A stretch of 64,000 nucleotides of DNA from Pseudomonas silvicola. Lineage in GTDB: Bacteria; Pseudomonadota; Gammaproteobacteria; Pseudomonadales; Pseudomonadaceae. Where the stretch lies: NCBI RefSeq assembly GCF_026651855.1, contig NZ_CP093280.1, forward strand, positions 5,124,001 to 5,188,000. Direction: 5' to 3'. Position 1 is the first letter of the stretch, and every line of letters begins with the position of its first letter. The notes under the pieces were generated by a model. It worked only from the letters and a program-made list of their open reading frames with translations, searched no databases and was not told where the DNA came from. Positions 1 through 64,000 of the stretch are shown in pieces. The position numbers and the translations under genes were made by a program.

Positions 1-2
1 GC

Positions 3-710
3 CTACCCCACCGGCCGCTCCGGCACGTTGACCGCTTCCAGCGCCGCCAGCTCCATCAGGGTGAAATAACCCTCGCTCCAGCCTGCCGTGTCGATGTGCC
101 AGACATTGCCCAGGCGACGCGGGCGACGCAGGGGCGTGTGGCCGACGATCACGGCGCGCACATCGCGAATGCCGGAACCGTCCCCACGCTTGATCCGTGC
201 CCGTGACCACTGGCAGCCCTCGTCGGTGTAAGTATCGTCCGGCCAGCGATGCTGCACGAATTCACGCAACTGCCGCCACGTCGGGTAAGGGCAATCGGCG
301 TGCACCAGCCCTACCAGGCCTCTGGAAGTCTCGACCTCCATGGCCACGGGCAACTGCGCGAAACGCTGGGCGTACAGGCGTTGTTTTTCCGGGCTGGCAT
401 CCAGGAACCAGGCGCCGCCGCTGGCCCGGTACATGCGCTCGTCGACGCTGATATTGGCATGGTGCTGGATGGCCAGGGCTTCATGGTTGCCCTGCACGGC
501 GAAAAACCAGGGGCGGTCGAGCCACTCCAGGCAGTGTTCGCTTTGCGGGCCGCGGTCCACCAGGTCACCGACACTGAACAGCCGGTCGGTGGCCGGGTTG
601 AAGCCAGCACTGTCGAGGGCAACCTGCAGGCGCTCGAAGTGCCCATGAATATCGCCCACGGCAAAATCGCGCCCCAGGAGGTTACGCGAATGATGGGCAA
701 ACTTGTTCAT
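3..710 (-). CDS. Ser/Thr protein phosphatase-type metallophosphoesterase
   Basis: A 235-residue calcineurin-like metallophosphatase of the PrpA/PrpB or lambda-phosphatase type. The metal-binding blocks are in order: GDIHG near residue 19, GDLVDRG near 48 and GNHE near 74, with a later GHT (about 191). The length is normal for the bacterial PPP family, which hydrolyses phospho-Ser/Thr or small phosphoesters in the cytoplasm. The ATG at 710 follows a GAGAGA ribosome-binding sequence, and the TAG stop lies just inside the window, so the gene is complete. It runs in the same direction as the Mop gene upstream, about 80 bases away. The physiological substrate cannot be read from the sequence. Confidence 0.88.
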   Translation of the reverse strand: MNKFAHHSRNLLGRDFAVGDIHGHFERLQVALDSAGFNPATDRLFSVGDLVDRGPQSEHCLEWLDRPWFFAVQGNHEALAIQHHANISVDERMYRASGGAWFLDASPEKQRLYAQRFAQLPVAMEVETSRGLVGLVHADCPYPTWRQLREFVQHRWPDDTYTDEGCQWSRARIKRGDGSGIRDVRAVIVGHTPLRRPRRLGNVWHIDTAGWSEGYFTLMELAALEAVNVPERPVG

Positions 711-789
711 GGCATCTCTCCTTTGCCGGCTGCACCACGATCTTCTGCCCGTGGCGCCGCGCGGTCAATGGATAGCGTGCCTGGCAGGC

Positions 790-1005
790 TCAGAGCTTGG
801 CGATGGACACTTCGGTGGACTTGACGAAAGCGATCACTTCGCTGCCCACTTTCAGCTCCAGTTCATGGATGGAGCGGGTGGTGATCACCGAGGTGACAAT
901 GCCGGAAGCGGTCTGCACGTCGATTTCAGACACCACCGGGCCTTCGATGATTTCCTTGATCACGCCTTTGAACTGGTTGCGAACGTTGATGGCTTTAATG
1001 GTCAT
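790..1005 (-). CDS. Mop-type molybdopterin/molybdate-binding protein (single TOBE domain)
   Basis: A 71-residue protein made of one Mop/TOBE domain. It starts with the characteristic SARNQF-like block (here NVRNQFKG at residues 8-15) and has the VVSEIDV and SVIT strands and a terminal KSTEVSI strand. Family members oligomerise and bind molybdate in the cytoplasm, for storage or homeostasis. AGGGA lies 9 bases before the ATG at 1005. No modABC genes are nearby, so it stands alone. The length matches solitary Mop proteins and nothing suggests truncation of ModE or ModC. Confidence 0.88.
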   Translation of the reverse strand: MTIKAINVRNQFKGVIKEIIEGPVVSEIDVQTASGIVTSVITTRSIHELELKVGSEVIAFVKSTEVSIAKL

Positions 1006-1131
1006 GGCACGGTTCCCTTGTGATGAAAGCTGCGGCCAGTGCCGCGATGGGTTTACTGTGCCTCAGGTTATTTAAAATCAAAAGGAATTGATTGTGCTTT
1101 TGATATTCCTGATCAGCATAAGCCAAGTAAC

Positions 1132-1207
1132 AGCGGACCTGGCCGCGTCGGCGGTACATGCGGTATGGCGGATACTGCGCGGCGTTCGTGACGCGGCCAG
1201 GTCCGCT
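1132..1207. repeat. REP-like long inverted repeat
   Basis: Two perfect 18-base arms (1132-1149 and 1190-1207, AGCGGACCTGGCCGCGTC and its reverse complement) flank a 40-base GC-rich centre. It sits between the Mop gene and the end of the ABC exporter gene. The arms and setting resemble paired pseudomonad REP sequences. There is no T-tract, so terminator function is uncertain. Confidence 0.6.
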
Positions 1208-1218
1208 ACTACGCGCGA

Positions 1219-3030
1219 TCATGCCGGCTCTTCCACCCCCTGCGCCTGGCGGCTCCACAACCGATAGTAGTGCCCGCGCCGACGAAGGAGCTCGTCGTGA
1301 CTGCCGTCTTCCACCAACCGCCCCTGGTCCATCACCAGGATACGGTCCAGGTGTGCCACGGTGGACAAGCGGTGGGCCACCACCAGCACGGTCTTGTCTT
1401 CCATGATCTCATCCAGTTTGTCCTGGATGAACCGCTCGGTGATCGAGTCGAGGCTGGAGGTGGCTTCGTCCATCACCAGGATCGGCGCGCCCTTCAGAAT
1501 CACCCGGGCAATGGCAATGCGTTGGCGCTGGCCGCCCGACAGTTTCACCCCACGCTCACCCACCAGCGAGTCGTAGCCGTGCTCCATCTGGCCGATGAAA
1601 CCCTCGGCACCGGCCCGGTGGATGGCGGCGTCCAGTTCTTCGTGGCTGGCGTCCAGGCGGCCGTAGTGGATGTTTTCACGAATGGTGCGGTGGAACAGCC
1701 CCGGTTCCTGAGGGATCAGGCCTATCTGGGCATGCAAGGAGTGCTGGGTGACCTGGCGCACGTCCTGGCCATCGATCAGCACCGTGCCGCCCTGCACGTC
1801 GTACAGGCGCAGCAGCAAGCTCAACAGGGTCGATTTGCCTGAGCCGGAAGAACCCACCAGCCCTACCCGCTGGCCAGCCGGGATGGTCAGGTCGAACCTT
1901 TGGAAGATGGGCTGCCCAACGCCGTAGCCAAACGTTACCTGACGAAATTCGATCTGCCCGCGCTTGACCTCCAACGGTTGTGCCTGGGCACGGTCCGTGA
2001 CTTCGTGGGGGCGGGTCAGCGTACGTACGCCGTTGCTGATGTTGCCGGCCGCTTCGAAGAAGTCCAGCAGCCGCCGGGCCAGGTTGGCCACGTCGTTGAC
2101 GATCAGCAACGACAGACTGGTGGCCATCACGAACCCCGCCACGTCCACGCGCTGTGCTTGCCACAGGTACAGGGCCAGCAGCACCATCCCCAGCTTGAGC
2201 ACCACGCTCAGGCCGGTGAGCAGCCAACGGATCTTCTCCATGTAGATGAAAGCGCGGTAGGCGGCCTTCATCTCACGGTTGAGGAAGCGGTTGAGGTAGT
2301 CGTATTCGAAAGCGTGACGGGCGAACAGCCGAATGTTGGTCAGGTTGCTGACCGCGTCCACCACTTTGCCGTTGCACAGGCTGCGCGCTGCCGAAAACTG
2401 CTGCGCCAGCGGCTGGCTGCGGCGTGCCAGCCAGTAGCTGACGGCGATGAACAGTATCGCCCAGGCCAGCATGAACTCGCCGAGCACCGGTGCGGCCAGG
2501 TACAACAGCACCACGGAGACGCTGAGGGTGACCAGCACCGGGATCAGGTCGAACAGCACGATGGCGATCGCCATGTTGACCCCCAGCGAGACCTCCGATA
2601 CCCGGTGCGCCAGGGCGCCGGCGAACTCGCTGCTGACGAAACGATGGGAATGCTGTTGCAGGTAGGCGAACAGGGTCTGGGTGACGGCACGGCGCTGAAT
2701 GGGTACGACATGGATATGGCAGCCGTTGCCGATACGCATCATCAGCATTTCGACCACCAGCAACGCACCGAACAGCAGTAACGGGGTGCGCAGCGCCTCG
2801 AAAGCCTGGTCAATGGCTGGCAGGCGGCTGGCCAACCCGGTCAACTGGCCCAGCCCCCAGGGAACCAGGATAGTGCACACGGCCGCGCCAATCTGTAGCA
2901 ACAGGATGGCCAGGTACCAGCCCTTGAAACGCCGAAGGAACAGCATGACGAAGGCCAGGGGGGTATCCGGCAGGTGTTCGATCTTCCAGCGCGGGCGAGG
3001 GTTTTCGGGGGTTGTGGTGCTCTGAGGCAT
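1219..3030 (-). CDS. ABC exporter, fused membrane and ATPase domains (MsbA-like)
   Basis: A 603-residue half-transporter. Residues about 30-320 hold a six-helix type-1 exporter membrane domain. The C-terminal ATPase has Walker A GSSGSGKST near 393, the signature LSGGQRQR near 495, Walker B ILVMDEA near 519 and the H-loop in VVAHRLST. It should dimerise in the inner membrane and export a lipid, drug or peptide; the substrate cannot be deduced. The ATG at 3030 is preferred over one 54 bases upstream because AAGGAAG lies 9 bases before it. Two overlapping palindromes lie about 70 bases upstream of the start and may be an operator. Confidence 0.88.
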   Translation of the reverse strand: MPQSTTTPENPRPRWKIEHLPDTPLAFVMLFLRRFKGWYLAILLLQIGAAVCTILVPWGLGQLTGLASRLPAIDQAFEALRTPLLLFGALLVVEMLMMRIGNGCHIHVVPIQRRAVTQTLFAYLQQHSHRFVSSEFAGALAHRVSEVSLGVNMAIAIVLFDLIPVLVTLSVSVVLLYLAAPVLGEFMLAWAILFIAVSYWLARRSQPLAQQFSAARSLCNGKVVDAVSNLTNIRLFARHAFEYDYLNRFLNREMKAAYRAFIYMEKIRWLLTGLSVVLKLGMVLLALYLWQAQRVDVAGFVMATSLSLLIVNDVANLARRLLDFFEAAGNISNGVRTLTRPHEVTDRAQAQPLEVKRGQIEFRQVTFGYGVGQPIFQRFDLTIPAGQRVGLVGSSGSGKSTLLSLLLRLYDVQGGTVLIDGQDVRQVTQHSLHAQIGLIPQEPGLFHRTIRENIHYGRLDASHEELDAAIHRAGAEGFIGQMEHGYDSLVGERGVKLSGGQRQRIAIARVILKGAPILVMDEATSSLDSITERFIQDKLDEIMEDKTVLVVAHRLSTVAHLDRILVMDQGRLVEDGSHDELLRRRGHYYRLWSRQAQGVEEPA

Positions 3031-3096
3031 GGTGTGGCGCTTCCTTGGCGGGACATCCGGGGGATACGACGGCCTCCATGACAATCATGAAATGTG

Positions 3097-3118
3097 CCAG
3101 ATCTGGTACATATGTACC
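3097..3118. promoter_or_regulatory. Overlapping palindromes upstream of the ABC exporter, possible operator
   Basis: CCAGATCTGG (3097-3106) overlaps the perfect 14-base palindrome GGTACATATGTACC (3105-3118). They lie about 70 bases before the exporter ATG. Perfect palindromes of this kind are typical of dimeric repressor sites such as TetR-type sites. No regulator gene is adjacent, so the role is inferred. Confidence 0.35.
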
Positions 3119-3164
3119 TGAAGAACCTGGGCCTGCAGATCGCCTGACGTTACGCGGGGTCCTT

Positions 3165-3189
3165 TTCCCGAGCTTCGCCCGGTCCCACA
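3165..3189 (-). repeat. REP-like short repeat, copy 1
   Basis: On the minus strand this reads TGTGGGACCGGGCGAAGCTC and onward, a pseudomonad REP-like sequence. It matches 9868-9893 apart from one inserted base. It lies between the end of the flavoprotein gene and the start of the ABC exporter gene. Confidence 0.5.
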
Positions 3190-3264
3190 GGCGAGCCCCG
3201 CCAGAGCGGTGTGACCGGGCGCCAGCTCAGGAAGCAGGCGCCGCGGTGCTTCAGCATGAGAGAT

Positions 3265-4437
3265 TTAGAACAGCCCGGAGGTGGGCGGTGGCGTGCCTTT
3301 CAGTGCCCAGGCGCCCACCGCCGCAGCCTTCCAGTCGCGCGGGTTGTGGTTGGTCACGGTGCGGGCGTTGCGCCAGTGGCGGTCCAGGTTGTGCTGGCGG
3401 CTGGTGGTGGACGCGCCACCCACGTCGAACAGCCGCTCGGCCGCTTTCAAGGCGCTGTCTGCCGCCATGAACTGGGCCTGCGCCACTTCCACCGCCGCCT
3501 GCTCCACCAGCGCGGGAGCCTGCCCCGCCGCCCAGGCGCGGTCGATGGTGTCGGCCGCGCGCACTACCACCGCTTCGGCGGCATAGGCGCGGGCCGCGAT
3601 CTCGCCAACGCTCAACTCCACATACGGGTCGTCCACCGAGCGGCTGGCGCTACTGTGCTTGATCGGCCGAGCGTGGTCGCGAGCGAAACGCACGGCGTCA
3701 TTCAGGGCGTTGCGGGCGATCCCCGCCTGCACCGTGGCCAGGAATAATTGCAGGAATGGGGTGACGATGGTGCGGGTACCCTCCTGCACCGTGCGGGCGC
3801 GAAGTTCGTCCGGGTAGACGATGACCTCGTCCAGGCGCGTGGTACCACTGGCGGTCAGGCGCTGGCCCATGGCGTCGAAGTCATCGAGCAGCACCAGGCC
3901 CTGGCGGTCGCGTGGCAGCACGAACGACCGGGGCTGATCGTCTTCGTCCAGCGCCACCACACTGATCCAGTCCGCGTACAGGGCGCCGGTGCTGTAATAC
4001 TTGCTGCCAGTAACCCGGTAGTGGTCCCCCTGGCGCACGATGCGCGCACTGATGGCGCCGTTGGCGCCGCCCACTTCCCAGCCGGCGTTACCCAGCACGG
4101 CGCCGTCCAGGTAACGGGCGAACCAGCGGTCACGCTCACGGTCGGCATCGTCTTCGGCACCGGTCAGCAGGCCTTCCAGGAAGGCCAGGCCAGGACGCAA
4201 TGCCTGGGCGGTGTTGGAGTCGACGCTGGCCACCGCCAGCAGCACTTCGATCACGTCACGCACCGAAGCCCCGGGGCCACCGGCCGCCTCAGGCACGCGC
4301 AGGGTGAACAGCCCGGCTTGGGCCAACGCACGTACCGCCTCATGGGGCAACTGACGGTCGCGCTCGCGGGCAGCAGCGCCCGCTTCGATGTGTGGAAGCA
4401 GCGCGTAAATGCGGTCTTTCAAGGCCTGTACAGACAT
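3265..4437 (-). CDS. Acyl-CoA dehydrogenase-fold flavoprotein (DszC/SfnB-like monooxygenase type)
   Basis: A 390-residue flavoprotein with the acyl-CoA dehydrogenase fold: an N-terminal helical domain (PEAAGGPGAS near residue 63), a central beta domain (GSKYYSTGALYADW near 150) and a C-terminal four-helix domain ending with HNLDRHWRNARTVTNHNPRDWK. That ending is typical of the DszC/SfnB group of flavin-dependent monooxygenases rather than true acyl-CoA dehydrogenases. ATG 4437 is chosen because AGGAA precedes it by 6 bases; a start at 4473 would overlap the ATPase gene. It is the last gene of an importer operon, suggesting it acts on the imported compound. Organosulfur or related scavenging is an inference. 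Confidence 0.75.
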   Translation of the reverse strand: MSVQALKDRIYALLPHIEAGAAARERDRQLPHEAVRALAQAGLFTLRVPEAAGGPGASVRDVIEVLLAVASVDSNTAQALRPGLAFLEGLLTGAEDDADRERDRWFARYLDGAVLGNAGWEVGGANGAISARIVRQGDHYRVTGSKYYSTGALYADWISVVALDEDDQPRSFVLPRDRQGLVLLDDFDAMGQRLTASGTTRLDEVIVYPDELRARTVQEGTRTIVTPFLQLFLATVQAGIARNALNDAVRFARDHARPIKHSSASRSVDDPYVELSVGEIAARAYAAEAVVVRAADTIDRAWAAGQAPALVEQAAVEVAQAQFMAADSALKAAERLFDVGGASTTSRQHNLDRHWRNARTVTNHNPRDWKAAAVGAWALKGTPPPTSGLF

Positions 4438-4454
4438 GGGGATTCCTGTGCGAT

Positions 4455-6164
4455 TCAAATGGCGATTTTCCATAGGCGCGACTCATCGAAGAGCCACAAC
4501 GGGTTTTCCGCTTCCAGCGGCGGTGCCTGCCAGGCCACCCCGGCACCGGGCAAGCGCGGCACAGCGGCCAGCAGGCGGCGGGTGTAGTCATGGCGCGGGT
4601 GATCAAACACCTGGTCGACGCTGCCGCTCTCCACCACTTGGCCGTGGCGCATCACCACTACCTGGTCGCTGACATGGCGGATCACTCCCAGGTCGTGGGA
4701 AATGAACAGGTAGGCCAGGCCCAGTTCGGCCTGCAGGTCGGCCAGCAAGTCCAGCACCTGGGCCTGCACCGACACATCCAGCGCCGATACTGGTTCGTCG
4801 CAGACGATCACCTTGGGGTTACTGGCGATGGCACGGGCAATGGCTACGCGTTGCCGCTGGCCGCCGGACAGTTGCAAAGGGCGACGGCTGGCCAGGGCAA
4901 CCGGCAGGCGCACCTGGTCGAGCAGGCGGGCGACCCGTGCCGCTTGCTCGTGCGCCGCCACGCCGGCGACGTCCAAGGCATCGACGAGGATCTGGCCGAC
5001 ATTCCAGCGGGGGTCGAACGAGCTCAGCGGGTCTTGGTAGATGACGCTGATGTCGCGACGACGCAAGCGTCGCCGCGCCTCGCTGACCGCCCCCTCGCCC
5101 GTGCCGTTCCACGGCTGGCCGGCGAAGGTCACGGTACCGGCATCCGGGGTCAGCAAGCCGAGGGCGATGCGCGCGGCCGTGGTCTTGCCTGAACCGGACT
5201 CACCGACTATTCCCAGGGTCTGTCCGGCATGCAGGACGAAACTGACGTCATTGACCACCTGGCGCACCTGGCGGTCGGGGCCCTCATAGCGCTTGCCCAG
5301 GCCCTTGGCCTGCAACAACGGCTCGCCCACCGCCTGCGTCCGCACCCGTGGGACCGGGCCGCCGCCGGGTGACAGCCGCGTGCCACGCTGATGTTCGCCG
5401 GGCACGGCGTCCAGCAGTGCCTGGGTGTACGGGTGGCTGGGGGTGCGCAATACCTGATCGATGGGCCCCTGCTCCACCACCTCGCCATGGCGCAACACCA
5501 GCACGTCATCGGCCAATTGCGCCACCACTGCCAGGTCGTGGCTGATGATCAGCAGTGACGCCCCGCGGGCCTTGATACCCTGCAGCACTTCCAGTATCTG
5601 CGCTTGCACCGTGGCATCCAGCGCAGTGGTGGGTTCGTCGGCGATCACCAGGCTGGGGTCCAGGGCCAGGGCGCTGGCAATCAGCGCGCGCTGGCGCAGG
5701 CCACCGGACAGTTGATCCGGGCGCTGACGGGCGCGCAACTGCGGCTCTGGTACACCCACCCGGGTCAGCAGCTCGTGCACCCGCGCCTGGCGGCTGGCCG
5801 CGGTGCCCCACTGATGGGTGCTCAGGACTTCGAGGATCTCCTTGCCCACCGGGCGCAGCGGGTCCAGGGACACCAGGGCGTCCTGCAGCACGAAGCCGAT
5901 GTCGCGCCCACGCAGGCGTCGCCAGTGGCGTTCGCTCAAGGCCAGCAAATCGTGATCCCCGTAGCGCAGGGTGCGTGCGCTGATCTGCGCGCCGGCACCG
6001 GCCAGGCCGATCAGGCTGCGCGCGGTCACGCTCTTGCCCGAGCCGGACTCACCCACCAGCGCCAGGGTCTTGCCCGGTGCGAGGGTGAAACTCACATCAC
6101 GCACCACGCTGTGGTCACCGAAACGGATGGACAGCCCTTCGACGGTCAACGTCTTCTGGCTCAT
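4455..6164 (-). CDS. Duplicated ATPase subunit of a peptide/nickel-type ABC importer
   Basis: A 569-residue protein with two complete ABC ATPase domains. The first has Walker A GESGSGKS near residue 38, signature LSGGLRQRA and Walker [13 protein letters not shown]. The second has GESGSGKTT near 323, LSGGQRQRV and [13 protein letters not shown]. It resembles GsiA/DdpDF-type fused oligopeptide transporter ATPases that drive uptake from the cytoplasmic face. Its ATG overlaps the TGA of the upstream permease (ATGA), fixing the start at 6164; the longer upstream frame is a shadow of the permease gene. The flavoprotein gene follows after a short gap, in one operon. Confidence 0.88.
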
Positions 6165-7018
6165 GACAGGCGGCCCTCCAGGCGTTGTTGCAGGTAACGG
6201 CCCACCACGGTGGTGGACAAGGTGGTCAAGACGATGAACAGCCCGGGCACGAAGGTCAGCCAGGGGGCGTTGACCACGAAGTCGCGGCCCATGGATAGCA
6301 TGGTCCCCCACTCGGGTGCGGGCGGCTTGGCGCCCAGGCCCAGGAAACTCAAGGCCGAAGCCCAGACAATGGCTTGGCCCACGCCCATGGTCATGGTGAC
6401 CACCAGCGGGCGCAGGGCGTTGGGCAGCAACTGGCGCAGGATGATCCGCGCTGGACGGTGGCCCAGGGCGCGGGCCGCCTCGATATAACCGGCATTGCGC
6501 ACACTCAGTACCTGGCCGCGGACCATGCGTGCGTAGCCCGGCGCGCCGCCGATGCCGGTGGCGATGATCAACGGCCCGATACCGCTGCCAAATACCGCCA
6601 CGAACAGCAGGGCCAGTACCAGGCTGGGAAAGGCGAACAGCACTTCCAGCAGCCAGCCGATGGCGCGGTCGGTCGCGCCGCCCAACAGACCGCCGAGTAG
6701 CCCGAGGCTGATGGCCACGGCCATGGCCAGCGCTGTGGCGGCCATGCCGATCAGCAGCGACTGGCGGGCACCGAAGACGATGCGTGCATAGATGTCGCGG
6801 CCCGATTGGTCAGTACCAAACCAGTGCGCCCAGCCAGGCGCCTGGAACGCGTCCCGTGGCACGATGGCCAGCGGATCGCTGTGGCTGAACAGGCCCGGGG
6901 CCAGTGCCGCGGCCACCAGCCAGGCCAGGAACAGGCCTGCCAGCAAGGTGCCCCAGCGCGGGGTGAAACGGGGCCGGGCCAGGTCCAGCGCGGGGGCTTC
7001 GAGAATCAGTTGGCTCAT
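6161..7018 (-). CDS. ABC importer permease, DppC-like
   Basis: A 285-residue inner-membrane permease of the binding-protein-dependent dipeptide/oligopeptide/nickel family (DppC side). It has an N-terminal helix (about 20-42), the periplasmic block HWFGTDQSGRDIYARIVFGA typical of DppC, and about five further helices. The cytoplasmic EAA-like loop EAARALGHRPARIILRQLLPNAL contacts the ATPase. ATG 7018 overlaps the TGA of the DppB-like gene (ATGA) and has GGAG upstream. It should pair with the DppB-like subunit as the membrane channel. Confidence 0.87.
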   Translation of the reverse strand: MSQLILEAPALDLARPRFTPRWGTLLAGLFLAWLVAAALAPGLFSHSDPLAIVPRDAFQAPGWAHWFGTDQSGRDIYARIVFGARQSLLIGMAATALAMAVAISLGLLGGLLGGATDRAIGWLLEVLFAFPSLVLALLFVAVFGSGIGPLIIATGIGGAPGYARMVRGQVLSVRNAGYIEAARALGHRPARIILRQLLPNALRPLVVTMTMGVGQAIVWASALSFLGLGAKPPAPEWGTMLSMGRDFVVNAPWLTFVPGLFIVLTTLSTTVVGRYLQQRLEGRLS

Positions 7019-7998
7019 GGGCGTTGCTCCGCCAGGCGTGGGTCGATCCACTCATACAGCAGGTCGATGAGAAGGTTGGCCAGCACATAGCCGGCCGCCA
7101 CCACCAGGCTGATGCCGATGGTCAGGGGCAGGTCCTGGGCCTGCACCGCCTGGTACAGCTGGCGCCCCAGGCCCTTGCGGGAAAAGATCACTTCCACCAC
7201 GACGGCGCCGCTGATCAGCGCGCCGATGGCCCAGCCCGACAGTGACACCCCCGGTAGCACTGCATGGCGCAGGGCGTGCCTGAAACGCACCGCCAGGTCA
7301 CTGAGGCCACGGGTGCGGGCCGTCAGCACGAAGGGCTGCTCCAGGGTCAATTCCAGGGATTCGCGGGTCACCTGGCCGATGAAACCGGCCAATGGCAGGG
7401 CCAGCGCCAGCGCCGGCAACACCAGGGTGGCGATACCATCACTGCCCGCCGGCGGAAACCAGCGCAGGCCGAAGGCGAACACCGCCAGCAACATGATCGC
7501 CAGCCAGAACTGCGGCAGTGCCGCCGACACGGTTTCCACCAGCGAGCCCAACTGGCTCAGCCAGCCCCGCCGGCCAGCGGTCACCAGGGTCCAGGCGAGC
7601 ACCAGCACCCAGGCCAGCAACAGGGCGACGACGACCAGCTCCAGGGTCGCCCCGCTCTGCTCGGCCAGCACTTGGGTCACCGGCTGGTGGCGCGAGTAGG
7701 AGACACCCAGGTCACCCTGCACCAGCTTGGCCAGGTACAGGCCGTATTGCACGGCCAGCGGCTTGTCCAACCCGAACTCGTGGGTGGCTTCGGCGATGGT
7801 CTCCGGGGTCGGGTTGCCGCTGGGGCCGCCCAGGATGGCCAGCACCGGGTCACCCGGCATCAGCCGCAGGGCGAAGAACGTCAGGGTGGCCACGGCCCAC
7901 AGCACCAGCACGGCACCGCCCAGCCGCAGCAGCGCACGCCGGCCCAGGTGGGCCAAGCGCTGACGGCGCGGGTTTTCCAGCGTCACGATGGCATTCAT
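7015..7998 (-). CDS. ABC importer permease, DppB-like
   Basis: A 327-residue permease of the DppB type. The first transmembrane segment (about residues 25-45) is followed by FFALRLMPGDPVLAILGG, the standard DppB/OppB opening, then the periplasmic region and five more helices. The EAA-like loop is TRGLSDLAVRFRHALRHAVLP. The start at 7998 is set by an ATGA overlap with the binding-protein gene; a start four codons earlier (8010) is possible. It is translationally coupled to both neighbours. Confidence 0.87.
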   Translation of the reverse strand: MNAIVTLENPRRQRLAHLGRRALLRLGGAVLVLWAVATLTFFALRLMPGDPVLAILGGPSGNPTPETIAEATHEFGLDKPLAVQYGLYLAKLVQGDLGVSYSRHQPVTQVLAEQSGATLELVVVALLLAWVLVLAWTLVTAGRRGWLSQLGSLVETVSAALPQFWLAIMLLAVFAFGLRWFPPAGSDGIATLVLPALALALPLAGFIGQVTRESLELTLEQPFVLTARTRGLSDLAVRFRHALRHAVLPGVSLSGWAIGALISGAVVVEVIFSRKGLGRQLYQAVQAQDLPLTIGISLVVAAGYVLANLLIDLLYEWIDPRLAEQRP

Positions 7999-9629
7999 TT
8001 GTTCACCCATGCGTCATAGAGGTAGGTCACGGCCAGGGAGGGCTCGATGCGCACGCCCTGGGTAGTCTTGTAGATGCCCAGGCGCGTGCTTTGCGGGTAG
8101 GTGGTCAGTTGCAGGTAGTTGCGGCTGGCGATCGCCTGTGCCTGGTAATACAAGGCCTGGCGCTGTTGCGGGTCTTGGGTGGCCAGGGCGCCCTCCAGCG
8201 TCTGGTCGAAGGTCTTGTCGTCAAAGCCCGCGGTGTTCTGGTGGTACCCGCCCACACCCGCCGGTTGCAGGAACTGCGAGCTGAAGATGATGCGCAGCAC
8301 GTCGGCGGTGTTGGTGTTCCAGTACTCGGGAATGACGTCGTAGTCCCATTTGGCCTGGTGGTCGGTGGCCTGCACCGCGCTCATCTGGTCGATCAACACC
8401 TCGAAGCCGACGGCGCGGGTGGTGGCTTGCACCTGTTCCCACAAGGTCTGCTCCGAGGGCGGGGTCTCATTGCTCATGATCACATGCACCTGCAGGCGCT
8501 GGCCGTCCCTGGTGCGGTAACCCTGGGCGTCGCGCCCCGTCCAGCCGGCCTCATCCAACAGGTGGTTGGCCCGGGCCGGGTCATAGTCCTGCGCGTGCTC
8601 GAAGTCAGCGCTGTGAAACCGCGTGGCTGAACTCAACGGCGCCCCGGCCCGCGGAAACTCGCCGAAGTACACGCTCTTGAGCGCGCCCTCCACATCGGCG
8701 CTGCGCACAAAGGCCTCGCGCACCTTCACGTCGTTGAAGGGCACCCGGCGGGTGTTGAGGGTGCCGTTGGTGGGGTTGCCGGGCCGCAGGGCAATCATCA
8801 GGCTCAGGTCCGGGTTATGCCGGGCCGCTGCGTGCGATTCGGGCGGCAGCGCCTCGATCACGTCCACCTCACCGGCCTGCAGCGAAGCGAAGCGTACCGA
8901 TGGTTCGGGAATGAACTTCCACACCACCCGGTCCAGATAGGCTGGCCCTTGATGATGGGCCGTGGGCGGCGCCCAGTTGTAATCGGGGTTGCGCACCAGC
9001 TCGACCTGGCTCTGGCGGTCCCACTTGATCACCTTGAACGGCCCCGAACCCACCGGCGACTGGCAATTTTCGTCCCGCGAGCGCAGCAGCGCGGTGGGCG
9101 ACTCGATGCCCAGAAACCCTTGCGCCAGTACTTCCAGGAACGCGGCATAGGGTGAGGACAGGTGCACCACGGCGGTGTGCTCATCCACCACGTCCGTGCT
9201 GACGTACTGGCGGATATAGCCACCGGCCGTACTGGACTGGGTCTTGGGGTTGGCCATGTGGTCGAGGTTGGCCTTCACGGCGGCGGCGTTGAACGGCGTG
9301 CCATCGGTGAAATGCACGTCATCGCGCAAGTGGAAGGTATAGGTGGTGCCGTCGGCGGAGACCTCCCAGCTTTTGGCCAGCCAAGGGCCGATCTTGCCGT
9401 TCTCGTCCATGGACACCAGCGAGTCCAGGTACTGCTGCCCCACGAACACCTGGGGCATGTCGCCGGACACATGGGGGTCCAGGCAGGTGGGCTCGCGGTC
9501 GGTGGCATAGACCAGCGTGCCGCCGCTGACGGGCGTGGTGCTGCGCTGTGCCACTGGGGTACTGCGGTCGCACGCTGCCAGCGCCACGCACAGCGCGGCC
9601 AGGGTGAAAGTCTTGAAGGTTGGATGCAC
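7995..9629 (-). CDS. Family 5 extracellular solute-binding lipoprotein
   Basis: A 544-residue periplasmic binding protein of the DppA/OppA family and the first gene of the importer operon. A lipoprotein signal is visible: a hydrophobic segment ending in LAAC, with Cys20 as the lipidated residue. The mature part starts with GGTLVYATDREPTCLDPHVSGD, the usual opening of family 5, and contains YTFHLRDDVHFTDGTPFNAAAVKANLDH. Such proteins bind peptides, nickel chelates or other small compounds and deliver them to the permease pair. The flavin enzyme in the operon makes a non-peptide ligand possible. Confidence 0.88.
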   Translation of the reverse strand: MHPTFKTFTLAALCVALAACDRSTPVAQRSTTPVSGGTLVYATDREPTCLDPHVSGDMPQVFVGQQYLDSLVSMDENGKIGPWLAKSWEVSADGTTYTFHLRDDVHFTDGTPFNAAAVKANLDHMANPKTQSSTAGGYIRQYVSTDVVDEHTAVVHLSSPYAAFLEVLAQGFLGIESPTALLRSRDENCQSPVGSGPFKVIKWDRQSQVELVRNPDYNWAPPTAHHQGPAYLDRVVWKFIPEPSVRFASLQAGEVDVIEALPPESHAAARHNPDLSLMIALRPGNPTNGTLNTRRVPFNDVKVREAFVRSADVEGALKSVYFGEFPRAGAPLSSATRFHSADFEHAQDYDPARANHLLDEAGWTGRDAQGYRTRDGQRLQVHVIMSNETPPSEQTLWEQVQATTRAVGFEVLIDQMSAVQATDHQAKWDYDVIPEYWNTNTADVLRIIFSSQFLQPAGVGGYHQNTAGFDDKTFDQTLEGALATQDPQQRQALYYQAQAIASRNYLQLTTYPQSTRLGIYKTTQGVRIEPSLAVTYLYDAWVNK

Positions 9630-9867
9630 GGGCGTCCCTCGGCCAATGGTTCTGGCCTAGGGGATTGCACAAGCCGTGCCGGGTTGAAAGGCCCGGTTCA
9701 AAGGGCTTTGGCGGGGGTTGGCGAGGGCGGAAAGCGGCAAACTGCCGATCAAGTGTTGGTGGGGCAACAGCGCCTATGGCGGGATCGCCCCTCCATTTCC
9801 TGCCATCGCGGCAACCCTGTGGCACCGGATAAAGCTTCGGAAGAGGCCCGTCAACCGCGTTGTCTGC

Positions 9868-9893
9868 TTCCCGAGCTTACGCCCGGTCCCACA
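9868..9893 (-). repeat. REP-like short repeat, copy 2
   Basis: Same element as 3165-3189 in the same orientation, with one extra A (GAGCTTACGCCC against GAGCTTCGCCC). The two copies bracket the importer operon together with its downstream flank. Confidence 0.5.
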
Positions 9894-9950
9894 ACGCAAG
9901 TCTTTCGCCCAGCGTGGCAGGTACTCAGCCCTGCCCGGCATGTGTCGATT

Positions 9951-9979
9951 TTGAAACGATCACGTATATATGGCATAGT
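9951..9979 (+). promoter_or_regulatory. Candidate sigma-70 promoter for the OmpA-like gene
   Basis: TTGAAA at 9951-9956 and CATAGT at 9974-9979 are separated by 17 bases, in a locally AT-rich stretch. Initiation a few bases downstream would leave a leader of about 30 bases before the GTG at 10016. Confidence 0.4.
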
Positions 9980-10015
9980 GCCACGCATCTTTTCGCAGGT
10001 TTCAAGGATGATAGT

Positions 10016-11257
10016 GTGAATGAATTGCTCGACGCCCTGAGTAAACACGGCTCACTGTTGGCCAGACTGATCGTCGCACTTGGTGTGCTCATTACCTGGA
10101 GCTACTGCGCCTTTACCATCAACTTTTTTCCCACTGGCCTGAATATCGCTGACGGACTGGTGTTCGTATTTATCGCGCTGGGTTTTGGGCTTTTGTACCT
10201 GTTATGGCTCATGACGTGCGTGCTGCTTTACTACTTCGGGCAGGTTTTTCTGGACGAGCCACTGAGCTGGGGTAGTCTATTGCCTGTGGCAACGGTCATC
10301 TTGCTGCTGGGCTGCCACGCTGGGGTCGCCTACGAACTGGGAAGCTTCCCCGCCCTCGTAGCGCCGTTGTCCAGCGGCTTCCTGCTGCACTTCGCACTCT
10401 TCAAGTGGAAACCGGTCCCAGGCCTCGGAGTCGCCAAGCGACGCGAACGGCGCCGGTTTCGAATCACGCTCATTTTCATGGGTATCATGCTGCCGCCTTT
10501 CATCGCTGTACCGATTTTGTCGATTATCATCAACAGCGCGTTCAGCTTCATCGGTATCCAACAGAAAAATGTCTCGCTGGTGCTCGATGCCGACAATTTA
10601 CACATCATCAACGACGTTGCAAAAGAGTTGGACCTTTCTGTGTACGGATGTTCGGTGGGGGCGACTCCAACCCGTATCGTTCATCATTTCAATGTGCTGT
10701 GGCATGGCCTTGGCGAAAGAAGTCTCGTGCAATTACTCGTCAATGAGAATGGCAATTGGGTCGCCAAAGCCAAAATCGAACTCGATCAGGCTGGCTTGAA
10801 AATCATCACCCCCACCGATAAAAAAGCGAGTTTCAGCACCTGCGTGACCCTCAACACCGACACGTTATTTGATAACTATTCGGATACCCCGAACGATGAG
10901 GGCAAAGTGGAGTTGAAAAACTTTGCCGAGCGTACCGGGGCTAGGCTCAAGGAGGCGCACCTGGCGATACTGTCCGCACGCATTATCGGGTACACCGACC
11001 GAGTGCCGATTGCCAAAGACAACGACTCCAACACCAAGCTATCCATCCGCCGCGCAAAACAAGTCTTCACTCAGCTAGCACCGCTGTTCGACCATGTTCA
11101 CGTCGACATTGTCGGACGCGGCTCCCTGGAGCCGAAAGCAACCTGCCCATGGGACCTCAAGGGCCTGGACCTGCGTGAATGCCTGGCTATCGATCGCCGG
11201 GTGGAAATCGAGCTCACATTGCACCAGAGCGCTGAAGACAAGAAGACTGGAACCTAG
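10016..11257 (+). CDS. Inner-membrane protein with C-terminal OmpA-like domain
   Basis: A 413-residue protein starting at GTG 10016, preceded by AAGGA at 7 bases; a longer frame from TTG 9860 is rejected. The first half holds about five hydrophobic segments, including a pair around residues 45-80 and one near 165-190. The second half is soluble and ends in an OmpA/MotB-like domain: a GYTDRVP strand-loop, then LSIRRAKQV (the N-x2-L-S-x2-R-A-x2-V peptidoglycan-binding signature), then DRRVEIEL. It probably links the inner membrane to peptidoglycan. It leads a plus-strand group ending with a TerF-like gene, so a role in the Ter response is inferred from context. Confidence 0.75.
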   Translation: MNELLDALSKHGSLLARLIVALGVLITWSYCAFTINFFPTGLNIADGLVFVFIALGFGLLYLLWLMTCVLLYYFGQVFLDEPLSWGSLLPVATVILLLGCHAGVAYELGSFPALVAPLSSGFLLHFALFKWKPVPGLGVAKRRERRRFRITLIFMGIMLPPFIAVPILSIIINSAFSFIGIQQKNVSLVLDADNLHIINDVAKELDLSVYGCSVGATPTRIVHHFNVLWHGLGERSLVQLLVNENGNWVAKAKIELDQAGLKIITPTDKKASFSTCVTLNTDTLFDNYSDTPNDEGKVELKNFAERTGARLKEAHLAILSARIIGYTDRVPIAKDNDSNTKLSIRRAKQVFTQLAPLFDHVHVDIVGRGSLEPKATCPWDLKGLDLRECLAIDRRVEIELTLHQSAEDKKTGT

Positions 11258-11358
11258 ATCGGCCATAGCGAAAAGCCACTAAGGAACTCACGCGCGCGGC
11301 CGATACAGCCTCTGCCTTTGCACAGGACTCGGCAATTACCAGGATAAGGGACTACAGG

Positions 11359-12453
11359 ATGACGCTCCGCCCCACCACCGCACTGCTGCTGGCGCTTCTG
11401 GCTGGCAATGGCATGGCTGCCAGCTTCGATTGTTCGAAGGCCAGTTCCTTCGCGGAAAAATCCATCTGCGCCGATGGTTATCTGTCCACGGTAGACAACG
11501 TGCTTGCCACGTCCTACAAGAAGGCCCTCACCGCTGCCGCCGATCCGCAGGCGCTACGCCAGTCCCAGCGGGAGTGGTTGGCCCAGCGTGACCAATGCAC
11601 CACTCAGCAGTGCCTGGATAAGGCGCTGGGCGCGCGTATTCAGGTGCTTGACCACTACGCCGCCGACGAGCAGGCCAAGGCCTATGACGCTGAGCAGCGG
11701 GTTCAGGCCCAGCAGCGTGAAGCGCAACGCCAGGCGCAAGACGCCTTGGCAGCGCAGCGCGTCGACCAGGCCCGGGCGGCGGCGGAGCAACAGCCTCGGC
11801 CGCACGCTTTGGCGCCCGCCGCCCCCCTTCAGCCGCGCTACCAGGCTCCTGCCCCGGCTGCTCAACCCGCTGCCGCGCAAACGCTGTGGCAGTGGTTCTT
11901 CGGCGGCCCCGGCTGGAAGTACACGCTACTGATCGGGGCCTGCATCACGGCGTTCACCCTGCGGCGCCACCACGCCCAGGTGGCTACCCTCTACACCGAC
12001 TACACGGACGCCGCCATCACCAACCTGCTGCCGGCTGCCGGCGTGATCATCGGTGCGCTGTGTCGATGGCTGGAGTTGCCCGCCGTACTGGTGTACAGCG
12101 CCGGCGTGACGGGTTTCGCCCTGGCGATCCTGTACGCGGTCTACGCCTCGATACGCAGCAACCGCGGCGCCTTGAACACGGTCATGGTCATCGTGACAAA
12201 ACTGACGCTCATCTCGGTGTTCTACGTCCTGATCGGCTTGCTGATCGCCTCGTTGTTCGTCAACACCCGCCGCCAAGGCGAATCCCAGGCCCGGGCCGAC
12301 GCCCGCAACCGTCGCGAGAAGCGGGCCACCCGCGCCCAGATCGCCGGCCTGACACTGGCGTACACGGCCCTAACGGCCTGGTTGTGCCGGCGGCCGATGT
12401 TCACCTCGCTTGCCGACTGCCTCGAGTTCGACACCACTCCTCTACTGACCTGA
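11359..12453 (+). CDS. LprI-like domain protein with membrane segments
   Basis: A 364-residue protein. A signal peptide (about residues 1-20) is followed by an LprI-type domain (about 21-100) with paired cysteines (C25, C37, then DQC and QQC) and the SQREWLAQRDQC block typical of lysozyme-inhibitor LprI family proteins. Next come a Gln/Ala-rich, probably coiled-coil segment (about 105-150), a Pro/Ala linker (about 150-175) and three to four transmembrane helices (about 185-310), with a basic C-terminal region. This architecture suggests a periplasmic sensor or inhibitor tethered to the inner membrane. Envelope stress linked to Ter is an inference from neighbours. Confidence 0.72.
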   Translation: MTLRPTTALLLALLAGNGMAASFDCSKASSFAEKSICADGYLSTVDNVLATSYKKALTAAADPQALRQSQREWLAQRDQCTTQQCLDKALGARIQVLDHYAADEQAKAYDAEQRVQAQQREAQRQAQDALAAQRVDQARAAAEQQPRPHALAPAAPLQPRYQAPAPAAQPAAAQTLWQWFFGGPGWKYTLLIGACITAFTLRRHHAQVATLYTDYTDAAITNLLPAAGVIIGALCRWLELPAVLVYSAGVTGFALAILYAVYASIRSNRGALNTVMVIVTKLTLISVFYVLIGLLIASLFVNTRRQGESQARADARNRREKRATRAQIAGLTLAYTALTAWLCRRPMFTSLADCLEFDTTPLLT

Positions 12454-12513
12454 CAGGCAAGGGCGGCAACACCCCTGCCTGCTTCATTCGTTCCACCCCC
12501 ACGGAAGATCTCC

Positions 12514-13266
12514 ATGTCACACGCCGGTATTCCCTGCCTCGCCTTCATGATCCTGATTGGCTGCCTCAGCTTCTTCCTGCCCCCGGAAGCCGTTGCCATC
12601 TCGATAAGCATTGTCGTGCTGTTCGCAGGCCCGTACTTTCTGTATTACCTGTTCAAACACAACCTGCACCACGACATCATCCGCGGCTTTTTGCTGTCGC
12701 TGCTGGTCATGGCGCTGGGCATGATTCCCGTGCTGGGCTGGATCGCCATCATCGGGTTTCTGATCTACAACATCGCGCGCGCCGTGGACGGGCTCAAGAG
12801 CCTGGTACCCGATGCGCTGGTCAGCATCGTCATTTATGCCCTGCTGTGCGCCCGGGTAATGTTCGATATCCACACACCGCTGGCCATTGCCGGCCTGGCG
12901 TTCGCCTACCTCGCGGTTGCCGTTCTGTATTGCCGCACCCTTGACCACCTGGAGCCGGAACTGGCCTGGTTCAAATTGTCGATCATGTTCCTGGCCATTC
13001 CCTTCTGCGTGCTGACCGTGGTGTCGATCGTTTCAGCGCTTGGCAACCTGTTCCGCACCGTCGGCTCGAGCCTGACCCGCACCCTGATCACCCCGCAGAC
13101 CGTGTCCGGCCACATGCGCAATGGCATGCGCATCGACGCCTATACCCGCAACATCACGACGACGGTAACCACCACCGTGACCCACACAGTGCCCAGCGTC
13201 GGCACCATCACCGCCACCGCTGCGGCCGACGTGGCGCAAAAAGTCAAGGATGAACAGGCTGACTGA
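12514..13266 (+). CDS. Unrecognised multi-spanning membrane protein
   Basis: A 250-residue protein I do not recognise. Residues about 5-45 form a hydrophobic hairpin, and four further hydrophobic segments reach about residue 180. The remaining 65 residues are soluble and Thr/Val-rich (TTTVTTTVTHTVPSV near 215-230), ending in a charged tail. ATG 12514 is preceded only by a weak GGAAG sequence. It lies between the LprI-like gene and the TerF-like gene, about 60 bases from each, so co-transcription is likely. No catalytic motif is visible. Confidence 0.65.
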   Translation: MSHAGIPCLAFMILIGCLSFFLPPEAVAISISIVVLFAGPYFLYYLFKHNLHHDIIRGFLLSLLVMALGMIPVLGWIAIIGFLIYNIARAVDGLKSLVPDALVSIVIYALLCARVMFDIHTPLAIAGLAFAYLAVAVLYCRTLDHLEPELAWFKLSIMFLAIPFCVLTVVSIVSALGNLFRTVGSSLTRTLITPQTVSGHMRNGMRIDAYTRNITTTVTTTVTHTVPSVGTITATAAADVAQKVKDEQAD

Positions 13267-13332
13267 AGGCCACGCCAGCGGGCCGAGCCTGTATGATTGG
13301 CGATACTTTTCACGCCAACACAGGGAAGCGCC

Positions 13333-14568
13333 ATGCAGCTTACGCAAGGGCAACGACTGCCACTGTCAAGTATCCTCCAGGGTGACCAGCTCACCCTGTC
13401 CCTCACCCTCAAGTCCCCCCATGTCATCGACTACGCGTGCTTTGGCATCGATGCCGCCGGCAAGCTGTCGGATGACCGCTACATGGTCTTCTTCAACCAG
13501 CCTGCCACGCCCTGCGCCAGTGTTCGGCTCGCTCACGAAGGTGCGTTCAGCCTGAACCTGACGACCCTGCCGGCGACCATCGAGCGCCTGGTGTTCACCG
13601 CCGCCATCGACGGCTACGGCGCCATGCGTGACCTGGCGCCCAGCGCTTTTGCGGTTCAGGCGGCCGATGGCGCCACCGCGGCGACATGCGAGTTTCAGGG
13701 CCGGGACTTTGCCAGCGAGAAGGCCATCATGGTTGCCGACCTGTACCGCAAGGACGGTGCCTGGCGCCTGCAGGCCAACCTGCAGGGCTTCAACGACGGC
13801 CTGGACGCACTGGTGCGCCATTTCGGCGGAGAAGTCCAGGAACAACCGGTGGTACCCGCTCGAATTTCCCTTGAGAAGAAAATCGCCGACGCCGCGCCGC
13901 ACTTGCTCAGCCTGGCCAAGAAAGCCCAACTGAGCCTGGAAAAGAACAACCTGGCCAACGTCACGGCCCGGGTAGCGCTGGTGCTGGACGTCTCAGGCTC
14001 CATGAACGGCCAATACAACAAGGGCCGGGTCCAGGAAGTGGTGAACCGCCTGGTGCCGCTGGCCGTGCACTTCGATGATGACGGCGAACTGGACTGCTGG
14101 GGGTTCGCGGCCAAGCCGCAGCAACTGCCAGCGGTATCACTGGCCAACCACAAGGACTACGTGAACACCGTGGAAGGTGGCTGGAAACGCTGGAACCTGG
14201 GGGCCCGGGTGAACGACGAGCCCAAGGTCATTCGCCAGGTGATCGATTATTACAAACGCTCCGGGGATCTGACGCCGGTCTACGTGATGTTCATCAGTGA
14301 CGGTGGCGTGCATGAAAACAAGGCCATCACCCAACTGATCGTCGAGGCGGCACGCTACCCGGTGTTCTGGCAGTTCGTGGGCCTGGGCGGCTCCAGTTAC
14401 GGCATTCTGGAAAAGCTCGACACATTGCCCGGCCGGGTCGTCGACAACTGCGGGTTCTTCGCCTTGGACGACCTGCATGATGTGAGTGAAGAGGCGCTGT
14501 ACGACAAGTTGATGAACGAGTTTCCCAGCTGGCTCAAGGAGGCCAGAGGGAAAGGCATTCTCGGCTGA
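13333..14568 (+). CDS. terF: TerF-like protein: TerD-type domain plus vWA domain
   Basis: A 411-residue protein. Residues about 1-160 are a TerD-type calcium-binding domain (LTQGQRLPL opening; ASEKAIMVADLYRKDGAWRLQANLQGF near the end). A von Willebrand A domain begins near residue 210 with the MIDAS motif DVSGSMNGQ and has ISDGG further on. This is the TerF arrangement: metal-sensing TerD fused to a protein-interaction vWA domain. The start at 13333 follows AGGGAAG; a frame opening at 13297 lacks one. It is convergent with terE, and both end at the hairpin at 14634-14667. Cytoplasmic, with no signal peptide. Confidence 0.82.
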   Translation: MQLTQGQRLPLSSILQGDQLTLSLTLKSPHVIDYACFGIDAAGKLSDDRYMVFFNQPATPCASVRLAHEGAFSLNLTTLPATIERLVFTAAIDGYGAMRDLAPSAFAVQAADGATAATCEFQGRDFASEKAIMVADLYRKDGAWRLQANLQGFNDGLDALVRHFGGEVQEQPVVPARISLEKKIADAAPHLLSLAKKAQLSLEKNNLANVTARVALVLDVSGSMNGQYNKGRVQEVVNRLVPLAVHFDDDGELDCWGFAAKPQQLPAVSLANHKDYVNTVEGGWKRWNLGARVNDEPKVIRQVIDYYKRSGDLTPVYVMFISDGGVHENKAITQLIVEAARYPVFWQFVGLGGSSYGILEKLDTLPGRVVDNCGFFALDDLHDVSEEALYDKLMNEFPSWLKEARGKGILG

Positions 14569-14633
14569 CTGTCTTGTGCCCTGCCTGGCGGCCGCGACAG
14601 GCTGTAGCCGCGTCGAGCTGCCACACGTGCAAC

Positions 14634-14667
14634 ACAAGAAACCCTGCGCGAAGGCAGGGTTTCTTGT
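14634..14667. terminator. Bidirectional terminator between terF-like gene and terE
   Basis: A perfect 14-base stem (ACAAGAAACCCTGC, 14634-14647, with its complement at 14654-14667) around a 6-base loop. The AAGAAA/TTTCTT ends give a T-rich exit on both strands. It lies between convergent stop codons. Confidence 0.85.
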
Positions 14668-14682
14668 CAGCGCTGGGTGCTA

Positions 14683-15261
14683 TCAGCCGATGCTGACGCC
14701 ATGGGCTTCAGCCAACGGCTTGAGGCCGCCGGCGAAACCCTGGCCGATGGCCTTGAACTTGAACTCGTCGCCGTTGCGGTACACCTCACCGAAAATCATC
14801 GCGGTTTCGGTGGAGGCGTCTTCGGACAGGTCATAACGGGCCAGTTCCTTGCCGTCCGCCTTGTTGACCACACGAATGTAAGCGTTGCCAACCTGGCCAA
14901 AGCTTTGCTTGCGCGCTTCCGCGTCGTGGATGGTCACCGCGAACACCAGTTTCTTCACCGCGGCCGCCAGGCCGGTGAGCTTGACCACCACTTGTTCGTC
15001 ATCACCTTCACCGGCGCCCGAGCGGTTGTCGCCCAGGTGTTCGATGGAGCCATCAACGGACTTCTTGTTGTTGTAGAAAATGAAACTGGCATCGTCCAGG
15101 ACCTTGCCGTTTTCACCTACCACGAACACCGAGGCGTCCAGGTCGAATTCCTGGCCATCGGTGACGCGAGCATCCCAGCCCAGGCCCACGGTCACTTCGC
15201 TGAGGCCCGGGGCCTCCTTGGACAGCGAGACGTTGGAGCCTTTGGACAAACTTACAGCCAT
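14683..15261 (-). CDS. terE: Tellurium resistance/stress protein TerE
   Basis: A 192-residue TerD-family protein. It opens with [17 protein letters not shown] and has [36 protein letters not shown] (calcium-binding acidic loop) and [19 protein letters not shown]. The DARVTDG...[14 protein letters not shown] variant fits TerE better than TerD. TerD-family proteins are soluble calcium-binding proteins thought to assemble with TerB and TerC at the membrane. AAGGAA precedes the ATG. It is the last gene of the 13-gene operon, 27 bases after terD and just before the bidirectional terminator. Confidence 0.88.
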
Positions 15262-15288
15262 GGTCTGATTCCTTGTCGTTGCGGGTAA

Positions 15289-15864
15289 TTAGAAGTTCAA
15301 GCCGAAGGAGTTGGCCACGGCCTTCAGGCCGCCAGCATAACCCTGGCCGATGGCGCGGAACTTCCACTCGCCGTTGTTGCGATACAGCTCGGCGAAGATC
15401 ATCGCGGTTTCAGTGGACGCATCTTCCGCCAGGTCGTAACGGACCACTTCGGCGTTGGTGACTTCGTTGACGACGCGAATGAACGCACCGCCCACCTGGC
15501 CAAAGTTCTGCTTGCGCGCTTCGGCGTCGTGGATGGTCACGGTGAACACCACTTTGTCGATGTCGGCCGGTACGCGGCTGAGGTCGATCTTCAGCACTTC
15601 GTCGTCGCCATCACCGGCGCCGGTGCGGTTGTCACCGGTGTGTTCGATGGAACCGTCCTGGCTTTTGAGCTGGTTGTAGAAAATGAAATCGGCTTCACCG
15701 CGAACCTTGCCGGTGCTGCTCAGCAGGAACGCACTGGCGTCCAGGTCGAATTCGGTGCCGTCGGTGGCGCGTGGGTCCCAGCCCAGGCCAACCAGCAATT
15801 TGGTCAGCGACGGGTCGGTTTTGGACAGGGAAAGGTTACCGCCCTTCTGAAGAGACAATGCCAT
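15289..15864 (-). CDS. terD: Tellurium resistance/stress protein TerD
   Basis: A 191-residue TerD-family protein. Key blocks are [53 protein letters not shown] (calcium-binding acidic loop) and [37 protein letters not shown]. The ASAFLL and [13 protein letters not shown] variants match TerD rather than TerE. AAGGAG lies 7 bases before the ATG. It lies 31 bases downstream of terC. TerD and TerE here are paralogues in the same operon, as in classical ter loci. Confidence 0.9.
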
Positions 15865-15895
15865 GTTACAACTCCTTGTTTTGCCGATGAGGGAA

Positions 15896-16927
15896 TCAAT
15901 TGGGCTCGGTCTGACCGTCGTCCTTGCCCGGGAAAATGACGCTGGCCAGGATGCCGATCACCAGTACAACCATCACGATGAGCAGGCTGGTATTGGCACT
16001 GATGCTGTAGCCGTGCTGGAACAGGTGGTCGGTGGCGTTGAGCGCCAGCTTGGCCGCGATGAAGAACAACAGCGCGATCACCGCCTTTTCCAGGTGCACC
16101 AGGTAACGCTTCAAGGCTTCGAGCACGAAATACATGGTGCGCAGGCCCAGGATGGCGAAGAGCATGGCCGAGTACACGATCAGCGGTTCGCGGCTGACGG
16201 CGATCACCGCCGGCACCGAGTCGAACGCGAACAGCACGTCGGACACCTCGGCCACCACCAGGCACAGGAACAGCGGCGTGGCGAAGATCGCGCCTTTGGC
16301 CGCCAGGCTCAGGCCCGCGTGCTCGGGCTTGCCGATCTCGCGCTCCAGGGTCTTGCGACTGACGAAGAACTGGTTGCCGTACAGCTTGGGCCACACGGGA
16401 AAAAGTTTGGAGGCAAAGCGGTAGGCCAGGTGGCTGGAGTAGTCCTCTTCCTCCTCGTCATCGCCGCCGCCCTTGAGCATCATGATGGCAGTCCAGGCCA
16501 CGATGACGGCGAACACCACCTCGACCCACGGGCCGAAGGCCAGCAGCCCGGTGCCGATGGCCACGAAGATGCCCCGGAACACGATGGCGCCGATGATGCC
16601 CCAGTACAGCACCCGGTGACGCAGGCCGTCCGGCACCTTGAACCAGGCGAAGATCGCCATGAAGACAAACAGGTTGTCCACGCTCAGGACTTTTTCCAGG
16701 GCGTAGCCAGTGACGAACAGGCTGGCCACTTCCGGGCCATGCTGCACGTACAGGAAACCGGCGAAGGCCAGCGACAGGGCGATCCAGAACACCGACCAGA
16801 CCGAAGCCTTGGCCAGCGAAACCGGCTTGTCGCCACGGTGGGTGAGCATGTCCAGCAGCATGGCGCCGATGGCCATCCCGGCGAAAACCGCCATGGTCAG
16901 CGGGGGAAAACCGATGTGAGTGTCCAC
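15896..16927 (-). CDS. terC: Integral membrane protein TerC
   Basis: A TerC-family inner-membrane protein of about 343 residues with nine or so transmembrane segments. The conserved membrane acidic motifs are present: [12 protein letters not shown] near residue 84 and [12 protein letters not shown] near 225. A charged loop rich in Asp/Glu ([12 protein letters not shown]) lies near 155. TerC proteins are implicated in metal-ion (Mn or Ca) export and anchoring of TerB/TerD. I prefer GTG at 16927 because TAAGG lies 9 bases upstream; TTG at 16933 would be only 3 bases from it. It lies 11 bases downstream of terB. Confidence 0.88.
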
Positions 16928-16938
16928 GTTCAAATACC

Positions 16939-17388
16939 TTACAGTTCGAAATCAGCGGGGTTCAGGCCCAGCTCCAGGCAGATCAGGCGGCAGGCTGCCT
17001 TTTCCTTGTCGTCGAAGTTGCCGTCCGAAGCGCCGATCGCACAGGCCACCCGCACCAGCAGGCGTGAGGCGCCGTCGTTGCCCTTGATCTTGTTGATCAC
17101 TTTCAGCGCTTCGGCCTGCCCGATCTGGTAGTCGAACTCAAACTTGCCCACCGCGTCGTTGAACGACTTGATCACGTCCGACAGGTCGAACACCTTGAGC
17201 TCCGGCGAGTTCTTGATGAACCCGGCCATCTTCATCTTCTCGGCAGAGGAAACCTCGCCGTCCGCCGCCGCGATCATCGCGCAGGCCGATGCCGTGGCAT
17301 CCATGAAGCTGCGGTTCTTGAACTTCGCCACCTCGGTGGTCAGTGTTTCACGGGCTTTCGCCGCGTTCGTTTTCAGCCATTCCAGCAT
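16939..17388 (-). CDS. terB: Tellurium resistance/stress protein TerB
   Basis: A 149-residue all-helical TerB protein. The two metal-binding acidic motifs are clear: AAADGEVSSAEKMKM near residue 40 and GASDGNFDDKEKAACR near 120. TerB is thought to bind metal and link the TerC membrane protein to TerD-family proteins. GAGGA precedes the ATG by 7 bases. It lies between terA (47-base gap) and terC (11-base gap) in the standard ter order Z-A-B-C-D-E. Confidence 0.9.
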   Translation of the reverse strand: MLEWLKTNAAKARETLTTEVAKFKNRSFMDATASACAMIAAADGEVSSAEKMKMAGFIKNSPELKVFDLSDVIKSFNDAVGKFEFDYQIGQAEALKVINKIKGNDGASRLLVRVACAIGASDGNFDDKEKAACRLICLELGLNPADFEL

Positions 17389-17435
17389 GGTGCAGTCCTC
17401 GCAGGCGGGGCAAACTGCCCCGCGAATTCAGGGTG

Positions 17436-18602
17436 TTATTTGGAGCCCGCGCTCCAGCGCATGCCCCAGCCGTATGCCTTGTCCATGGGTTCGTGGCCTT
17501 TGTGGAAATCAACCCGGCGGGTCACCTTGACCGCACCGTTGTCGTTCTCCAGCAGGGCGATGGCACACATGCCCAGCCGCCCGCCCTCTTCGTTCAGGCG
17601 CACTTCGATCTCCGGCTGGCCCGGTACGTGGATGGTCACCACGCCGTCGGTTTCCTTCCAGTTCGGCGCGCCGTCGTAGATGAACGCGTACACCAGAATG
17701 CGACGGATCTCGCTCCACTTCTTGCCGTTGATGTGCAGCCATTCGCCACCGGCCACGGAGCCGGTGCGGTCATCGCCCATCAGCTGGATGTAGGGCTCGT
17801 CCTGCAGGTCGCCGAAGGCATTGCCCAGGGCCTGGACGGCCCCCTTGTAGCCGTCCTGCAGTTCGAACAGGCAGCCCACGTCCAGGTCGATGGCCTGGCT
17901 GCGCGAAAACAGGCCGCCGGACTTGCCCTTGTTCCAGTTGAGGTTGACGCGGATCTCGCCGAAGCCGGCCGCTGTCTTCTCCAGGCTGATGGATGAGCGG
18001 GTCTTGTCCAGGGTGACCTTGCTCAGGCTGATCTTCGGCGCCGGCGCCGGGGCTGGCGCCGCAGGAGGGGCGGCCGGTGCAGCGGCAGGCGCGGGAGCAG
18101 CCGCGATCTCGACCCCGAAATGGGTGGCCAGGGGCGCCAGGCCGCCAGCAAAGCCTTGACCCACGCAGCGAAATTTCCAGGCGCCCTGACGCAGGTAGAA
18201 CTCGCCGAGGATCAGCGCGGTTTCCTTCATCCCGGCAGTCGGGATCTGTGCTTCGATACCGCCCGCCACGTGCAGCGACAAGGTCGAGACACGCTCGAAG
18301 CTGGCCTTGTTCTCGTGGATGGTAGCAGTCAGCGCCACTTTCTCGACGGCCGCGTCCAGGCGGCCCAGGTCCAGGGTGAACGCCGCCCGCCCAGGCGAGG
18401 CATCGGTGAGCTGAAGCGCACCGCCCAGCACGTTGGGCTGCCCGTAGAAGCACATGTCCTGATCGCCGCGCACCTTGCCCTGGGCGGTCAGGGCGAAGGC
18501 GGATACGTCGATATCGGCGCCGGCGATGGTGCCGTAGTGGATGTCCACGCGAAGCGAGCCGGTGGCGACCGGCGCATTGCCACCCGGTACCAGCACGGTC
18601 AT
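17436..18602 (-). CDS. terA: Tellurium resistance/stress protein TerA (two TerD-like domains)
   Basis: A 388-residue protein with an N-terminal TerD-like half (about 1-160; IHYGTIAGADIDVSAFAL and [26 protein letters not shown]). A strikingly Pro/Ala-rich linker (about 162-190) follows. The C-terminal TerD-like half (about 195-388) contains NWNKGKSGGLFSRSQAIDLDVG and DDRTGSVAGGEW. This is the usual TerA layout. Its ATG overlaps the TGA of terZ (ATGA), so the two are translationally coupled. Cytoplasmic, likely metal-binding. Confidence 0.88.
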   Translation of the reverse strand: MTVLVPGGNAPVATGSLRVDIHYGTIAGADIDVSAFALTAQGKVRGDQDMCFYGQPNVLGGALQLTDASPGRAAFTLDLGRLDAAVEKVALTATIHENKASFERVSTLSLHVAGGIEAQIPTAGMKETALILGEFYLRQGAWKFRCVGQGFAGGLAPLATHFGVEIAAAPAPAAAPAAPPAAPAPAPAPKISLSKVTLDKTRSSISLEKTAAGFGEIRVNLNWNKGKSGGLFSRSQAIDLDVGCLFELQDGYKGAVQALGNAFGDLQDEPYIQLMGDDRTGSVAGGEWLHINGKKWSEIRRILVYAFIYDGAPNWKETDGVVTIHVPGQPEIEVRLNEEGGRLGMCAIALLENDNGAVKVTRRVDFHKGHEPMDKAYGWGMRWSAGSK

Positions 18603-19186
18603 GCGCGCACCGCCTCGACCGCCAGGTTCACCAGGTCATCGGCCGTACGGCCATTGGTGGTCTTGCCGATGGCCTTGAAGTCCCAGCCGGCCGGGCCACG
18701 GGTGAGGCTGGCCATGACGATACCGGTATGGCCGCCCTTCTCGGACAGGTTGAAACGTGCCAGCTCCTTGTTGGCGCCGCTGTCGACGATACGGCAGTAG
18801 GCGTTCTCGACTTTCTGGAAGGTCTGCCCGGTGAACGAATTGACGGTGAACACCAGGTGTTTCACGGTCGCCGGCAGGCGGCCCAGGTCGACGGCGATGG
18901 ACTCGTCGTCGCCGTCGCCTTCACCGGTGCGGTTGTCACCAGAGTGCTGAATCGAGCCGTCCCGCGACTTCAACTGGCGAAACCAGACCAGGTCCACTGG
19001 CTTGAACCCCTCATCGAACAGGATGCAGGAGGCATCAAGGTCGATATCACCGCTGTTGCCCATCAGCTTGCCGAAAAAGCCGGTCTTCTCGGGGTCCCAA
19101 CCCAGCCCGAGGGTGATCTTGCTCAACCCGCCTCCAGCGGTTTTCTCCAGGGAAATCGACTGATTCTTGGCTAACGTCAGTGCCAT
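18599..19186 (-). CDS. terZ: Tellurium resistance/stress protein TerZ
   Basis: A 195-residue TerD-family protein. It has GLGWDPEKTGFFGKLMGNSGDIDLDASCILFD, DLVWFRQLKSRDGSIQHSGDNRTGEGDGDDES and the shorter C-terminal block NLSEKGGHTGIVMASLTRGPAGWDFKAIG that marks TerZ. It is the first of the classical ter genes in the operon. GGAGCG lies before the ATG, just ahead of the TAA of the HAD gene, giving tight coupling to the upstream biosynthetic genes. It should bind calcium through the acidic loop. Confidence 0.9.
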   Translation of the reverse strand: MALTLAKNQSISLEKTAGGGLSKITLGLGWDPEKTGFFGKLMGNSGDIDLDASCILFDEGFKPVDLVWFRQLKSRDGSIQHSGDNRTGEGDGDDESIAVDLGRLPATVKHLVFTVNSFTGQTFQKVENAYCRIVDSGANKELARFNLSEKGGHTGIVMASLTRGPAGWDFKAIGKTTNGRTADDLVNLAVEAVRA

Positions 19187-19188
19187 GG

Positions 19189-19944
19189 TTACGCTCCTTG
19201 TTGGTCATCAGGGCCTTGGCCGGAGCCAGGCCCGTTTTTTCGTGAAGAGTCTTCGGGGGTGGCCCGCTTGACCTGGCTGCCGATGGTCTCGATCCGAAAC
19301 CGACCCCGTTGCCAGGCAGGGTGAAAATGGCGCCAATGGGCGTCCTGGGCGGCGGCCAGCAACTCGTGGTCGCCACGCGTGTCGCCCCAGGCGCGCAGGC
19401 GGTACTGCGACAGTGGGCCGTACACCGCTTCCAAGCGGAGCACCTTGGTTTCGCACCGGCAGTTGCTGCCACTGATACGGCCGGTCAGCCGGCCGTTGGC
19501 AACTTCCAGTTCCGTGGCGATCAGGCGGATGCCCAGGTGCTCGGCAAACGGCTTGAGCACCAGGCTCGGCGAGGCCGAGCACAACGTCACCTGCGCACCG
19601 GACGCCCGCTCGGCCGCTACCGCGGCGACGCCGGCCGGGCGCATCAGGCGCCCCCAGAAGTGGGCGCGGAACTGCCCGGCCTTCTGTTCCAGCCAACTGA
19701 CCTCTACATCGGTGAGAAACGACGCAATCAACGTGGCCTTCAGTTCATCGCGGCTCAGGCCTTTGCCCAGGTAACGCAGCGCCGAGGGCAGCATGCGCAC
19801 CATGCGCCAGGTAAAGGCGCGGTTGCCAAAAGCGAATTTCAGAAAAGGCACGAAGCTGTCGTGCCGGGTCAGCGTGCCGTCAAAGTCAAACACTGACAGC
19901 ACCTTGGCCCCCGCGGGGCCGGCTTCCAGCATGTCCTGTGTCAT
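19189..19944 (-). CDS. HAD-IB family phosphatase of the Ter biosynthetic module
   Basis: A 251-residue haloacid dehalogenase-superfamily phosphatase. The catalytic motif FDFDGTLTRHD is near residue 18, LCSASPSLVLKPFAEHLG is motif II with the helical follow-on, and WGDTRGDHELL is the motif III/IV region. This is the HAD-IB pattern shared with SerB-like and lipid phosphatases. In published Ter comparative genomics a HAD phosphoesterase of this kind accompanies the ATP-grasp, PRTase and lyase genes, probably removing a phosphate from the pathway product. The start overlaps the upstream lyase gene by ATGA. Confidence 0.85.
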   Translation of the reverse strand: MTQDMLEAGPAGAKVLSVFDFDGTLTRHDSFVPFLKFAFGNRAFTWRMVRMLPSALRYLGKGLSRDELKATLIASFLTDVEVSWLEQKAGQFRAHFWGRLMRPAGVAAVAAERASGAQVTLCSASPSLVLKPFAEHLGIRLIATELEVANGRLTGRISGSNCRCETKVLRLEAVYGPLSQYRLRAWGDTRGDHELLAAAQDAHWRHFHPAWQRGRFRIETIGSQVKRATPEDSSRKNGPGSGQGPDDQQGA

Positions 19945-20888
19945 CGACTTACCTCTGCCAGGCGTACTGGCTCAATGGATGTGGCGTCACCCTGTTTGAC
20001 GCCATGCCACTGGGCGCGTTCGACAATCCGCGTGGCCCAGTTGAAATGAGTGGCGGGTTCGCACATGGCATCGTTGTGCCGAAACACCGCGGGCGCCGCC
20101 TCGCTCAGGATCAACCGGGCACCATTGAGGTCTTCGAGACTGACCCGCAACGCGTCCTGGATAACGCTGACCTGCGCAGGGTGGATGGCGGTCTTGCCGA
20201 CCAGGCCGTGAGCGATGTCCAGGGCCAGTTCCTCGGCCAGCAACCGCGGCGCGGACATCAGCTCGAACACCGGTGCGGTCAGGGCAAACCCCTGGGCCCC
20301 GAGAATGCCGGCCAGCATGGGAATGACGTAGCCCATGGGTGTCTGGTAGAGGGTGCGCTCGGGGTCGCGGCGCAGGCCCAGGCAGCCCATCAGGTCATTG
20401 CCGCCGATACGCACGACGATTACCTGCTCCCCCAGTGTCTGGCGCATGGCCTCGCCCAGTTCGACCATGGCGTTGGGGCTGAACACCTCGCGGGTTTCCA
20501 GGGTAGGCATCAGGGCCAGCGCCGGGTTGGAAACGGCACGGGCCCAGGCCGGCAACGTGCCCAGCGTCAGCTTGGGTACCACGAAGCCGTCGATCAGGGC
20601 GATGCGGGGCCAGTCGTTGAGCCGCGCCGCCATGGTCACGTCCCGCGGGCGCACGAACACCAGCGGCCCGTTGGCCGGCCGGCCGCCATGGGCCTCGATG
20701 CGCAACAGCAATTGCCGCAGGTTGGCCAGGGCAGTCTCGACGTCCAGGCAGGCGACGGCGTCCTCCAGGCAGATGACCACCGAGCGCAATTCGGGCAGCT
20801 TGCGGCCCAGCACCACGTCGAGGATGTCGTCACGGGTGGCGGGCATGTAGAGCGTGGCGCCCAGCGCATGAGGGGAGACACGACTCAT
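19941..20888 (-). CDS. HpcH/HpaI aldolase or citrate-lyase-beta-like enzyme
   Basis: A 315-residue TIM-barrel protein of the citrate lyase beta/HpcH family. It has VVICLEDAVACLD (conserved acidic metal site), PKLTLGTLPAW, LMPTLETREVF, VRIGGNDLMGCLGLRR and KTAIHPAQVSVIQ. Family members cleave or form C-C bonds in CoA esters or oxo-acids using a divalent metal. This gene belongs to the biosynthetic set that accompanies ter genes. Its ATG overlaps the TGA of the StiP-type gene, and its TGA overlaps the HAD-IB ATG. The substrate is unknown. Confidence 0.85.
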   Translation of the reverse strand: MSRVSPHALGATLYMPATRDDILDVVLGRKLPELRSVVICLEDAVACLDVETALANLRQLLLRIEAHGGRPANGPLVFVRPRDVTMAARLNDWPRIALIDGFVVPKLTLGTLPAWARAVSNPALALMPTLETREVFSPNAMVELGEAMRQTLGEQVIVVRIGGNDLMGCLGLRRDPERTLYQTPMGYVIPMLAGILGAQGFALTAPVFELMSAPRLLAEELALDIAHGLVGKTAIHPAQVSVIQDALRVSLEDLNGARLILSEAAPAVFRHNDAMCEPATHFNWATRIVERAQWHGVKQGDATSIEPVRLAEVSR

Positions 20889-21979
20889 CAGCTTACGCTC
20901 CGAATGATGGTCACCGCCCGGTAAGGCCCCAGTTCAGCGCCCGCCTCTTCCACTTCGATGCCGGCGCGTTCCGTCAGGTGCAGCAACAGTTGAATGTCGG
21001 CATCGTCGCGCTCGCGTACCAGCACCCGGTACGGCACCCGGCGCAGCACCGCGCGCGTGGCCTCGGCGATGCCAGGTTTTATCCGGTTCAGGTTGCTGAT
21101 CTGGAACCGCGTGGCCAGGCGGGTGACCACGTCGACGGCCTCGGCCTGCAGTGCAAGGGCCTGAGCCGCTGTCCACGGCGAGGCGGCCGGGGTGTCCAGA
21201 CGCGGGCGCGCGGCCTGGATGCGCTCGATGAAGCCCTGGGTGACATCGTGCCCGGCCAGGTGGTCGTACACCACGCAGCCATGCAAGCCACCCGAGGCTG
21301 GCCAGATCGAGCGCGACACCAGGCCTGACACGGTGGCGCCCAGGATACCGGACGGAATCAACCAGTCCTGCGCCGAGGCCGCCAGCCAGGCGCGGCCGCA
21401 CGGGTCGGCCAGCACCACCAGGCGTGGCCCGAGGGGAAAGCGAGGGTCGTCGCCCAGGCTGCGCGCGATTTCACCGGCGATGGCGCCCTTGCCGGTCCAG
21501 CCGTCGACAAAGACGATGTTGGCGGCCCCATGGCGAGCGATGATGGCCTCCAGCGCCACTGTGTCGATACCCCGGTCACGCACAATGCTGATGCCGTAAT
21601 GGTGGGCATCACGCCCCCGTTCCACCAGGGCATGGCGCAGCAATACCCCCAGCGGCACGCCGGCCCGCACGAACGAGACCAGGGCGATGCTCGGCCCGCG
21701 ATATTGCTCGGCCAGTGTGTGGGCCAGCGCCTGGACATCATCGGCCATGCGCGCGCCGTTCTGGGCCATGGCCTGCTCATAGAGCGCCATGTGCAGCGCC
21801 GACGGTGCCGACTCTTCGCTGATCATCTCCGAATAATGCTTCTGCCGGCTCTGGATCAGGCGCTCCTTCTCCAGAACATCGGTCATGTCCATGGCCACTG
21901 GCTGCAGCAAAAAATGCACGTCGGTGGGCCGGTAGCTGCCGCTGCCCACGGTGGTGTAACCCGGCAATGGGCTATCCAT
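20888..21979 (-). CDS. StiP/PRTase-type protein with C-terminal PELOTA-like RNA-binding domain
   Basis: A 363-residue protein of the StiP family, once annotated as a cysteine protease and later as a phosphoribosyltransferase-like domain. SFVRAGVPLGVLLRHAL (near 95) and IVFVDGWTGKGAIAGEIA (near 150) match the PRTase PRPP-loop style. The last 75 residues or so (RIKPGIAEATRAVLRRVPYRVLVRER onward) resemble the PELOTA RNA-binding domain reported on these proteins. The start at 21979 overlaps the upstream HAD gene by 8 bases; the longer frame is an out-of-frame shadow of that gene. Probable role: ribosyl transfer in synthesis of a nucleoside-like compound. Confidence 0.8.
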   Translation of the reverse strand: MDSPLPGYTTVGSGSYRPTDVHFLLQPVAMDMTDVLEKERLIQSRQKHYSEMISEESAPSALHMALYEQAMAQNGARMADDVQALAHTLAEQYRGPSIALVSFVRAGVPLGVLLRHALVERGRDAHHYGISIVRDRGIDTVALEAIIARHGAANIVFVDGWTGKGAIAGEIARSLGDDPRFPLGPRLVVLADPCGRAWLAASAQDWLIPSGILGATVSGLVSRSIWPASGGLHGCVVYDHLAGHDVTQGFIERIQAARPRLDTPAASPWTAAQALALQAEAVDVVTRLATRFQISNLNRIKPGIAEATRAVLRRVPYRVLVRERDDADIQLLLHLTERAGIEVEEAGAELGPYRAVTIIRSVS

Positions 21980-22730
21980 GCACGGCACCCTCCACCAGGT
22001 TGGCCAATTGGCTGCGCGCAGGCGTTGCCCAATAGCTGCACAGGTCCATGAAGCCGAGGTCGGTGATGCTGTCGCCAAAGCCCAGCACAGGACGTTCGCC
22101 ATGCGACGCCCGGTCGCGTGCCAGCAGGTGCTCGACCGCCACACGCTTGCCCAGGCCGTCGGGCAGTAGCGCCAGGTTGTTGCCATTGAGGTGCACATGC
22201 ATGCCGTCGATCAGCCCCCGGTGGCGCAGGTGCTCGGCGACGCGCGGCAGGTCGGCATCGGTGCCGCTGTTGTGCTTGATGACCACGTAATGCTGTTGCC
22301 CTGCCTCTTCCACCACCCACCCGCGCAACGAAATGCTCAGCGCATCGCCCACTTGCAACGCGCTGGCACACAAGGCTGGCAGGCGCTGCTGGAAGGCGCT
22401 CAAGCGCTCGCCCATGAGGGCCTGCCAGTCGGCATTCACGGCGCCGTCCGGGTCGAGAATGACGGCGCCATGGGAGCACACCGCGCCCTGGCTGAACCCC
22501 AGCCGTACCCGGCGAAACGCTTCGGCGCTGCGCGCGGTCACCGGGATCACGTCGGTGGTCGCCAGCAGCCACTGGACGAAGCTGTTCTGCACGTTGCTCA
22601 TGTAGCCGCTGACAGCCCCGTGGGTGTCATAGGAAGCCGGATATCGCACGCTACCTTCGGGCATCTTGCGCGCGGTCTGGAACAGCGTGTCGTCCAGGTC
22701 GACCAACGCCAGCGGACGCTTATTGACCAT
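21972..22730 (-). CDS. HAD-family phosphatase (Cof/SPP-like) of the Ter module
   Basis: A 252-residue HAD hydrolase with motif I VDLDDTLFQTA near residue 11, VIPVTARS as motif II (near 62), a C2-type cap in the middle, and GFGDSITDLGFMDLC as motif IV (near 220). It resembles the Cof/sucrose-phosphatase group, distinct from the HAD-IB enzyme three genes downstream. The operon therefore has two different phosphatases. It overlaps the PRTase gene upstream by 11 bases and the StiP-type gene downstream by 8, a sign of coupled expression. Confidence 0.83.
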   Translation of the reverse strand: MVNKRPLALVDLDDTLFQTARKMPEGSVRYPASYDTHGAVSGYMSNVQNSFVQWLLATTDVIPVTARSAEAFRRVRLGFSQGAVCSHGAVILDPDGAVNADWQALMGERLSAFQQRLPALCASALQVGDALSISLRGWVVEEAGQQHYVVIKHNSGTDADLPRVAEHLRHRGLIDGMHVHLNGNNLALLPDGLGKRVAVEHLLARDRASHGERPVLGFGDSITDLGFMDLCSYWATPARSQLANLVEGAVHG

Positions 22731-23856
22731 CGACGATCACCTCGGCGTTCAAGGCTTCGACCAGCACAGCCGGTACCGCGAGCGCGGGCGTTTCGCTGCA
22801 GATGAGCACCCGGTCGAACTGGCCAGGCGCAACGTTGTAGAGGAAATTGACGATGCCCAGCCCGTAGTTGTCCGAGAACGACAAGGCGTGGTCGATGGCG
22901 TGCCCGATGGCGATGGGCGACCGCGTGGTCGAGCTGAAATGCACCTGCGCCCCGGCGCGCTCCAGGCGCTCGGCGAGCAGGAAGGGTTTCCACACGAATT
23001 CGCCCGTGCCAATGACGATGATGCGCTCACCGGGCTGCACTTGCAGGTTGGGCGCCAGGGTGTCGGCCACGGCGCGAACGCCCAGCCGCCCCCAGTCGTT
23101 CCGCGGGTCGATGGGCCACTCGCCAACTTCCACGGTGCCGGTCTCGGGCATCTCAGGCAGCAACGCCGCCGGGTCTTCGGTAAAGCGGTAGGCCCCCTGC
23201 AACAGCGACACCTGGTGGGCATGCTGGCCAATGCTGGTGGACACGGCCCCGGCGGACCAGTCGGTCAGCACGCAGGTCACCACCCGCTCCACCTGGTGGA
23301 GACCGGCGTCGATGAGGGCTCGGTGCAGGTTGATGAAGGTCTTGCCCGTGGACGCTTCGTCATCGACCATCACCAGCGAACGGGCCCCGAGCATCATGGC
23401 GCGCAGGGCCGGGTCCACTGGCAGGTGAATCAGGTGGGCATTGGCGTGGCTATGTTCTTCTTCGAAGCGGGCAAACATCGACGTGCCGACCGGGTGCCGG
23501 GTGCTGACGATGTACAAGGCATCGTCCCGGGTGCGGCTGTAGGCCCGATGCACGCCGGCACCCAGGCCGACGGCGGTCTCGGCCATGCCCACCACCAGCA
23601 CGGGCCCTGGCAGGTCGGCCGGCAGTTGCGCCGCCAGGCTGTCATAGCTGGCCTGCATCACCGAGGGTTTCACCGGAATATGCTTGCCCAGCACCCGGGA
23701 CACGAACAGGAAGGCGCGCTTGGGGTTGCGCCGTTCGGCAAAGCCGAACAGGCTCTCAGGGGCGATGGATGAGGCGGCCACATCAACCTGAAGGCACCCG
23801 CGCACCAGTGTCGCGCTGAGTGTGGTCGACGTCGAGGTCGCTCCGTGAAATTCCAT
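22720..23856 (-). CDS. Phosphoribosyltransferase with TRSP-like C-terminal domain
   Basis: A 378-residue protein. Residues about 40-230 are a type I PRTase fold: VLVVGMAETAVGLGAGVHRAY and the PRPP loop VMVDDEASTGKTFINLH near 165. The C-terminal part (about 240-378) has VGEWPIDPRNDWGRLGVR and VIGTGEFVWKPFLLAERLERAG, like the TRSP domain reported with PRTases in Ter neighbourhoods. ATG 23856 (MEFHGATS) is chosen because the upstream extension is low in conserved features. It likely transfers phosphoribose to an unknown base or activated precursor in the cytoplasm. Confidence 0.83.
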   Translation of the reverse strand: MEFHGATSTSTTLSATLVRGCLQVDVAASSIAPESLFGFAERRNPKRAFLFVSRVLGKHIPVKPSVMQASYDSLAAQLPADLPGPVLVVGMAETAVGLGAGVHRAYSRTRDDALYIVSTRHPVGTSMFARFEEEHSHANAHLIHLPVDPALRAMMLGARSLVMVDDEASTGKTFINLHRALIDAGLHQVERVVTCVLTDWSAGAVSTSIGQHAHQVSLLQGAYRFTEDPAALLPEMPETGTVEVGEWPIDPRNDWGRLGVRAVADTLAPNLQVQPGERIIVIGTGEFVWKPFLLAERLERAGAQVHFSSTTRSPIAIGHAIDHALSFSDNYGLGIVNFLYNVAPGQFDRVLICSETPALAVPAVLVEALNAEVIVDGQ

Positions 23857-23923
23857 GACTGTATCCCTGTGTGCGATGGTAGTGGTTCGGTACTGCGTAC
23901 TGCGCGACAAGCCCCGTGGCCGG

Positions 23924-25051
23924 TCAGTTGCGCGCTTCAATCTTCCATAGCGCGGGTTGTGCCCGTCGGGCGATGTCGCTGGCACTCAATGTGGTGCGTT
24001 GCCCGCCCTGGTCCGCCTCCAGGTGGCAGGCCTGCAGAAACGCCAGCAGGAGCCCGCCCTTGACGGCGAAGTTCATGTTCTGGGCATCAGGCAGCGAAGA
24101 AGTGACCATGCCGACCACCTCGCCGGCTGCATCGAACAGCGGGCTACCGCTGGAGCCGGGCTGGATGGCCGCGGTGAATTGCAGCAGGCTCGAGTCGTTG
24201 TGCAGGCCGAACAGGCCCGATACACCACCCTGGGTGACGTGGGCACCAGCGCCGGCGAGCCCGGCCATGGGGTAACCGACCGCCACCACCGAGTCGCCCA
24301 GCGAGCAACCCTGCCCGCCGGCGAAGCGCACCGGGTTCAGGACGACGTCCTGCACGCGCAGCAGGGCCAGGTCGTTCCGGCTGTCGACCATGACCGGTTC
24401 GGCGCGGTAGCGGCCTTCGAAGGAACTGATGTGAATTTCGTGCATGCCCTCAATGACATGCGCACAGGTCAGCAAGGCCCGCTGCGACACCGCGAAACCG
24501 GTGCCGGTGGCGCCGCTGGAGGCGCGCTCTCGGCCGGGCCCTCGCCGCTCGGGGTTGCTTTCATCGAGGGCCATGCCCAGCCGGCGCCCGAGGGCGGCCA
24601 GGCCATACGCCGAGCCTTCGGCCAGGGCGCGGAATTTCCACTGCCCGGCGCGCAGGTAGCACTCGCCCAGGATGATGGCGGCTTCGCCATGGCCGCGCAG
24701 GTCGACACGGTGTTCAAGAGCGCCATCCAGGCGCAGGGTGCAGCCGAGCAGGTCGCTGACCGGCCCCGTGGCCGCATAGGTGTACAGCACGATGAGCACG
24801 CGGTCGGCGCCCGCGGGCAGGTTGGCAAGCGTGAGCTGGCAACCGACATGACCCGGGTCGCCGCGCCACTCCATCCAGGCCGGCTGGGGCGCATGGAACA
24901 GGGCCGGCTCACCCTTGGGCTGGCGCTTTTCGTCCACCGCCAGCAACGCGACCGCGGCCGTGGCCCCCATGGCGTCGGCACGCTCGGTTTCCAGCACCCA
25001 GGCAGTCGTGGCTGAAGCTAGAACAGCATTGGCGCCGGTGGCCAGAAGCAT
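23924..25051 (-). CDS. TerD-like domain fused to a trypsin-like serine protease
   Basis: A 375-residue fusion. Residues about 1-160 are TerD-like (ALLAVDEKRQPKG; HGEAAIILGECYLRAGQWKFRALAEGSAYGLAALG). A short charged linker leads to a trypsin/DegP-like protease (about 180-345) with an intact triad: His198 in LLTCAHVI, Asp227 in SRNDLALL and Ser301 in QPGSSGSP. There is no signal peptide, so the protease should be cytoplasmic, unlike most trypsin-like proteases. The TerD acidic DDE loop is weak here, so metal binding may be altered. Fusion of a TerD sensor to a protease suggests metal- or complex-controlled proteolysis. Second gene of the operon. Confidence 0.85.
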   Translation of the reverse strand: MLLATGANAVLASATTAWVLETERADAMGATAAVALLAVDEKRQPKGEPALFHAPQPAWMEWRGDPGHVGCQLTLANLPAGADRVLIVLYTYAATGPVSDLLGCTLRLDGALEHRVDLRGHGEAAIILGECYLRAGQWKFRALAEGSAYGLAALGRRLGMALDESNPERRGPGRERASSGATGTGFAVSQRALLTCAHVIEGMHEIHISSFEGRYRAEPVMVDSRNDLALLRVQDVVLNPVRFAGGQGCSLGDSVVAVGYPMAGLAGAGAHVTQGGVSGLFGLHNDSSLLQFTAAIQPGSSGSPLFDAAGEVVGMVTSSLPDAQNMNFAVKGGLLLAFLQACHLEADQGGQRTTLSASDIARRAQPALWKIEARN

Positions 25052-25134
25052 GAGGTAACTCTCCCTGAGTGCGTTTGTCCGTGCATGTACAAGCTACGCG
25101 TCGAAAGTGTAACAAATAAGAAGGCTTAGCAATA

Positions 25135-26133
25135 TCAATCGGACACTATTGCCGCCACCGTGATGGCCCTCACCCGCACGCCAGGCACCCACTGCCGAGG
25201 CGGCTCGGGGTAACCCAGCCGACGAGTGGCGAAAATACCGGCCAGGTTCACGCCGGTGGCACGGGTGTAGCCAATGCCACCCGAATACCGCGGGTTGATC
25301 TCCAGCAAGTGGGGCACGCCCTGGGCATCGTCGCGCGTCTGCACATTGACCAGGCCATCGCAGCCGAAATGCTCGGCGGCCCGCACCGCCAGCTCCACCA
25401 CGGCGCCGTCGCGCTCGAAGGTCTGGTAACCGCCCTGCTTGCGGCGGCCCACGCAGGCCACCACCCGCCCCGCTTCACAGACCATGTCCATGGAACATTC
25501 GCTGCCGGCCAGGTAGGGCATCACCAGCATCGCGGGGCGCGTGGCCTGCGCTGTGTAAGCCTGCAGGTAATCACTGAAGCTGACCTCGCGGGCATCGGGA
25601 TTGGCGAAGCAGCGAAAACGGTCGACGCCCGGCCTGAACCGCCAGAAGCCCTGGCCGTAGATGCCCACGGCCGGCTTGATGCAGGCCTCGCCCTGGGCGG
25701 AAACGACGGCATGGGCCTGCACCAGTTCGTCGGCGTTGGTCACCGTGATGGCGGGCACGCAGGCCAGGCCGGCACGCTGCGCGTGGGCGGTGAACTGGCT
25801 CTTGTCATCGACCCGTTCGAACGTCTCCAGGGAAGTGCCACCGGTCACCAGCACCAGGCCGGCGCGCTGGAAGACCTCGCGGTGCACTTCATACCCGGCG
25901 CCGGCGCGGCCGGCCACGATCACCCGGATACCGTGGGCCAGGGCCGTGTCGAGAATGAAAGCCAGACGCTCGGCCGGGTCGGCGGGTTCCTGGTAGCTGA
26001 TATCCGCCAAGCCAGTGATTTCGGCCCGGTCCCCGCGGTGGGAAGCGTGGATGGCGGTGCCGGCTGGCAAGGCATCGCGAGCCCCCAGGATGATATCGCG
26101 CTGGGAAGCCTGTCCTTCTAGAAACCAGATCAT
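25135..26133 (-). CDS. ATP-grasp ligase heading the Ter operon
   Basis: A 332-residue ATP-grasp enzyme. It shows SFETFERVDDKSQF-type nucleotide contacts, the central CIKPAVGIYGQGFWRF lysine strand and the magnesium site near the C-terminus (VPHLLEINPRYSGG near residue 285). ATP-grasp enzymes ligate a carboxylate to an amine or thiol through an acyl phosphate. ATG 26133 (MIWFLEG) has AAGG upstream; an upstream frame reaching 26232 has no such signal. As the first gene of 13 it follows the operator-like palindrome in the divergent gap. Members of this family recur in published Ter biosynthetic clusters. Confidence 0.85.
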   Translation of the reverse strand: MIWFLEGQASQRDIILGARDALPAGTAIHASHRGDRAEITGLADISYQEPADPAERLAFILDTALAHGIRVIVAGRAGAGYEVHREVFQRAGLVLVTGGTSLETFERVDDKSQFTAHAQRAGLACVPAITVTNADELVQAHAVVSAQGEACIKPAVGIYGQGFWRFRPGVDRFRCFANPDAREVSFSDYLQAYTAQATRPAMLVMPYLAGSECSMDMVCEAGRVVACVGRRKQGGYQTFERDGAVVELAVRAAEHFGCDGLVNVQTRDDAQGVPHLLEINPRYSGGIGYTRATGVNLAGIFATRRLGYPEPPRQWVPGVRVRAITVAAIVSD

Positions 26134-26317
26134 TGACTGTATACCTTGTGGCGCGCTCGCGACTGGACTGCCCACGCTAGGCAGTGGCGCGCCATTATGC
26201 CTTCCCGGGTGGCGCGTAGTGATGGGTTTCATGCCCAGAAACCCAGGCAGAGTATTTCAAGAAATGACGGCGCAGCCGCCACCGTCACAAAGCGAATCAA
26301 TCCCCCCTGCGCCGCGC

Positions 26318-26349
26318 ATTATTACCCGATGGGAAACGCACCCTTTCAA
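26318..26349 (-). promoter_or_regulatory. Candidate promoter of the 13-gene Ter operon
   Basis: On the minus strand TTGAAA (26349-26344) is followed by TAATAA (26324-26319) after 19 bases. The spacing is longer than the ideal 17, so this is tentative. The palindrome at 26348-26372 overlaps the -35 side. Confidence 0.3.
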
Positions 26350-26372
26350 GATATTAGCTAGCTAACTATCTT
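26348..26372. promoter_or_regulatory. Operator-like imperfect palindrome (TTAGCTAGCTAA core)
   Basis: AAGATATTAGCT and AGCTAACTATCTT form a 25-base inverted repeat, imperfect by one base. It is placed where a repressor would cover the Ter operon promoter. It shares the ten bases AGTTAGCTAG with 49738-49747 upstream of the first type II secretion operon. MarR-type sites often look like this; the regulator is not in the window. Confidence 0.4.
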
Positions 26373-26458
26373 GTTCCGCTGATACCGTCACAGGGCTCCA
26401 ACACTGCACCCCCAGGCCTGGATCGCCGGGCCACAACGCCTGACGTGATGAGGTTTTC

Positions 26459-26950
26459 ATGGAACCCGGTAGCTACCAATTGAGCATGAGCGTGCTCATG
26501 ACCCCCGATAAAGCCAACTTTTCCGGCAACGTGCACGGCGGCGCGCTGCTCAAGATGCTCGACGAAGTCGCCTTCGCCTGCGCCAAGCGTTACGCCGGCC
26601 GTTATGTGGTCACCCTCTCGGTCGACCAGGTGATCTTCAAGGAGCCCATCCATGTGGGCGAACTGGTGACCTTTCTCGCCTCGGTCAATTACACCGGCCG
26701 GACCTCCCTTGAAGTGGGAGTGAAGGTGATGACCGAGAATATTCACGAGCGCACCGTGCGCCATACCAACAGTTGCTATTTCACCATGGTCGCCATCGAC
26801 ACCGATGGCCGCCCCTGCCCGGTGCGACCGCTGGTACCCGATACCGCCGTCGAGTTGCGCCGCTATGCCCAGGGCCAGTTGCGCAAGCAGCAACGCCAGC
26901 AACTGCAAGCCCGCTATGACGAAATCCGTGAAATTGGCGCTGCCGATTGA
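26459..26950 (+). CDS. Acyl-CoA thioesterase, hotdog fold
   Basis: A 163-residue single-hotdog thioesterase of the YciA/cytosolic acyl-CoA hydrolase type. It has NFSGNVHGGALLKMLDEVAFACAKRYAGRYVVTLSVDQVIFKEP, with the catalytic Asp in the LKMLDEVA helix, and SLEVGVKVMTENI. It should hydrolyse acyl-CoA esters in the cytoplasm. The C-terminal 35 residues form a charged, Gln-rich helix. GAGG lies 5 bases upstream of the ATG. The next gene starts 33 bases later, so they may form an operon. Confidence 0.88.
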   Translation: MEPGSYQLSMSVLMTPDKANFSGNVHGGALLKMLDEVAFACAKRYAGRYVVTLSVDQVIFKEPIHVGELVTFLASVNYTGRTSLEVGVKVMTENIHERTVRHTNSCYFTMVAIDTDGRPCPVRPLVPDTAVELRRYAQGQLRKQQRQQLQARYDEIREIGAAD

Positions 26951-26982
26951 AGATCGCAGCGACTGTACCGAGAGAAACCACA

Positions 26983-28635
26983 ATGAAAATATCGCTCCTG
27001 AGCCGCTACGCCGTGTTCACCGGCTGTGTCCTGTTCACCCTGTTCGGCCTCTTTTTCCTGACGCTGTCACCCGGGCTCGATGTGCTGGTGGCAATCACCG
27101 GGGTACTGAGCCTGATCGGCGTATACGACCTGCTGCAAACCCAGCATTCGGTGCGCCGCAATTACCCTATCCTGGGCCATGCGCGCTACCTGATCGAAAC
27201 CATCCGCCCGGAAATCCGCCAGTACATGCTGGAGGGTGATGACGAGAAGCTGCCCTTCTCCCGAGCCCAGCGCTCGATCGTGTACCAGCGAGCGAAGAAC
27301 CAGCCGGCAGAAAAGGCCTTCGGCACGCTGACCGATGTTTACCAACCAGGGTTCGAGTTCATCAGCCACTCCATGCTGCCCAGCGATGCCTGCGACCCAC
27401 GGCACTTTCATGTGACCATTGGCGGGCCGGCCTGCCAACAGGCCTACCGCGCTTCGGTGTTCAACATCTCGGCCATGAGTTTCGGTGCCCTCAGCGCCAA
27501 CGCCATTCGCGCCTTGAACCGCGGGGCCAAGCTCGGCGGCTTCGCCCATGACACTGGCGAGGGCAGCATCAGCCCTTACCATCAGGAGTTCGGCGGCGAT
27601 CTGATCTGGGAAATCGGCAGTGGCTATTTTGGCTGCCGCACGCTCAGCGGGCAGTTCGACCCGGTGCGCTTTGCTGAAACCGCACGCCAGCCCCAGGTGA
27701 AAATGATCGAGATCAAGATGAGCCAGGGCGCCAAGCCGGGCCATGGCGGAATCCTGCCCAAACACAAGGTCACCGAGGAAATCGCCAGCACCCGCGGGGT
27801 GAAAATGGGCGAGGACTGCATCTCGCCCGCCCGCCATTCACAGTTCAGCACCCCGTTGCAGTTGCTGGAGTTCATCACCCAATTGCGCACCCTGTCCGGC
27901 GGCAAACCGGTAGGCTTCAAGCTGTGCCTGGGCCACCCCTGGGAATTCATGGCCATCGTCAAGGCCATGCTGCAGACGGGGGTACAGCCGGACTTCATCG
28001 TGGTCGACGGCAAGGAAGGCGGCACGGGGGCGGCGCCTCGCGAGTTCACCGACAACATGGGCATGCCGATGCGCGAAGGCCTGCTGTTCGTGCATAACGT
28101 GCTGGTGGGCGCTGGCCTGCGCAGCCAGATCAAGCTGGGTGCCAGCGGCAAGATCGTCAGCGCGTTCGACATCGCCAGTGTGCTGGCCATTGGCGCCGAT
28201 TGGGTCAATTCGGCGCGCGGCTTCATGTTTGCCATTGGCTGCATTCAGTCCCAGAGTTGCCACACCAACAAGTGCCCTACCGGCGTGGCCACCCAGGACC
28301 CCTTGCGCCAGCGGGCGCTGGAAGTGACGGACAAGGCCCAGCGGGTCGCCAATTTCCACCGCAATACCCTGGTGGCGTTGGGCGAAATGCTCAGCGCCGC
28401 AGGCCTCAGCCATCCGGGTGAACTGGAGCCCAAGCACCTGGTGCGGCGCATGACCACCACCGAGGTTCGGCTGTTTTCGCAGATCCATGTGTTCCTGGAG
28501 CCCGGGGAATTGCTGGGCAAACCGGTCACCGCCGAGTTCTACGCGCGCATGTGGCGCATGGCCCAGGCCGAGAGCTTCGCGCCCCTGGCGGTACAGCCCC
28601 CGACCAAGGCTGACCGGGTGCCCGAGCCTGCTTGA
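26983..28635 (+). CDS. FMN-binding glutamate synthase-like membrane-anchored protein
   Basis: A 550-residue protein. Two N-terminal transmembrane segments (about 5-45) precede a glutamate synthase central/FMN TIM barrel. Visible blocks are HDTGEGSISPYHQEFGGDLIWEIG, KGGHGGILP-type (AKPGHGGILPKHKVTEEIA), VDGKEGGTGAAPREF and the iron-sulfur Cys cluster CIQSQSCHTNKCPTGVATQDP. The glutaminase and NADPH-binding parts of real GltB are absent, so it is not a full glutamate synthase; the family's reaction is not established. ATG 26983 follows the thioesterase TGA by 32 bases. A hairpin ends the transcript. Confidence 0.83.
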   Translation: MKISLLSRYAVFTGCVLFTLFGLFFLTLSPGLDVLVAITGVLSLIGVYDLLQTQHSVRRNYPILGHARYLIETIRPEIRQYMLEGDDEKLPFSRAQRSIVYQRAKNQPAEKAFGTLTDVYQPGFEFISHSMLPSDACDPRHFHVTIGGPACQQAYRASVFNISAMSFGALSANAIRALNRGAKLGGFAHDTGEGSISPYHQEFGGDLIWEIGSGYFGCRTLSGQFDPVRFAETARQPQVKMIEIKMSQGAKPGHGGILPKHKVTEEIASTRGVKMGEDCISPARHSQFSTPLQLLEFITQLRTLSGGKPVGFKLCLGHPWEFMAIVKAMLQTGVQPDFIVVDGKEGGTGAAPREFTDNMGMPMREGLLFVHNVLVGAGLRSQIKLGASGKIVSAFDIASVLAIGADWVNSARGFMFAIGCIQSQSCHTNKCPTGVATQDPLRQRALEVTDKAQRVANFHRNTLVALGEMLSAAGLSHPGELEPKHLVRRMTTTEVRLFSQIHVFLEPGELLGKPVTAEFYARMWRMAQAESFAPLAVQPPTKADRVPEPA

Positions 28636-28644
28636 CCCACCTCT

Positions 28645-28678
28645 GCGTCAGGCCTGGATACCGCCTCCAGCCTGACGC
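28645..28678 (+). terminator. Terminator-like hairpin after the glutamate synthase-like gene
   Basis: GCGTCAGGCCTGGA pairs with TCCAGCCTGACGC across a 7-base loop, with one bulged C. No strong T-tract follows, so efficiency is uncertain. Confidence 0.5.
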
Positions 28679-28773
28679 GGCCTGGCGGCCACTACAGCTC
28701 ATCAGCCCCTTGAACCCACGGCAACGTCGCGTGCAGACTAGGCTTTTCCAATTACAACTAAAAAGGAAGCCTG

Positions 28774-29043
28774 ATGCGGACCTTTGATCTGATTCGCGAC
28801 GCCGTGCTACCCGATTTCCGTGAGCGGGTGGCCGACTACCTGGTCGAATACGAAACCGTGCTGGGTGCCAGTACCGCCGACAGCACCCTGCTGCGCGATA
28901 CCGCGAACCAACTGCGCGGTTACCTGCGAGGCCTGAACACGACCCGGGTGCTGGGCATGGCCGACTGGGAAGAACTGGATCGTCGCGTACTGACGACCTG
29001 GCTGAGCGAACCCGGTGAAGCCATCACGTCTCCAGCCACGTAG
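28774..29043 (+). CDS. Small hypothetical protein
   Basis: An 89-residue, largely helical cytoplasmic protein that I do not recognise. It contains VADYLVEYETVLGAS and RDTANQLRGYLRGLNTTRVLGMADWEELDRRV. AAGGA lies 8 bases before the ATG, which supports translation. It has no signal peptide, membrane segment or Cys. Its end overlaps the tail of the oppositely oriented gene at 29024-29440 by 20 bases. Function unknown. Confidence 0.6.
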   Translation: MRTFDLIRDAVLPDFRERVADYLVEYETVLGASTADSTLLRDTANQLRGYLRGLNTTRVLGMADWEELDRRVLTTWLSEPGEAITSPAT

Positions 29044-29440
29044 CGCTGGGCATGCGCATCCGGTCGATGCCCACCACGTCGCAGTATTCCAGCAACGGCA
29101 AGACGTAAGTGATCACCCTGGCACCCAAGGTGCCGTTGGCGCGCAGCCGGGCGGCGCGGCACAGCGGGCCGGCGGAACGGGGGTCACTGCTCGACTGCAC
29201 CGCCACCGCGTTTTCATCCCCTACATGCCCGCCAGTCGCCAGGAAGTCCAGGGCCTGTTCGAACGCCAACCGTGGCACCCGTACGCGGGTCTCGCGCTCA
29301 CGGCCGGTGAACACGTCAATGGCGTGGTGGTCGCCCGAACCCACCAGAAAGTTTCGGGCCCCCGCCGGCGTCAGCAATGCAGCGCCTTCGGCGTTCAGAA
29401 TCATTGTCCACAGGGCGGGGGTAACGCGGTTGCCGGGCAT
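29024..29440 (-). CDS. Hypothetical protein, about 138 residues
   Basis: A 138-residue reading frame starting at ATG 29440 (MPGNRVTPAL); 29500 is an alternative start. Visible blocks are ILNAEGAALLTPAGARNFLVGSGDHHAIDVFTGRE and RVPRLAFEQALDFLATGGHV. There is no signal peptide or membrane segment, and I do not recognise the family. Codon use looks like that of neighbours, and no other frame competes well here, which supports it as real. It converges on the small gene 28774-29043. Confidence 0.5.
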   Translation of the reverse strand: MPGNRVTPALWTMILNAEGAALLTPAGARNFLVGSGDHHAIDVFTGRERETRVRVPRLAFEQALDFLATGGHVGDENAVAVQSSSDPRSAGPLCRAARLRANGTLGARVITYVLPLLEYCDVVGIDRMRMPSATWLET

Positions 29441-29557
29441 GCTCTCGAATCCATGATCAAAACGCCCATTTTGCCACGCCACAGGAACCCGCGCGCACAC
29501 AAATCGCGCACACCACAGTAAGATAAGCGGCCCCTACCCCAGCAGATGGACCTGAGC

Positions 29558-30817
29558 ATGAACTGGAAAGCCCTTGAACACGCCCTGTTCGAGTCGGCCA
29601 AGGACACCCTTCAGGCTGTGCTTGCAGAGGGCCACGGCCCGCTGCACGCCGCGGTGTTCCACGCCAGCTACCGGGAAGAAGAAGCCACCCTTACCCTGCC
29701 CAGCCTCGCCCTGCATGACAGGGCTGCCAGCGATCTCAGCTTTCAGGGTGACGATTGGAACCCGGTGGACTGGCGCTGGGACTGGGATCTACATGACTAC
29801 GCCAACGCGGCGCTGCTGGCGTTGGATGCCCCCCTTCAGGCCTACGCTAACCAGCGGTTTAGCCGGCACTGGCAAGCAACGGAAAAACGCTTTCTGGTGA
29901 CCGTGGCGCGTGCTGCCAAAAGGTTGTCCGCCCACGCCCACACCTTGCCGGGCGTCGCACCCGGCTTCGTCGCGTTCTTCCATGACGAGTCGGGCGACGT
30001 CGCCCTGGCCAGACGCAGCCTCACGCCCGCGCAGTTCGAGACGCACTTCCCAGTGGAACGAGCGCTTGAGCAGCAACTCAGCGAGTTGGCGCGCCAGCCG
30101 CGGGCGCAGCAGGCACGGTTCTACCTGTCCAGGCTGGGCTGCTACGACGGTATCAGCACCGAGGACGCCCAGCGCTGGCTGATTGCCCATGGCGACGCCG
30201 CCTGGGAGGGCCTGATCGACACGCTGTACGCGCCTGCACACTCTGCCTGCGCTGCCCGGATTCTGGGGCTGGCCGGCTGCAACCGCGTCGAAGTGCTCGA
30301 CGCACTGCGCGGTCAGGCCAGTCGGGCACCCGACGAACCCACACGCAACTGGTGCATAAAGGCACTGGGCTACCTCAACGATGAAGCCTGGCTCAGCGGC
30401 CAGGCACCCGAAGTGGCGGCCCAGGGGCTGTGCGCGAACTTCGATAGCTTCCGGCCCCGCGGCGCGCACCCTGCTCTTCTGGACTACGCGGCCGTGGAGC
30501 GGGCACTGGCAGCCCGCCCGGAGCTTGAAACGGCTATCGAAGCAGCCTTCGATGACTGCCCCGCCTGGGCAGACATCGGCGCCGCCGACGTGGTCCCTGC
30601 GGTCCAGGGGCTGCAGTCGCCCTACCCTTGCGTCCGTCGGCATGCCGCGGGTTTTCTCGGCAACTGGGGTGAGGGGCTGGACCAGCTGGCGCTGGCCCTG
30701 CAAGCGCTGCGGCGCGCTACTGACGATGCCGACGAACAGGTACGCCAGCGAGCGACTGCCAGCGTGGCGCACCTGGAGGCATTCGCAGCCAAAGCAGATC
30801 ACCTGTCGCGGTCGTGA
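29558..30817 (+). CDS. HEAT-repeat protein (TIGR02270-like)
   Basis: A 419-residue protein. The N-terminal half (about 1-170) is a compact domain with FVAFFHDESGDVAL. The C-terminal half has alternating helical HEAT-like repeats (ARILGLAGCNRVEVLDAL; NWCIKALGYLNDEAW; VRRHAAGFLGNWGEGLDQLALALQAL), typical of TIGR02270-like scaffold proteins. ATG 29558 is chosen over 29546 because GGA lies 8 bases upstream. It ends near the Gfo/Idh gene that runs in the other direction. No type VI secretion genes are nearby. Function inferred only as protein binding. Confidence 0.55.
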   Translation: MNWKALEHALFESAKDTLQAVLAEGHGPLHAAVFHASYREEEATLTLPSLALHDRAASDLSFQGDDWNPVDWRWDWDLHDYANAALLALDAPLQAYANQRFSRHWQATEKRFLVTVARAAKRLSAHAHTLPGVAPGFVAFFHDESGDVALARRSLTPAQFETHFPVERALEQQLSELARQPRAQQARFYLSRLGCYDGISTEDAQRWLIAHGDAAWEGLIDTLYAPAHSACAARILGLAGCNRVEVLDALRGQASRAPDEPTRNWCIKALGYLNDEAWLSGQAPEVAAQGLCANFDSFRPRGAHPALLDYAAVERALAARPELETAIEAAFDDCPAWADIGAADVVPAVQGLQSPYPCVRRHAAGFLGNWGEGLDQLALALQALRRATDDADEQVRQRATASVAHLEAFAAKADHLSRS

Positions 30818-30866
30818 GGCCGCGTTGTTGATGCGCTACAGGGCAACCGGGCAGCGCAGGGCAAGG

Positions 30867-32120
30867 TCACTCAGGCTCAACGGCTTGATGCACGCTTTCC
30901 CAGTCGATCTTCACCGGCCTGTTTTCCAGTGCCGACCGGTAGATGGCCTCCATCAGCAAGTGGTCCTGCAACCCTTCCTCGCCAGGGGTGCGCGGTATCT
31001 TGCCGTTGAGCAGGCTCTGGGCGAAATGATCGATCTCCAGGCTGAATTGATTACCCGCGCCTGTACGCAACTCCTCCACTGATTCCAGGGTGCCCTTGCG
31101 CCTGGCGACGCGCAGACGCTGGCCCCGGTAGGCAAAGGCGTTCTCGATTTCAATCCAGCCTTTCTCCAGCCGCAGGCGCATGTCCTTGGTTTCATGCGCC
31201 CCATAGCTAGTGGCGCAATTGGCAATGGCCCCAGAAGGAAAGCGCAGCATGAAGCTGGTGGTTTCCTCGACCTGGGCGTAACGCTCGTCACCCTGCGGGT
31301 TGACGATCTGGGCATAGACTTCCACCGGGTCCTCGCCCAGCATCGCTCGCACGCCATTGAGGCAGTACAGGCCGATGTCCGGCAATGCGCCGCCACCGGC
31401 CAACTCGGCATTCATGCGCCACTGGCCGCCAGGGCCCTGGACTTGAGTGTTGGTGGCTTCGATGACCCGCACGCGGCCCAACTCGCCGGAACGCACCAGC
31501 CGGGCGGCGGCGCTGTTGAATGGCTCATACTGGCAACGGTAGGCGATCATCAGGCGCACACCGGCCTCGCTGCAAGCGTGGATCATCTGCCGCGCCTGCT
31601 CGGAGTTGGCCGCCATGGGCTTTTCGCACAACACGTGCTTGCCCGCGCGGGCTGCCGCACGCACGTGGTCCAGGTGCAGCCCATTGGGCGTGACCACGTA
31701 GACCGCCTGCACCTCGGGGTTGTCGGCCAGGCGTTCGATGTGTTCGTAGCCATACACGGCATCGTCCCGGATACCGTATTGGGCAGCCACCGCCCGGGCT
31801 TTTTCAGGGCTGCCGGAGACCAGCGCCACCGGCTTGGCATACAGGCAATCGGCGAAGGCCGGCAGGATCTGCCCCAGCGTCAGGCGGCCCAGGCCGATGA
31901 TGGCCACACCGATGCGCTGATCCGGCGCCAAGGGTACGGGCGGCGGCGGTTCGGGACGGTCGGCGTCGCCACGCCAGTTGATGAATTCAACCTTGCCGTC
32001 GCTGACAGTACCTCGGTCGATTTCGCTGGCCGGCCGGCCCGCGCCGGCCCTGGGCAATGCAGGCCCCTCGGCGGTGCCCGGCCCCTGGGGGCCGAATGGA
32101 TAAGGCGTTGCGTCTGACAT
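30867..32120 (-). CDS. Gfo/Idh/MocA family oxidoreductase
   Basis: A 417-residue NAD(P)-dependent sugar/polyol oxidoreductase of the glucose-fructose oxidoreductase family. A low-complexity Pro/Gly/Ala-rich extension (about 1-75) precedes the Rossmann motif VAIIGLGRLTLGQILPAF. The catalytic EKPMA lysine motif lies near 175, followed by the alpha/beta C-terminal domain (GGALPDIGLYCLNGVRAMLG). The N-terminal extension is unusual in length; it is not a clear signal peptide. GGAGG lies 8 bases before the ATG at 32120. Substrate unknown. Confidence 0.83.
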   Translation of the reverse strand: MSDATPYPFGPQGPGTAEGPALPRAGAGRPASEIDRGTVSDGKVEFINWRGDADRPEPPPPVPLAPDQRIGVAIIGLGRLTLGQILPAFADCLYAKPVALVSGSPEKARAVAAQYGIRDDAVYGYEHIERLADNPEVQAVYVVTPNGLHLDHVRAAARAGKHVLCEKPMAANSEQARQMIHACSEAGVRLMIAYRCQYEPFNSAAARLVRSGELGRVRVIEATNTQVQGPGGQWRMNAELAGGGALPDIGLYCLNGVRAMLGEDPVEVYAQIVNPQGDERYAQVEETTSFMLRFPSGAIANCATSYGAHETKDMRLRLEKGWIEIENAFAYRGQRLRVARRKGTLESVEELRTGAGNQFSLEIDHFAQSLLNGKIPRTPGEEGLQDHLLMEAIYRSALENRPVKIDWESVHQAVEPE

Positions 32121-32154
32121 GGTGATGCCCTCCAGCGTCATGAAACAGGGAAGC

Positions 32155-32796
32155 TCAAGCGTTCAGCGGTTGCAGGCGCGCCTGCACGGCCCAGGTGGCG
32201 ACAGCGCCCGCAGCGGCCAGTGCGCCGAGCAATAGCAGGGTACGGGTACCCAGATGACTGTCGATCAGCGCACCGGCTAACGCACCCGCCAGGAAGCACA
32301 GCCAGCGCAGCAAGGCGTCGGTAGCGGGTAGCCATCGCCCGCCGGCGAGGCAGCGCCCCAGCTTCACCAGGGAGCCTGTGACAAAGGTCACGCCGGGCTC
32401 ATCGACCCGCACCTGGTTGAGCGCGCCCATGGCCGCGGCTACCACCAGCACGGTAGCCAGCGCATAGGGTTGGGGCGCCTGGGCCGCCAACGGGCCGGCC
32501 AGCATCAGCAGCACGCCCACCAGCATCAGCACCAGGCTGGCGCGCCAACGCCCACCGCGGTCTCCCAGCCAGGTGGCGAAGGTGGCAGTGAACACGAACG
32601 TGGCGATGACACTGGCGATCTCGGCGACGCGCCCCCACTCGGCCAGTGCCAGAAAGTCCCCGAGCTTGGTGCTGTTGCCGGTCATGTACACGGCGAGCAG
32701 GTCCTTGCTGTGCACGATCATCAGGGCGTCGGTGGCGCCCGCCAGCGCCAACAGCGGCAAGAGTGACCAGGCAATGGTGCGGCTGGGCTGTGACAT
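32155..32796 (-). CDS. DUF1275 (YoaK-like) membrane protein
   Basis: A 213-residue DUF1275 membrane protein with six hydrophobic segments. The family markers are GATDALMIVHSKDLLAVYMTGNSTKLG in the first segment and LGALNQVRVDEPGVTFVTGSLVKLG in the middle. Its role is unknown; family members look transporter-like. AGGGGAT lies before the ATG at 32796, and a longer frame from 32853 lacks a site. It is upstream of the Gfo/Idh gene by about 34 bases, so both may be in one operon. The 260-base stretch 32797-33056 ahead of it holds no gene or clear signal that I can support. Confidence 0.83.
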   Translation of the reverse strand: MSQPSRTIAWSLLPLLALAGATDALMIVHSKDLLAVYMTGNSTKLGDFLALAEWGRVAEIASVIATFVFTATFATWLGDRGGRWRASLVLMLVGVLLMLAGPLAAQAPQPYALATVLVVAAAMGALNQVRVDEPGVTFVTGSLVKLGRCLAGGRWLPATDALLRWLCFLAGALAGALIDSHLGTRTLLLLGALAAAGAVATWAVQARLQPLNA

Positions 32797-33056
32797 CGTA
32801 TCCCCTGGGCTGATGATGGCCTGCATACAGAAAGTCGACCGGCGCAGCGCCATGGGGTTCGATCGGGTTGCCAGTCATGCAGATGACCTGCAGTGACCCA
32901 GCGATCACAAACGTGGAGGGCGGCGTGCTGGCGAACCAGGCAACACGGTCTGCCAGGCCCACCGCGTCGCCCCTTTCGCTGGCAAGCCATGCTCCAATCG
33001 GTGTGCGCGGCAGTCGTCCGGGGCTCGCGGAGTTCATTGCGGGTCCAGCAGTGTGG

Positions 33057-33848
33057 TCAGCCGTTGGTGCCCCTGTCGATGATGCCCAGCACCTGCCGAA
33101 CAGCCTCGGCATCCAACTGCCCAGGGGCCGAAGGGGCGCCTGCGCTGGCATAGGTCAGCGCCACACCGGTGAGTTGCCCTGCCAGGCGCGACACCACCCC
33201 CAGGGGACCCATGGACATGGTCATCAGCGGCCGCTCTGCATACAGCGCGTGCATTTCCTGGGTCGCGGCCATCAGCGTCACGACGTCCTTGGCGGTCGCC
33301 GGCATGGCCGCCAGTTTGAGGATGTCAGCGCCCATGGCCTGCTGGCGGCGCAGGCGCTGAATGATCACCTCATGGGCCGGCGTGGCCTCGAAATCATGAT
33401 TGGACAGCACCACCGCCACGCCTTGGGCATGGGCCTGGGCGATAAGGTCCAAGACCTGCGCCTGGGGCTTCATCATTTCCACGTCTAGCGCATCCACCAG
33501 GCGTTCTTGCAGCAGGGCCGAATACAACGCGAAATAGTCCGCGTCCGACAACGTGCATTCGCCCCCCTCGCTTTTGCTGCGCAGCGTCACGATCAAGGGC
33601 TTGCCCACCAGGCTGGCGGTAACGCGCCGAACCAGGTCGCTCACCACCGCGGGGCTGAGCGGTTCACCCAGGCAGTCAAGCCGAAGTTCGGCGATATCCA
33701 CCGCGTGGGCTTCTGCGATGCCCTTGGCCTGCGCCACGGCGTCGGTCACGTCCTTGCCGGTAATGGAGGCAATGATCTTGGGCGTACCGGTGCCGATCTC
33801 CAGGCCTCTGAGGGTTAGCACTTCGCGGCCATGGCTGTCAGCGTGCAT
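33057..33848 (-). CDS. aroD: Type I 3-dehydroquinate dehydratase
   Basis: A 263-residue type I dehydroquinase of the shikimate pathway. It has the opening IIASITGKDV, the block VDIAELRLDCL (conserved acidic residue), the catalytic-pair region NHDFEATPAHEV (His) and DILKLAAMPATAKDVVTLM, which holds the Schiff-base lysine. It is cytoplasmic and dehydrates 3-dehydroquinate. AGGAG lies 7 bases before the ATG. It stands apart from shikimate genes, and a type II enzyme elsewhere cannot be excluded; type I AroD genes in pseudomonads often serve quinate use. Confidence 0.88.
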   Translation of the reverse strand: MHADSHGREVLTLRGLEIGTGTPKIIASITGKDVTDAVAQAKGIAEAHAVDIAELRLDCLGEPLSPAVVSDLVRRVTASLVGKPLIVTLRSKSEGGECTLSDADYFALYSALLQERLVDALDVEMMKPQAQVLDLIAQAHAQGVAVVLSNHDFEATPAHEVIIQRLRRQQAMGADILKLAAMPATAKDVVTLMAATQEMHALYAERPLMTMSMGPLGVVSRLAGQLTGVALTYASAGAPSAPGQLDAEAVRQVLGIIDRGTNG

Positions 33849-33945
33849 GAAGGGTCTCCTGTGGGTGAAGGTGCTCTGTTTCGCCTGTTATAGCGCTGTC
33901 GAACCATTCGAGAAGGAGAGCGACCCGAGGTTCAAGAAATTCTGC

Positions 33946-34863
33946 TCAGTACGCCAGCCCCTGCCCCAACTCCCCCTCCATCCACGCCAGGAACCTGCGC
34001 ACCCGCGCAAACCCGGCATGTGCCTTGGGAAACACCAGGTGATGCGCCGCCACGGGGGTGCTCAAGGCCTCGGGGGTGACGGCTACCAGGGCGCCGCTGG
34101 CCAGGTATTTGTGCGCGAGCAAGGTGCTTTCCAGGGCGAAACCCAGGCCATGGCTCGCAGCCTCCAGGCTCATGTAAGAGCGGTCAAAGCTCAGCGTGTA
34201 AGGTTTCTGCGGCAGTGCCAGACCATGCTGGGCAAACCACTGGGGCCACTTCACCAGAGTGGCTTCGGACAAGATCAGGTTGCCCTCCAGCAAGTCGGCC
34301 GCCGTGCGCACCGGGTGCTGCTCCAGCAACCGCAGGGCGGCCAGCACCGCCACCGATTCGTTGCGCACGGTGCGCACTTCGTAGCTGGGCCATTCGGCGC
34401 GGCCGTGGCGGATGTCGACGTCGACCTTGTCGCGGCTGAAGTGCAAGGCCTCGTAGGAACACGACAGGTTGATCTGGATGTCCGGGTGGCTGTGGCGGAA
34501 CGCCTCCAGCCGCGGCATCAACCACAGCAGGCCGAAACTGGGCGACGAATGCAGGCGCAGGCAATCGCGGCTGACGTCACTGCCCGCCCGCTCGGTGGCC
34601 ACCGCCAGGCTGTGCAACAGCCCCGACACCTCACGCAGGTACTGCTCGCCCACCGGCGTGAGGACGACCCCGCGCGCGGTACGGTTGAACAGCTGCCGGC
34701 CAATCATCGCCTCCAGGTTGGCCAACTGATGGCTCACCGCCGAAGGCGTCAGCGCCAGCACCTCGGCGGCGCGGGCGACGTTGCCGAATCGGGCAGTCTG
34801 CTCGAAGGCCTGAATCGCTTTCAGCGGTGGCAATACGGGCAACGCGCTGGAGTCACTACGCAT
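33946..34863 (-). CDS. LysR-family transcriptional regulator
   Basis: A 305-residue LysR regulator of the GcvA-like group. The N-terminal winged helix-turn-helix spans about residues 15-75 (ARAAEVLALTPSAVSHQLANLEAMIGRQLFNRT), and the effector domain follows. It is divergent from the SDR-MFS-transketolase operon across 187 bases, the usual arrangement for a LysR activator and its target. The gap has AT-rich sequence next to the regulator start but no palindrome I can name with confidence. Confidence 0.87.
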   Translation of the reverse strand: MRSDSSALPVLPPLKAIQAFEQTARFGNVARAAEVLALTPSAVSHQLANLEAMIGRQLFNRTARGVVLTPVGEQYLREVSGLLHSLAVATERAGSDVSRDCLRLHSSPSFGLLWLMPRLEAFRHSHPDIQINLSCSYEALHFSRDKVDVDIRHGRAEWPSYEVRTVRNESVAVLAALRLLEQHPVRTAADLLEGNLILSEATLVKWPQWFAQHGLALPQKPYTLSFDRSYMSLEAASHGLGFALESTLLAHKYLASGALVAVTPEALSTPVAAHHLVFPKAHAGFARVRRFLAWMEGELGQGLAY

Positions 34864-35050
34864 GATCGGTATCTCTTTGTTCGTTATTGTTTTTTATCCG
34901 CTCTCCCATTCAAGCACCGACACGCCAGTACGGCGAGTGCTGAATTTTTTTCAGCCACTGATGACGCCAGCGTTATTGCTCAGCGGCCACCTGCGGACCA
35001 AGCTGACTCGCAACCACCGATTCCATAACAACAACACAGGGGTATTGCAC

Positions 35051-35800
35051 ATGCTGCTTCAGGACAAAGTCGCCATCATCACCGGCGCCGCCTCGGCCCG
35101 CGGCATCGGCCGCGCCACCGCCGCCACGTTCGCCCGCCAGGGCGCCCGGGTCGTGGTCATCGACCTGGACGAAGCCGCCGCCCGTGACGCTGCCATCTCC
35201 CTGGGCGAGGGTCACCTGGGCCTGGCGGCCAACGTTGCCGATGAACCCGAGGTCGCCAGGGCCGTGGCCCGGGTCATCGAGCACTACGGCCGCATCGACG
35301 TGCTGGTCAACAACGCCGGTATCACCCAGCCACTCAAGACCCTCGACATCCGCCCTGGGGACTACGACCGCGTGCTGGACGTCAGCCTGCGCGGCACCCT
35401 GCAGATGTCGCAGGCAGTGATTCCGCTGATGCGCCAGCAGCAGGCCGGCAGCATTGTCTGCATGTCGTCCGTGTCGGCCCAGCGTGGCGGCGGTATCTTC
35501 GGCGGCCCTCATTACAGCGCCGCCAAGGCCGGGGTACTCGGCCTGGCCCGGGCCATGGCCCGCGAACTGGGCCCCGACAAGGTGCGGGTCAATTCCATCG
35601 CCCCGGGCCTGATCCAGACCGACATCACCGGCGGCCTGCTGCAGGACGAGCGCCGCCACGCCATCCTCGACGGCATTCCCCTGGGCCGCCTGGGCGAGGC
35701 GCAGGACGTGGCCAATGCCGCGCTGTTCCTGGCCAGCGACCTGTCGGCCTACCTCACCGGCATCACCCTGGACGTGAATGGCGGCATGCTCATTCACTGA
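35051..35800 (+). CDS. Short-chain dehydrogenase/reductase
   Basis: A 249-residue classical SDR. It has the NAD-binding GAASARGIGRA motif near residue 12, the NNAG block near 88, catalytic Ser and Tyr-x3-Lys (SSVSAQ; HYSAAKAG near 155-160) and LTGITLDVNGGM at the end. It is the first gene of an operon with an MFS carrier and a split transketolase. ATG 35051 follows AGGGG by 8-9 bases; the longer frame from 34862 crosses the promoter region. It probably oxidises a hydroxyl on the imported compound to a ketone. Confidence 0.88.
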   Translation: MLLQDKVAIITGAASARGIGRATAATFARQGARVVVIDLDEAAARDAAISLGEGHLGLAANVADEPEVARAVARVIEHYGRIDVLVNNAGITQPLKTLDIRPGDYDRVLDVSLRGTLQMSQAVIPLMRQQQAGSIVCMSSVSAQRGGGIFGGPHYSAAKAGVLGLARAMARELGPDKVRVNSIAPGLIQTDITGGLLQDERRHAILDGIPLGRLGEAQDVANAALFLASDLSAYLTGITLDVNGGMLIH

Positions 35801-35894
35801 TGCCCCGCACGCCGGTCCCGGGCCTGGGGCTGGCGTTGTTCTGAATCGACGTTGCGGCCCCGCGCCGCCCATAACAACAAGAGATCAGACAGAC

Positions 35895-37193
35895 ATGGCA
35901 ACGCTATCCCTCCAGGCCGTGGTCGCCGCGCGCTCCCACGCCTACCGCAAGACCGCATGGCGGCTGATGCCGTTCCTGATGCTGTGCTACCTGTGCGCCT
36001 ACCTGGACCGGGTCAATGTCGGCTTCGCCAAGCTGCAGATGATGAATGACCTGGCCTTGAGCGAAACCGTCTACGGCCTGGGCGCCGGCATGTTCTTCAT
36101 TGGCCACTTCCTGTGCGAAGTACCCAGCAACCTGATCCTGCACAAGGTCGGCGCCCGGCGCTGGATCGCCCGCATCATGATTTCCTGGGGCATCCTCAGC
36201 GGCCTGTTCGCCTTCGTCGACAGCGCCTGGCAGTTCTACACCCTGCGGTTTCTGCTGGGCATCGCCGAGGCGGGCCTGGCGCCGGGGCTGCTGCTGTACC
36301 TGACCTACTGGTTTCCCAGCTACCGCCGCGCGCGCATGACCGTGCTGTGGTTCATCGCCATTCCGCTGTCGGGCATGCTCGGCGGCCCCCTGTCGGGCCT
36401 GATCATGGCCCGGTTCGCCGGTTTTCACGGGTGGAGTGGCTGGCAATGGATGTTCGTCCTCGAAGCCATCCCCACCGTGGTGGTGGGCCTGATGGTGCTG
36501 GCTTACCTCAAGGACGGTGTCGACCAGGCGAATTGGCTGCGCGATGACGAGAAAGACCTGATCAAGCGCGAACTGGCCGAAGATGAAAGCCAGAAAGCCG
36601 GCCACGCCTCTGTCGCGGCTTTCATCGGCGACCGCCGCCTGTGGCTGTTGGCGACCATCTACTTCTGCGTGGTCATGGGCCAGTACGCCCTGACGTTCTG
36701 GCTGCCGACGCTGATCCGCAATACCGGCGTCACCGACCCCCTGCACATCGGCCTGATGACCAGCCTGCCCTACCTGTGCGCCATCGCCGCCATGCTGTTG
36801 ATGGGCCGCAGTGGCGACAAGCACCGCGAGCGCCGCTGGCACCTGGTGGGGCCCATGCTTGCCGGCGCCCTGGGCCTGACCCTGGCCGCCCTGCTGGCCG
36901 ACGACCTGCTGTTCTCCGTGCTCAGCCTGTGCCTGGCCGCCGCGGGCGTGCTGTCGGCGTCGTCGCTGTTCTGGATGCTGCCCACCACCCTGCTGGGCGG
37001 CGTCTCGGCTGCCGCGGGCATCGCCGGCATCAACAGCTTCGCCAACCTGGCGGGGTTCTGTTCCCCCTACCTGATCGGCTGGGTCACTACCCACACCGGT
37101 TCCAGCGCCATCGGCATGTACCTGATCACAGCCGTGCTGTGCCTGGGCGCCTGGTTGGTGCTGCGCATCCCGGCCGCTTCGGTCAATCGTTGA
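35895..37193 (+). CDS. MFS transporter, anion:cation symporter-like
   Basis: A 432-residue 12-helix major facilitator. The LDRVNVGFAKLQM loop and GRWIARIM-like (VGARRWIARIMISWG) motif are typical of the ACS family, whose members import organic acid anions such as phthalate, tartrate, hexuronates or galactonate with protons. It lies between the SDR (94 bases) and the transketolase N-subunit (17 bases). Ribosome-binding signal is weak (AAGAGA). The substrate is likely an acidic sugar or polyol acid, inferred only from family and neighbours. Confidence 0.87.
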   Translation: MATLSLQAVVAARSHAYRKTAWRLMPFLMLCYLCAYLDRVNVGFAKLQMMNDLALSETVYGLGAGMFFIGHFLCEVPSNLILHKVGARRWIARIMISWGILSGLFAFVDSAWQFYTLRFLLGIAEAGLAPGLLLYLTYWFPSYRRARMTVLWFIAIPLSGMLGGPLSGLIMARFAGFHGWSGWQWMFVLEAIPTVVVGLMVLAYLKDGVDQANWLRDDEKDLIKRELAEDESQKAGHASVAAFIGDRRLWLLATIYFCVVMGQYALTFWLPTLIRNTGVTDPLHIGLMTSLPYLCAIAAMLLMGRSGDKHRERRWHLVGPMLAGALGLTLAALLADDLLFSVLSLCLAAAGVLSASSLFWMLPTTLLGGVSAAAGIAGINSFANLAGFCSPYLIGWVTTHTGSSAIGMYLITAVLCLGAWLVLRIPAASVNR

Positions 37194-37210
37194 CAACCTG
37201 GAGTCCTGAC

Positions 37211-38053
37211 ATGACAGCCCTTGCCTCACCCACCCCCTCCCTGGCGCAGCGCGCCTACAACATTCGCCGCCACGCCTTGCGCATGGGCCAGGTTCAGGGC
37301 CAAGGCTACATCGGCCAGGCCCTGGGCGCCGCCGACCTGCTGGCGGTGGCCTACTTCCATGCCCTGCGCTACCGGCCCGACGACCCGGCCTGGGAACAGC
37401 GCGACCGTTTCTACCTGTCCATCGGCCATTACGCCATCGCGCTGTACGCCGCGCTGATCGAGGCCCAGGTCATCCCCCTGGACGAACTGGAAACCTATGG
37501 CACCGACGACAGCCGCCTGCCCATGTCGGGCATGGCCGCCTACACCCCGGGCATGGAGATCACCGGCGGCTCACTGGGCCACGGCCTGGGCATCGCCGTG
37601 GGCGCCTGCCTGGGGCTCAAGCGCAAGGGTTGCGACGCTTGGGTCTATAACCTGCTGTCCGACGGTGAGCTCAATGAAGGCTCGACCTGGGAGGCCGCCA
37701 TGTCGGCGGCGCACTGGAAGCTCGACAACCTGATCGCACTGGTGGACGTCAACAACCAGCAGGCCGACGGGCACTCCAGCGAAATCCTCGCATTCGAGCC
37801 CATCGTCGACCGCTGGCAGGCCTTCGGCTGGTTTACCCAGCGTGTCGATGGCAACGACCTCGCCGCGCTGGTGAAAGCCTTCGATACCGCCCGCGACCAC
37901 CAGGGCCCGCAGCCCCGGGTGATCATCTGCGACACGCGCATGGGCAAGGGTGTGAGTTTTCTGGAAAACCGCGAAAAGACCCATTTCATCCGGGTGGACG
38001 AACACGAATGGGACACCGCCCTGGACACCCTTCAGATGGGGAACAACCAATGA
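37211..38053 (+). CDS. Split transketolase, N-terminal (thiamine diphosphate-binding) subunit
   Basis: A 280-residue half transketolase. The TPP/Mg motif is SDGELNEGSTWEAA with downstream NLIALVDVNNQQADG, and GGSLGHGLGIAVGACLG lies before it. Full transketolases carry this and the next gene in one chain. GGAG precedes the ATG by 7 bases. Its TGA overlaps the ATG of the C-subunit (ATGA). Split transketolases are known in catabolic pathways for branched sugars and sulfosugars, where they move two-carbon units. Confidence 0.88.
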   Translation: MTALASPTPSLAQRAYNIRRHALRMGQVQGQGYIGQALGAADLLAVAYFHALRYRPDDPAWEQRDRFYLSIGHYAIALYAALIEAQVIPLDELETYGTDDSRLPMSGMAAYTPGMEITGGSLGHGLGIAVGACLGLKRKGCDAWVYNLLSDGELNEGSTWEAAMSAAHWKLDNLIALVDVNNQQADGHSSEILAFEPIVDRWQAFGWFTQRVDGNDLAALVKAFDTARDHQGPQPRVIICDTRMGKGVSFLENREKTHFIRVDEHEWDTALDTLQMGNNQ

Positions 38054-39057
38054 GCACCGTGAATACCGCCGGCACCGGCAAAAAACGCCTGACGACTTCG
38101 GCGATGATCGCCTCCATTGCCGCCGAAGGTCAGGCCACCCGCGCCGCGCCGTTCGGCCATGCCCTGGCGGCGCTGGCCGAACAGCGCAGCGACATCGTCG
38201 GGCTGTCGGCCGACCTGTCCAAATACACCGACCTGCATGTGTTCGCCAAGGCCCACCCGCAGCGCTTCTACCAGATGGGCATGGCTGAACAACTGCTGAT
38301 GAGCGCCGCCGCCGGCATGGCCCGCGAAGGCTTCGTGCCCTTCGCCACCACCTACGCGGTGTTCGCTTCACGGCGGGCCTACGACTTCATCTGCATGGCG
38401 ATCGCCGAGGAGCAGCTCAACGTCAAGATCGTCTGCGCCCTGCCCGGCCTGACCACCGGCTACGGCCCCAGCCACCAAGCCACCGATGACCTGGCGATTT
38501 TCCGCGCGATGCCCAACCTGATGGTCATCGACCCTTGCGACGCCCTGGAAATCGAGCAGGCCGTACCGGCCATCGCGGCCCACCAGGGCCCGGTGTACAT
38601 GCGGCTGTTGCGCGGCAACGTACCTCTGGTGCTGGATGAATATGGCTACCAGTTCGAAATCGGCAAGGCCAAGACCCTGCGCACCGGTAATGACGTGCTG
38701 ATGATCTCCACCGGGCTCATGACCATGCGCACCCTGGAAGCCGCCGAACGCCTGCGGGCTGATGGCATCGATGTGGCGGTGCTGCATGTGCCCACGATCA
38801 AGCCGCTGGACGCCGCTACCATTCTGGCCGAGGCGCGCAAACCGGGGCGCCTGGTGGTGACGGCGGAGAACCATTCGATCATCGGTGGCCTGGGTGAAGC
38901 CGTTGCGGGGTTGCTGATGCGCAACGGCGTCACCCCGACCTTCCGGCAGATCGCCCTGCCGGATGCGTTTCTGGACGCGGGGGCGTTGCCGACCTTGCAT
39001 GATCGGTACGGTATTTCCACGCAAGCGGTCTGTGCCCAGGTCAAGTCCTGGCTCTGA
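38050..39057 (+). CDS. Split transketolase, C-terminal subunit
   Basis: A 335-residue second transketolase subunit: the pyrimidine-binding domain with the catalytic Glu in MGMAEQLLMSAAAGMAREG (near 75), GPSHQATDDLAIFRAMPNLMVIDP, and the C-terminal transketolase domain (about 200-335). It starts by an ATGA overlap with the N-subunit and should form a heterotetramer with it. It is the last gene of the operon; no clear hairpin follows before the convergent VOC gene 44 bases on. Confidence 0.88.
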   Translation: MSTVNTAGTGKKRLTTSAMIASIAAEGQATRAAPFGHALAALAEQRSDIVGLSADLSKYTDLHVFAKAHPQRFYQMGMAEQLLMSAAAGMAREGFVPFATTYAVFASRRAYDFICMAIAEEQLNVKIVCALPGLTTGYGPSHQATDDLAIFRAMPNLMVIDPCDALEIEQAVPAIAAHQGPVYMRLLRGNVPLVLDEYGYQFEIGKAKTLRTGNDVLMISTGLMTMRTLEAAERLRADGIDVAVLHVPTIKPLDAATILAEARKPGRLVVTAENHSIIGGLGEAVAGLLMRNGVTPTFRQIALPDAFLDAGALPTLHDRYGISTQAVCAQVKSWL

Positions 39058-39100
39058 AGACCCTCCCTGCCCCGGTGCAGCCTGGTCCCACAGGGCGGGG

Positions 39101-39580
39101 TCAGCCCTTTAAAGCGGCCTCGATGGCGGCGATGTCGATCTTGCTCATCTGCATCATGGCTTCGAAAGCGCGCCTGGCCGCTGCCTTGTCGGGGTGGCTG
39201 ATCGCGTCCAGCAACGCCTTGGGGGTGATCTGCCACGACAGGCCCCAGCGGTCCTTGCACCAGCCGCATTGGCTGGCCTGGCCGCCGTTGGCGATGATCG
39301 CGTTCCACAACCGGTCGGTTTCAGCCTGGTCCGCTGTGCTGACCTGGAACGAGAACGCTTCGGTGTGCGTGAACCCGGGTCCGCCGTTGAGGCCCAGGCA
39401 AGGGACGCCCATGACGGTGAATTCCACGGTCAGTACGTCGCCTTCCTGGCCTGCGGGGTAATCGCCGGGGGCACGGTGCACCGCCACCACCTGGCTGTCG
39501 TCGAAAATGCTGGCGTAAAACTGCGCCGCCTCCACAGCGGTACCGTCGTACCACAGGCATACGGTGTTCTTGCTGCTCAT
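39101..39580 (-). CDS. VOC superfamily protein (PhnB-like)
   Basis: A 159-residue glyoxalase-fold protein of the PhnB/3-demethylubiquinone-methyltransferase-like group. It has VCLWYDGTAVEAAQFYASIFDDS at the start and GWCKDRWGLSWQITPKALLDAI near the end, the family's usual blocks. The function is unknown and the activity in the old domain name is not implied. It lies 11 bases downstream of the gspD1 stop position on the same strand but is 5'-oriented away from a shared start, so it is probably independent. Confidence 0.83.
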   Translation of the reverse strand: MSSKNTVCLWYDGTAVEAAQFYASIFDDSQVVAVHRAPGDYPAGQEGDVLTVEFTVMGVPCLGLNGGPGFTHTEAFSFQVSTADQAETDRLWNAIIANGGQASQCGWCKDRWGLSWQITPKALLDAISHPDKAAARRAFEAMMQMSKIDIAAIEAALKG

Positions 39581-39591
39581 TGGCTAGGTCC

Positions 39592-41844
39592 TCAGGGTTT
39601 CATCAACTGCATCTGTTGCCGGTATTCGTCGGTGACCTCCCGCGCTTCGCTGTTACTGGTCACGACCCGTGGGGTAATCAGCACGATCAGTTCGGTGCGC
39701 GCCTTGGTGCGGCTGGTCGAGCCGAACAGCCAGCCCAGTCCGGGAATGGAGCCCAAATACGGCACCTTGGCCACGGTCTGGGCATCGTCCTGCTTGATCA
39801 AGCCGCCCAGCAGCACGGTCTGGCCGCTCTGCACCGCGACCTGGGTAGCGATGGAGCGGGTGGAAATGCGCGGGTTGACGTCGGCGCTGGTGGTGGTACC
39901 GGCGTCGCTGACCTGTTGCTTGATGTCCATGTACACCAGCCCACCGGGGTTGATGCGCGGGGTCACGTCGAGGATCACGCCCGTCTGCACATACTCGACG
40001 CTGCTCAAGGTAGTGTCGGAAGCGATGGTGTTGACCGTGGTCTGGCTGATGGGGATGTCATCACCCACCTGTATCTGTGCCTGCTGGTTGTTCATCACCA
40101 CCAGCGACGGTGCCGACAGCACCTGGGTCTTGCCGCTGGACTCCAGGGCGTGGATGGCGATCTGCAGGTTGTTGCTGACGAACGAATAGAACAGCGAATC
40201 GGTGGCACCCAGCCCGGCCCCGCCACTGCCCAGGGCGCCCTGGCTACCGGACACGTTGCCAATGCCGGTGGTGGTGGAGTTGCCGGCCAGGCGGCCCAGG
40301 TACCACTGCACGCCCAGGTCCAGTTCGCCGGTCAGGGCCACTTCCAGGATACGGGTCTCGATCTGAACCTGCATGGGCGGGTTGTCCAGGCGGCGGATGG
40401 CGTTTTCGATCTCGGCCCATTGGCTGGGCCGCGTGCGGATCAACAGCTGGTTGCTGCTCTGCTGCGCGGTGATGCGCGTGCTGTCGTCCAGGCTCTTGCG
40501 GCCGGTGGTGTCGGTGGCATTGTTATCCTGTTCATCCGTGCTGTCGGCATTCTGGGCCTGGGTGTTCTGGCCATTATTGCCTGCGGTCGGGGTCAGGCTG
40601 TTGCTGCCCTGCCCCAGGCCGCCGCTGCGCGACAGGCTGGTCAAGGTACCGTTGCCCATGCCAGACCCATTGCTGCCGCCGCTGCCGATAGGCGTGCCCA
40701 GGGTGGTGGTGGTCAAGCCCGGCGCCACCTCGGCGGCGGGCTCCTCCTTGATCGCACCGCTGCCGTAGATCTGCCGCAGGTAGCGGGCCAGGTCCTGGGC
40801 TTTCATGTTGCGCACGTCGTATACATAGAGTTGCGGCTCGTTGCCGCCGCCATTGTCGATGGTGCGTATCCACTCGCCCACCTCTTGCAGGTACTGGGGT
40901 TGCGACGAGATCGCCACCACCGAGTTGGTGCGCTCGATGGGCATGAAGCGCAACATGCCCGCCAAGGGCGTGCCGCTGTCCGGCCCGAAGACTTTCTGCA
41001 GTTCCGGCAGCAACTCGGCCACGGTCGCGCGCTGCAGGCCGAACACGCCGATGGACATGCCGCGCAGCCAGTCGACGTCGAAGGTGTCGATGCTGGCCTG
41101 GTAGTTGGCCAGCTCATCGGCGGTGCCAGCCATGCCCAGTACGTTGCGCGCCGGGTCCACCAGCAGGAACGCGTTCTCGCGGGCGAATGGCTTGAGCAGT
41201 TTCTGCATTTCGCCAGCGGAAATGAAACGCAGCGAGAATAGCCGCACCGACAGCCCGGCGGCCGGTTGACGCATGCCCATGGACGGCACCAGTTGCCCGG
41301 CCACCGCCTGGTTGGCCGGCAGGATCAGGTAGCGGTCGCCCTGGCGGATCATGGCGTTGTTGGTCCAGGACAGCAGCGATTCGAGAATGGCCATGGACTG
41401 GGCCTTGTCCACCGGCTTGGAGGTGGAAAACGATACGTCGCCCGTGACGCCCTGGGCGATGCTGTAGTTCTCCTGCAACAGGTCGCCCATGATGGTGTTG
41501 ATGACCGCGACGATGGACTGGTTGTTGAAGTTGAACATGACCCCGGCGCTACCGTCGCCCTGGCGCGGGCCTGCGGCCACCGGCCTGCCGACACTGTTGG
41601 CGGGGCCTTGAATGAAGCGCTGGTTGCCCTGGATGATCTGCCGCTGGCCACCGCTGGGCGCACCGGGCGGGTTGGCTGCCGAGGCCGGCATGGGCGTGGC
41701 AGCAACCGGGCCGCGCTGGTCACCGGTGCCGCGCAAGGCCTCGCGTTCCAGGCTGTTGTCGGTGTCCAGGCTATGGGGCGGTGTGGTGCAACCGGCCAGG
41801 GCCAGTGCGACGAACAGCGGCAGCAGGGCAAAGGACGACGGCAT
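39592..41844 (-). CDS. gspD: Type II secretion secretin GspD (lipoprotein type), system 1
   Basis: A 750-residue outer-membrane secretin. The signal peptide ends in a lipobox LAGC with Cys19, so it is a liposecretin like HxcQ that would not need a GspS pilotin. N0-N3 domains occupy about 100-375, then a Ser/Gly/Thr/Asn-rich linker (about 375-455), then the secretin domain (VQIETRILEVALTGELDLGVQWYLG; SSVEYVQTGVILDVTPRINPGG; TVLLGGLIKQDD; ELIVLITPRVV). It forms the channel through which folded enzymes leave the periplasm. Last gene of the E-to-D operon. Confidence 0.9.
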   Translation of the reverse strand: MPSSFALLPLFVALALAGCTTPPHSLDTDNSLEREALRGTGDQRGPVAATPMPASAANPPGAPSGGQRQIIQGNQRFIQGPANSVGRPVAAGPRQGDGSAGVMFNFNNQSIVAVINTIMGDLLQENYSIAQGVTGDVSFSTSKPVDKAQSMAILESLLSWTNNAMIRQGDRYLILPANQAVAGQLVPSMGMRQPAAGLSVRLFSLRFISAGEMQKLLKPFARENAFLLVDPARNVLGMAGTADELANYQASIDTFDVDWLRGMSIGVFGLQRATVAELLPELQKVFGPDSGTPLAGMLRFMPIERTNSVVAISSQPQYLQEVGEWIRTIDNGGGNEPQLYVYDVRNMKAQDLARYLRQIYGSGAIKEEPAAEVAPGLTTTTLGTPIGSGGSNGSGMGNGTLTSLSRSGGLGQGSNSLTPTAGNNGQNTQAQNADSTDEQDNNATDTTGRKSLDDSTRITAQQSSNQLLIRTRPSQWAEIENAIRRLDNPPMQVQIETRILEVALTGELDLGVQWYLGRLAGNSTTTGIGNVSGSQGALGSGGAGLGATDSLFYSFVSNNLQIAIHALESSGKTQVLSAPSLVVMNNQQAQIQVGDDIPISQTTVNTIASDTTLSSVEYVQTGVILDVTPRINPGGLVYMDIKQQVSDAGTTTSADVNPRISTRSIATQVAVQSGQTVLLGGLIKQDDAQTVAKVPYLGSIPGLGWLFGSTSRTKARTELIVLITPRVVTSNSEAREVTDEYRQQMQLMKP

Positions 41845-41846
41845 GC

Positions 41847-42404
41847 TCAGTGACCCCCGGGGGCTGGCGACGAAGGCGCGGACCTGTTCAGCAGTATGGA
41901 CGACGCCGGCGCAGGCACCGGCATATTTGGCAAGCGTGGCGAAGGCAATTGCAGGCGCCGGACCTGGCCATTGAGTTCCAGCACCACCGCCTGGGCCTCG
42001 ATGCGTTGCAAGCGCCAGCCGCTGGCCAGTTGGCCGCCCTCGCGCAGGCTCAGGTCGTGGCCGTCGGCCTGCTTGAACAGTGCCCGGCGCACCGTGCCGT
42101 CGATGACCACGCCCGTGAGGCGCAGGCCACTCAAGTCAGGCGTGGCCTTGGCCATTTGGACCGATCGGTCGGGCTCCCGCGCAGGGCTGAACAGCGGGGC
42201 CTGCCAGGCGTTGGCCACCTCGCCCAGGGCGACGCCGGCCGGTATCTCCACGGCAGGCGCAATGGCGCCGTGAACAGGCACGGGCTCGGCCACCGGCCAC
42301 TGGGGCTGGCTGCCGACCCCCGTGGCCAGCCAGGCGAGCAACCCGGCCAGCATCAGCGCCAGCCCGGCCAGCAGTTGCACCAGCGGCCGGCGCCAGGCCC
42401 TCAT
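41847..42404 (-). CDS. GspC/HxcP-like inner-membrane clamp (sometimes annotated GspN), system 1
   Basis: A 185-residue bitopic protein: one N-terminal transmembrane helix (about 10-30), then a periplasmic homology region (LFSPAREPDRSV; LRLTGVVIDGTVRRALFKQADGHDLSLREGGQLASGWRLQRI). This is the region GspC uses to bind the secretin N0 domain. A C-terminal PDZ domain is missing; the chain ends in a Pro/Ser tail. Its start overlaps gspM by ATGA, and gspD follows two bases later. Confidence 0.78.
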   Translation of the reverse strand: MRAWRRPLVQLLAGLALMLAGLLAWLATGVGSQPQWPVAEPVPVHGAIAPAVEIPAGVALGEVANAWQAPLFSPAREPDRSVQMAKATPDLSGLRLTGVVIDGTVRRALFKQADGHDLSLREGGQLASGWRLQRIEAQAVVLELNGQVRRLQLPSPRLPNMPVPAPASSILLNRSAPSSPAPGGH

Positions 42405-42994
42405 CGTGCCGCCTGCGCGGGGGCCAGGTAGCCACTGAGCAACAGGTGCACTCCCAGCCGCCCGGCGCCACCACTGGCGGGTGCGTTGGCGGCACGGCGG
42501 ATGTTCAGTTCGTCGACAAACAGCAGCGGTTGCTCACCTTCCAGTTGCTGCAACAACGTGACCAGGGGCTGGATGGCGCAGTCCAGGTCCAGGCTCAGGC
42601 GCACCTGGCGAAACGGGGTGGCCGCCTGGTCCTGGGTGACGATGGGCATGCGCTGGGTCACCTGGCAGCCCCCGTTCAACGCCTCGTTGTCCTTGACCCG
42701 CTGGGCCACCTGCTGCATCAGGTCGGCGGCCACGGCGCTGGGGTCTTCGCCGGGCAACAGGCCCACGTCGTCACCCTGGGCGGCCTGCACGCCCTGCTCC
42801 AGAGCCTCGCGTTGGGCCAACAGGCGCTGGTAACGCAAGCGCTGCTCGGCCAGGGTATGCATCTGGCTGTCGATGTCTTGCAGGGGGGCTATCCACAGCG
42901 GCACCACCAGCAGGCTGTAGAAAGCCGCCGCCAGCAGGGCCACCAGCAACCAGGCGCCGACGCGGCGCTCACGGGGTGTCAGTGCGCGGCGCAT
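42401..42994 (-). CDS. gspM: GspM-like inner-membrane platform protein, system 1
   Basis: A 197-residue protein with one transmembrane helix (about 15-35), a coiled-coil stalk (MHTLAEQRLRYQRLLAQREALEQG) and a ferredoxin-like periplasmic end (VRLSLDLDCAIQPLVTLLQQLEGEQPLLFVDELNI). It partners GspL. The ATG at 42994 gives a 26-base overlap with gspL, the same overlap length seen in system 2. Confidence 0.8.
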   Translation of the reverse strand: MRRALTPRERRVGAWLLVALLAAAFYSLLVVPLWIAPLQDIDSQMHTLAEQRLRYQRLLAQREALEQGVQAAQGDDVGLLPGEDPSAVAADLMQQVAQRVKDNEALNGGCQVTQRMPIVTQDQAATPFRQVRLSLDLDCAIQPLVTLLQQLEGEQPLLFVDELNIRRAANAPASGGAGRLGVHLLLSGYLAPAQAAR

Positions 42995-43997
42995 CGCCAC
43001 CCTCCCCACGCGCCCGGGCACGCATGTAGAACCGTTCGCGGCCGCTGGCCTCATCAGGCTGGATCACGCCTTGATACTGGGCATCGGCCAGGTGATTACA
43101 GCCCTTTACCTGGGCGATCAGGCCGCTGGCGTGGCTGCTGAAGCCAGCGATGTCCACTTGGCCTTCGCCATTGATTTCCAGGGTCTGCAACCAGGTGTCG
43201 GTGGGCAGGCAACGGCTCAGTTCACTGAGCAACAAGGCCCGCCCGGGCTGCGCGAGCCGGCGCCGGGCGAGAAATTGCGCGGCGCCCTGAGCCTCGTCCA
43301 GGCGCTTGCGCAATGCGGCCACGGCCTCGGCCTGGGTGCGCAGCCCCTGTACCTCCTGGGTCATGGCCGCCAGCGCGGTCTCGCGGTTGTGCCGCCACTG
43401 CCAGGGCACGGCCGCCAACAGGGTCAGGCACAGCAACGCCAACCCCCAGGCCAGCCGTTGCCCCCCGCCGCTGGCGGCAGGCGCATGGGGCAACAGGTCC
43501 AGGCCCATGGGCTGGCCACGGGCGTCCAGCACATCGATACCCGCCAGCACCACACCCCGGGCGTGACACTCATCCAGGCACTGCTGCAACCACTCCCGGC
43601 GCAGCACGGCCAGCGTCACCCCTACCTGGTCGCTGTCGATGCCCTCGCGGCGCACCACGTAATGTACCTGGCCGGCACTGAACGGCGTGAAGCGGTCCAG
43701 TTCGAAGTCCATCACCCGGTGCAGGTCGCGGGCCGCCGCCAGCGGCAGGCCCAGGCGCTGCACCAGTACCCGGTCGGCCGGCAGTTCCAGTACCAGCCGC
43801 TCGCCCGGCAACGCCTCGGCGGGCAAAGGCCACGGGCAGCGCCGGGGTGCGCGGCCCGGCTGCAGGCCGCGGCGCAGGGCGGCTGGCAGGCTGGCCAGCA
43901 GTTCCTGGCCCCAGGCACGGCAGAAGCCCTGCACGGCACTGCCCTGCCATAAGCCTTTGAGCCGCTGTTGCCAGAGCCACAGGGACACTGCACGCAT
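42969..43997 (-). CDS. gspL: GspL-like inner-membrane platform protein (PilN domain), system 1
   Basis: A 342-residue protein. The cytoplasmic N-terminal part (about 1-180) has DFELDRFTPFSAGQVHYVV, typical of the HxcY/PilN-like group. One transmembrane helix (about 180-200) and a periplasmic coiled-coil and ferredoxin-like end follow. GspL binds GspE at the membrane and GspM in the periplasm. It lies 10 bases after gspK. Confidence 0.8.
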   Translation of the reverse strand: MRAVSLWLWQQRLKGLWQGSAVQGFCRAWGQELLASLPAALRRGLQPGRAPRRCPWPLPAEALPGERLVLELPADRVLVQRLGLPLAAARDLHRVMDFELDRFTPFSAGQVHYVVRREGIDSDQVGVTLAVLRREWLQQCLDECHARGVVLAGIDVLDARGQPMGLDLLPHAPAASGGGQRLAWGLALLCLTLLAAVPWQWRHNRETALAAMTQEVQGLRTQAEAVAALRKRLDEAQGAAQFLARRRLAQPGRALLLSELSRCLPTDTWLQTLEINGEGQVDIAGFSSHASGLIAQVKGCNHLADAQYQGVIQPDEASGRERFYMRARARGEGGDAPRTDTP

Positions 43998-44007
43998 GGG
44001 CCACGCC

Positions 44008-44727
44008 TCACTCGTTGTAGCGCACCACCCTGAAGGGGCGCGCGCCGTTCTCCATGGGTGACAGTAGCACCGTGCTGTCGATCACGGCGGTGAACCCGTC
44101 GGGCAATTGCGCCTGGCTGCGAATACTCAGCACCTGACCGGCATCACCGGCCAGGGCCGCCACGCGTGGCAGGCCCAGCGCACGCTGCAGCACGGGGCTT
44201 GCGAAAGCCGGGTCGGGGTTTTCCTGGCCGCTCCAGACCGTGACGTCCGGCACCAGCGCCTGGTACAGGGCCGTGCTCATCCCGGGCAGGTCGCGCAACT
44301 CTTCCAGGGCGCGCAACGGCGGCTGGTTGCCATCGCGGCGCTGCTCCAGGGCCGCCGCCAGTGCCCGGCCCTGCCCCGAGCCCAACGCCTCGACCAGGCG
44401 GGCGAAATCCGCGGCCGCGGCGGCATTGAGGTCCAGTTTTCCGCGCTCGCTGCGCACGCTGACCTGCAAGGTGGCGTCGTCGAAACGCAAGGCCTGCACG
44501 CGGCCATCGGCGACCCAGCGCCGTGGCGGGTCGGCGTCAGTGAGGGCACGCACCGCCAGGTTCAACCCGGCTTCGGCCGCCAGGCTGGCGCGGGTATGCT
44601 CGGTTTGCCACAGGCCCAGGCGCGCCTGCTGGCGCACCTCCACCACCAGGGTGCCGAGCAACATGGCCAACAGGGCCATGGCCCATAGCACCAGCAACAA
44701 CGCCATGCCTTGCTGCGCCCGGTTCAT
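44008..44727 (-). CDS. gspK: Minor pseudopilin GspK, system 1
   Basis: A 239-residue minor pseudopilin, larger than the others, as expected for GspK. The prepilin leader is very short, with Gly7 before MALLLVLWAMALLAMLLGTLV. As usual for GspK, the +5 Glu is missing. The soluble part has SERGKLDLNAAAAADFARLVEAL, the normal GspK domain. It caps the pseudopilus with GspI and GspJ. The ATG overlaps the gspJ stop. Confidence 0.85.
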   Translation of the reverse strand: MNRAQQGMALLLVLWAMALLAMLLGTLVVEVRQQARLGLWQTEHTRASLAAEAGLNLAVRALTDADPPRRWVADGRVQALRFDDATLQVSVRSERGKLDLNAAAAADFARLVEALGSGQGRALAAALEQRRDGNQPPLRALEELRDLPGMSTALYQALVPDVTVWSGQENPDPAFASPVLQRALGLPRVAALAGDAGQVLSIRSQAQLPDGFTAVIDSTVLLSPMENGARPFRVVRYNE

Positions 44728-45341
44728 GGCGCCCCCTGGGTTTCACTGAGGTCCAGGCGCAGGGCCACCACCTGGGCCACCCACGGCACCGGGCCAGCGC
44801 TGTCCAGTTCGATCCGCACCGCCTGGGGCAGGCGCGCCGGCCAGGGCCAGCGGGGCAACCAGGCGGTAGGCTGGCCTCGGTCGTCCCGGCCGCGGTAACT
44901 CAAGCGCAGGTCGCGTACATCCTCCAGCAGCACCTGCGGCTGGCCCCAGGGCCGGGCAACACCGCGCAGCAGTTGCTCGAAGCGCACTTGCAGGGCCTGA
45001 TGGCCACCCAGGCCCACGAGTTCCAGGGTATGCACCTGCAGCCCGCCGCCCAAGGCACTGTTGAGGCCGGCGGCGAACACCAGGCGCTGGCGCTGGCCGT
45101 CGAATACCCGGGGCTGCTCGCCCTCCGCCGGCAGCTCCACCGGCAAGGCCCCTTCCAGAGCGTGGTGCAGGAAGTTCTGGCTGGCCCGCACCGCTTCCAG
45201 GCGCTGACCATAGTGCTCACCCTTGAGCGCCGCGCGGTTGGCGCCCAGCAGCGCGGTGCCCAGCAGGGCCATCAGCACCGCCAGCAGCACCAGGGCAAAG
45301 AGCATTTCGAGCAGGGTGAAACCGCTGGCCGGGCGCTTCAT
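44724..45341 (-). CDS. gspJ: Minor pseudopilin GspJ, system 1
   Basis: A 205-residue minor pseudopilin with the prepilin site SGFTLLEMLFALVLLAVLMALLG near residue 7. The start at 45341 overlaps the gspI stop (ATGA). The longer frame to 45434 is a shadow of gspI. Together with GspI and GspK it forms the pseudopilus tip complex. The mature domain has the GspJ-type RVFDGQRQRLVFAAGLNS block. Confidence 0.85.
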   Translation of the reverse strand: MKRPASGFTLLEMLFALVLLAVLMALLGTALLGANRAALKGEHYGQRLEAVRASQNFLHHALEGALPVELPAEGEQPRVFDGQRQRLVFAAGLNSALGGGLQVHTLELVGLGGHQALQVRFEQLLRGVARPWGQPQVLLEDVRDLRLSYRGRDDRGQPTAWLPRWPWPARLPQAVRIELDSAGPVPWVAQVVALRLDLSETQGAP

Positions 45342-45712
45342 CGGCTGGCGTCCAAAGCGGGTTGCGCCTGCACCGCCAAGGTACTGACCCGCAAGCTGCG
45401 GCGGCCCTCGCTGACATCCAGGTCCAGGCGCCACAACGGCAGCAGCGTGGCCGGCCCGGGCTCGCGGCTGATCTGCAGGCGCCAGCGCAGCGCCCCTTCG
45501 CTGCCGCGTCGTTCACCTGCTTGCAGGCGCTGGCCGCGCTGATCGTCCATCAGGCTACGGGCCACCAGGCTCAGGCGATCACTGGCGCGCACCTGTTCCA
45601 AGGTGCGCGCGGCCTGCCCGAACGCCACCAGCAGTACGGTGCAGCCCAGGGCGAACACCGCCAGGGCCGCGAGCATTTCCACCAGGCCGAAGCCAGCGCC
45701 GCGCAGCTTCAT
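45338..45712 (-). CDS. gspI: Minor pseudopilin GspI, system 1
   Basis: A 124-residue minor pseudopilin. The prepilin site reads GAGFGLVEMLAALAVFALG, with Gly before Phe and Glu at +5, slightly unusual because FTLLE is replaced by FGLVE. The length is normal for GspI. The start overlaps the gspH stop; the long upstream frame is rejected as antisense-like extension into gspH. Confidence 0.82.
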   Translation of the reverse strand: MKLRGAGFGLVEMLAALAVFALGCTVLLVAFGQAARTLEQVRASDRLSLVARSLMDDQRGQRLQAGERRGSEGALRWRLQISREPGPATLLPLWRLDLDVSEGRRSLRVSTLAVQAQPALDASR

Positions 45713-46194
45713 GGCAGGGCCCGCAGGCGCACGCTGCCGGTCAGCCAGCCCACGTCGATGCGCCACTGCCGGGTACCGCGTTGCATCACCAGGTGGCCGC
45801 CGGTGGAACTGCCATCGGGAAAGAATGCCACGGCAGCCCCCAGGTCGTCGGCAGTCGTCAACTGCAGCCCCAGGTCGGCGGGCCAGTGGCCGGGCGCCTG
45901 GCCGGGGGCCTGATAGCGGTGGCCCGCCAGGTCGAAACGGACCTGCCGGGGCTGGCCGCTGAGCACCGACTGGGTACGAGCCTGACGGAGGGCGCCGACG
46001 ATATCGCCCAGGGCCTGGCGCTCCCGTGCCGCGGCCATGCCCTGCCCCAGGCCAACGCCCAGTACGCCCAAGGCCACGGCCATGAGGGCGATCACCACCA
46101 ACAGTTCCAGCAGCGTGAAACCTGCCGGTGGTAGCAAAGCCTGCGGGCGAGAACACCGATGCGCTACCCCACCCCGGCCACGCTCACCTTTCAT
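45709..46194 (-). CDS. gspH: Minor pseudopilin GspH, system 1 (long leader)
   Basis: A 161-residue minor pseudopilin. The prepilin core PAGFTLLELLVVIALMAVALGVLGVG starts unusually far in: Phe at about residue 26 after a 25-residue Arg-rich leader. The start is set by an ATGA overlap with gspG; a GTG at residue 10 would give a shorter leader and cannot be excluded. The soluble part resembles GspH of system 2 (WRIDVGWLTGSVRLRALP at the end). Confidence 0.8.
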   Translation of the reverse strand: MKGERGRGGVAHRCSRPQALLPPAGFTLLELLVVIALMAVALGVLGVGLGQGMAAARERQALGDIVGALRQARTQSVLSGQPRQVRFDLAGHRYQAPGQAPGHWPADLGLQLTTADDLGAAVAFFPDGSSTGGHLVMQRGTRQWRIDVGWLTGSVRLRALP

Positions 46195-46601
46195 TCCCAG
46201 TTCCCCAGGTCGGCGTTGTAGCCCTCGCCGCCCGGCTGGCCGTCCTGGCCAAAGAAAATCAGGTCGAAGCTGCCGTGCTGGCCCGGGAAACGATAACCAA
46301 ACGGGTGGCCGAACGGGTCCTTGAGGTCCGAAGGCTTGGCGTAGGGGCCCGCCCAGCGGCTGTCACCCGCGGGGCGCTCCACCAGTTGCCCCAGGTCCCG
46401 GGGCGGCGCGCCCATGTCCAGGGCATAACTCTCGACCTTCATCGACAGGCTGGCCAACTGCGCCTTGCCCGCGCCGTACTTGCCCTTGTCGACGTTGCCG
46501 CCGACCTGGCGTACGACAATGGTGGCGACGATGCCCAGCAGGACAATGACCGCGAGCATTTCCAGCAGGGTGAAACCGCGAGTTCGATGCAGCGCCAGCA
46601 T
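46191..46601 (-). CDS. gspG: Major pseudopilin GspG, system 1
   Basis: A 136-residue major pseudopilin. The prepilin site GFTLLEMLAVIVLLGIVATI begins at residue 9, and the calcium-site C-terminal region contains DLIFFGQDGQPGGEGYNADLGNWE. The GspG of system 2 is almost identical: more than 50 consecutive residues match from the prepilin site onward. It forms the pseudopilus shaft after cleavage by a shared prepilin peptidase that is not in this window. Confidence 0.9.
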   Translation of the reverse strand: MLALHRTRGFTLLEMLAVIVLLGIVATIVVRQVGGNVDKGKYGAGKAQLASLSMKVESYALDMGAPPRDLGQLVERPAGDSRWAGPYAKPSDLKDPFGHPFGYRFPGQHGSFDLIFFGQDGQPGGEGYNADLGNWE

Positions 46602-46611
46602 GGTCAGGCCC

Positions 46612-47817
46612 TCAGATATTACTGGTCAGGCTCATCAGCGGCAGCATGATGGCCAACATGATGAACGCCACCAGCACGGCCATGACGATGGTCAGGGTCG
46701 GCACCAGCGCGGCCAGCAACCGGGCGATGCTGCGCCGAGCCTCGGCGTCGAACACCTCGGCTACCTTGAGCAGCATGGTGTCCAGCTCACCGGCTTCCTC
46801 GCCCACCTGGATCATTTGCAACGCCAGGTCAGGCAGTTGATTGTCATGGCTCAGGGCGCGGGCCAGCGACCCGCCGCCCTTGACCTGTTCGGTGGCGCCC
46901 TGCAACTGAGCGCGCACGGCACGGTTGGCGGCCACCTCGCAGGTAATTTTCAACGCCGCGAGCAAGGCCACGCCGTTTTCCAGCAGTGTGCCCAAGGTGC
47001 GCGCCACCCTTGCGGCTTCCAGGCGCCGCACCAGGTGGCCCAGCACCGGCCAGCCCAACAGCCGGCGGTCCCAGCGCAGGCGCCTGTCCGGGTCGCGCAG
47101 GGCACGCCGGGTCAGCAACCCCACGACGATAAAAGCGGCCAGCACCATCAGGCCGAATTGATTGAAGAACTGCCCCAGCCCCAGGATCACCTCGGTCACC
47201 AACGGAATGGGCACGCCCAGGTCCTGGAAGATCGGTACGAACTGTGGCACCACATAGGCCAGCAACAGCACCAGTGAACCCAGCACGCCCACCACCAGGA
47301 ACGCTGGGTAGATCAGCGCATTGATCACTTCGCCGCGCAACGCCTGGCTGCGCTCCAGGTAGTCGGCCAGCTGCCGCAGGCTGTCCTGCAGCGCCCCACC
47401 CGCCTCTCCTGCCCGCACCAGGCTCAGGTACAGGGGGGCAAACTGCTCGGGCTCCAGCGCAAGCGCCGCCGACAACGGCTGGCCTGCCTGGACCCGTTCG
47501 CGCACTCGGCCGATCAGTGCTCGAACCGGTGCCTGGGCCTTGCCCGGCGCGTTGTTGAGAATGCCCAAAGCGCGGTCCAGCGCCAGCCCGGCATGCAGCA
47601 AAATGGCCAACTGCTGAGTGAACGCCACCAGCGCCTGGGCGCTCAGGCCGCGGCGTGGCGACCAGGCCAGCCAGCGCCCGCCCGCGGGTTCGATGTGCAG
47701 CACCAGGGCCCCCTGGCGTTGCAGTTGCAGGGCAAGGGCCTGGCGATCGGCGGCCTCCAGCACCCCTTGGCGGGCGCTACCATCACTGTCCAGCACCCGG
47801 TAATGAAAACGAGCCAT
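46612..47817 (-). CDS. gspF: Inner-membrane platform protein GspF, system 1
   Basis: A 401-residue polytopic protein with duplicated cytoplasmic helical domains and three transmembrane segments (near 170, 220 and 375). Blocks such as FTQQLAILLHAGLALDRAL and LSLVRAGEAGGALQDSLRQLADYLERSQ are typical of GspF/PilC. It sits under the pseudopilus and couples to GspE. It ends with LPLMSLTSNI, the same end as the system 2 copy. Ten bases after gspE. Confidence 0.9.
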   Translation of the reverse strand: MARFHYRVLDSDGSARQGVLEAADRQALALQLQRQGALVLHIEPAGGRWLAWSPRRGLSAQALVAFTQQLAILLHAGLALDRALGILNNAPGKAQAPVRALIGRVRERVQAGQPLSAALALEPEQFAPLYLSLVRAGEAGGALQDSLRQLADYLERSQALRGEVINALIYPAFLVVGVLGSLVLLLAYVVPQFVPIFQDLGVPIPLVTEVILGLGQFFNQFGLMVLAAFIVVGLLTRRALRDPDRRLRWDRRLLGWPVLGHLVRRLEAARVARTLGTLLENGVALLAALKITCEVAANRAVRAQLQGATEQVKGGGSLARALSHDNQLPDLALQMIQVGEEAGELDTMLLKVAEVFDAEARRSIARLLAALVPTLTIVMAVLVAFIMLAIMLPLMSLTSNI

Positions 47818-47827
47818 GGCGGTTCAC

Positions 47828-49573
47828 TCACTCGCTGCGGGTGACGCGCAGCACTTCTTCCAGCGACGTGACGCCCGCCAGCGCCTGGCGCAGGCCGTCT
47901 TCATACAGCGTGCGCAGGCCACCCCGGCGGGCGGCCTGCTCCAGGGTGGCGGCATCGGCGTGGTTCATCAGCAGCCCGCGCAGTTCCTCGTTCATCACCA
48001 GCAGTTCAGTGATCGCGCAGCGGCCGCGGTAACCACCGCCCTGCGCATCGGCCCGGGGCCGGTACAGCCGTATCGGGCGCTGATCGGTGAAACGGTCCAG
48101 GCCGTGCTCGGCCACCAGCGCCGGTGGTGCCTCGAACGCCTCACTGCAGGCAGGGTCCAGGTGCCGCACCAGGCGTTGAGCGAGAATGCCGATCACCGTG
48201 GAAGCGATCATGTAGCTCTCCACGCCCATGTCCAGCAGGCGCGTGATGCTGGCCGCAGCGCTGTTGGTGTGCAGCGTGGATAGCACCAGGTGGCCGGTGA
48301 GCGAGGACTGGATAGCGATGCGGCAGGTTTCCAGGTCGCGCATTTCGCCGATCATGATCACGTCCGGGTCCTGGCGCACGATGGACCGCAAGGTGGCGGC
48401 GAAGTCCAGGCCGATGGCCGGCTTCACCTGAATCTGGTTGATGCCTTCGATCTGGTACTCCACCGGGTCTTCGACGGTGATGATCTTGCGCTCGCTGGTA
48501 TTGAGGCGGGTCAGCGCGGTGTACAGCGTGGTGGTCTTGCCCGAGCCGGTGGGCCCGGTGACCAGCAGGATGCCGTGGGGTCTGTCGAGCAAGGCCAGGA
48601 ACCCCTGCAAACGCGCTCCGTCGAACCCGAGGCTGGGCAGGTCGAAGCTCACGGTCTGGCGGTCCAGCAGGCGCATCACCACCGACTCGCCGAAGCTGGT
48701 GGGCACGGTGGACACGCGCAGGTCCAGTTCCTTGCCCTGCAAGCGCAGCATGATGCGCCCGTCCTGGGGCAGGCGGCGTTCGGCGATGTCCAGGCGGGCC
48801 ATGATCTTGACCCGTGAAATCACCGCCGGCGCGGAGGCCGCGGGCGGTGCCTCACCGTCCAGCAACACGCCGTCCACCCGGTAGCGCACTTTGAACTGGC
48901 TTTCGAAGGGCTCGATGTGAATGTCCGAGGCCCGCTGCTCCACCGCGCGCTGCAGGATCAGGTTGACCATGCGGATCACCGGCGCCTCGCTGGCCAGGTC
49001 CTTGAGGTGCTCGATATCGTCGGCCTGGTCGCCGTGGCCGCCGTCCAGGTGCTCCACCAGGCTGCCCATGGCCGAGCGCCCTTGGCCGTAGTAACGTTCG
49101 ATCAGGCTGTCGACATCGGTGCGGGTGCCCACGCAGCGCTGCACCGGGCAGCCACAGGCATAGGCCGTGGCCCGCAGCGGGTAGGCCTCGTGGGGCGCAG
49201 CCATGAGCACCTGCAGGGTGCCTTGCTGCCAGCCCACGGGCACCACCTGGTGGTGGCGCAGAAACCGTTCGCTTAGCGGGGGCAAAGGGTCAAGGGTGTC
49301 GGGGGCGCTGTCACTGCTGCGCAGCGGTAGGTCAAGGACCGCTGCCCAGCCGCGGGCCATTTCCTGCTCCGACACCAGGCCGAGCCGGGTCAACAACCCC
49401 GGCAAGGCGCTGGGCGTACCCACGGGTGCCAGGCGCACCGCGCGGTCCAGGTCCGCGGCCTTGAGGCCAGCGTGGCTGCTCAGCCAGGCGCACAGCGCGG
49501 GCACCGCGTCGGGGTCAGGGTCGAGGGGTGGTAGCCTGGGGGGCGGGCCTTCCGCCCTTGGTTGCGTCACCAT
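47828..49573 (-). CDS. gspE: Type II secretion ATPase GspE, system 1
   Basis: A 581-residue secretion ATPase. Residues about 20-190 are N-terminal domains; the RecA-like core has Walker A GPTGSGKTTT near 340, Walker B region VIMIGEMRD near 400 and the His box LSTLHTNSAAASITRL. The four-cysteine zinc motif (two CxxC pairs) of classical GspE is missing; only scattered cysteines remain. The ATG at 49573 lies inside the 3' end of a small exported-peptide gene, so the two overlap by 59 bases in different frames. It energises the pseudopilus. Confidence 0.9.
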   Translation of the reverse strand: MVTQPRAEGPPPRLPPLDPDPDAVPALCAWLSSHAGLKAADLDRAVRLAPVGTPSALPGLLTRLGLVSEQEMARGWAAVLDLPLRSSDSAPDTLDPLPPLSERFLRHHQVVPVGWQQGTLQVLMAAPHEAYPLRATAYACGCPVQRCVGTRTDVDSLIERYYGQGRSAMGSLVEHLDGGHGDQADDIEHLKDLASEAPVIRMVNLILQRAVEQRASDIHIEPFESQFKVRYRVDGVLLDGEAPPAASAPAVISRVKIMARLDIAERRLPQDGRIMLRLQGKELDLRVSTVPTSFGESVVMRLLDRQTVSFDLPSLGFDGARLQGFLALLDRPHGILLVTGPTGSGKTTTLYTALTRLNTSERKIITVEDPVEYQIEGINQIQVKPAIGLDFAATLRSIVRQDPDVIMIGEMRDLETCRIAIQSSLTGHLVLSTLHTNSAAASITRLLDMGVESYMIASTVIGILAQRLVRHLDPACSEAFEAPPALVAEHGLDRFTDQRPIRLYRPRADAQGGGYRGRCAITELLVMNEELRGLLMNHADAATLEQAARRGGLRTLYEDGLRQALAGVTSLEEVLRVTRSE

Positions 49574-49721
49574 GCTTGTTGCCTGCCGCCTTGCTGTCGT
49601 GGGTCTGGGTCATGACGGTAGCGTCCGGCGCACCGGATGTATTATCGCTGTCGGCCCCCAGGGCCGCGTTCGACACTACCCACAACGAAAGGACCGCGAC
49701 GGTCGCGATGATTGCTTTCAT
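49515..49721 (-). CDS. Small exported peptide upstream of gspE1
   Basis: A 68-residue protein with a clear Sec signal peptide (about residues 1-22, ending ...SNAALGA) and a short hydrophilic mature part of about 45 residues rich in Thr, Asp, Lys and Pro (DSKAAGNKHGDATKGGR). GGAGG lies 6 bases before the ATG, a strong site. It overlaps the start of gspE1, so it is the first gene of the operon. I do not recognise the family. It may be a periplasmic accessory or a secreted factor; this is a guess from position. Confidence 0.7.
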   Translation of the reverse strand: MKAIIATVAVLSLWVVSNAALGADSDNTSGAPDATVMTQTHDSKAAGNKHGDATKGGRPAPQATTPRP

Positions 49722-50175
49722 TCTCTACCTCCAACTTAGTTAGCTAGACAACTTTTTCGTCACGTTCTCCCTGCTGCCAGTTGATATGAAACAGCACTTA
49801 CCTTAGCCCCCGGCAGGAAACTTGGCAACGTCACATATTTAAAAACTCAAATACTTTAATCTTTCCATACAGCGGCGCCCTCAGATGAAATGATGATAAC
49901 CGTTGCGCCATTAAAGTTTGACAGACGCGGCCAACGGGAGTCCCATTCATTGCGTATTCGCGCAGCACCCGCGCCATCCATGAATGGCACCGAAAAAAAC
50001 GAGGCTGGGAGTAACGGATCCAATAGCAATATCACCGTGCGGATTAACCTGGTTTAACCGCCGCCTTCTTCAAGGCCTATAAACGGGATTCTGTTTCACC
50101 CGCTTTACAAGTTCGCCCTCGTTGTCATTATTACGCCCGGTCCTCCCTGGAGGGTCGCCGGTGGGAGTAATTAAA
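49722..50175. other. AT-rich divergent region between T2SS-1 and GH3-1
   Basis: A 454-base gap that is visibly AT-richer than its surroundings. It holds the TAGCTA-centred motif and upstream control of both divergent transcripts. TTGACA occurs at 49918-49923, but no matching -10 sequence at the right distance, so I do not call a promoter. A short open frame here is rejected as non-coding. Confidence 0.6.
49734..49754 (-). promoter_or_regulatory. TAGCTA-centred motif upstream of the peptide-gspE1 operon
   Basis: On the minus strand AAGTTGTCTAGCTAACTAAG lies about 13 bases before the peptide ATG, just ahead of GGAGG. It contains AGTTAGCTAG (49738-49747), the same ten bases found in the Ter-operon palindrome at 26348-26372. 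It would lie in the 5' leader or promoter of the operon. Operator function is inferred only from the match. Confidence 0.35.
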
Positions 50176-52932
50176 ATGAGAAGAACACGCTCACCCGCAC
50201 TTGCAACTTCATTGACCCTGTTGGCCTTGGGTATTGCCCAACTCGGCAGTAACGCCGCCTGGGCGCGCACCGCGCAACAAGCCGACGCGCTGGCGCAACA
50301 GACCCTCAGCCAGATGACCCTGGCGGAAAAACTGGACTACATCGGCGGCACCGGTGGTTGGGACGTCAAGCCCCTGCCACGCTTCAACCTGCCGCAAATC
50401 TACGGCGCCGACGGTGGCCTGGGCGTGCGCTACACCAGCCAGGGCAACGACCAGGGCGTGGTCTACCCCAGCGGCCCGAACCTGGCGGCTACCTTCAACC
50501 TGCGCCGGGCCGTGGATTTCGGCCGTGCGCTGGGCTATGACACGGCCACCGGGGGCTACCACTACATCACCGGTCCCGGCATGAACATGTACCGCATGCC
50601 CTACGGCGGCCGCAACTTCGAATACCTGACCGGGGAAGACCCCTTCCTGGGGGCCAGCATGGCCCCGGCGGTGATCAACGGCATTCAGTCCCGGGGTATC
50701 TGGGCGGACGCCAAGCACTATGCCGCCAATGATCAGGAAACCAACCGTTTCACCCTCGACGAAAGCATCCCGGAACGGGTATTGCGGGAAATGACCCTGC
50801 CGCCGTTCGAGTCCGCGGCAAAGAATGGCAAAGTGTCACTGATGATGTGTTCGTTCCAATTGGTCAATGGTGACCATGCGTGTGAAAGCCGCCACTTGCT
50901 GCGCGAAATATTGAAAGACCAGTGGGGGTTCACCGGGTTCGTGCAAACGGACTATGCCGCCATTGTCGATGGACTGAAAGCAGCCCAGGCCGGTGCCGAT
51001 ATCGACATGTTGTTCGGCACGCAGATGAACGCCACGGTATTGACCCCGTACATCAATAGTGGCGTATTGAGTGTGGCCACTATTGACGACAAAGTCCGGC
51101 GCATCCTGCGCCAGATCTACTTGTTCGACTTTGATACCTATGTGCCTTCCACGGCCCATGACATGGACAACCCGGCGAGTAACCAGGCGGCCTTGAATAC
51201 GGCCCGTGAAGGCATCGTATTGTTGAAGAACAGCAATAACCTGCTGCCACTGGACCGTAACACCGTGAAGAAAATCGCGGTGGTCGGGGTACTGGGCAAA
51301 TACGCGCCGCCTACCGGTTTCGGCAGTGCGTATGTGTCGGCGCGCAACTACATCAGTGAAGTCAGCGGCCTGGCCCAGACCGCGCCCCAGGCCCAGGTCA
51401 CGTTCCTCGACGGCCTGTCCCTGGACCCCGCCGCCGCTACCTGGACTCACCTGGACACCGACGGCACCACCGCCGTCGCCGGGCTGACCGCCGAGTACTT
51501 CACCAACACCGACTGGAGCGGGACCGCGGCCACGACCCGCACCGACACCTACGTCAACCTCAACTGGGACAGTGACACCAACCTGCCCACCGACGGCAAC
51601 ACGGCCAGTACCTCCATTCGCTGGACCGGGCGCATCACCCCCACCGTCAGCGGCGACCATGTGTTCAAGGTGCGCGCCGACGGAGTGATTCACCTCACCG
51701 TCAATGGCCAGCAGATCATCAACAACGGCGACGGTACGCCCTTGCCCGATAACGCCATCCCCCCCACCATCCCGCAATACGCCAAGATCACCCTGCAAGC
51801 CGGCCAGGCCTATGACGTGGTGCTGGAATACTCGCGCCGGCCCAACTACATCGCCAGCCTCGGCGGCTATACCGGCGTGCAGATGAGCTGGGCCTCGCTG
51901 GTAGCCCCGAGTGATATCGCCGGCTACGACGCCGTGCTGGTGGCCGTCGGCAACAGCAATGAGTACGAGGGTGAAGGCTTTGACCACATGTGGGAACTGC
52001 CGGAATTCCAGGGCCAGTTGATCCAGAGCATCGCCAGCCAGAACGCCCATACCATCGTCGCCCTCCATGGCGGCACAGGGCTGAAGGTGAACGACTGGGT
52101 GGACCAGGTACCTGGGCTCCTGCATGCCTTCTACCCTGGCCAGAACGGCGGCCAGGCCTTGGCGGAGATTCTGTTCGGGCGGGTCAACCCATCGGCCAAG
52201 CTGCCGATGAGCCTGGAACGCAACCTGCAGGACAACCCTGTCTACAACTACTTCCCGCAGTTTGACAACAACGGCACCATCACCGAGATCAGCTACGCCG
52301 GCGACCTGCTGCTGGGCTACCGTGGCTACGAAAAAATGGGCACCAAACCGCTCTACCCGTTCGGGTACGGGCTTTCCTACACGCAATTCCGTTACTCGAA
52401 CATCAGCGTCAACCCGGCGGTGGCGTTCGGCAACTCGCCCATCCGGGTGTCGTTCAACATCACCAACACCGGGCAGCGTGCCGGGGCCGAAGTGGCCGAG
52501 CTGTACGTCGGCCAGCGCAACCCGCGCCTGACACGGCCACTCAAAGAGCTCAAGGGCTTCCAGAAAGTGCTGTTGCAACCGGGCCAGACCAGGCGCGTGA
52601 CCATCGAGCTGAATGGTCGCTCACTGGCCTATTACAACCCCACGCGCAGTGCCTGGGTCGTGGACGCCGATGTGTTCAACATCGCCGTCGGCGCGGCGTC
52701 GGATGACATACGCTTGCGCACCCGCGTGCTGAGCCCGTTCCGGCAGCAATTGTCGGTGACCAGCAGCAACCCATTGCCGCCGTCGGTGCAGCGTGCCGTG
52801 CAGGTCAGTGCCCGCGAGTTGGCCCGCAGCGCCACGGCTGACCAGGCCAGTGGCGATGACCTGGATACCCAGACGGTGTCGGACGCGCCGCCGGTGGCGC
52901 CGGGCAGCAGTTCGGGAGGCAGTGCCCCTTAG
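50176..52932 (+). CDS. Exported family 3 glycoside hydrolase with PA14 insert (beta-glucosidase type)
   Basis: A 918-residue GH3 enzyme. The signal peptide spans about residues 1-31. The N-terminal GH3 barrel has the nucleophile Asp259 in GFVQTDYA. The second domain carries a PA14-type insert (about 434-573) and the acidic block EYEGEGFD (596-603) that supplies the acid/base region. A fibronectin-III-like domain (about 745-845) and a Pro/Ser/Asp-rich tail end the protein. ATG 50176 follows GGGAG. It should hydrolyse terminal beta-glycosides and is probably secreted by the adjacent type II system; that link is inferred from position. A hairpin follows. Confidence 0.87.
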   Translation: MRRTRSPALATSLTLLALGIAQLGSNAAWARTAQQADALAQQTLSQMTLAEKLDYIGGTGGWDVKPLPRFNLPQIYGADGGLGVRYTSQGNDQGVVYPSGPNLAATFNLRRAVDFGRALGYDTATGGYHYITGPGMNMYRMPYGGRNFEYLTGEDPFLGASMAPAVINGIQSRGIWADAKHYAANDQETNRFTLDESIPERVLREMTLPPFESAAKNGKVSLMMCSFQLVNGDHACESRHLLREILKDQWGFTGFVQTDYAAIVDGLKAAQAGADIDMLFGTQMNATVLTPYINSGVLSVATIDDKVRRILRQIYLFDFDTYVPSTAHDMDNPASNQAALNTAREGIVLLKNSNNLLPLDRNTVKKIAVVGVLGKYAPPTGFGSAYVSARNYISEVSGLAQTAPQAQVTFLDGLSLDPAAATWTHLDTDGTTAVAGLTAEYFTNTDWSGTAATTRTDTYVNLNWDSDTNLPTDGNTASTSIRWTGRITPTVSGDHVFKVRADGVIHLTVNGQQIINNGDGTPLPDNAIPPTIPQYAKITLQAGQAYDVVLEYSRRPNYIASLGGYTGVQMSWASLVAPSDIAGYDAVLVAVGNSNEYEGEGFDHMWELPEFQGQLIQSIASQNAHTIVALHGGTGLKVNDWVDQVPGLLHAFYPGQNGGQALAEILFGRVNPSAKLPMSLERNLQDNPVYNYFPQFDNNGTITEISYAGDLLLGYRGYEKMGTKPLYPFGYGLSYTQFRYSNISVNPAVAFGNSPIRVSFNITNTGQRAGAEVAELYVGQRNPRLTRPLKELKGFQKVLLQPGQTRRVTIELNGRSLAYYNPTRSAWVVDADVFNIAVGAASDDIRLRTRVLSPFRQQLSVTSSNPLPPSVQRAVQVSARELARSATADQASGDDLDTQTVSDAPPVAPGSSSGGSAP

Positions 52933-52947
52933 GGTTGAAATGGATCT

Positions 52948-52986
52948 CCAGGCGCCAGGTAACCGAGCGCTGCGCCTGGGTTTCTT
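52948..52986 (+). terminator. Terminator after GH3-1
   Basis: CCAGGCGC (52948-52955) pairs with GCGCCTGG (52972-52979) across a 16-base loop, followed by GTTTCTT. It lies between convergent GH3-1 and gspD2 and could also act on the gspD2 transcript. Confidence 0.6.
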
Positions 52987-53025
52987 CGGCTGGAAGGGCG
53001 GCCGCCCATGGCCTCCCTTCCCCCT

Positions 53026-55260
53026 TCACCGCCCAATCAACTGCATCTGCTGGCGATAATCATCCGTTACCCGCCGCGCCTCGTCGCCACTGGCCACCAC
53101 CCGCGGGGTAATCAACACAATCAGCTCGGTACGGTCCTTGGACTTGCTGGTGCTGCCGAACAACCACCGCAACCCCGGAATACGCCCCAGGCCCGGGACG
53201 CTGGAGGTGGACTCGGCGTTGTCCTGCTTGATCAAGCCACCCAGCAATACCGTCTGCCCGCTCTGCACCGCGACTTGGGTCGACACCGAGCGCGTGGAAA
53301 TGCTCGGATTCGGCTGCGTGGTGGTGACGCTGCTGGTGTCGGCGTCGCTGACCTGTTGCTGCACGTCCAGGTACACCAGGCCGCCCGGGTTGATGCGCGG
53401 GGTCACGTCAAGGATGACGCCGGTCTGCACGTATTCCACGCTGCTCAACGTGGTGGCCGAAGTGCTGGTATTGACGGTCGTCTGGGTGATGGGGATGTTG
53501 TCGCCCACCTGAATCTGCGCCTGCTGATTGTTCATCACCACCAGCGACGGCGCCGACAGCACCTGGGTGCGGCCAGTGGTTTCCAGCGCATGCAGCGCCA
53601 CTTGCAGGTTGCTGCTGACGAACGAGTAGAACAACGAATCGGTCGACCCCAACCCTGCCCCGCCACTGCCCAATGCGCCTTGGCTGCCGCTGGTGTTGGC
53701 CACGGTAGTGCTGGAAGAGTTGCCGGCCAGTTTGCCCAGGTACCACTGCACGCCCAGGTCCAGTTCACCGGTAAGCTTGACCTCCAGGATCCGCGTCTCG
53801 ATCTGCACCTGCAACGGACGGTTGTCCAAGCGCTTGATGGCCGACTCGATCTCTTTCCACTGGGCCGGGCGGGTGCGCACCAGCAACTGGTTAGTGCCCT
53901 TCTGCGCGGTGATGCGCACGCTTTCTTCCAGGGTTTTGCCAGCAGTGCCGGTGGCAGAGGCGTCGGCGCTGCTGTCTTCGCTGTCATCACTGCCCTCATC
54001 GTCCTGGGAGGTGCTCTGCTGGGTGGCGTTGGCCTGGGTACCGAGGCTACCGCCCAACTGGCTGGTGCTGGTGCTGGTCCCGGTACCGGTGCCATTGAGG
54101 GACGACAACGTGGTAGTCCGCACGCCGGGGGCCACCTTGGCGGCACTGTCGTCCTTGATCTGGCCGTTGCCGTAGATCTGGCGCAGGTACTTGGCCAGGT
54201 CCGTGGCCTTCATGTTGCGCACGTCATACACGTACATCTGCGGCTCGTTGCCGCCGCCTTCGTCGATGGTCTTGATCCAGTCCGCCACCTCCTGCAAATA
54301 GGCCGGCTGCGAGGAAATGGCGACGATGGAATTGGTTCGCTCGTTGGGCATGAACTTGACCATGCTCGACAGCGGCATACCGCTGTCGGGGCCGAAGAGT
54401 TTCTGCAACTGCGGCATCAGCTCGGCCACCGAGGCGTGTTGCAGGCCGTAGACGCCGATGGACATGCCCTTGAGCCAGTCCACGTCGAAGGTGTCGATGG
54501 TGTCCTGGTAGTTGGCCAGTTCCTGCGGCGTGCCAGCCAGACTGAGTACGTTGCGCGCCGGGTCCACCAGCAGGAAAGCATTGTCGCGCACGAAGGGCTT
54601 GAGCAGTTTCTGCATCTCGGTAGCGGCGATGTAGCGCAGCGGGTAAAGGCGTGCCGACATGCCCGCCGTCGGCGCGGCCACCGGCATCTCGGGCACCAGC
54701 TTGCCGGCCACGGCCTGGGCGGCGGGCAGAATCACGTAGCGGTCGCCCTGGCGGATCATGGCGTTGTTGGTCCAGGACAACAGGGTTTCCAGAATCGACA
54801 GGGCCTGCTGCTTGTTCACCGGTTTTGAGGTGGAGAAGCTGACGTTGCCCTTCACGTCCTGGGCGATGCTGTAGTTGGCGTGCAACAGGTCGCCCATCAC
54901 GGTGTTGATGACCGCCTCGATGGGCTGGTCGGTGAAGTTGAACATGATGTCGCCCTGCTCGCCCGCGCCCGCGGCCGGCGCGCGGGCCGTCGCGGGGGAG
55001 CGAATGAAGCGCTGGTTGCCGACGATGACCTTGCGGGACACCGGGGCCAGCGCGGGCGCGGCAGGCGCGGCCACGGGCTCCACGGGCATCGGCGTGCGCT
55101 GGTCGCCGGTGCCGTTCAGGGCTTCATGCATCAGCGCCGGGTCATTGGCCAGGTCGTGGGCCTGGCCGCTGCAGCCGGCCAGTACCAGGGCGGCGGTCAG
55201 GCCGAGGGTCGGGGCGCGCAGGCGCGCGGCAATCGGGGTGAGGCGCAAGGTATCAGTCAT
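53026..55260 (-). CDS. gspD: Type II secretion secretin GspD (lipoprotein type), system 2
   Basis: A 744-residue secretin closely related to the system 1 copy. The lipobox LAGC has Cys30, so this is also a liposecretin. N domains run to about 380, followed by a Thr/Ser/Asp/Glu-rich linker that differs in sequence from system 1 (SEDSSADASATGTAG), then the secretin domain with the same conserved blocks. The ATG overlaps the gspC-like stop. Last gene of the second E-to-D operon, convergent with GH3-1. Confidence 0.9.
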   Translation of the reverse strand: MTDTLRLTPIAARLRAPTLGLTAALVLAGCSGQAHDLANDPALMHEALNGTGDQRTPMPVEPVAAPAAPALAPVSRKVIVGNQRFIRSPATARAPAAGAGEQGDIMFNFTDQPIEAVINTVMGDLLHANYSIAQDVKGNVSFSTSKPVNKQQALSILETLLSWTNNAMIRQGDRYVILPAAQAVAGKLVPEMPVAAPTAGMSARLYPLRYIAATEMQKLLKPFVRDNAFLLVDPARNVLSLAGTPQELANYQDTIDTFDVDWLKGMSIGVYGLQHASVAELMPQLQKLFGPDSGMPLSSMVKFMPNERTNSIVAISSQPAYLQEVADWIKTIDEGGGNEPQMYVYDVRNMKATDLAKYLRQIYGNGQIKDDSAAKVAPGVRTTTLSSLNGTGTGTSTSTSQLGGSLGTQANATQQSTSQDDEGSDDSEDSSADASATGTAGKTLEESVRITAQKGTNQLLVRTRPAQWKEIESAIKRLDNRPLQVQIETRILEVKLTGELDLGVQWYLGKLAGNSSSTTVANTSGSQGALGSGGAGLGSTDSLFYSFVSSNLQVALHALETTGRTQVLSAPSLVVMNNQQAQIQVGDNIPITQTTVNTSTSATTLSSVEYVQTGVILDVTPRINPGGLVYLDVQQQVSDADTSSVTTTQPNPSISTRSVSTQVAVQSGQTVLLGGLIKQDNAESTSSVPGLGRIPGLRWLFGSTSKSKDRTELIVLITPRVVASGDEARRVTDDYRQQMQLIGR

Positions 55261-55775
55261 GGTGCGGCTACGTGAGGAAGGGTGAGCAAAGGCGCCGCGG
55301 CCGTCGCGGGAAGGCGCGGCACCGGCAGATTCAAGGTATGCGCCTGTCCCTGGCGCTGGAACGTGGCAGTGGTGGCGCTGACCTGGGCCAAGGTCCAGCC
55401 GCTGTCCAGGGCATCACCCAGGCGCAGCTTCAGGGAGCGCTGGTTGGCCAGGCGCACCAGTGCCCAGCGCTGGTCGCCGTCGACCACCACACCGCTCAGG
55501 CGCACACCGTCCAACGTCGGCGCGCCGGCCCCGCCCTTGGCCGCGTCGGCCTGGCGGTCGGGGCTGAACAGCGGGTGCTGCCAGGCCACCTGGCGCTCGC
55601 TATCGGGCAGTTGCAGCAACGCGGGCGCGGGTACGGCCTTGACGGGGGGCGGCGAATGCTGCGCCACGGGTGCCCACCGGGGTGCGGGGTCGCCCCCCAG
55701 GCACTGCCAGGCGACGGCCACCAACAGCAGGCCATTGAGGCAAGCCAGGCCCAAGGTGCTGCGCATGAACGTCAT
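55257..55775 (-). CDS. GspC/HxcP-like inner-membrane clamp, system 2
   Basis: A 172-residue bitopic protein: one transmembrane helix (about 8-28), then a periplasmic homology region (HPLFSPDRQADAAKGGAGAPTLDGVRLSGVVVDGDQRWALVRLANQRSLKLRLGDALDSGWTL). No PDZ domain follows. The shorter linker and lack of a long tail distinguish it from the system 1 copy. It is coupled by ATGA overlaps to gspM and gspD. Confidence 0.78.
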   Translation of the reverse strand: MTFMRSTLGLACLNGLLLVAVAWQCLGGDPAPRWAPVAQHSPPPVKAVPAPALLQLPDSERQVAWQHPLFSPDRQADAAKGGAGAPTLDGVRLSGVVVDGDQRWALVRLANQRSLKLRLGDALDSGWTLAQVSATTATFQRQGQAHTLNLPVPRLPATAAAPLLTLPHVAAP

Positions 55776-56380
55776 GGCTGGGCTCCCTTGGCCGCGGCGG
55801 TCAGGTAACCGCGCAGCAGCACCTGCACCTTCAACCGCCCCGCCGGGCCTTTTTCCGGCGCGTCAGTGGCGCGGCTGATGTTCAGGGCCTCGACAAACAG
55901 GGACGGCTGGCCGTATTCGAGCTGGTGCAGCCACTGCAGCAGGGGTTCGGTGCCGCAGGCCAGGGTCAGGCTGACCTTCACGTGCCGATAGGCCTGGGTG
56001 CTGTCCTGCTCGGGCACGACCGGCATGCGCTGGCTGACCTCGCAGCCCGGGCCCAGGGCCGACACGGCCTTGACCTTGTCCACCAGCGCCTGCATCAGGT
56101 CGGCGGCGGCCGCGCTGGGGTCCTCGCCCGGCAACAAGCTGCGACGGCTGGCGGGGTCCTGACGCGCGCGCTCCAGTTCAGCCTGCAGCGCCGGCCCCTG
56201 TGCCAGCAGCCGGGCGTAGCGCTGGTGCTGGGCATCGAGTACCTGGGCCTGGTCGGCCAGCTCCGCCATGGGCGTGGCGAACCAGCTGTCGATCAACACG
56301 TACCAGGCGCCATAGAGCACCACGGCCAACAGCGCCAGGGCGCCCAGGCGGCGTTCATTGCGGGTCGGGGGTCGGCGCAT
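55772..56380 (-). CDS. gspM: GspM-like inner-membrane platform protein, system 2
   Basis: A 202-residue protein with one transmembrane helix (about 12-32), a coiled-coil stalk (AQVLDAQHQRYARLLAQGPALQAELERAR) and a periplasmic end (KVSLTLACGTEPLLQWLHQLEYGQPSLFVEALNI). It shares the SLLPGEDPSAAAADLMQAL block with system 1 (LLPGEDPSAVAADLMQQV). The start overlaps gspL by 26 bases, exactly as in system 1. Confidence 0.8.
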   Translation of the reverse strand: MRRPPTRNERRLGALALLAVVLYGAWYVLIDSWFATPMAELADQAQVLDAQHQRYARLLAQGPALQAELERARQDPASRRSLLPGEDPSAAAADLMQALVDKVKAVSALGPGCEVSQRMPVVPEQDSTQAYRHVKVSLTLACGTEPLLQWLHQLEYGQPSLFVEALNISRATDAPEKGPAGRLKVQVLLRGYLTAAAKGAQP

Positions 56381-57404
56381 CGGCGGCCTCCTGGGAAAGG
56401 TGCGCCGCCAGGGCGAAACGGTCGTTGCCGGTGTGCGAATCGGGCTGAATCACGCCCTGGAAATGCGCGCCTTGCAGGCTGTGGCAGTCCCGGGCGCGGC
56501 TGATCAGGGCGCTGGCATGACGGCTCTGGCCGCTGAGGCTGACTTCGCCGTTGTCGCGCACCTCCAGTTGCTCCAGCCAGGTGTCATCGCCCAGGCAACC
56601 GCTGAGCTCGGTCAGTAGCGCGGTGGCCGTCGGGCGCGCGGTCTTCAGCCGGGCGAGGTAACTGGCGGCGCCTTGAGTGTCCGTCAGCTCGTGGCGCACG
56701 GCCTCCAGGGTCGTCACCTGTTGACGCTGTTGGGCCACCGCTTGCGCCATGCGGTCGACCTGGGCCTGCCGCTGGCCGAGGGTCACCAGCATGAGCGCCG
56801 CCAGCAGCACCACGGCGCCCACGGCCAGCCCGCGGTTGAGCCGGGCCGTGCGCGACGGTGCCGGGCGCAGGTGCGCGGGCAGCAGGTCGATACCCAGTGG
56901 CTCGCCGTTGCCCGCCCTGGCATCGATGCCACGCAGCGTCAGGCCCGCTGCCTGGCACTGCTCGAGTATCGCAGCCAGGCGCTCGCGGCTCACCGCCACC
57001 AGCAGTACCCGTGCCTGGTCGCCGGTACGCCGCAGGGCCCGGGCCGTGAAGTGCACCTGGTCGGCGGCGAACGGCGTGTAGCGGTCCAGCTCGAAAGTCA
57101 GCACCCGTTGCAGGTCAGCGGTGGCCGCCGCGGGCAGGCTGATGGTTTGCGCCATGACTTCACGAGCGGGCAGTTCCAGTATCGCCGGGCACGTGGCATC
57201 AAGGCTGACCGGCAACGGCCACGCCAACCGCTGCACGGCCGGGCCGCTGGCCAGGCGTGCGCGCAGCGGGGTGGGCAGCAGCCCGTGCAATTCCTGCAAC
57301 CAGGCGTGCAGCCAGCGCCGGGCGCGGCTGGCCTGCCACTGCCGAACCAGGGGATAAAGCCCGTGCCGGAGGCGCTCCAGCCCATTTGGTAACCGTATCT
57401 TCAT
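56355..57404 (-). CDS. gspL: GspL-like inner-membrane platform protein (PilN domain), system 2
   Basis: A 349-residue protein. The cytoplasmic part has TFELDRYTPFAADQVHFTARAL; a transmembrane helix (about 190-210) and a periplasmic coiled-coil and ferredoxin-like end follow. It resembles the system 1 GspL but is clearly diverged. The ATG overlaps the gspK stop. Confidence 0.8.
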   Translation of the reverse strand: MKIRLPNGLERLRHGLYPLVRQWQASRARRWLHAWLQELHGLLPTPLRARLASGPAVQRLAWPLPVSLDATCPAILELPAREVMAQTISLPAAATADLQRVLTFELDRYTPFAADQVHFTARALRRTGDQARVLLVAVSRERLAAILEQCQAAGLTLRGIDARAGNGEPLGIDLLPAHLRPAPSRTARLNRGLAVGAVVLLAALMLVTLGQRQAQVDRMAQAVAQQRQQVTTLEAVRHELTDTQGAASYLARLKTARPTATALLTELSGCLGDDTWLEQLEVRDNGEVSLSGQSRHASALISRARDCHSLQGAHFQGVIQPDSHTGNDRFALAAHLSQEAADAPTPDPQ

Positions 57405-58120
57405 TCTTGCCAGCGCAGGACCCGATATGGCCTGGCGCCCTCCTTTGTCTGGGTCAACATCAGGGTTACCTGCAACGTGGTGTGGTAGCCGTTGCGCAAG
57501 CGCGCTTCGCTCTGCACCGTGATGATCGGCCCAGGGTCAGCGTCGGGCTCACGCACTGCCGGCAGCCCCAGGGCCTGAGCCAGCGCCACCGGGGCCAACG
57601 CCGGGTCGGGCTGCGCCTGGCCGGACCACACGGTGATCCACGGCACGGCACAGTGGTACAGCGCGAAGCCCATGCCGGGCAGCTCGCGGAATTCGTCCAG
57701 CTTGCGCAGCGGCACAGGGCCCTGGCGCAGATGTTCAAGCGCTTGCAGCAACGGCTCGATGGCCTGGGGCGCGGCCCCGCACGCCTTGAGCAGGCGGCTC
57801 AGGTCCGGCGCCGAAGCGGCGTTGAGGTCCAGCTTGCCGCGCTCGCTGTACAGGCTGACGCGCAGGTCGGCATCCCCCAGGCGCAATTGGTGGGGCTGGC
57901 CGTCAGCGGGCCAGCGCGCCCGGGGATCGCGGGCCTGGCGCGCCATCACGGCCTGGGCCACACCGGCCTCGGCGGCGAGCAGGGCCTGGGTATGGCTGGC
58001 CTGCCACTGGGCCTGGCGATGCTGCACCTGCACGGTGGCGGCCAGCGCGCCGAGCAAGGTTGCCAGCACCGCGAGCACCCACAGCACCACCAGCAGCGCG
58101 ACGCCGCGCTGGGCCGTCAT
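57401..58120 (-). CDS. gspK: Minor pseudopilin GspK, system 2
   Basis: A 239-residue GspK with a short leader (QRG before VALLVVLWVLAVLATLLGAL) and no +5 Glu, as expected. The soluble domain has SERGKLDLNAASAPDLSRLLKACG, matching the system 1 block. The start at 58120 overlaps gspJ by ATGA; the longer frame to 58252 is an antisense-like extension. Confidence 0.85.
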   Translation of the reverse strand: MTAQRGVALLVVLWVLAVLATLLGALAATVQVQHRQAQWQASHTQALLAAEAGVAQAVMARQARDPRARWPADGQPHQLRLGDADLRVSLYSERGKLDLNAASAPDLSRLLKACGAAPQAIEPLLQALEHLRQGPVPLRKLDEFRELPGMGFALYHCAVPWITVWSGQAQPDPALAPVALAQALGLPAVREPDADPGPIITVQSEARLRNGYHTTLQVTLMLTQTKEGARPYRVLRWQE

Positions 58121-58716
58121 GGCGTGGCCTCGCTGGCCAGGTCCAGGCGCAGGCTGACCTGCTCGGTCACCCAGGGCACCGGCCCACGCAATCGGGCCTC
58201 GACGCGCACGGCCCGGGGCAACCGCTCCGGCCAGGGCCAGGTGGCCAGCCAACCGCTGTCCTTGCCCAGGGGCGCCAGGCCGCGATAACTGAACGTCAGC
58301 TGCTCCACGTCGGGTAGCAGCACCTGGGGTTCGCCAAACGGCTGCAGGGTGGTGCCTTGCAGGCGCGCCAGGCGAACCCGCAGCCGGTGGTGCTCCAGGC
58401 TTACCTGCTGCTGGAACAGCCCGCCCCCCACCGACTCGGGCAGCGGCGCGTAGAAACTCAGGCCATGGGCCTGACCGTTGAACACCGCGGGCTTGGCCGC
58501 GGCGTCCCCCGCCGCCACCGGCAGCGCCTGGCTGATCGCACGGCGCAGATAACCTTGGGCCGCGCGCAGATCGTCCAGGCGCTGGCTGAACCGTTCGGCC
58601 TTGGCCGAAGCGCGGTTGGCGCTGACCAGCGCAGTGCCGACAAGGCCCAGCAAGATGCCAAGCAGGCTCAGCACCACGAGGATTTCCAGCAGGGTAAAGC
58701 CGCGTTCAGCCCTCAT
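58117..58716 (-). CDS. gspJ: Minor pseudopilin GspJ, system 2
   Basis: A 199-residue minor pseudopilin with prepilin site RGFTLLEILVVLSLLGILLGLVG near residue 6. The mature domain has LLPDVEQLTFSYRGLAPLGKDSGWLATWPWPERLPRAVRVEARLRGPVPWVTEQVSLRLDL, parallel to the system 1 end. Coupled to gspI by an ATGA overlap. Confidence 0.86.
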   Translation of the reverse strand: MRAERGFTLLEILVVLSLLGILLGLVGTALVSANRASAKAERFSQRLDDLRAAQGYLRRAISQALPVAAGDAAAKPAVFNGQAHGLSFYAPLPESVGGGLFQQQVSLEHHRLRVRLARLQGTTLQPFGEPQVLLPDVEQLTFSYRGLAPLGKDSGWLATWPWPERLPRAVRVEARLRGPVPWVTEQVSLRLDLASEATP

Positions 58717-59075
58717 GGCGCCAGCCCGGCGCTACGCACTTGCAGCGTACTGAAGCGAGCTTCGCGCCCCTCGGCCTTCAGGCGCAGGTCCAATTGCCAC
58801 AAACGGTCGGGGCCGGGTACCGAAGGCACCGCGGCCACGTCCAGGGTCCACTGCACGTCATCCCACTGCCCTTGGCTGCGCCCTGGCGCCAAGGGCCCAT
58901 CGCCCAGGGCGTCCATCAATGACCGGGCCGCCAGGTTCAGCCGGTCGCTGCGCTGGGTTTGCTGCAAGGCGCGGGCACTCTGGCCAAATGCGCCCAGCAG
59001 CACGGTGGCGCACAGCGCCAGCACCGCCAGCGCCGCGAGCATTTCCAGCAGCGTGAAGCCCCGTTGGTGCGTCAT
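58713..59075 (-). CDS. gspI: Minor pseudopilin GspI, system 2
   Basis: A 120-residue minor pseudopilin with the site QRGFTLLEMLAALAVLALCATVLLG near residue 6, here with the canonical FTLLE. The start at 59075 overlaps the gspH stop; the longer frame to 59249 is rejected as a shadow. It forms the tip complex with GspJ and GspK. Confidence 0.85.
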   Translation of the reverse strand: MTHQRGFTLLEMLAALAVLALCATVLLGAFGQSARALQQTQRSDRLNLAARSLMDALGDGPLAPGRSQGQWDDVQWTLDVAAVPSVPGPDRLWQLDLRLKAEGREARFSTLQVRSAGLAP

Positions 59076-59500
59076 GGCAGGTCGCGCAGGCGCACGGCGC
59101 CGGTCAGCCAGGCCACGTCCACGCGCCAACGGCGCGGCCCCTGGGTGATCAGCACGTTGCCACCGCTGGCGCCGCCGTCGGGGTAGAACTCGAACCCGGC
59201 GCCCAGGCCTTCGGCGGTCTGCACGCGCACCTGCCACTCCTTGGGCCACTGCACCGGTGGTTTGCCCGGGGCCTGCACGGTGCGCTGCTGCAAGTCGAAA
59301 CGGGCGCGGGCGGGCTGCCCGGTGACGATGGCCTGTACCCGCGCCGCACGCAGCGTGTTGACTACCTGGGCCAAGGCCTTGCGCTCACTGGCACTGTGCA
59401 GCCCGCGCTGCAGGCCATAGCCCACCAACCCCGCGGCCACGCCGATCAGCACGATCACCACCAGCATTTCCAGCAGGGTGAAGCCCCGGGCCCTGTGCAT
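59072..59500 (-). CDS. gspH: Minor pseudopilin GspH, system 2
   Basis: A 142-residue minor pseudopilin with an ordinary short leader (Phe at residue 7: ARGFTLLEMLVVIVLIGVAAGLVG). The mature part ends in WRVDVAWLTGAVRLRDLP, like the system 1 copy, whose leader is some 19 residues longer. Five bases after gspG. Confidence 0.86.
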   Translation of the reverse strand: MHRARGFTLLEMLVVIVLIGVAAGLVGYGLQRGLHSASERKALAQVVNTLRAARVQAIVTGQPARARFDLQQRTVQAPGKPPVQWPKEWQVRVQTAEGLGAGFEFYPDGGASGGNVLITQGPRRWRVDVAWLTGAVRLRDLP

Positions 59501-59505
59501 CAGCG

Positions 59506-59925
59506 TTATTCCCAGTTGCCCAGGTCAGCGTTGTAGCCGTCGCCGCCGGGTTGGCCGTCCTGGCCATAGAAGATCAGGTCGAAGCTGCCGTGTTCACCGG
59601 GGAAGCGGTAGCCGAAGGCATGGCCGAACGGGTCTTTGAGGTCCGATGGCTTGGCGTACGGGCCGGCCCAGTTGCCGCCGTTGCTCGGCTTGGTCACCAA
59701 CTGGTTGAGGGTGGCCGGCGGCGAACCCACGTCCAACGCGTAGCTTTCCACCTTCATGCTCAGGCTGGCCAGTTGCGCCTTGCCGGCGCCGTACTTGCCC
59801 TTGTCGACGTTACCGCCCACCTGGCGCACGACGATGGTGGCGACGATGCCCAGCAGCACGATCACGGCGAGCATTTCCAGCAAGGTAAAACCGCCCTGGC
59901 GACGGGCCGACTTCATGGTTTTCAT
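59506..59925 (-). CDS. gspG: Major pseudopilin GspG, system 2
   Basis: A 139-residue major pseudopilin, nearly the same as the system 1 copy from the prepilin site (GFTLLEML, Phe at about residue 13) to the last residue (GYNADLGNWE). Differences cluster in one surface loop (about residues 80-95). A second ATG at 59916 would shorten the leader by three residues. Confidence 0.9.
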   Translation of the reverse strand: MKTMKSARRQGGFTLLEMLAVIVLLGIVATIVVRQVGGNVDKGKYGAGKAQLASLSMKVESYALDVGSPPATLNQLVTKPSNGGNWAGPYAKPSDLKDPFGHAFGYRFPGEHGSFDLIFYGQDGQPGGDGYNADLGNWE

Positions 59926-59938
59926 GGGGTTGGTTCCT

Positions 59939-61132
59939 TTAAATGTTACTGGTGAGGCTCATCAGCGGCAGCATGATGGCGAGCATGATCACGGCGACCA
60001 TCACGGCCATGACCACGGTAAGGCTGGGCACCAGGGCAGCGAGCAGGCGGTCGATGCCGCGCTTGGCTTCCACGTCGAACACCTCGGCGACTTTCAGCAG
60101 CATGCTGTCCAGCTCGCCGGCCTGTTCGCCGACGTCGATCATCTGAATGGCCAGTTCCGGCAGCAGCGGTTGCTGGCCAAACGCGCTGGCCAACGTGCCG
60201 CCGCCCTTGACCCACTCGGTGGCGTGTTCGACCTGGGCGACGACGGCGCGGTTGCTGCACACCTGGCGCACGATCTGCAGCGCCTGCAGCAGCGCCACGC
60301 CGTTGCTGAGCAAGGTGCCGAGGGTGCGCGCCAGGCGGGCGGCCTCGATGCGTTGCAGCAGCGGGCCGATGACCTTGATGCGCAACAGGCGCCGGTCGTT
60401 GCGCTGGCGCCGGGTCGGGTCGCGCAGGGCGATCGCCGTGCCCCAGATGGCCACGATGAGCCCGGCAAGCACCATCAGGCCCCAGGCGCTGAGAAACTCG
60501 CCCAGCGCCAGAATCACCTGGGTAATCAGCGGAATGGGAACGCCCAGGTCGCGGAAAATCGGCACGAACTGCGGCACCACGTAAGCCAGCAGCAAGGCCA
60601 GGGAACCCAGCACGCCGACGATCAGGAACGCCGGGTAGATCAGCGCGTTGATCACTTCGCCGCGCAGGGTCTGGCTGCGCTCCAGGTAATCGCTGAGCTG
60701 GCGCAGGGTGTTTTCCAGAGCGCCGCCGGCCTCGCCGGCGCGGACCATGCTGATGTAGAGGGTGGAGAACTGCCCGCCCTCCTCTTCCAGCGCCTGGGAC
60801 AAGGGCTTGCCGGCTTTCACCTGTTCGCGGATGCGTTCGATCAGGGCGTGGGCCTTGGGCGCCTGGGTCTGCTTGAGCAGGATGCCCAGCGAGCGTTCCA
60901 GGGGTTGGCCGGCGCCCAGCAGGGTCGCCAGTTGCTGGGTGAAACTGACCAGGGCGGCGCCGTTGAGGGCCACGCTGCCACGGGACAGCCGCTGGCTGCC
61001 CGCTTCCAGGTTCAACACCAGCCAGCCGCGGGCCTGCAGGTGCGCCAGGGCAACACGCTCATCGGCGGCCTCCAGGTTGCCTTTCTGCGTGGCGCCGTCA
61101 GCGTCCAGCGCGCGGTAGCGGAATGTGGCCAT
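59939..61132 (-). CDS. gspF: Inner-membrane platform protein GspF, system 2
   Basis: A 397-residue polytopic GspF/PilC-type protein with ISMVRAGEAGGALENTLRQLSDYLERSQ and the same LPLMSLTSNI end as system 1. ATG 61132 (MATFRYRAL) is used; the longer frame to 61204 runs into gspE. Only one base separates it from the gspE stop, so coupling is likely. Confidence 0.9.
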   Translation of the reverse strand: MATFRYRALDADGATQKGNLEAADERVALAHLQARGWLVLNLEAGSQRLSRGSVALNGAALVSFTQQLATLLGAGQPLERSLGILLKQTQAPKAHALIERIREQVKAGKPLSQALEEEGGQFSTLYISMVRAGEAGGALENTLRQLSDYLERSQTLRGEVINALIYPAFLIVGVLGSLALLLAYVVPQFVPIFRDLGVPIPLITQVILALGEFLSAWGLMVLAGLIVAIWGTAIALRDPTRRQRNDRRLLRIKVIGPLLQRIEAARLARTLGTLLSNGVALLQALQIVRQVCSNRAVVAQVEHATEWVKGGGTLASAFGQQPLLPELAIQMIDVGEQAGELDSMLLKVAEVFDVEAKRGIDRLLAALVPSLTVVMAVMVAVIMLAIMLPLMSLTSNI

Positions 61133-61133
61133 G

Positions 61134-62843
<1,710 letters not shown>

Positions 62844-63355
62844 TATACTTCTTGGCGATACGCCACTGGCGCCACGCGGTATTAACGGCGCAGCCAGATA
62901 TTGATGATTTATTAAATACCCCGGTTCAGCCACGCAACTAACTGGCAACTAAGCAGGGAAACACAAGCCAGAATGGGTGCAACTATAAAGGCGCAGATTT
63001 CAACGCTGACACAGCTTAACAGATGCTAAAACCTAACTGCAATTAGGTTTACTAAATAGCAATTTATCGCTCACTATTGGCGTGATTACGGTTGATAACG
63101 GCCATTTTTATTGATTTTTACGCAATTAAAATAAAGAAAACCATCCTAATCTCGATTTTTTCATGCAGCCGAAGATCGGAAAAATCGACCTCCACCCTGC
63201 CCTTTTCATGCAGTTTGTCGCGTTTGAAAAAATATCTTTGCGAACATTGAACTTTTAAAGGCATCATCCGGACTTACTCTTCGGCCGCGCTTTCGCCTTC
63301 TTTAATCGATCGCCGCCGACTTGCTATTACCTAGCCATCATCTGAGACATTATTG
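62844..63355. other. AT-rich divergent region between T2SS-2 and GH3-2
   Basis: A 512-base gap, strongly AT-rich between about 62990 and 63260, in contrast to the GC-rich genes on both sides. It contains an 8-base inverted repeat (63029-63050) and a direct repeat GCAACTA (62934-62940, 62945-62951). It corresponds in position to the AT-rich gap before GH3-1. No promoter is clear enough to call. Confidence 0.6.
63029..63050. repeat. Small inverted repeat in the AT-rich gap
   Basis: AAACCTAA (63029-63036) and TTAGGTTT (63043-63050) with a 6-base centre. It could be a small hairpin or a binding site; there is no flanking signal to decide. Confidence 0.35.
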
Positions 63356-63604
63356 ATGAAACAGCTCATATTACCTGTCATGGGTACTGTACTTCTGTGC
63401 GCCCAGAGTTTTGTCGCCTGCGCGGCGGACTCAACATCTGGCACCGGCACTTCTTCCATGCAGGAAGTTCGCCAGCAGATCGAAGCCAAGCGCGACCAGA
63501 TCTCTGGTGTCGACCGCGTGCAGACCACCACCCAGACCGCCACCCCGGTGGATGACGCCCCGATCGTCACTGACGACGCCCCTGCTCAGGAGCAGCAACA
63601 ATGA
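63356..63604 (+). CDS. Small exported peptide upstream of GH3-2
   Basis: An 82-residue protein with a Sec signal peptide (about 1-24, hydrophobic LILPVMGTVLLCAQSFVACAA), then a hydrophilic mature part rich in Thr, Asp, Gln and Glu (VDDAPIVTDDAPAQEQQQ). The ATG at 63356 is used; a TTG directly before it is the alternative. Its TGA overlaps the ATG of the GH3-2 gene (ATGA), so the pair is co-translated. No known family recognised. It differs in sequence from the peptide near gspE1. Confidence 0.65.
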   Translation: MKQLILPVMGTVLLCAQSFVACAADSTSGTGTSSMQEVRQQIEAKRDQISGVDRVQTTTQTATPVDDAPIVTDDAPAQEQQQ

Positions 63605-64000
63605 GCCATTCCACCCTGCGACGTACCCTGGGCCTGAGCCTGTTGGCCCTGGGTGTCGCCCAGGCGCACCTGGCCCTGGCGGCCACCGCTACCCCGGCCA
63701 CCGGCAACGCCGTGGAAGCGCGGGTCAGCTCGATCCTCGACAACATGAGCACCTCGGAGAAGATCAACTTCACCCGCGTCGACGACGGCCACATGATCCC
63801 CAAGCTGACCAAGTGGGGCATCCAGGGCACCGTGGCCTACGATTCGTCCATGGGCGTGCACGTCAACAACGCCACGTTTGGCGCCCAGTACCCGTCGCAG
63901 TCGGCCCTGGCCGCTACCTGGAGCATCAACCGCGCCAAGGAATTCGGCCAGGCCATCGCCTACGAAACCCGTATTTCCGGCGGCCAGCAAATGCTATCCC
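63601..64000 (+). CDS. Exported family 3 glycoside hydrolase, N-terminal part (cut by window end)
   Basis: An open frame of 133 codons that runs off the end of the window. A signal peptide (about 1-28, ending LALAA) is followed by the N-terminal GH3 region: VEARVSSILDNMSTSEKINF, WGIQGTVAYDSSMGVHVNN and AQYPSQSALAATWSINRAKEFGQAIAYETR. It parallels GH3-1 (AQQTLSQMTLAEKLDYIGG and YPSGPNLAATFNLRRAVDFGRALGYDT). The DSSMGVH block differs from the more usual DGGLGVR seen in GH3-1. Catalytic residues lie beyond the window. Confidence 0.8.
   Translation, partial: MSHSTLRRTLGLSLLALGVAQAHLALAATATPATGNAVEARVSSILDNMSTSEKINFTRVDDGHMIPKLTKWGIQGTVAYDSSMGVHVNNATFGAQYPSQSALAATWSINRAKEFGQAIAYETRISGGQQMLS

Follow-up and report, generated by a model that had tools for sequence, protein, structure and literature searches.

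The gene order E-F-G-H-I-J-K-L-M-C-D is given for the Xps type II secretion system (T2SS) of Xanthomonas euvesicatoria in the available part of its description (PMC11981180), and the same T2SS gene order occurs in Xanthomonas sp. Leaf148 (locus L050). For Pseudomonas, the available portions of two reports describe the Hxc system of P. fluorescens SBW25, in which the gene of the DING protein Psp adjoins hxc and its product is mainly secreted by Hxc (PMC2225411), and the Xcm system of P. putida, a further T2SS besides Xcp and Hxc (PMC4509608). The window analysed here, a stretch of 64,000 nucleotides from Pseudomonas silvicola, carries two T2SS clusters, A and B, each in a single cluster with the Xps order as reported in that available description, and with a GspM of the XpsM/T2SSM_b subtype (PF10741 above cut-off in both; NF040576 scanned for copy A only). 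Unlike Xps, the Pseudomonas modules include a divergent gene for a glycoside hydrolase family 3 (GH3) enzyme and small genes, T1 or T2, and number three in this one genome. The GspC of copy A, the copy scanned, has a sub-threshold T2SSB match and scores 20.2 bits against the XpsN equivalog cut-off of 400, and because this cut-off was not reached the systems are labelled Xps-type rather than Xps orthologues. By description only, and within the available text of the sources, the modules resemble Hxc in combining a T2SS cluster with an adjoining gene for its own, here putative, substrate, although the Hxc substrate is a phosphate-binding protein and not a glycosidase; they resemble Xcm, again by description and not by sequence, as extra T2SSs of Pseudomonas. 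A literature search, with most subscription papers beyond its coverage, found no GH3-T2SS pairing in Pseudomonas. The module is best read, with a probability of roughly two in three, as an Xps-type T2SS evolutionarily tied to PA14-containing GH3 glycosidases and to a small exported partner matched to the GH3 type.

Anatomy of the T2SS modules

The earlier note on this DNA had described two T2SS operons, both facing away from a GH3 gene, and both were found, complete, where it placed them. Copy A, on the minus strand, comprises gspE (47828..49573; TIGR02533 above cut-off), gspF (46612..47817; PF00482), gspG (46191..46601; PF08334, E 3.4e-28), gspH (45709..46194; PF12019), gspI (45338..45712; start MKLRGAGFGL, called by position and alignment to copies B and C, the long frame being without Pfam match), gspJ (44724..45341; start at MKRPASGFTLLE; PF11612 and PF07963 above cut-off), gspK (44008..44727; PF21687 and NF037980, E 1.9e-12, both under cut-off, with position), gspL (42969..43997; PF05134 and PF05137 above cut-off), gspM (42401..42994; T2SSM_b/XpsM, start taken as MRRALTPRERR; PF10741 at 83.7 bits, NF040576 at 138 bits against a cut-off of 60), a short gspC/xpsN-like gene (41847..42404; weak T2SSB and XpsN matches under cut-off) and gspD (39592..41844; Pfam Secretin E 2.3e-54, TIGR02517 above cut-off; N-terminus lipobox-like by eye, LALAGC). 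The gspC call is made by position and supported by xpsC, which occupies the same place in the Xps cluster in the available part of its description (PMC11981180). The real start of gspE probably lies downstream of the called ATG, for example at the GTG of codon 24, because the called ATG falls within T1.

Copy B, also on the minus strand, comprises gspE (61134..62843; start MSYCNLPV; called by position, and 70-74% identical to its counterparts in A and C), gspF (59939..61132; start MATFRYRAL; PF00482), gspG (59506..59925; PF08334, E 8.6e-29), gspH (59072..59500; PF12019), gspI (58713..59075; start MTHQRGFTL; PF07963 and alignment), gspJ (58117..58716; PF07963 above cut-off, PF11612 under), gspK (57401..58120; start MTAQRGVAL; position and alignment to copies A and C), gspL (56355..57404; PF05134), gspM (55772..56380; T2SSM_b, PF10741 at 74.7 bits), gspC (55257..55775; PF11356, E 2.8e-5, under cut-off, with position) and gspD (53026..55260; Pfam Secretin E 4e-54; N-terminus lipobox-like by eye, LAGC). 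The longer frame of this gspK gave no GspK match in the Pfam scan, only a sub-threshold EAD2. D, M, L, H, G and F exceed the Pfam cut-offs in both copies and J in copy A only, while the calls of C, K and I, and of J in copy B, being weakly matched or unmatched by Pfam, rest on position and alignment. Neither cluster has a prepilin peptidase gene among its 11 genes, and no RNA element in the window matched Rfam at the gathering threshold.

As had been noted, gspM and gspL overlap by 26 bases in both copies (A, 42969-42994; B, 56355-56380). The genome holds not two but three T2SS-GH3 modules: the third, module C, about 1.8 Mb distant, has the same layout and a gspM/gspL overlap of 20 bases, and the three GspG matches in the genome fall one each in A, B and C. 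In another genome, G286, the A-B tandem is likewise present, both GH3s included, as is module C. Between A and B, the divergence described for GspC (45.7% identical) and GspL (42.5%) was confirmed and extends to GspM (46.7%) and GspI (44.2%), whereas GspE (70.4%) and GspD (70.2%) are conserved, supporting a pattern of a retained core and diverging putative cargo-side subunits. The near-identity of GspG had been assigned to the wrong pair, as A and B share only 83.8% (114/136) and the near-identical copies are B and C (99.3%, 138/139).

B and C have in common a gene-conversion tract of 1.6 kb (59375..60971; C side L015:11899-13495) that runs over most of gspF (from codon 57), gspG and the start of gspH (to codon 42). 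Within it, 23 sites are common within the genome and 0 common to orthologues, as against 1 and 1168 from gspI to gspC outside the tract; the tract was homogenised anew since the split of two species. Conversion between A and B was excluded, the DNA identity being 65-86% across the gspF-gspG part of the tract, and none was seen in the other two-module genomes G020, G347, G291 and G022, whose paralogues are 62-79% (GspF) and 79-83% (GspG) identical. B and C trade their gspF-gspG core by gene conversion, with the cargo-facing subunits remaining distinct.

The GH3 enzymes and their probable small exported partners

GH3-A (50176..52932, plus strand) has a signal-peptide-like start, a GH3 N domain, a GH3 C domain with a PA14 insert, an Fn3-like domain and a C-terminal tail with the motif SNPLP. 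Only the 5' part of GH3-B (63601..64000, plus strand) lies in the window; the gene extends to would-be position 66303, and its whole length (L010:7601-10303) encodes PF00933, PF01915, PA14 and Fn3-like domains. PF00933 and PF01915 exceed their cut-offs in both enzymes, which places them in family 3, and PA14 and Fn3-like domains are present in both. GH3 beta-glucosidases with a PA14 domain, KmBglI (3abz) among them, have these domains too. The structure 3abz, which we take to be KmBglI, aligns with GH3-C over residues 42-847, a span that takes in the SD(Y/F) and EGEGxDH regions, which presumably hold the catalytic Asp and Glu. All substrate-naming NCBIfam GH3 equivalogs listed for GH3-A, -B and -C were below cut-off, and the nearest GH3 found outside Pseudomonas is 32-35% identical.

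Unlike KmBglI-type enzymes, the Pseudomonas family has the C-terminal SNPLP tail, to which the A and C types add a further acidic stretch. SNPLP was present in 58 of the 61 family GH3 frames examined, the exceptions being an unlinked copy in G191 (SNALP), a frame of G305 broken before the tail, and L228 (SNPLS). It was absent from six informative outgroup frames in a set of eight, the remaining two, L002 (longest frame without GH3) and L004 (cut), being uninformative. In eight genomes, all 19 matches of a tail profile were family GH3s; the next best had an E of 0.21, and no other protein had the tail at E below 0.2.

The intergenic regions contain two small genes absent from both the earlier note and the annotation. 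T1, about 70 aa, lies ahead of gspE in GH3-A/C modules; in module A it encodes 68 aa (49515..49721, minus strand), directly ahead of gspE on its strand and with GGAGG upstream. T2, about 82 aa, lies directly ahead of GH3-B; in the window it encodes 82 aa (63356..63604, plus strand) and overlaps the GH3-B start codon (ATGA). T1 was found because the shared GACCCAGA words, considered as a common intergenic operator, turned out to be its coding sequence, and the operator was discarded. Another word shared between the intergenic regions is TAAACCTA.

The two T1 and two T2 sequences scanned had no Pfam or NCBIfam match above cut-off, only weak ones. Both genes are under purifying selection, as judged from coding-sequence comparisons (dN/dS 0.07-0.20 in seven T1 pairs and 0.13-0.46 in six T2 pairs). 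Instead of helping export, T1 and T2 could also be leader peptides with a regulatory effect, or could act in the periplasm as inhibitors that block GH3 activity until release, and we consider this doubtful without being far-fetched. Both are short, hydrophilic and without known family, and in copy B the T2 frame runs into the GH3 start codon, as that of a leader might; signal-peptide-like starts and selection at the protein level (dN/dS 0.07-0.46) argue against a leader that is simply translated. Inhibition may still be their role and would likewise be GH3-specific, and this alternative overlaps the main account, which allows for several roles of T1 and T2.

Distribution and origin of the pairing

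In a sample of 398 Pseudomonas genomes, T2SSM_b was matched in 232, of which 101 had a strong GspM_b (at least 45 bits, a cut-off of our choice) and the remaining 131, below it, were left out; the GH3 search scored the best two candidates per genome and the small-protein searches the best 13-14. The pairing, which the earlier note suggested seeking in other Pseudomonas, does recur there: the GH3 family was detected in 67 of the 398 genomes, all within the 101, and in 0 of the 297 without T2SSM_b at 45 bits (Fisher p 7e-51, uncorrected for kinship). Among the 95 GH3 matches (best two per genome), 67 are divergent from gspM at 7.4-8.8 kb and 28 have no gspM partner on the contig, four owing to contig ends (G085 twice, G335, G178) and 24 genuinely apart. 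Conversely, 45 of 112 strong gspM matches have no GH3 among the best two per genome; 34 of these are in 34 GH3-less genomes, and the T2SS machine therefore has other lives. The other 11 comprise three with GH3s outside the best two candidates, seven contig-end splits or broken GH3s, and one (L18, A type) genuinely lacking it. Among the 80 named loci, none outside Pseudomonas has a GH3 in this layout.

The small genes follow the enzymes closely. T1 has 63 matches in 61 of the 398 genomes and T2 has 45 in 33, and the genomes with T1 or T2 are exactly the 67 with GH3. Sixty of the 95 GH3 matches are accompanied by T1, 33 by T2, none by both and two by neither, and T2 is directly upstream of GH3-B in 45/45 cases (33, a further three by coordinates, and 9/9). 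GH3 type changes four times on the T2SS tree, and across these switches T1/T2 identity tracks the GH3 type and not the T2SS lineage. The two are never mismatched; the two GH3-A genes without either are those of G286, with only a frameshifted T1, and of L18, which lies apart from its T2SS. A T1 remnant-like frame (E 0.006) is present in the GH3-less cluster L166.

It is unlikely, in our judgement, that shared inheritance accounts for all this, with GH3, small ORF and T2SS moving as a syntenic block without functional dependence. A conserved layout could pass on as one block, and many of the linked modules belong to related species; nevertheless, among the 398 genomes the GH3-B genes remote from a T2SS occur only where a T2SS is present, unlinked GH3-B keep T2 (13/13 loci and 9/9 more), the GH3 type has been swapped at least four times at the same place, and the 297 genomes without strong T2SSM_b are devoid of GH3. 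GH3-B adjoins T2SSs of several lineages and also occurs unlinked, as in G018, G369, G312 and G383, where the single strong gspM match is linked to GH3-C, and its strict co-inheritance with one T2SS lineage was rejected (p-AU 8e-96). Of the dedicated, specialised pairing proposed earlier, the T2SS-GH3 link is thus real and widespread, but it is not strictly one-to-one.

The proposed origin of the tandem pair by duplication did not hold, as the A-type T2SS clade falls outside the clade of B, C and other GH3-linked systems; the tree criterion that the earlier note had itself set for refutation thus speaks against it. That A and B arose by tandem duplication and then specialised for two GH3 substrates is very improbable, despite their adjacency and identical gene order and overlaps, as a single A+B clade is rejected (p-AU 5.9e-63, the groups having been named only once the tree was known), tree and AU test alike show that the copies are not mutual nearest relatives, B has closer relatives in C and in other species' modules than in A, and GH3-A is 45% identical to GH3-B and 66% to GH3-C. 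A, B and C would instead be old units of one genome that evolve separately, A and B being neighbours through arrangement and not recent duplication.

Proposed working and significance

In the account of a T2SS tied to its GH3 and a matched partner, the enzyme, whatever its putative substrate, would pass the inner membrane via its signal peptide and then fold in the periplasm, where the small protein would assist its own enzyme, T1 serving GH3-A/C and T2 GH3-B; the simplest such role would be that of a chaperone, adaptor or keeper. From there the T2SS would export the GH3 through its lipoprotein-like secretin, and the SNPLP tail common to the enzymes may form part of the signal for export. A more tentative version, to which we give rather low odds, makes T1 and T2 cognate secretion adaptors, two families without visible kinship that would bind their own GH3 type, perhaps close to the common SNPLP tail, and pass it to the Xps-type T2SS. 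If so, they would form a swappable cargo-adaptor layer by which a T2SS changes substrate with its own recognition subunits unchanged.

Three export machines in one Pseudomonas, each with a GH3 and a type-matched tiny protein, offer a handle on T2SS cargo choice. They come with a natural series of GH3s, some just 45% identical, found only with one T2SS type in the 398 genomes, and the B-C conversion divides, at the level of sequence, an interchangeable core (GspF, GspG) from module-specific parts. The question of T2SS recognition may thereby be reducible to simple deletions and swaps inside one strain.

Layout and origin of the tandem modules

The two type II secretion (T2SS) operons of the window (modules A and B; gene order E-F-G-H-I-J-K-L-M-C-D) and their divergent GH3 genes (GH3-A and GH3-B) are present as the earlier note had read them, including a 26-base gspM/gspL overlap in both. 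The pair that the note took as two copies is real, yet it represents two of three modules in the 8.65 Mb, three-contig genome of Pseudomonas silvicola (G000). Module C, with GH3-C and the same gene order, is located at G000:C1:3326493-3339820, elsewhere than the window (G000:C1:5124001-5188000), and the three GspG matches in the genome are those of modules A, B, and C. Genome G286 carries the same set, with A and B in tandem beside GH3-A and GH3-B and C at another place, and all three modules are present in strain L18 (genome G386), whose A-type T2SS (L017/L162) has no adjoining GH3. Next to module A, at window positions 34862-39057, is a series of genes whose Pfam matches are an SDR dehydrogenase, an MFS transporter, and both transketolase halves.

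The tandem pair had been interpreted as a duplicated unit. A 45-row T2SS tree, built under LG+G4 by a quick method from the joined sequences of E, D, L, M, K, and J, set the A type apart as a clade outside B, C, and the other GH3-linked systems. A single A+B clade (4 A and 3 B rows, a group named only after tree inspection) was rejected in a 42-row tree without outgroups (p-AU 5.9e-63). Recent duplication therefore does not account for the tandem arrangement. Two deep groups, GH3-B and GH3-A/C, emerged in the 36-row GH3 tree. A single clade for the 12 T2SSs linked to GH3-B, likewise named after inspection, was also rejected (p-AU 8e-96), and GH3 type changes at least four times over the 34 labelled rows of the T2SS tree, all changes being forced by starred branches; tree-tool warnings of long branches apply to G119, G160, G145, duriflava, and others.

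Subunit divergence and gene conversion between modules B and C

Protein identity between A and B is 70% for GspE and GspD, 84% for GspG, and 42-47% for GspC, GspI, GspL, and GspM. The divergence of GspC and GspL proposed from the sequence is borne out, while the near identity of GspG was assigned to the wrong pair: it is B and C that share 99.3% in GspG and 93.7% in GspF, but 44.6% in GspC and 50.3% in GspL.

DNA comparison of the three modules in G000 and G286 delimited a B-C tract with sharp edges, running from gspF codon 57 to gspH codon 42 (locus L015:11899-13495; window 59375-60971 in copy B). Of 1551 sites compared, 6 distinguish B from C in G000 and 19 do so in G286; between the two genomes, the orthologous copies show 34 differences for B and 37 for C. 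Within the tract, 23 sites unite both copies of one genome against the other genome and none shows the orthologous pattern, versus 1 and 1168 sites from gspI to gspC and 0 and 303 in gspD; the tract is thus a product of gene conversion that continued after the species split. In L18 and G085, N runs or contig ends interrupt gspF-gspG in modules B and C; a long near-identical repeat would have this effect, and the interruptions may hint faintly at one, although module A of L18 also has a gap in gspF. No B-C-like tract was seen at the protein level in four other two-module genomes.

The GH3 family, its T2SS, and its putative small partner genes

In a genus sample of 398 genomes (GH3 matches accepted at E ≤ 1e-120, with scoring limited to two candidates in each genome), 101 carried a strong gspM (T2SSM_b match of at least 45 bits). 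The GH3 family was found in 67 genomes, all among these 101; the remaining 297 genomes, 131 of them with T2SSM_b matches below that score, yielded none. The pairing recurs in other Pseudomonas genomes, as 67 of 95 GH3 matches are divergent from gspM at 7,380-8,844 bp; of the remaining 28, four adjoin a T2SS or T1 (a small gene described below) where the contig ends, and 24 stand apart. Conversely, 67 of 112 strong gspM matches have a GH3 in the same list and 45 have none listed, 34 of them in GH3-less genomes. Among 80 named loci, eight, all from Pseudomonas, have a GH3 divergent from gspE, the upstream side being incomplete in several, and L046 and L077 contain weak GH3 matches in a different layout. 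Class-wide (321 genomes), a close GH3 member occurs only in the window's own genome, and two others found are 32-33% identical.

Conserved intergenic words, met in a search for a shared operator, turned out to be coding, and two small genes were recognised in these regions. T1 (~70 aa) lies on the gspE strand immediately ahead of gspE in GH3-A/C modules, and T2 (~82 aa) immediately ahead of GH3-B, overlapping its start in copy B (ATGA). Both predicted products have a signal-peptide-like N-terminal stretch (judged by eye) and a hydrophilic remainder (mean GRAVY about -1.2 for T1 and -0.8 for T2, taking residue 23 as an approximate cleavage point). The dN/dS is 0.07-0.20 for T1 (7 pairs) and 0.13-0.46 for T2 (6 pairs), and no Pfam or NCBIfam model scored over cut-off for two T1 and two T2 proteins.

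The 398 genomes gave 63 T1 matches in 61 genomes and 45 T2 matches in 33; genomes with either number 67, exactly those carrying the GH3 family. A divergent GH3 stands beside 60 of 63 T1 genes, the other three having a GH3-C in two frames (G191, G211) or interrupted by a contig end (G379), and GH3-B directly follows T2 in 45/45 cases (33, plus 3 by coordinates and 9/9 fetched loci). The 95 GH3 matches comprise 60 with T1, 33 with T2, none with both, and two with neither, namely the GH3-A genes of G286 and of L18, the latter apart from its T2SS on another contig (G386:C14:163105-165828). At the loci at hand, a T2 but no T1 was found with every GH3-B gene, linked or unlinked, including those beside non-B-clade T2SSs (L179, L181, L183, L190). 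In G286 module A (L157), the T1 between gspE and GH3 carries a frameshift, and GH3-A still has an open reading frame; like L18, this module departs from the T1-GH3 pattern. Nine genomes (G093, G312, G325, G383, G294, G055, G050, G334, G026; L220-L228) each have a further GH3-B, ~70% identical to and apart from the first, with its own T2. The word TAAACCTA (or its complement), repeated between GH3 and gspE in L018-L024, B0, and L029, is a possible regulatory site.

The family GH3s also share a tail after the Fn3-like domain, with an SNPLP motif in 50/52 members of one set and 8/9 of another, and in 0/6 informative outgroup GH3s. A tail-profile search of eight genomes hit 19 places, all family GH3s, and nothing outside the family better than E 0.21. 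Past SNPLP, GH3-A/C proteins extend for a variable distance, with an acidic composition in many of them, and in GH3-B proteins the C-terminus follows the motif by no more than about 15-20 residues.

Among GH3-less clusters, a large TonB-dependent receptor-like gene precedes gspE in the same direction in L167, L168, and L171, and a LacI-type regulator with a TonB-dependent receptor-like gene lies upstream of gspE in L169 and L170 (all named by eye). In L166 (G304:C1:3613000-3632000), a divergent astacin-like metallopeptidase gene (HEFGHMLGAHHEH, by eye) takes the place of GH3 upstream of gspE, and a remnant-like frame beside gspE resembles the T1 start (E 0.006), perhaps reflecting cargo replacement.

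Relation to known secretion systems

The secretion machine is Xps-type. The modules share the gene order of X. euvesicatoria Xps (PMC11981180), as well as an XpsM-type GspM and lipobox-like secretin N-termini, although the GspC of copy A fails the XpsN model. A precedent for a T2SS cluster with an adjoining substrate gene is the Hxc system of P. fluorescens SBW25 with Psp (PMC2225411). In a plant-associated Pseudomonas with two T2SS clusters, which may be of another kind, a double gspG deletion had no effect on onion symptoms (PMC12724166). Among the publications listed by our literature search, none reporting the GH3-T2SS pairing was seen. The best-supported reading is that an Xps-type system has an evolutionary tie to a single GH3 family, in which every GH3 type has a small exported partner of its own; the GH3s would be exported by this system, with T1 or T2 acting as partners and the tail as a putative functional element.
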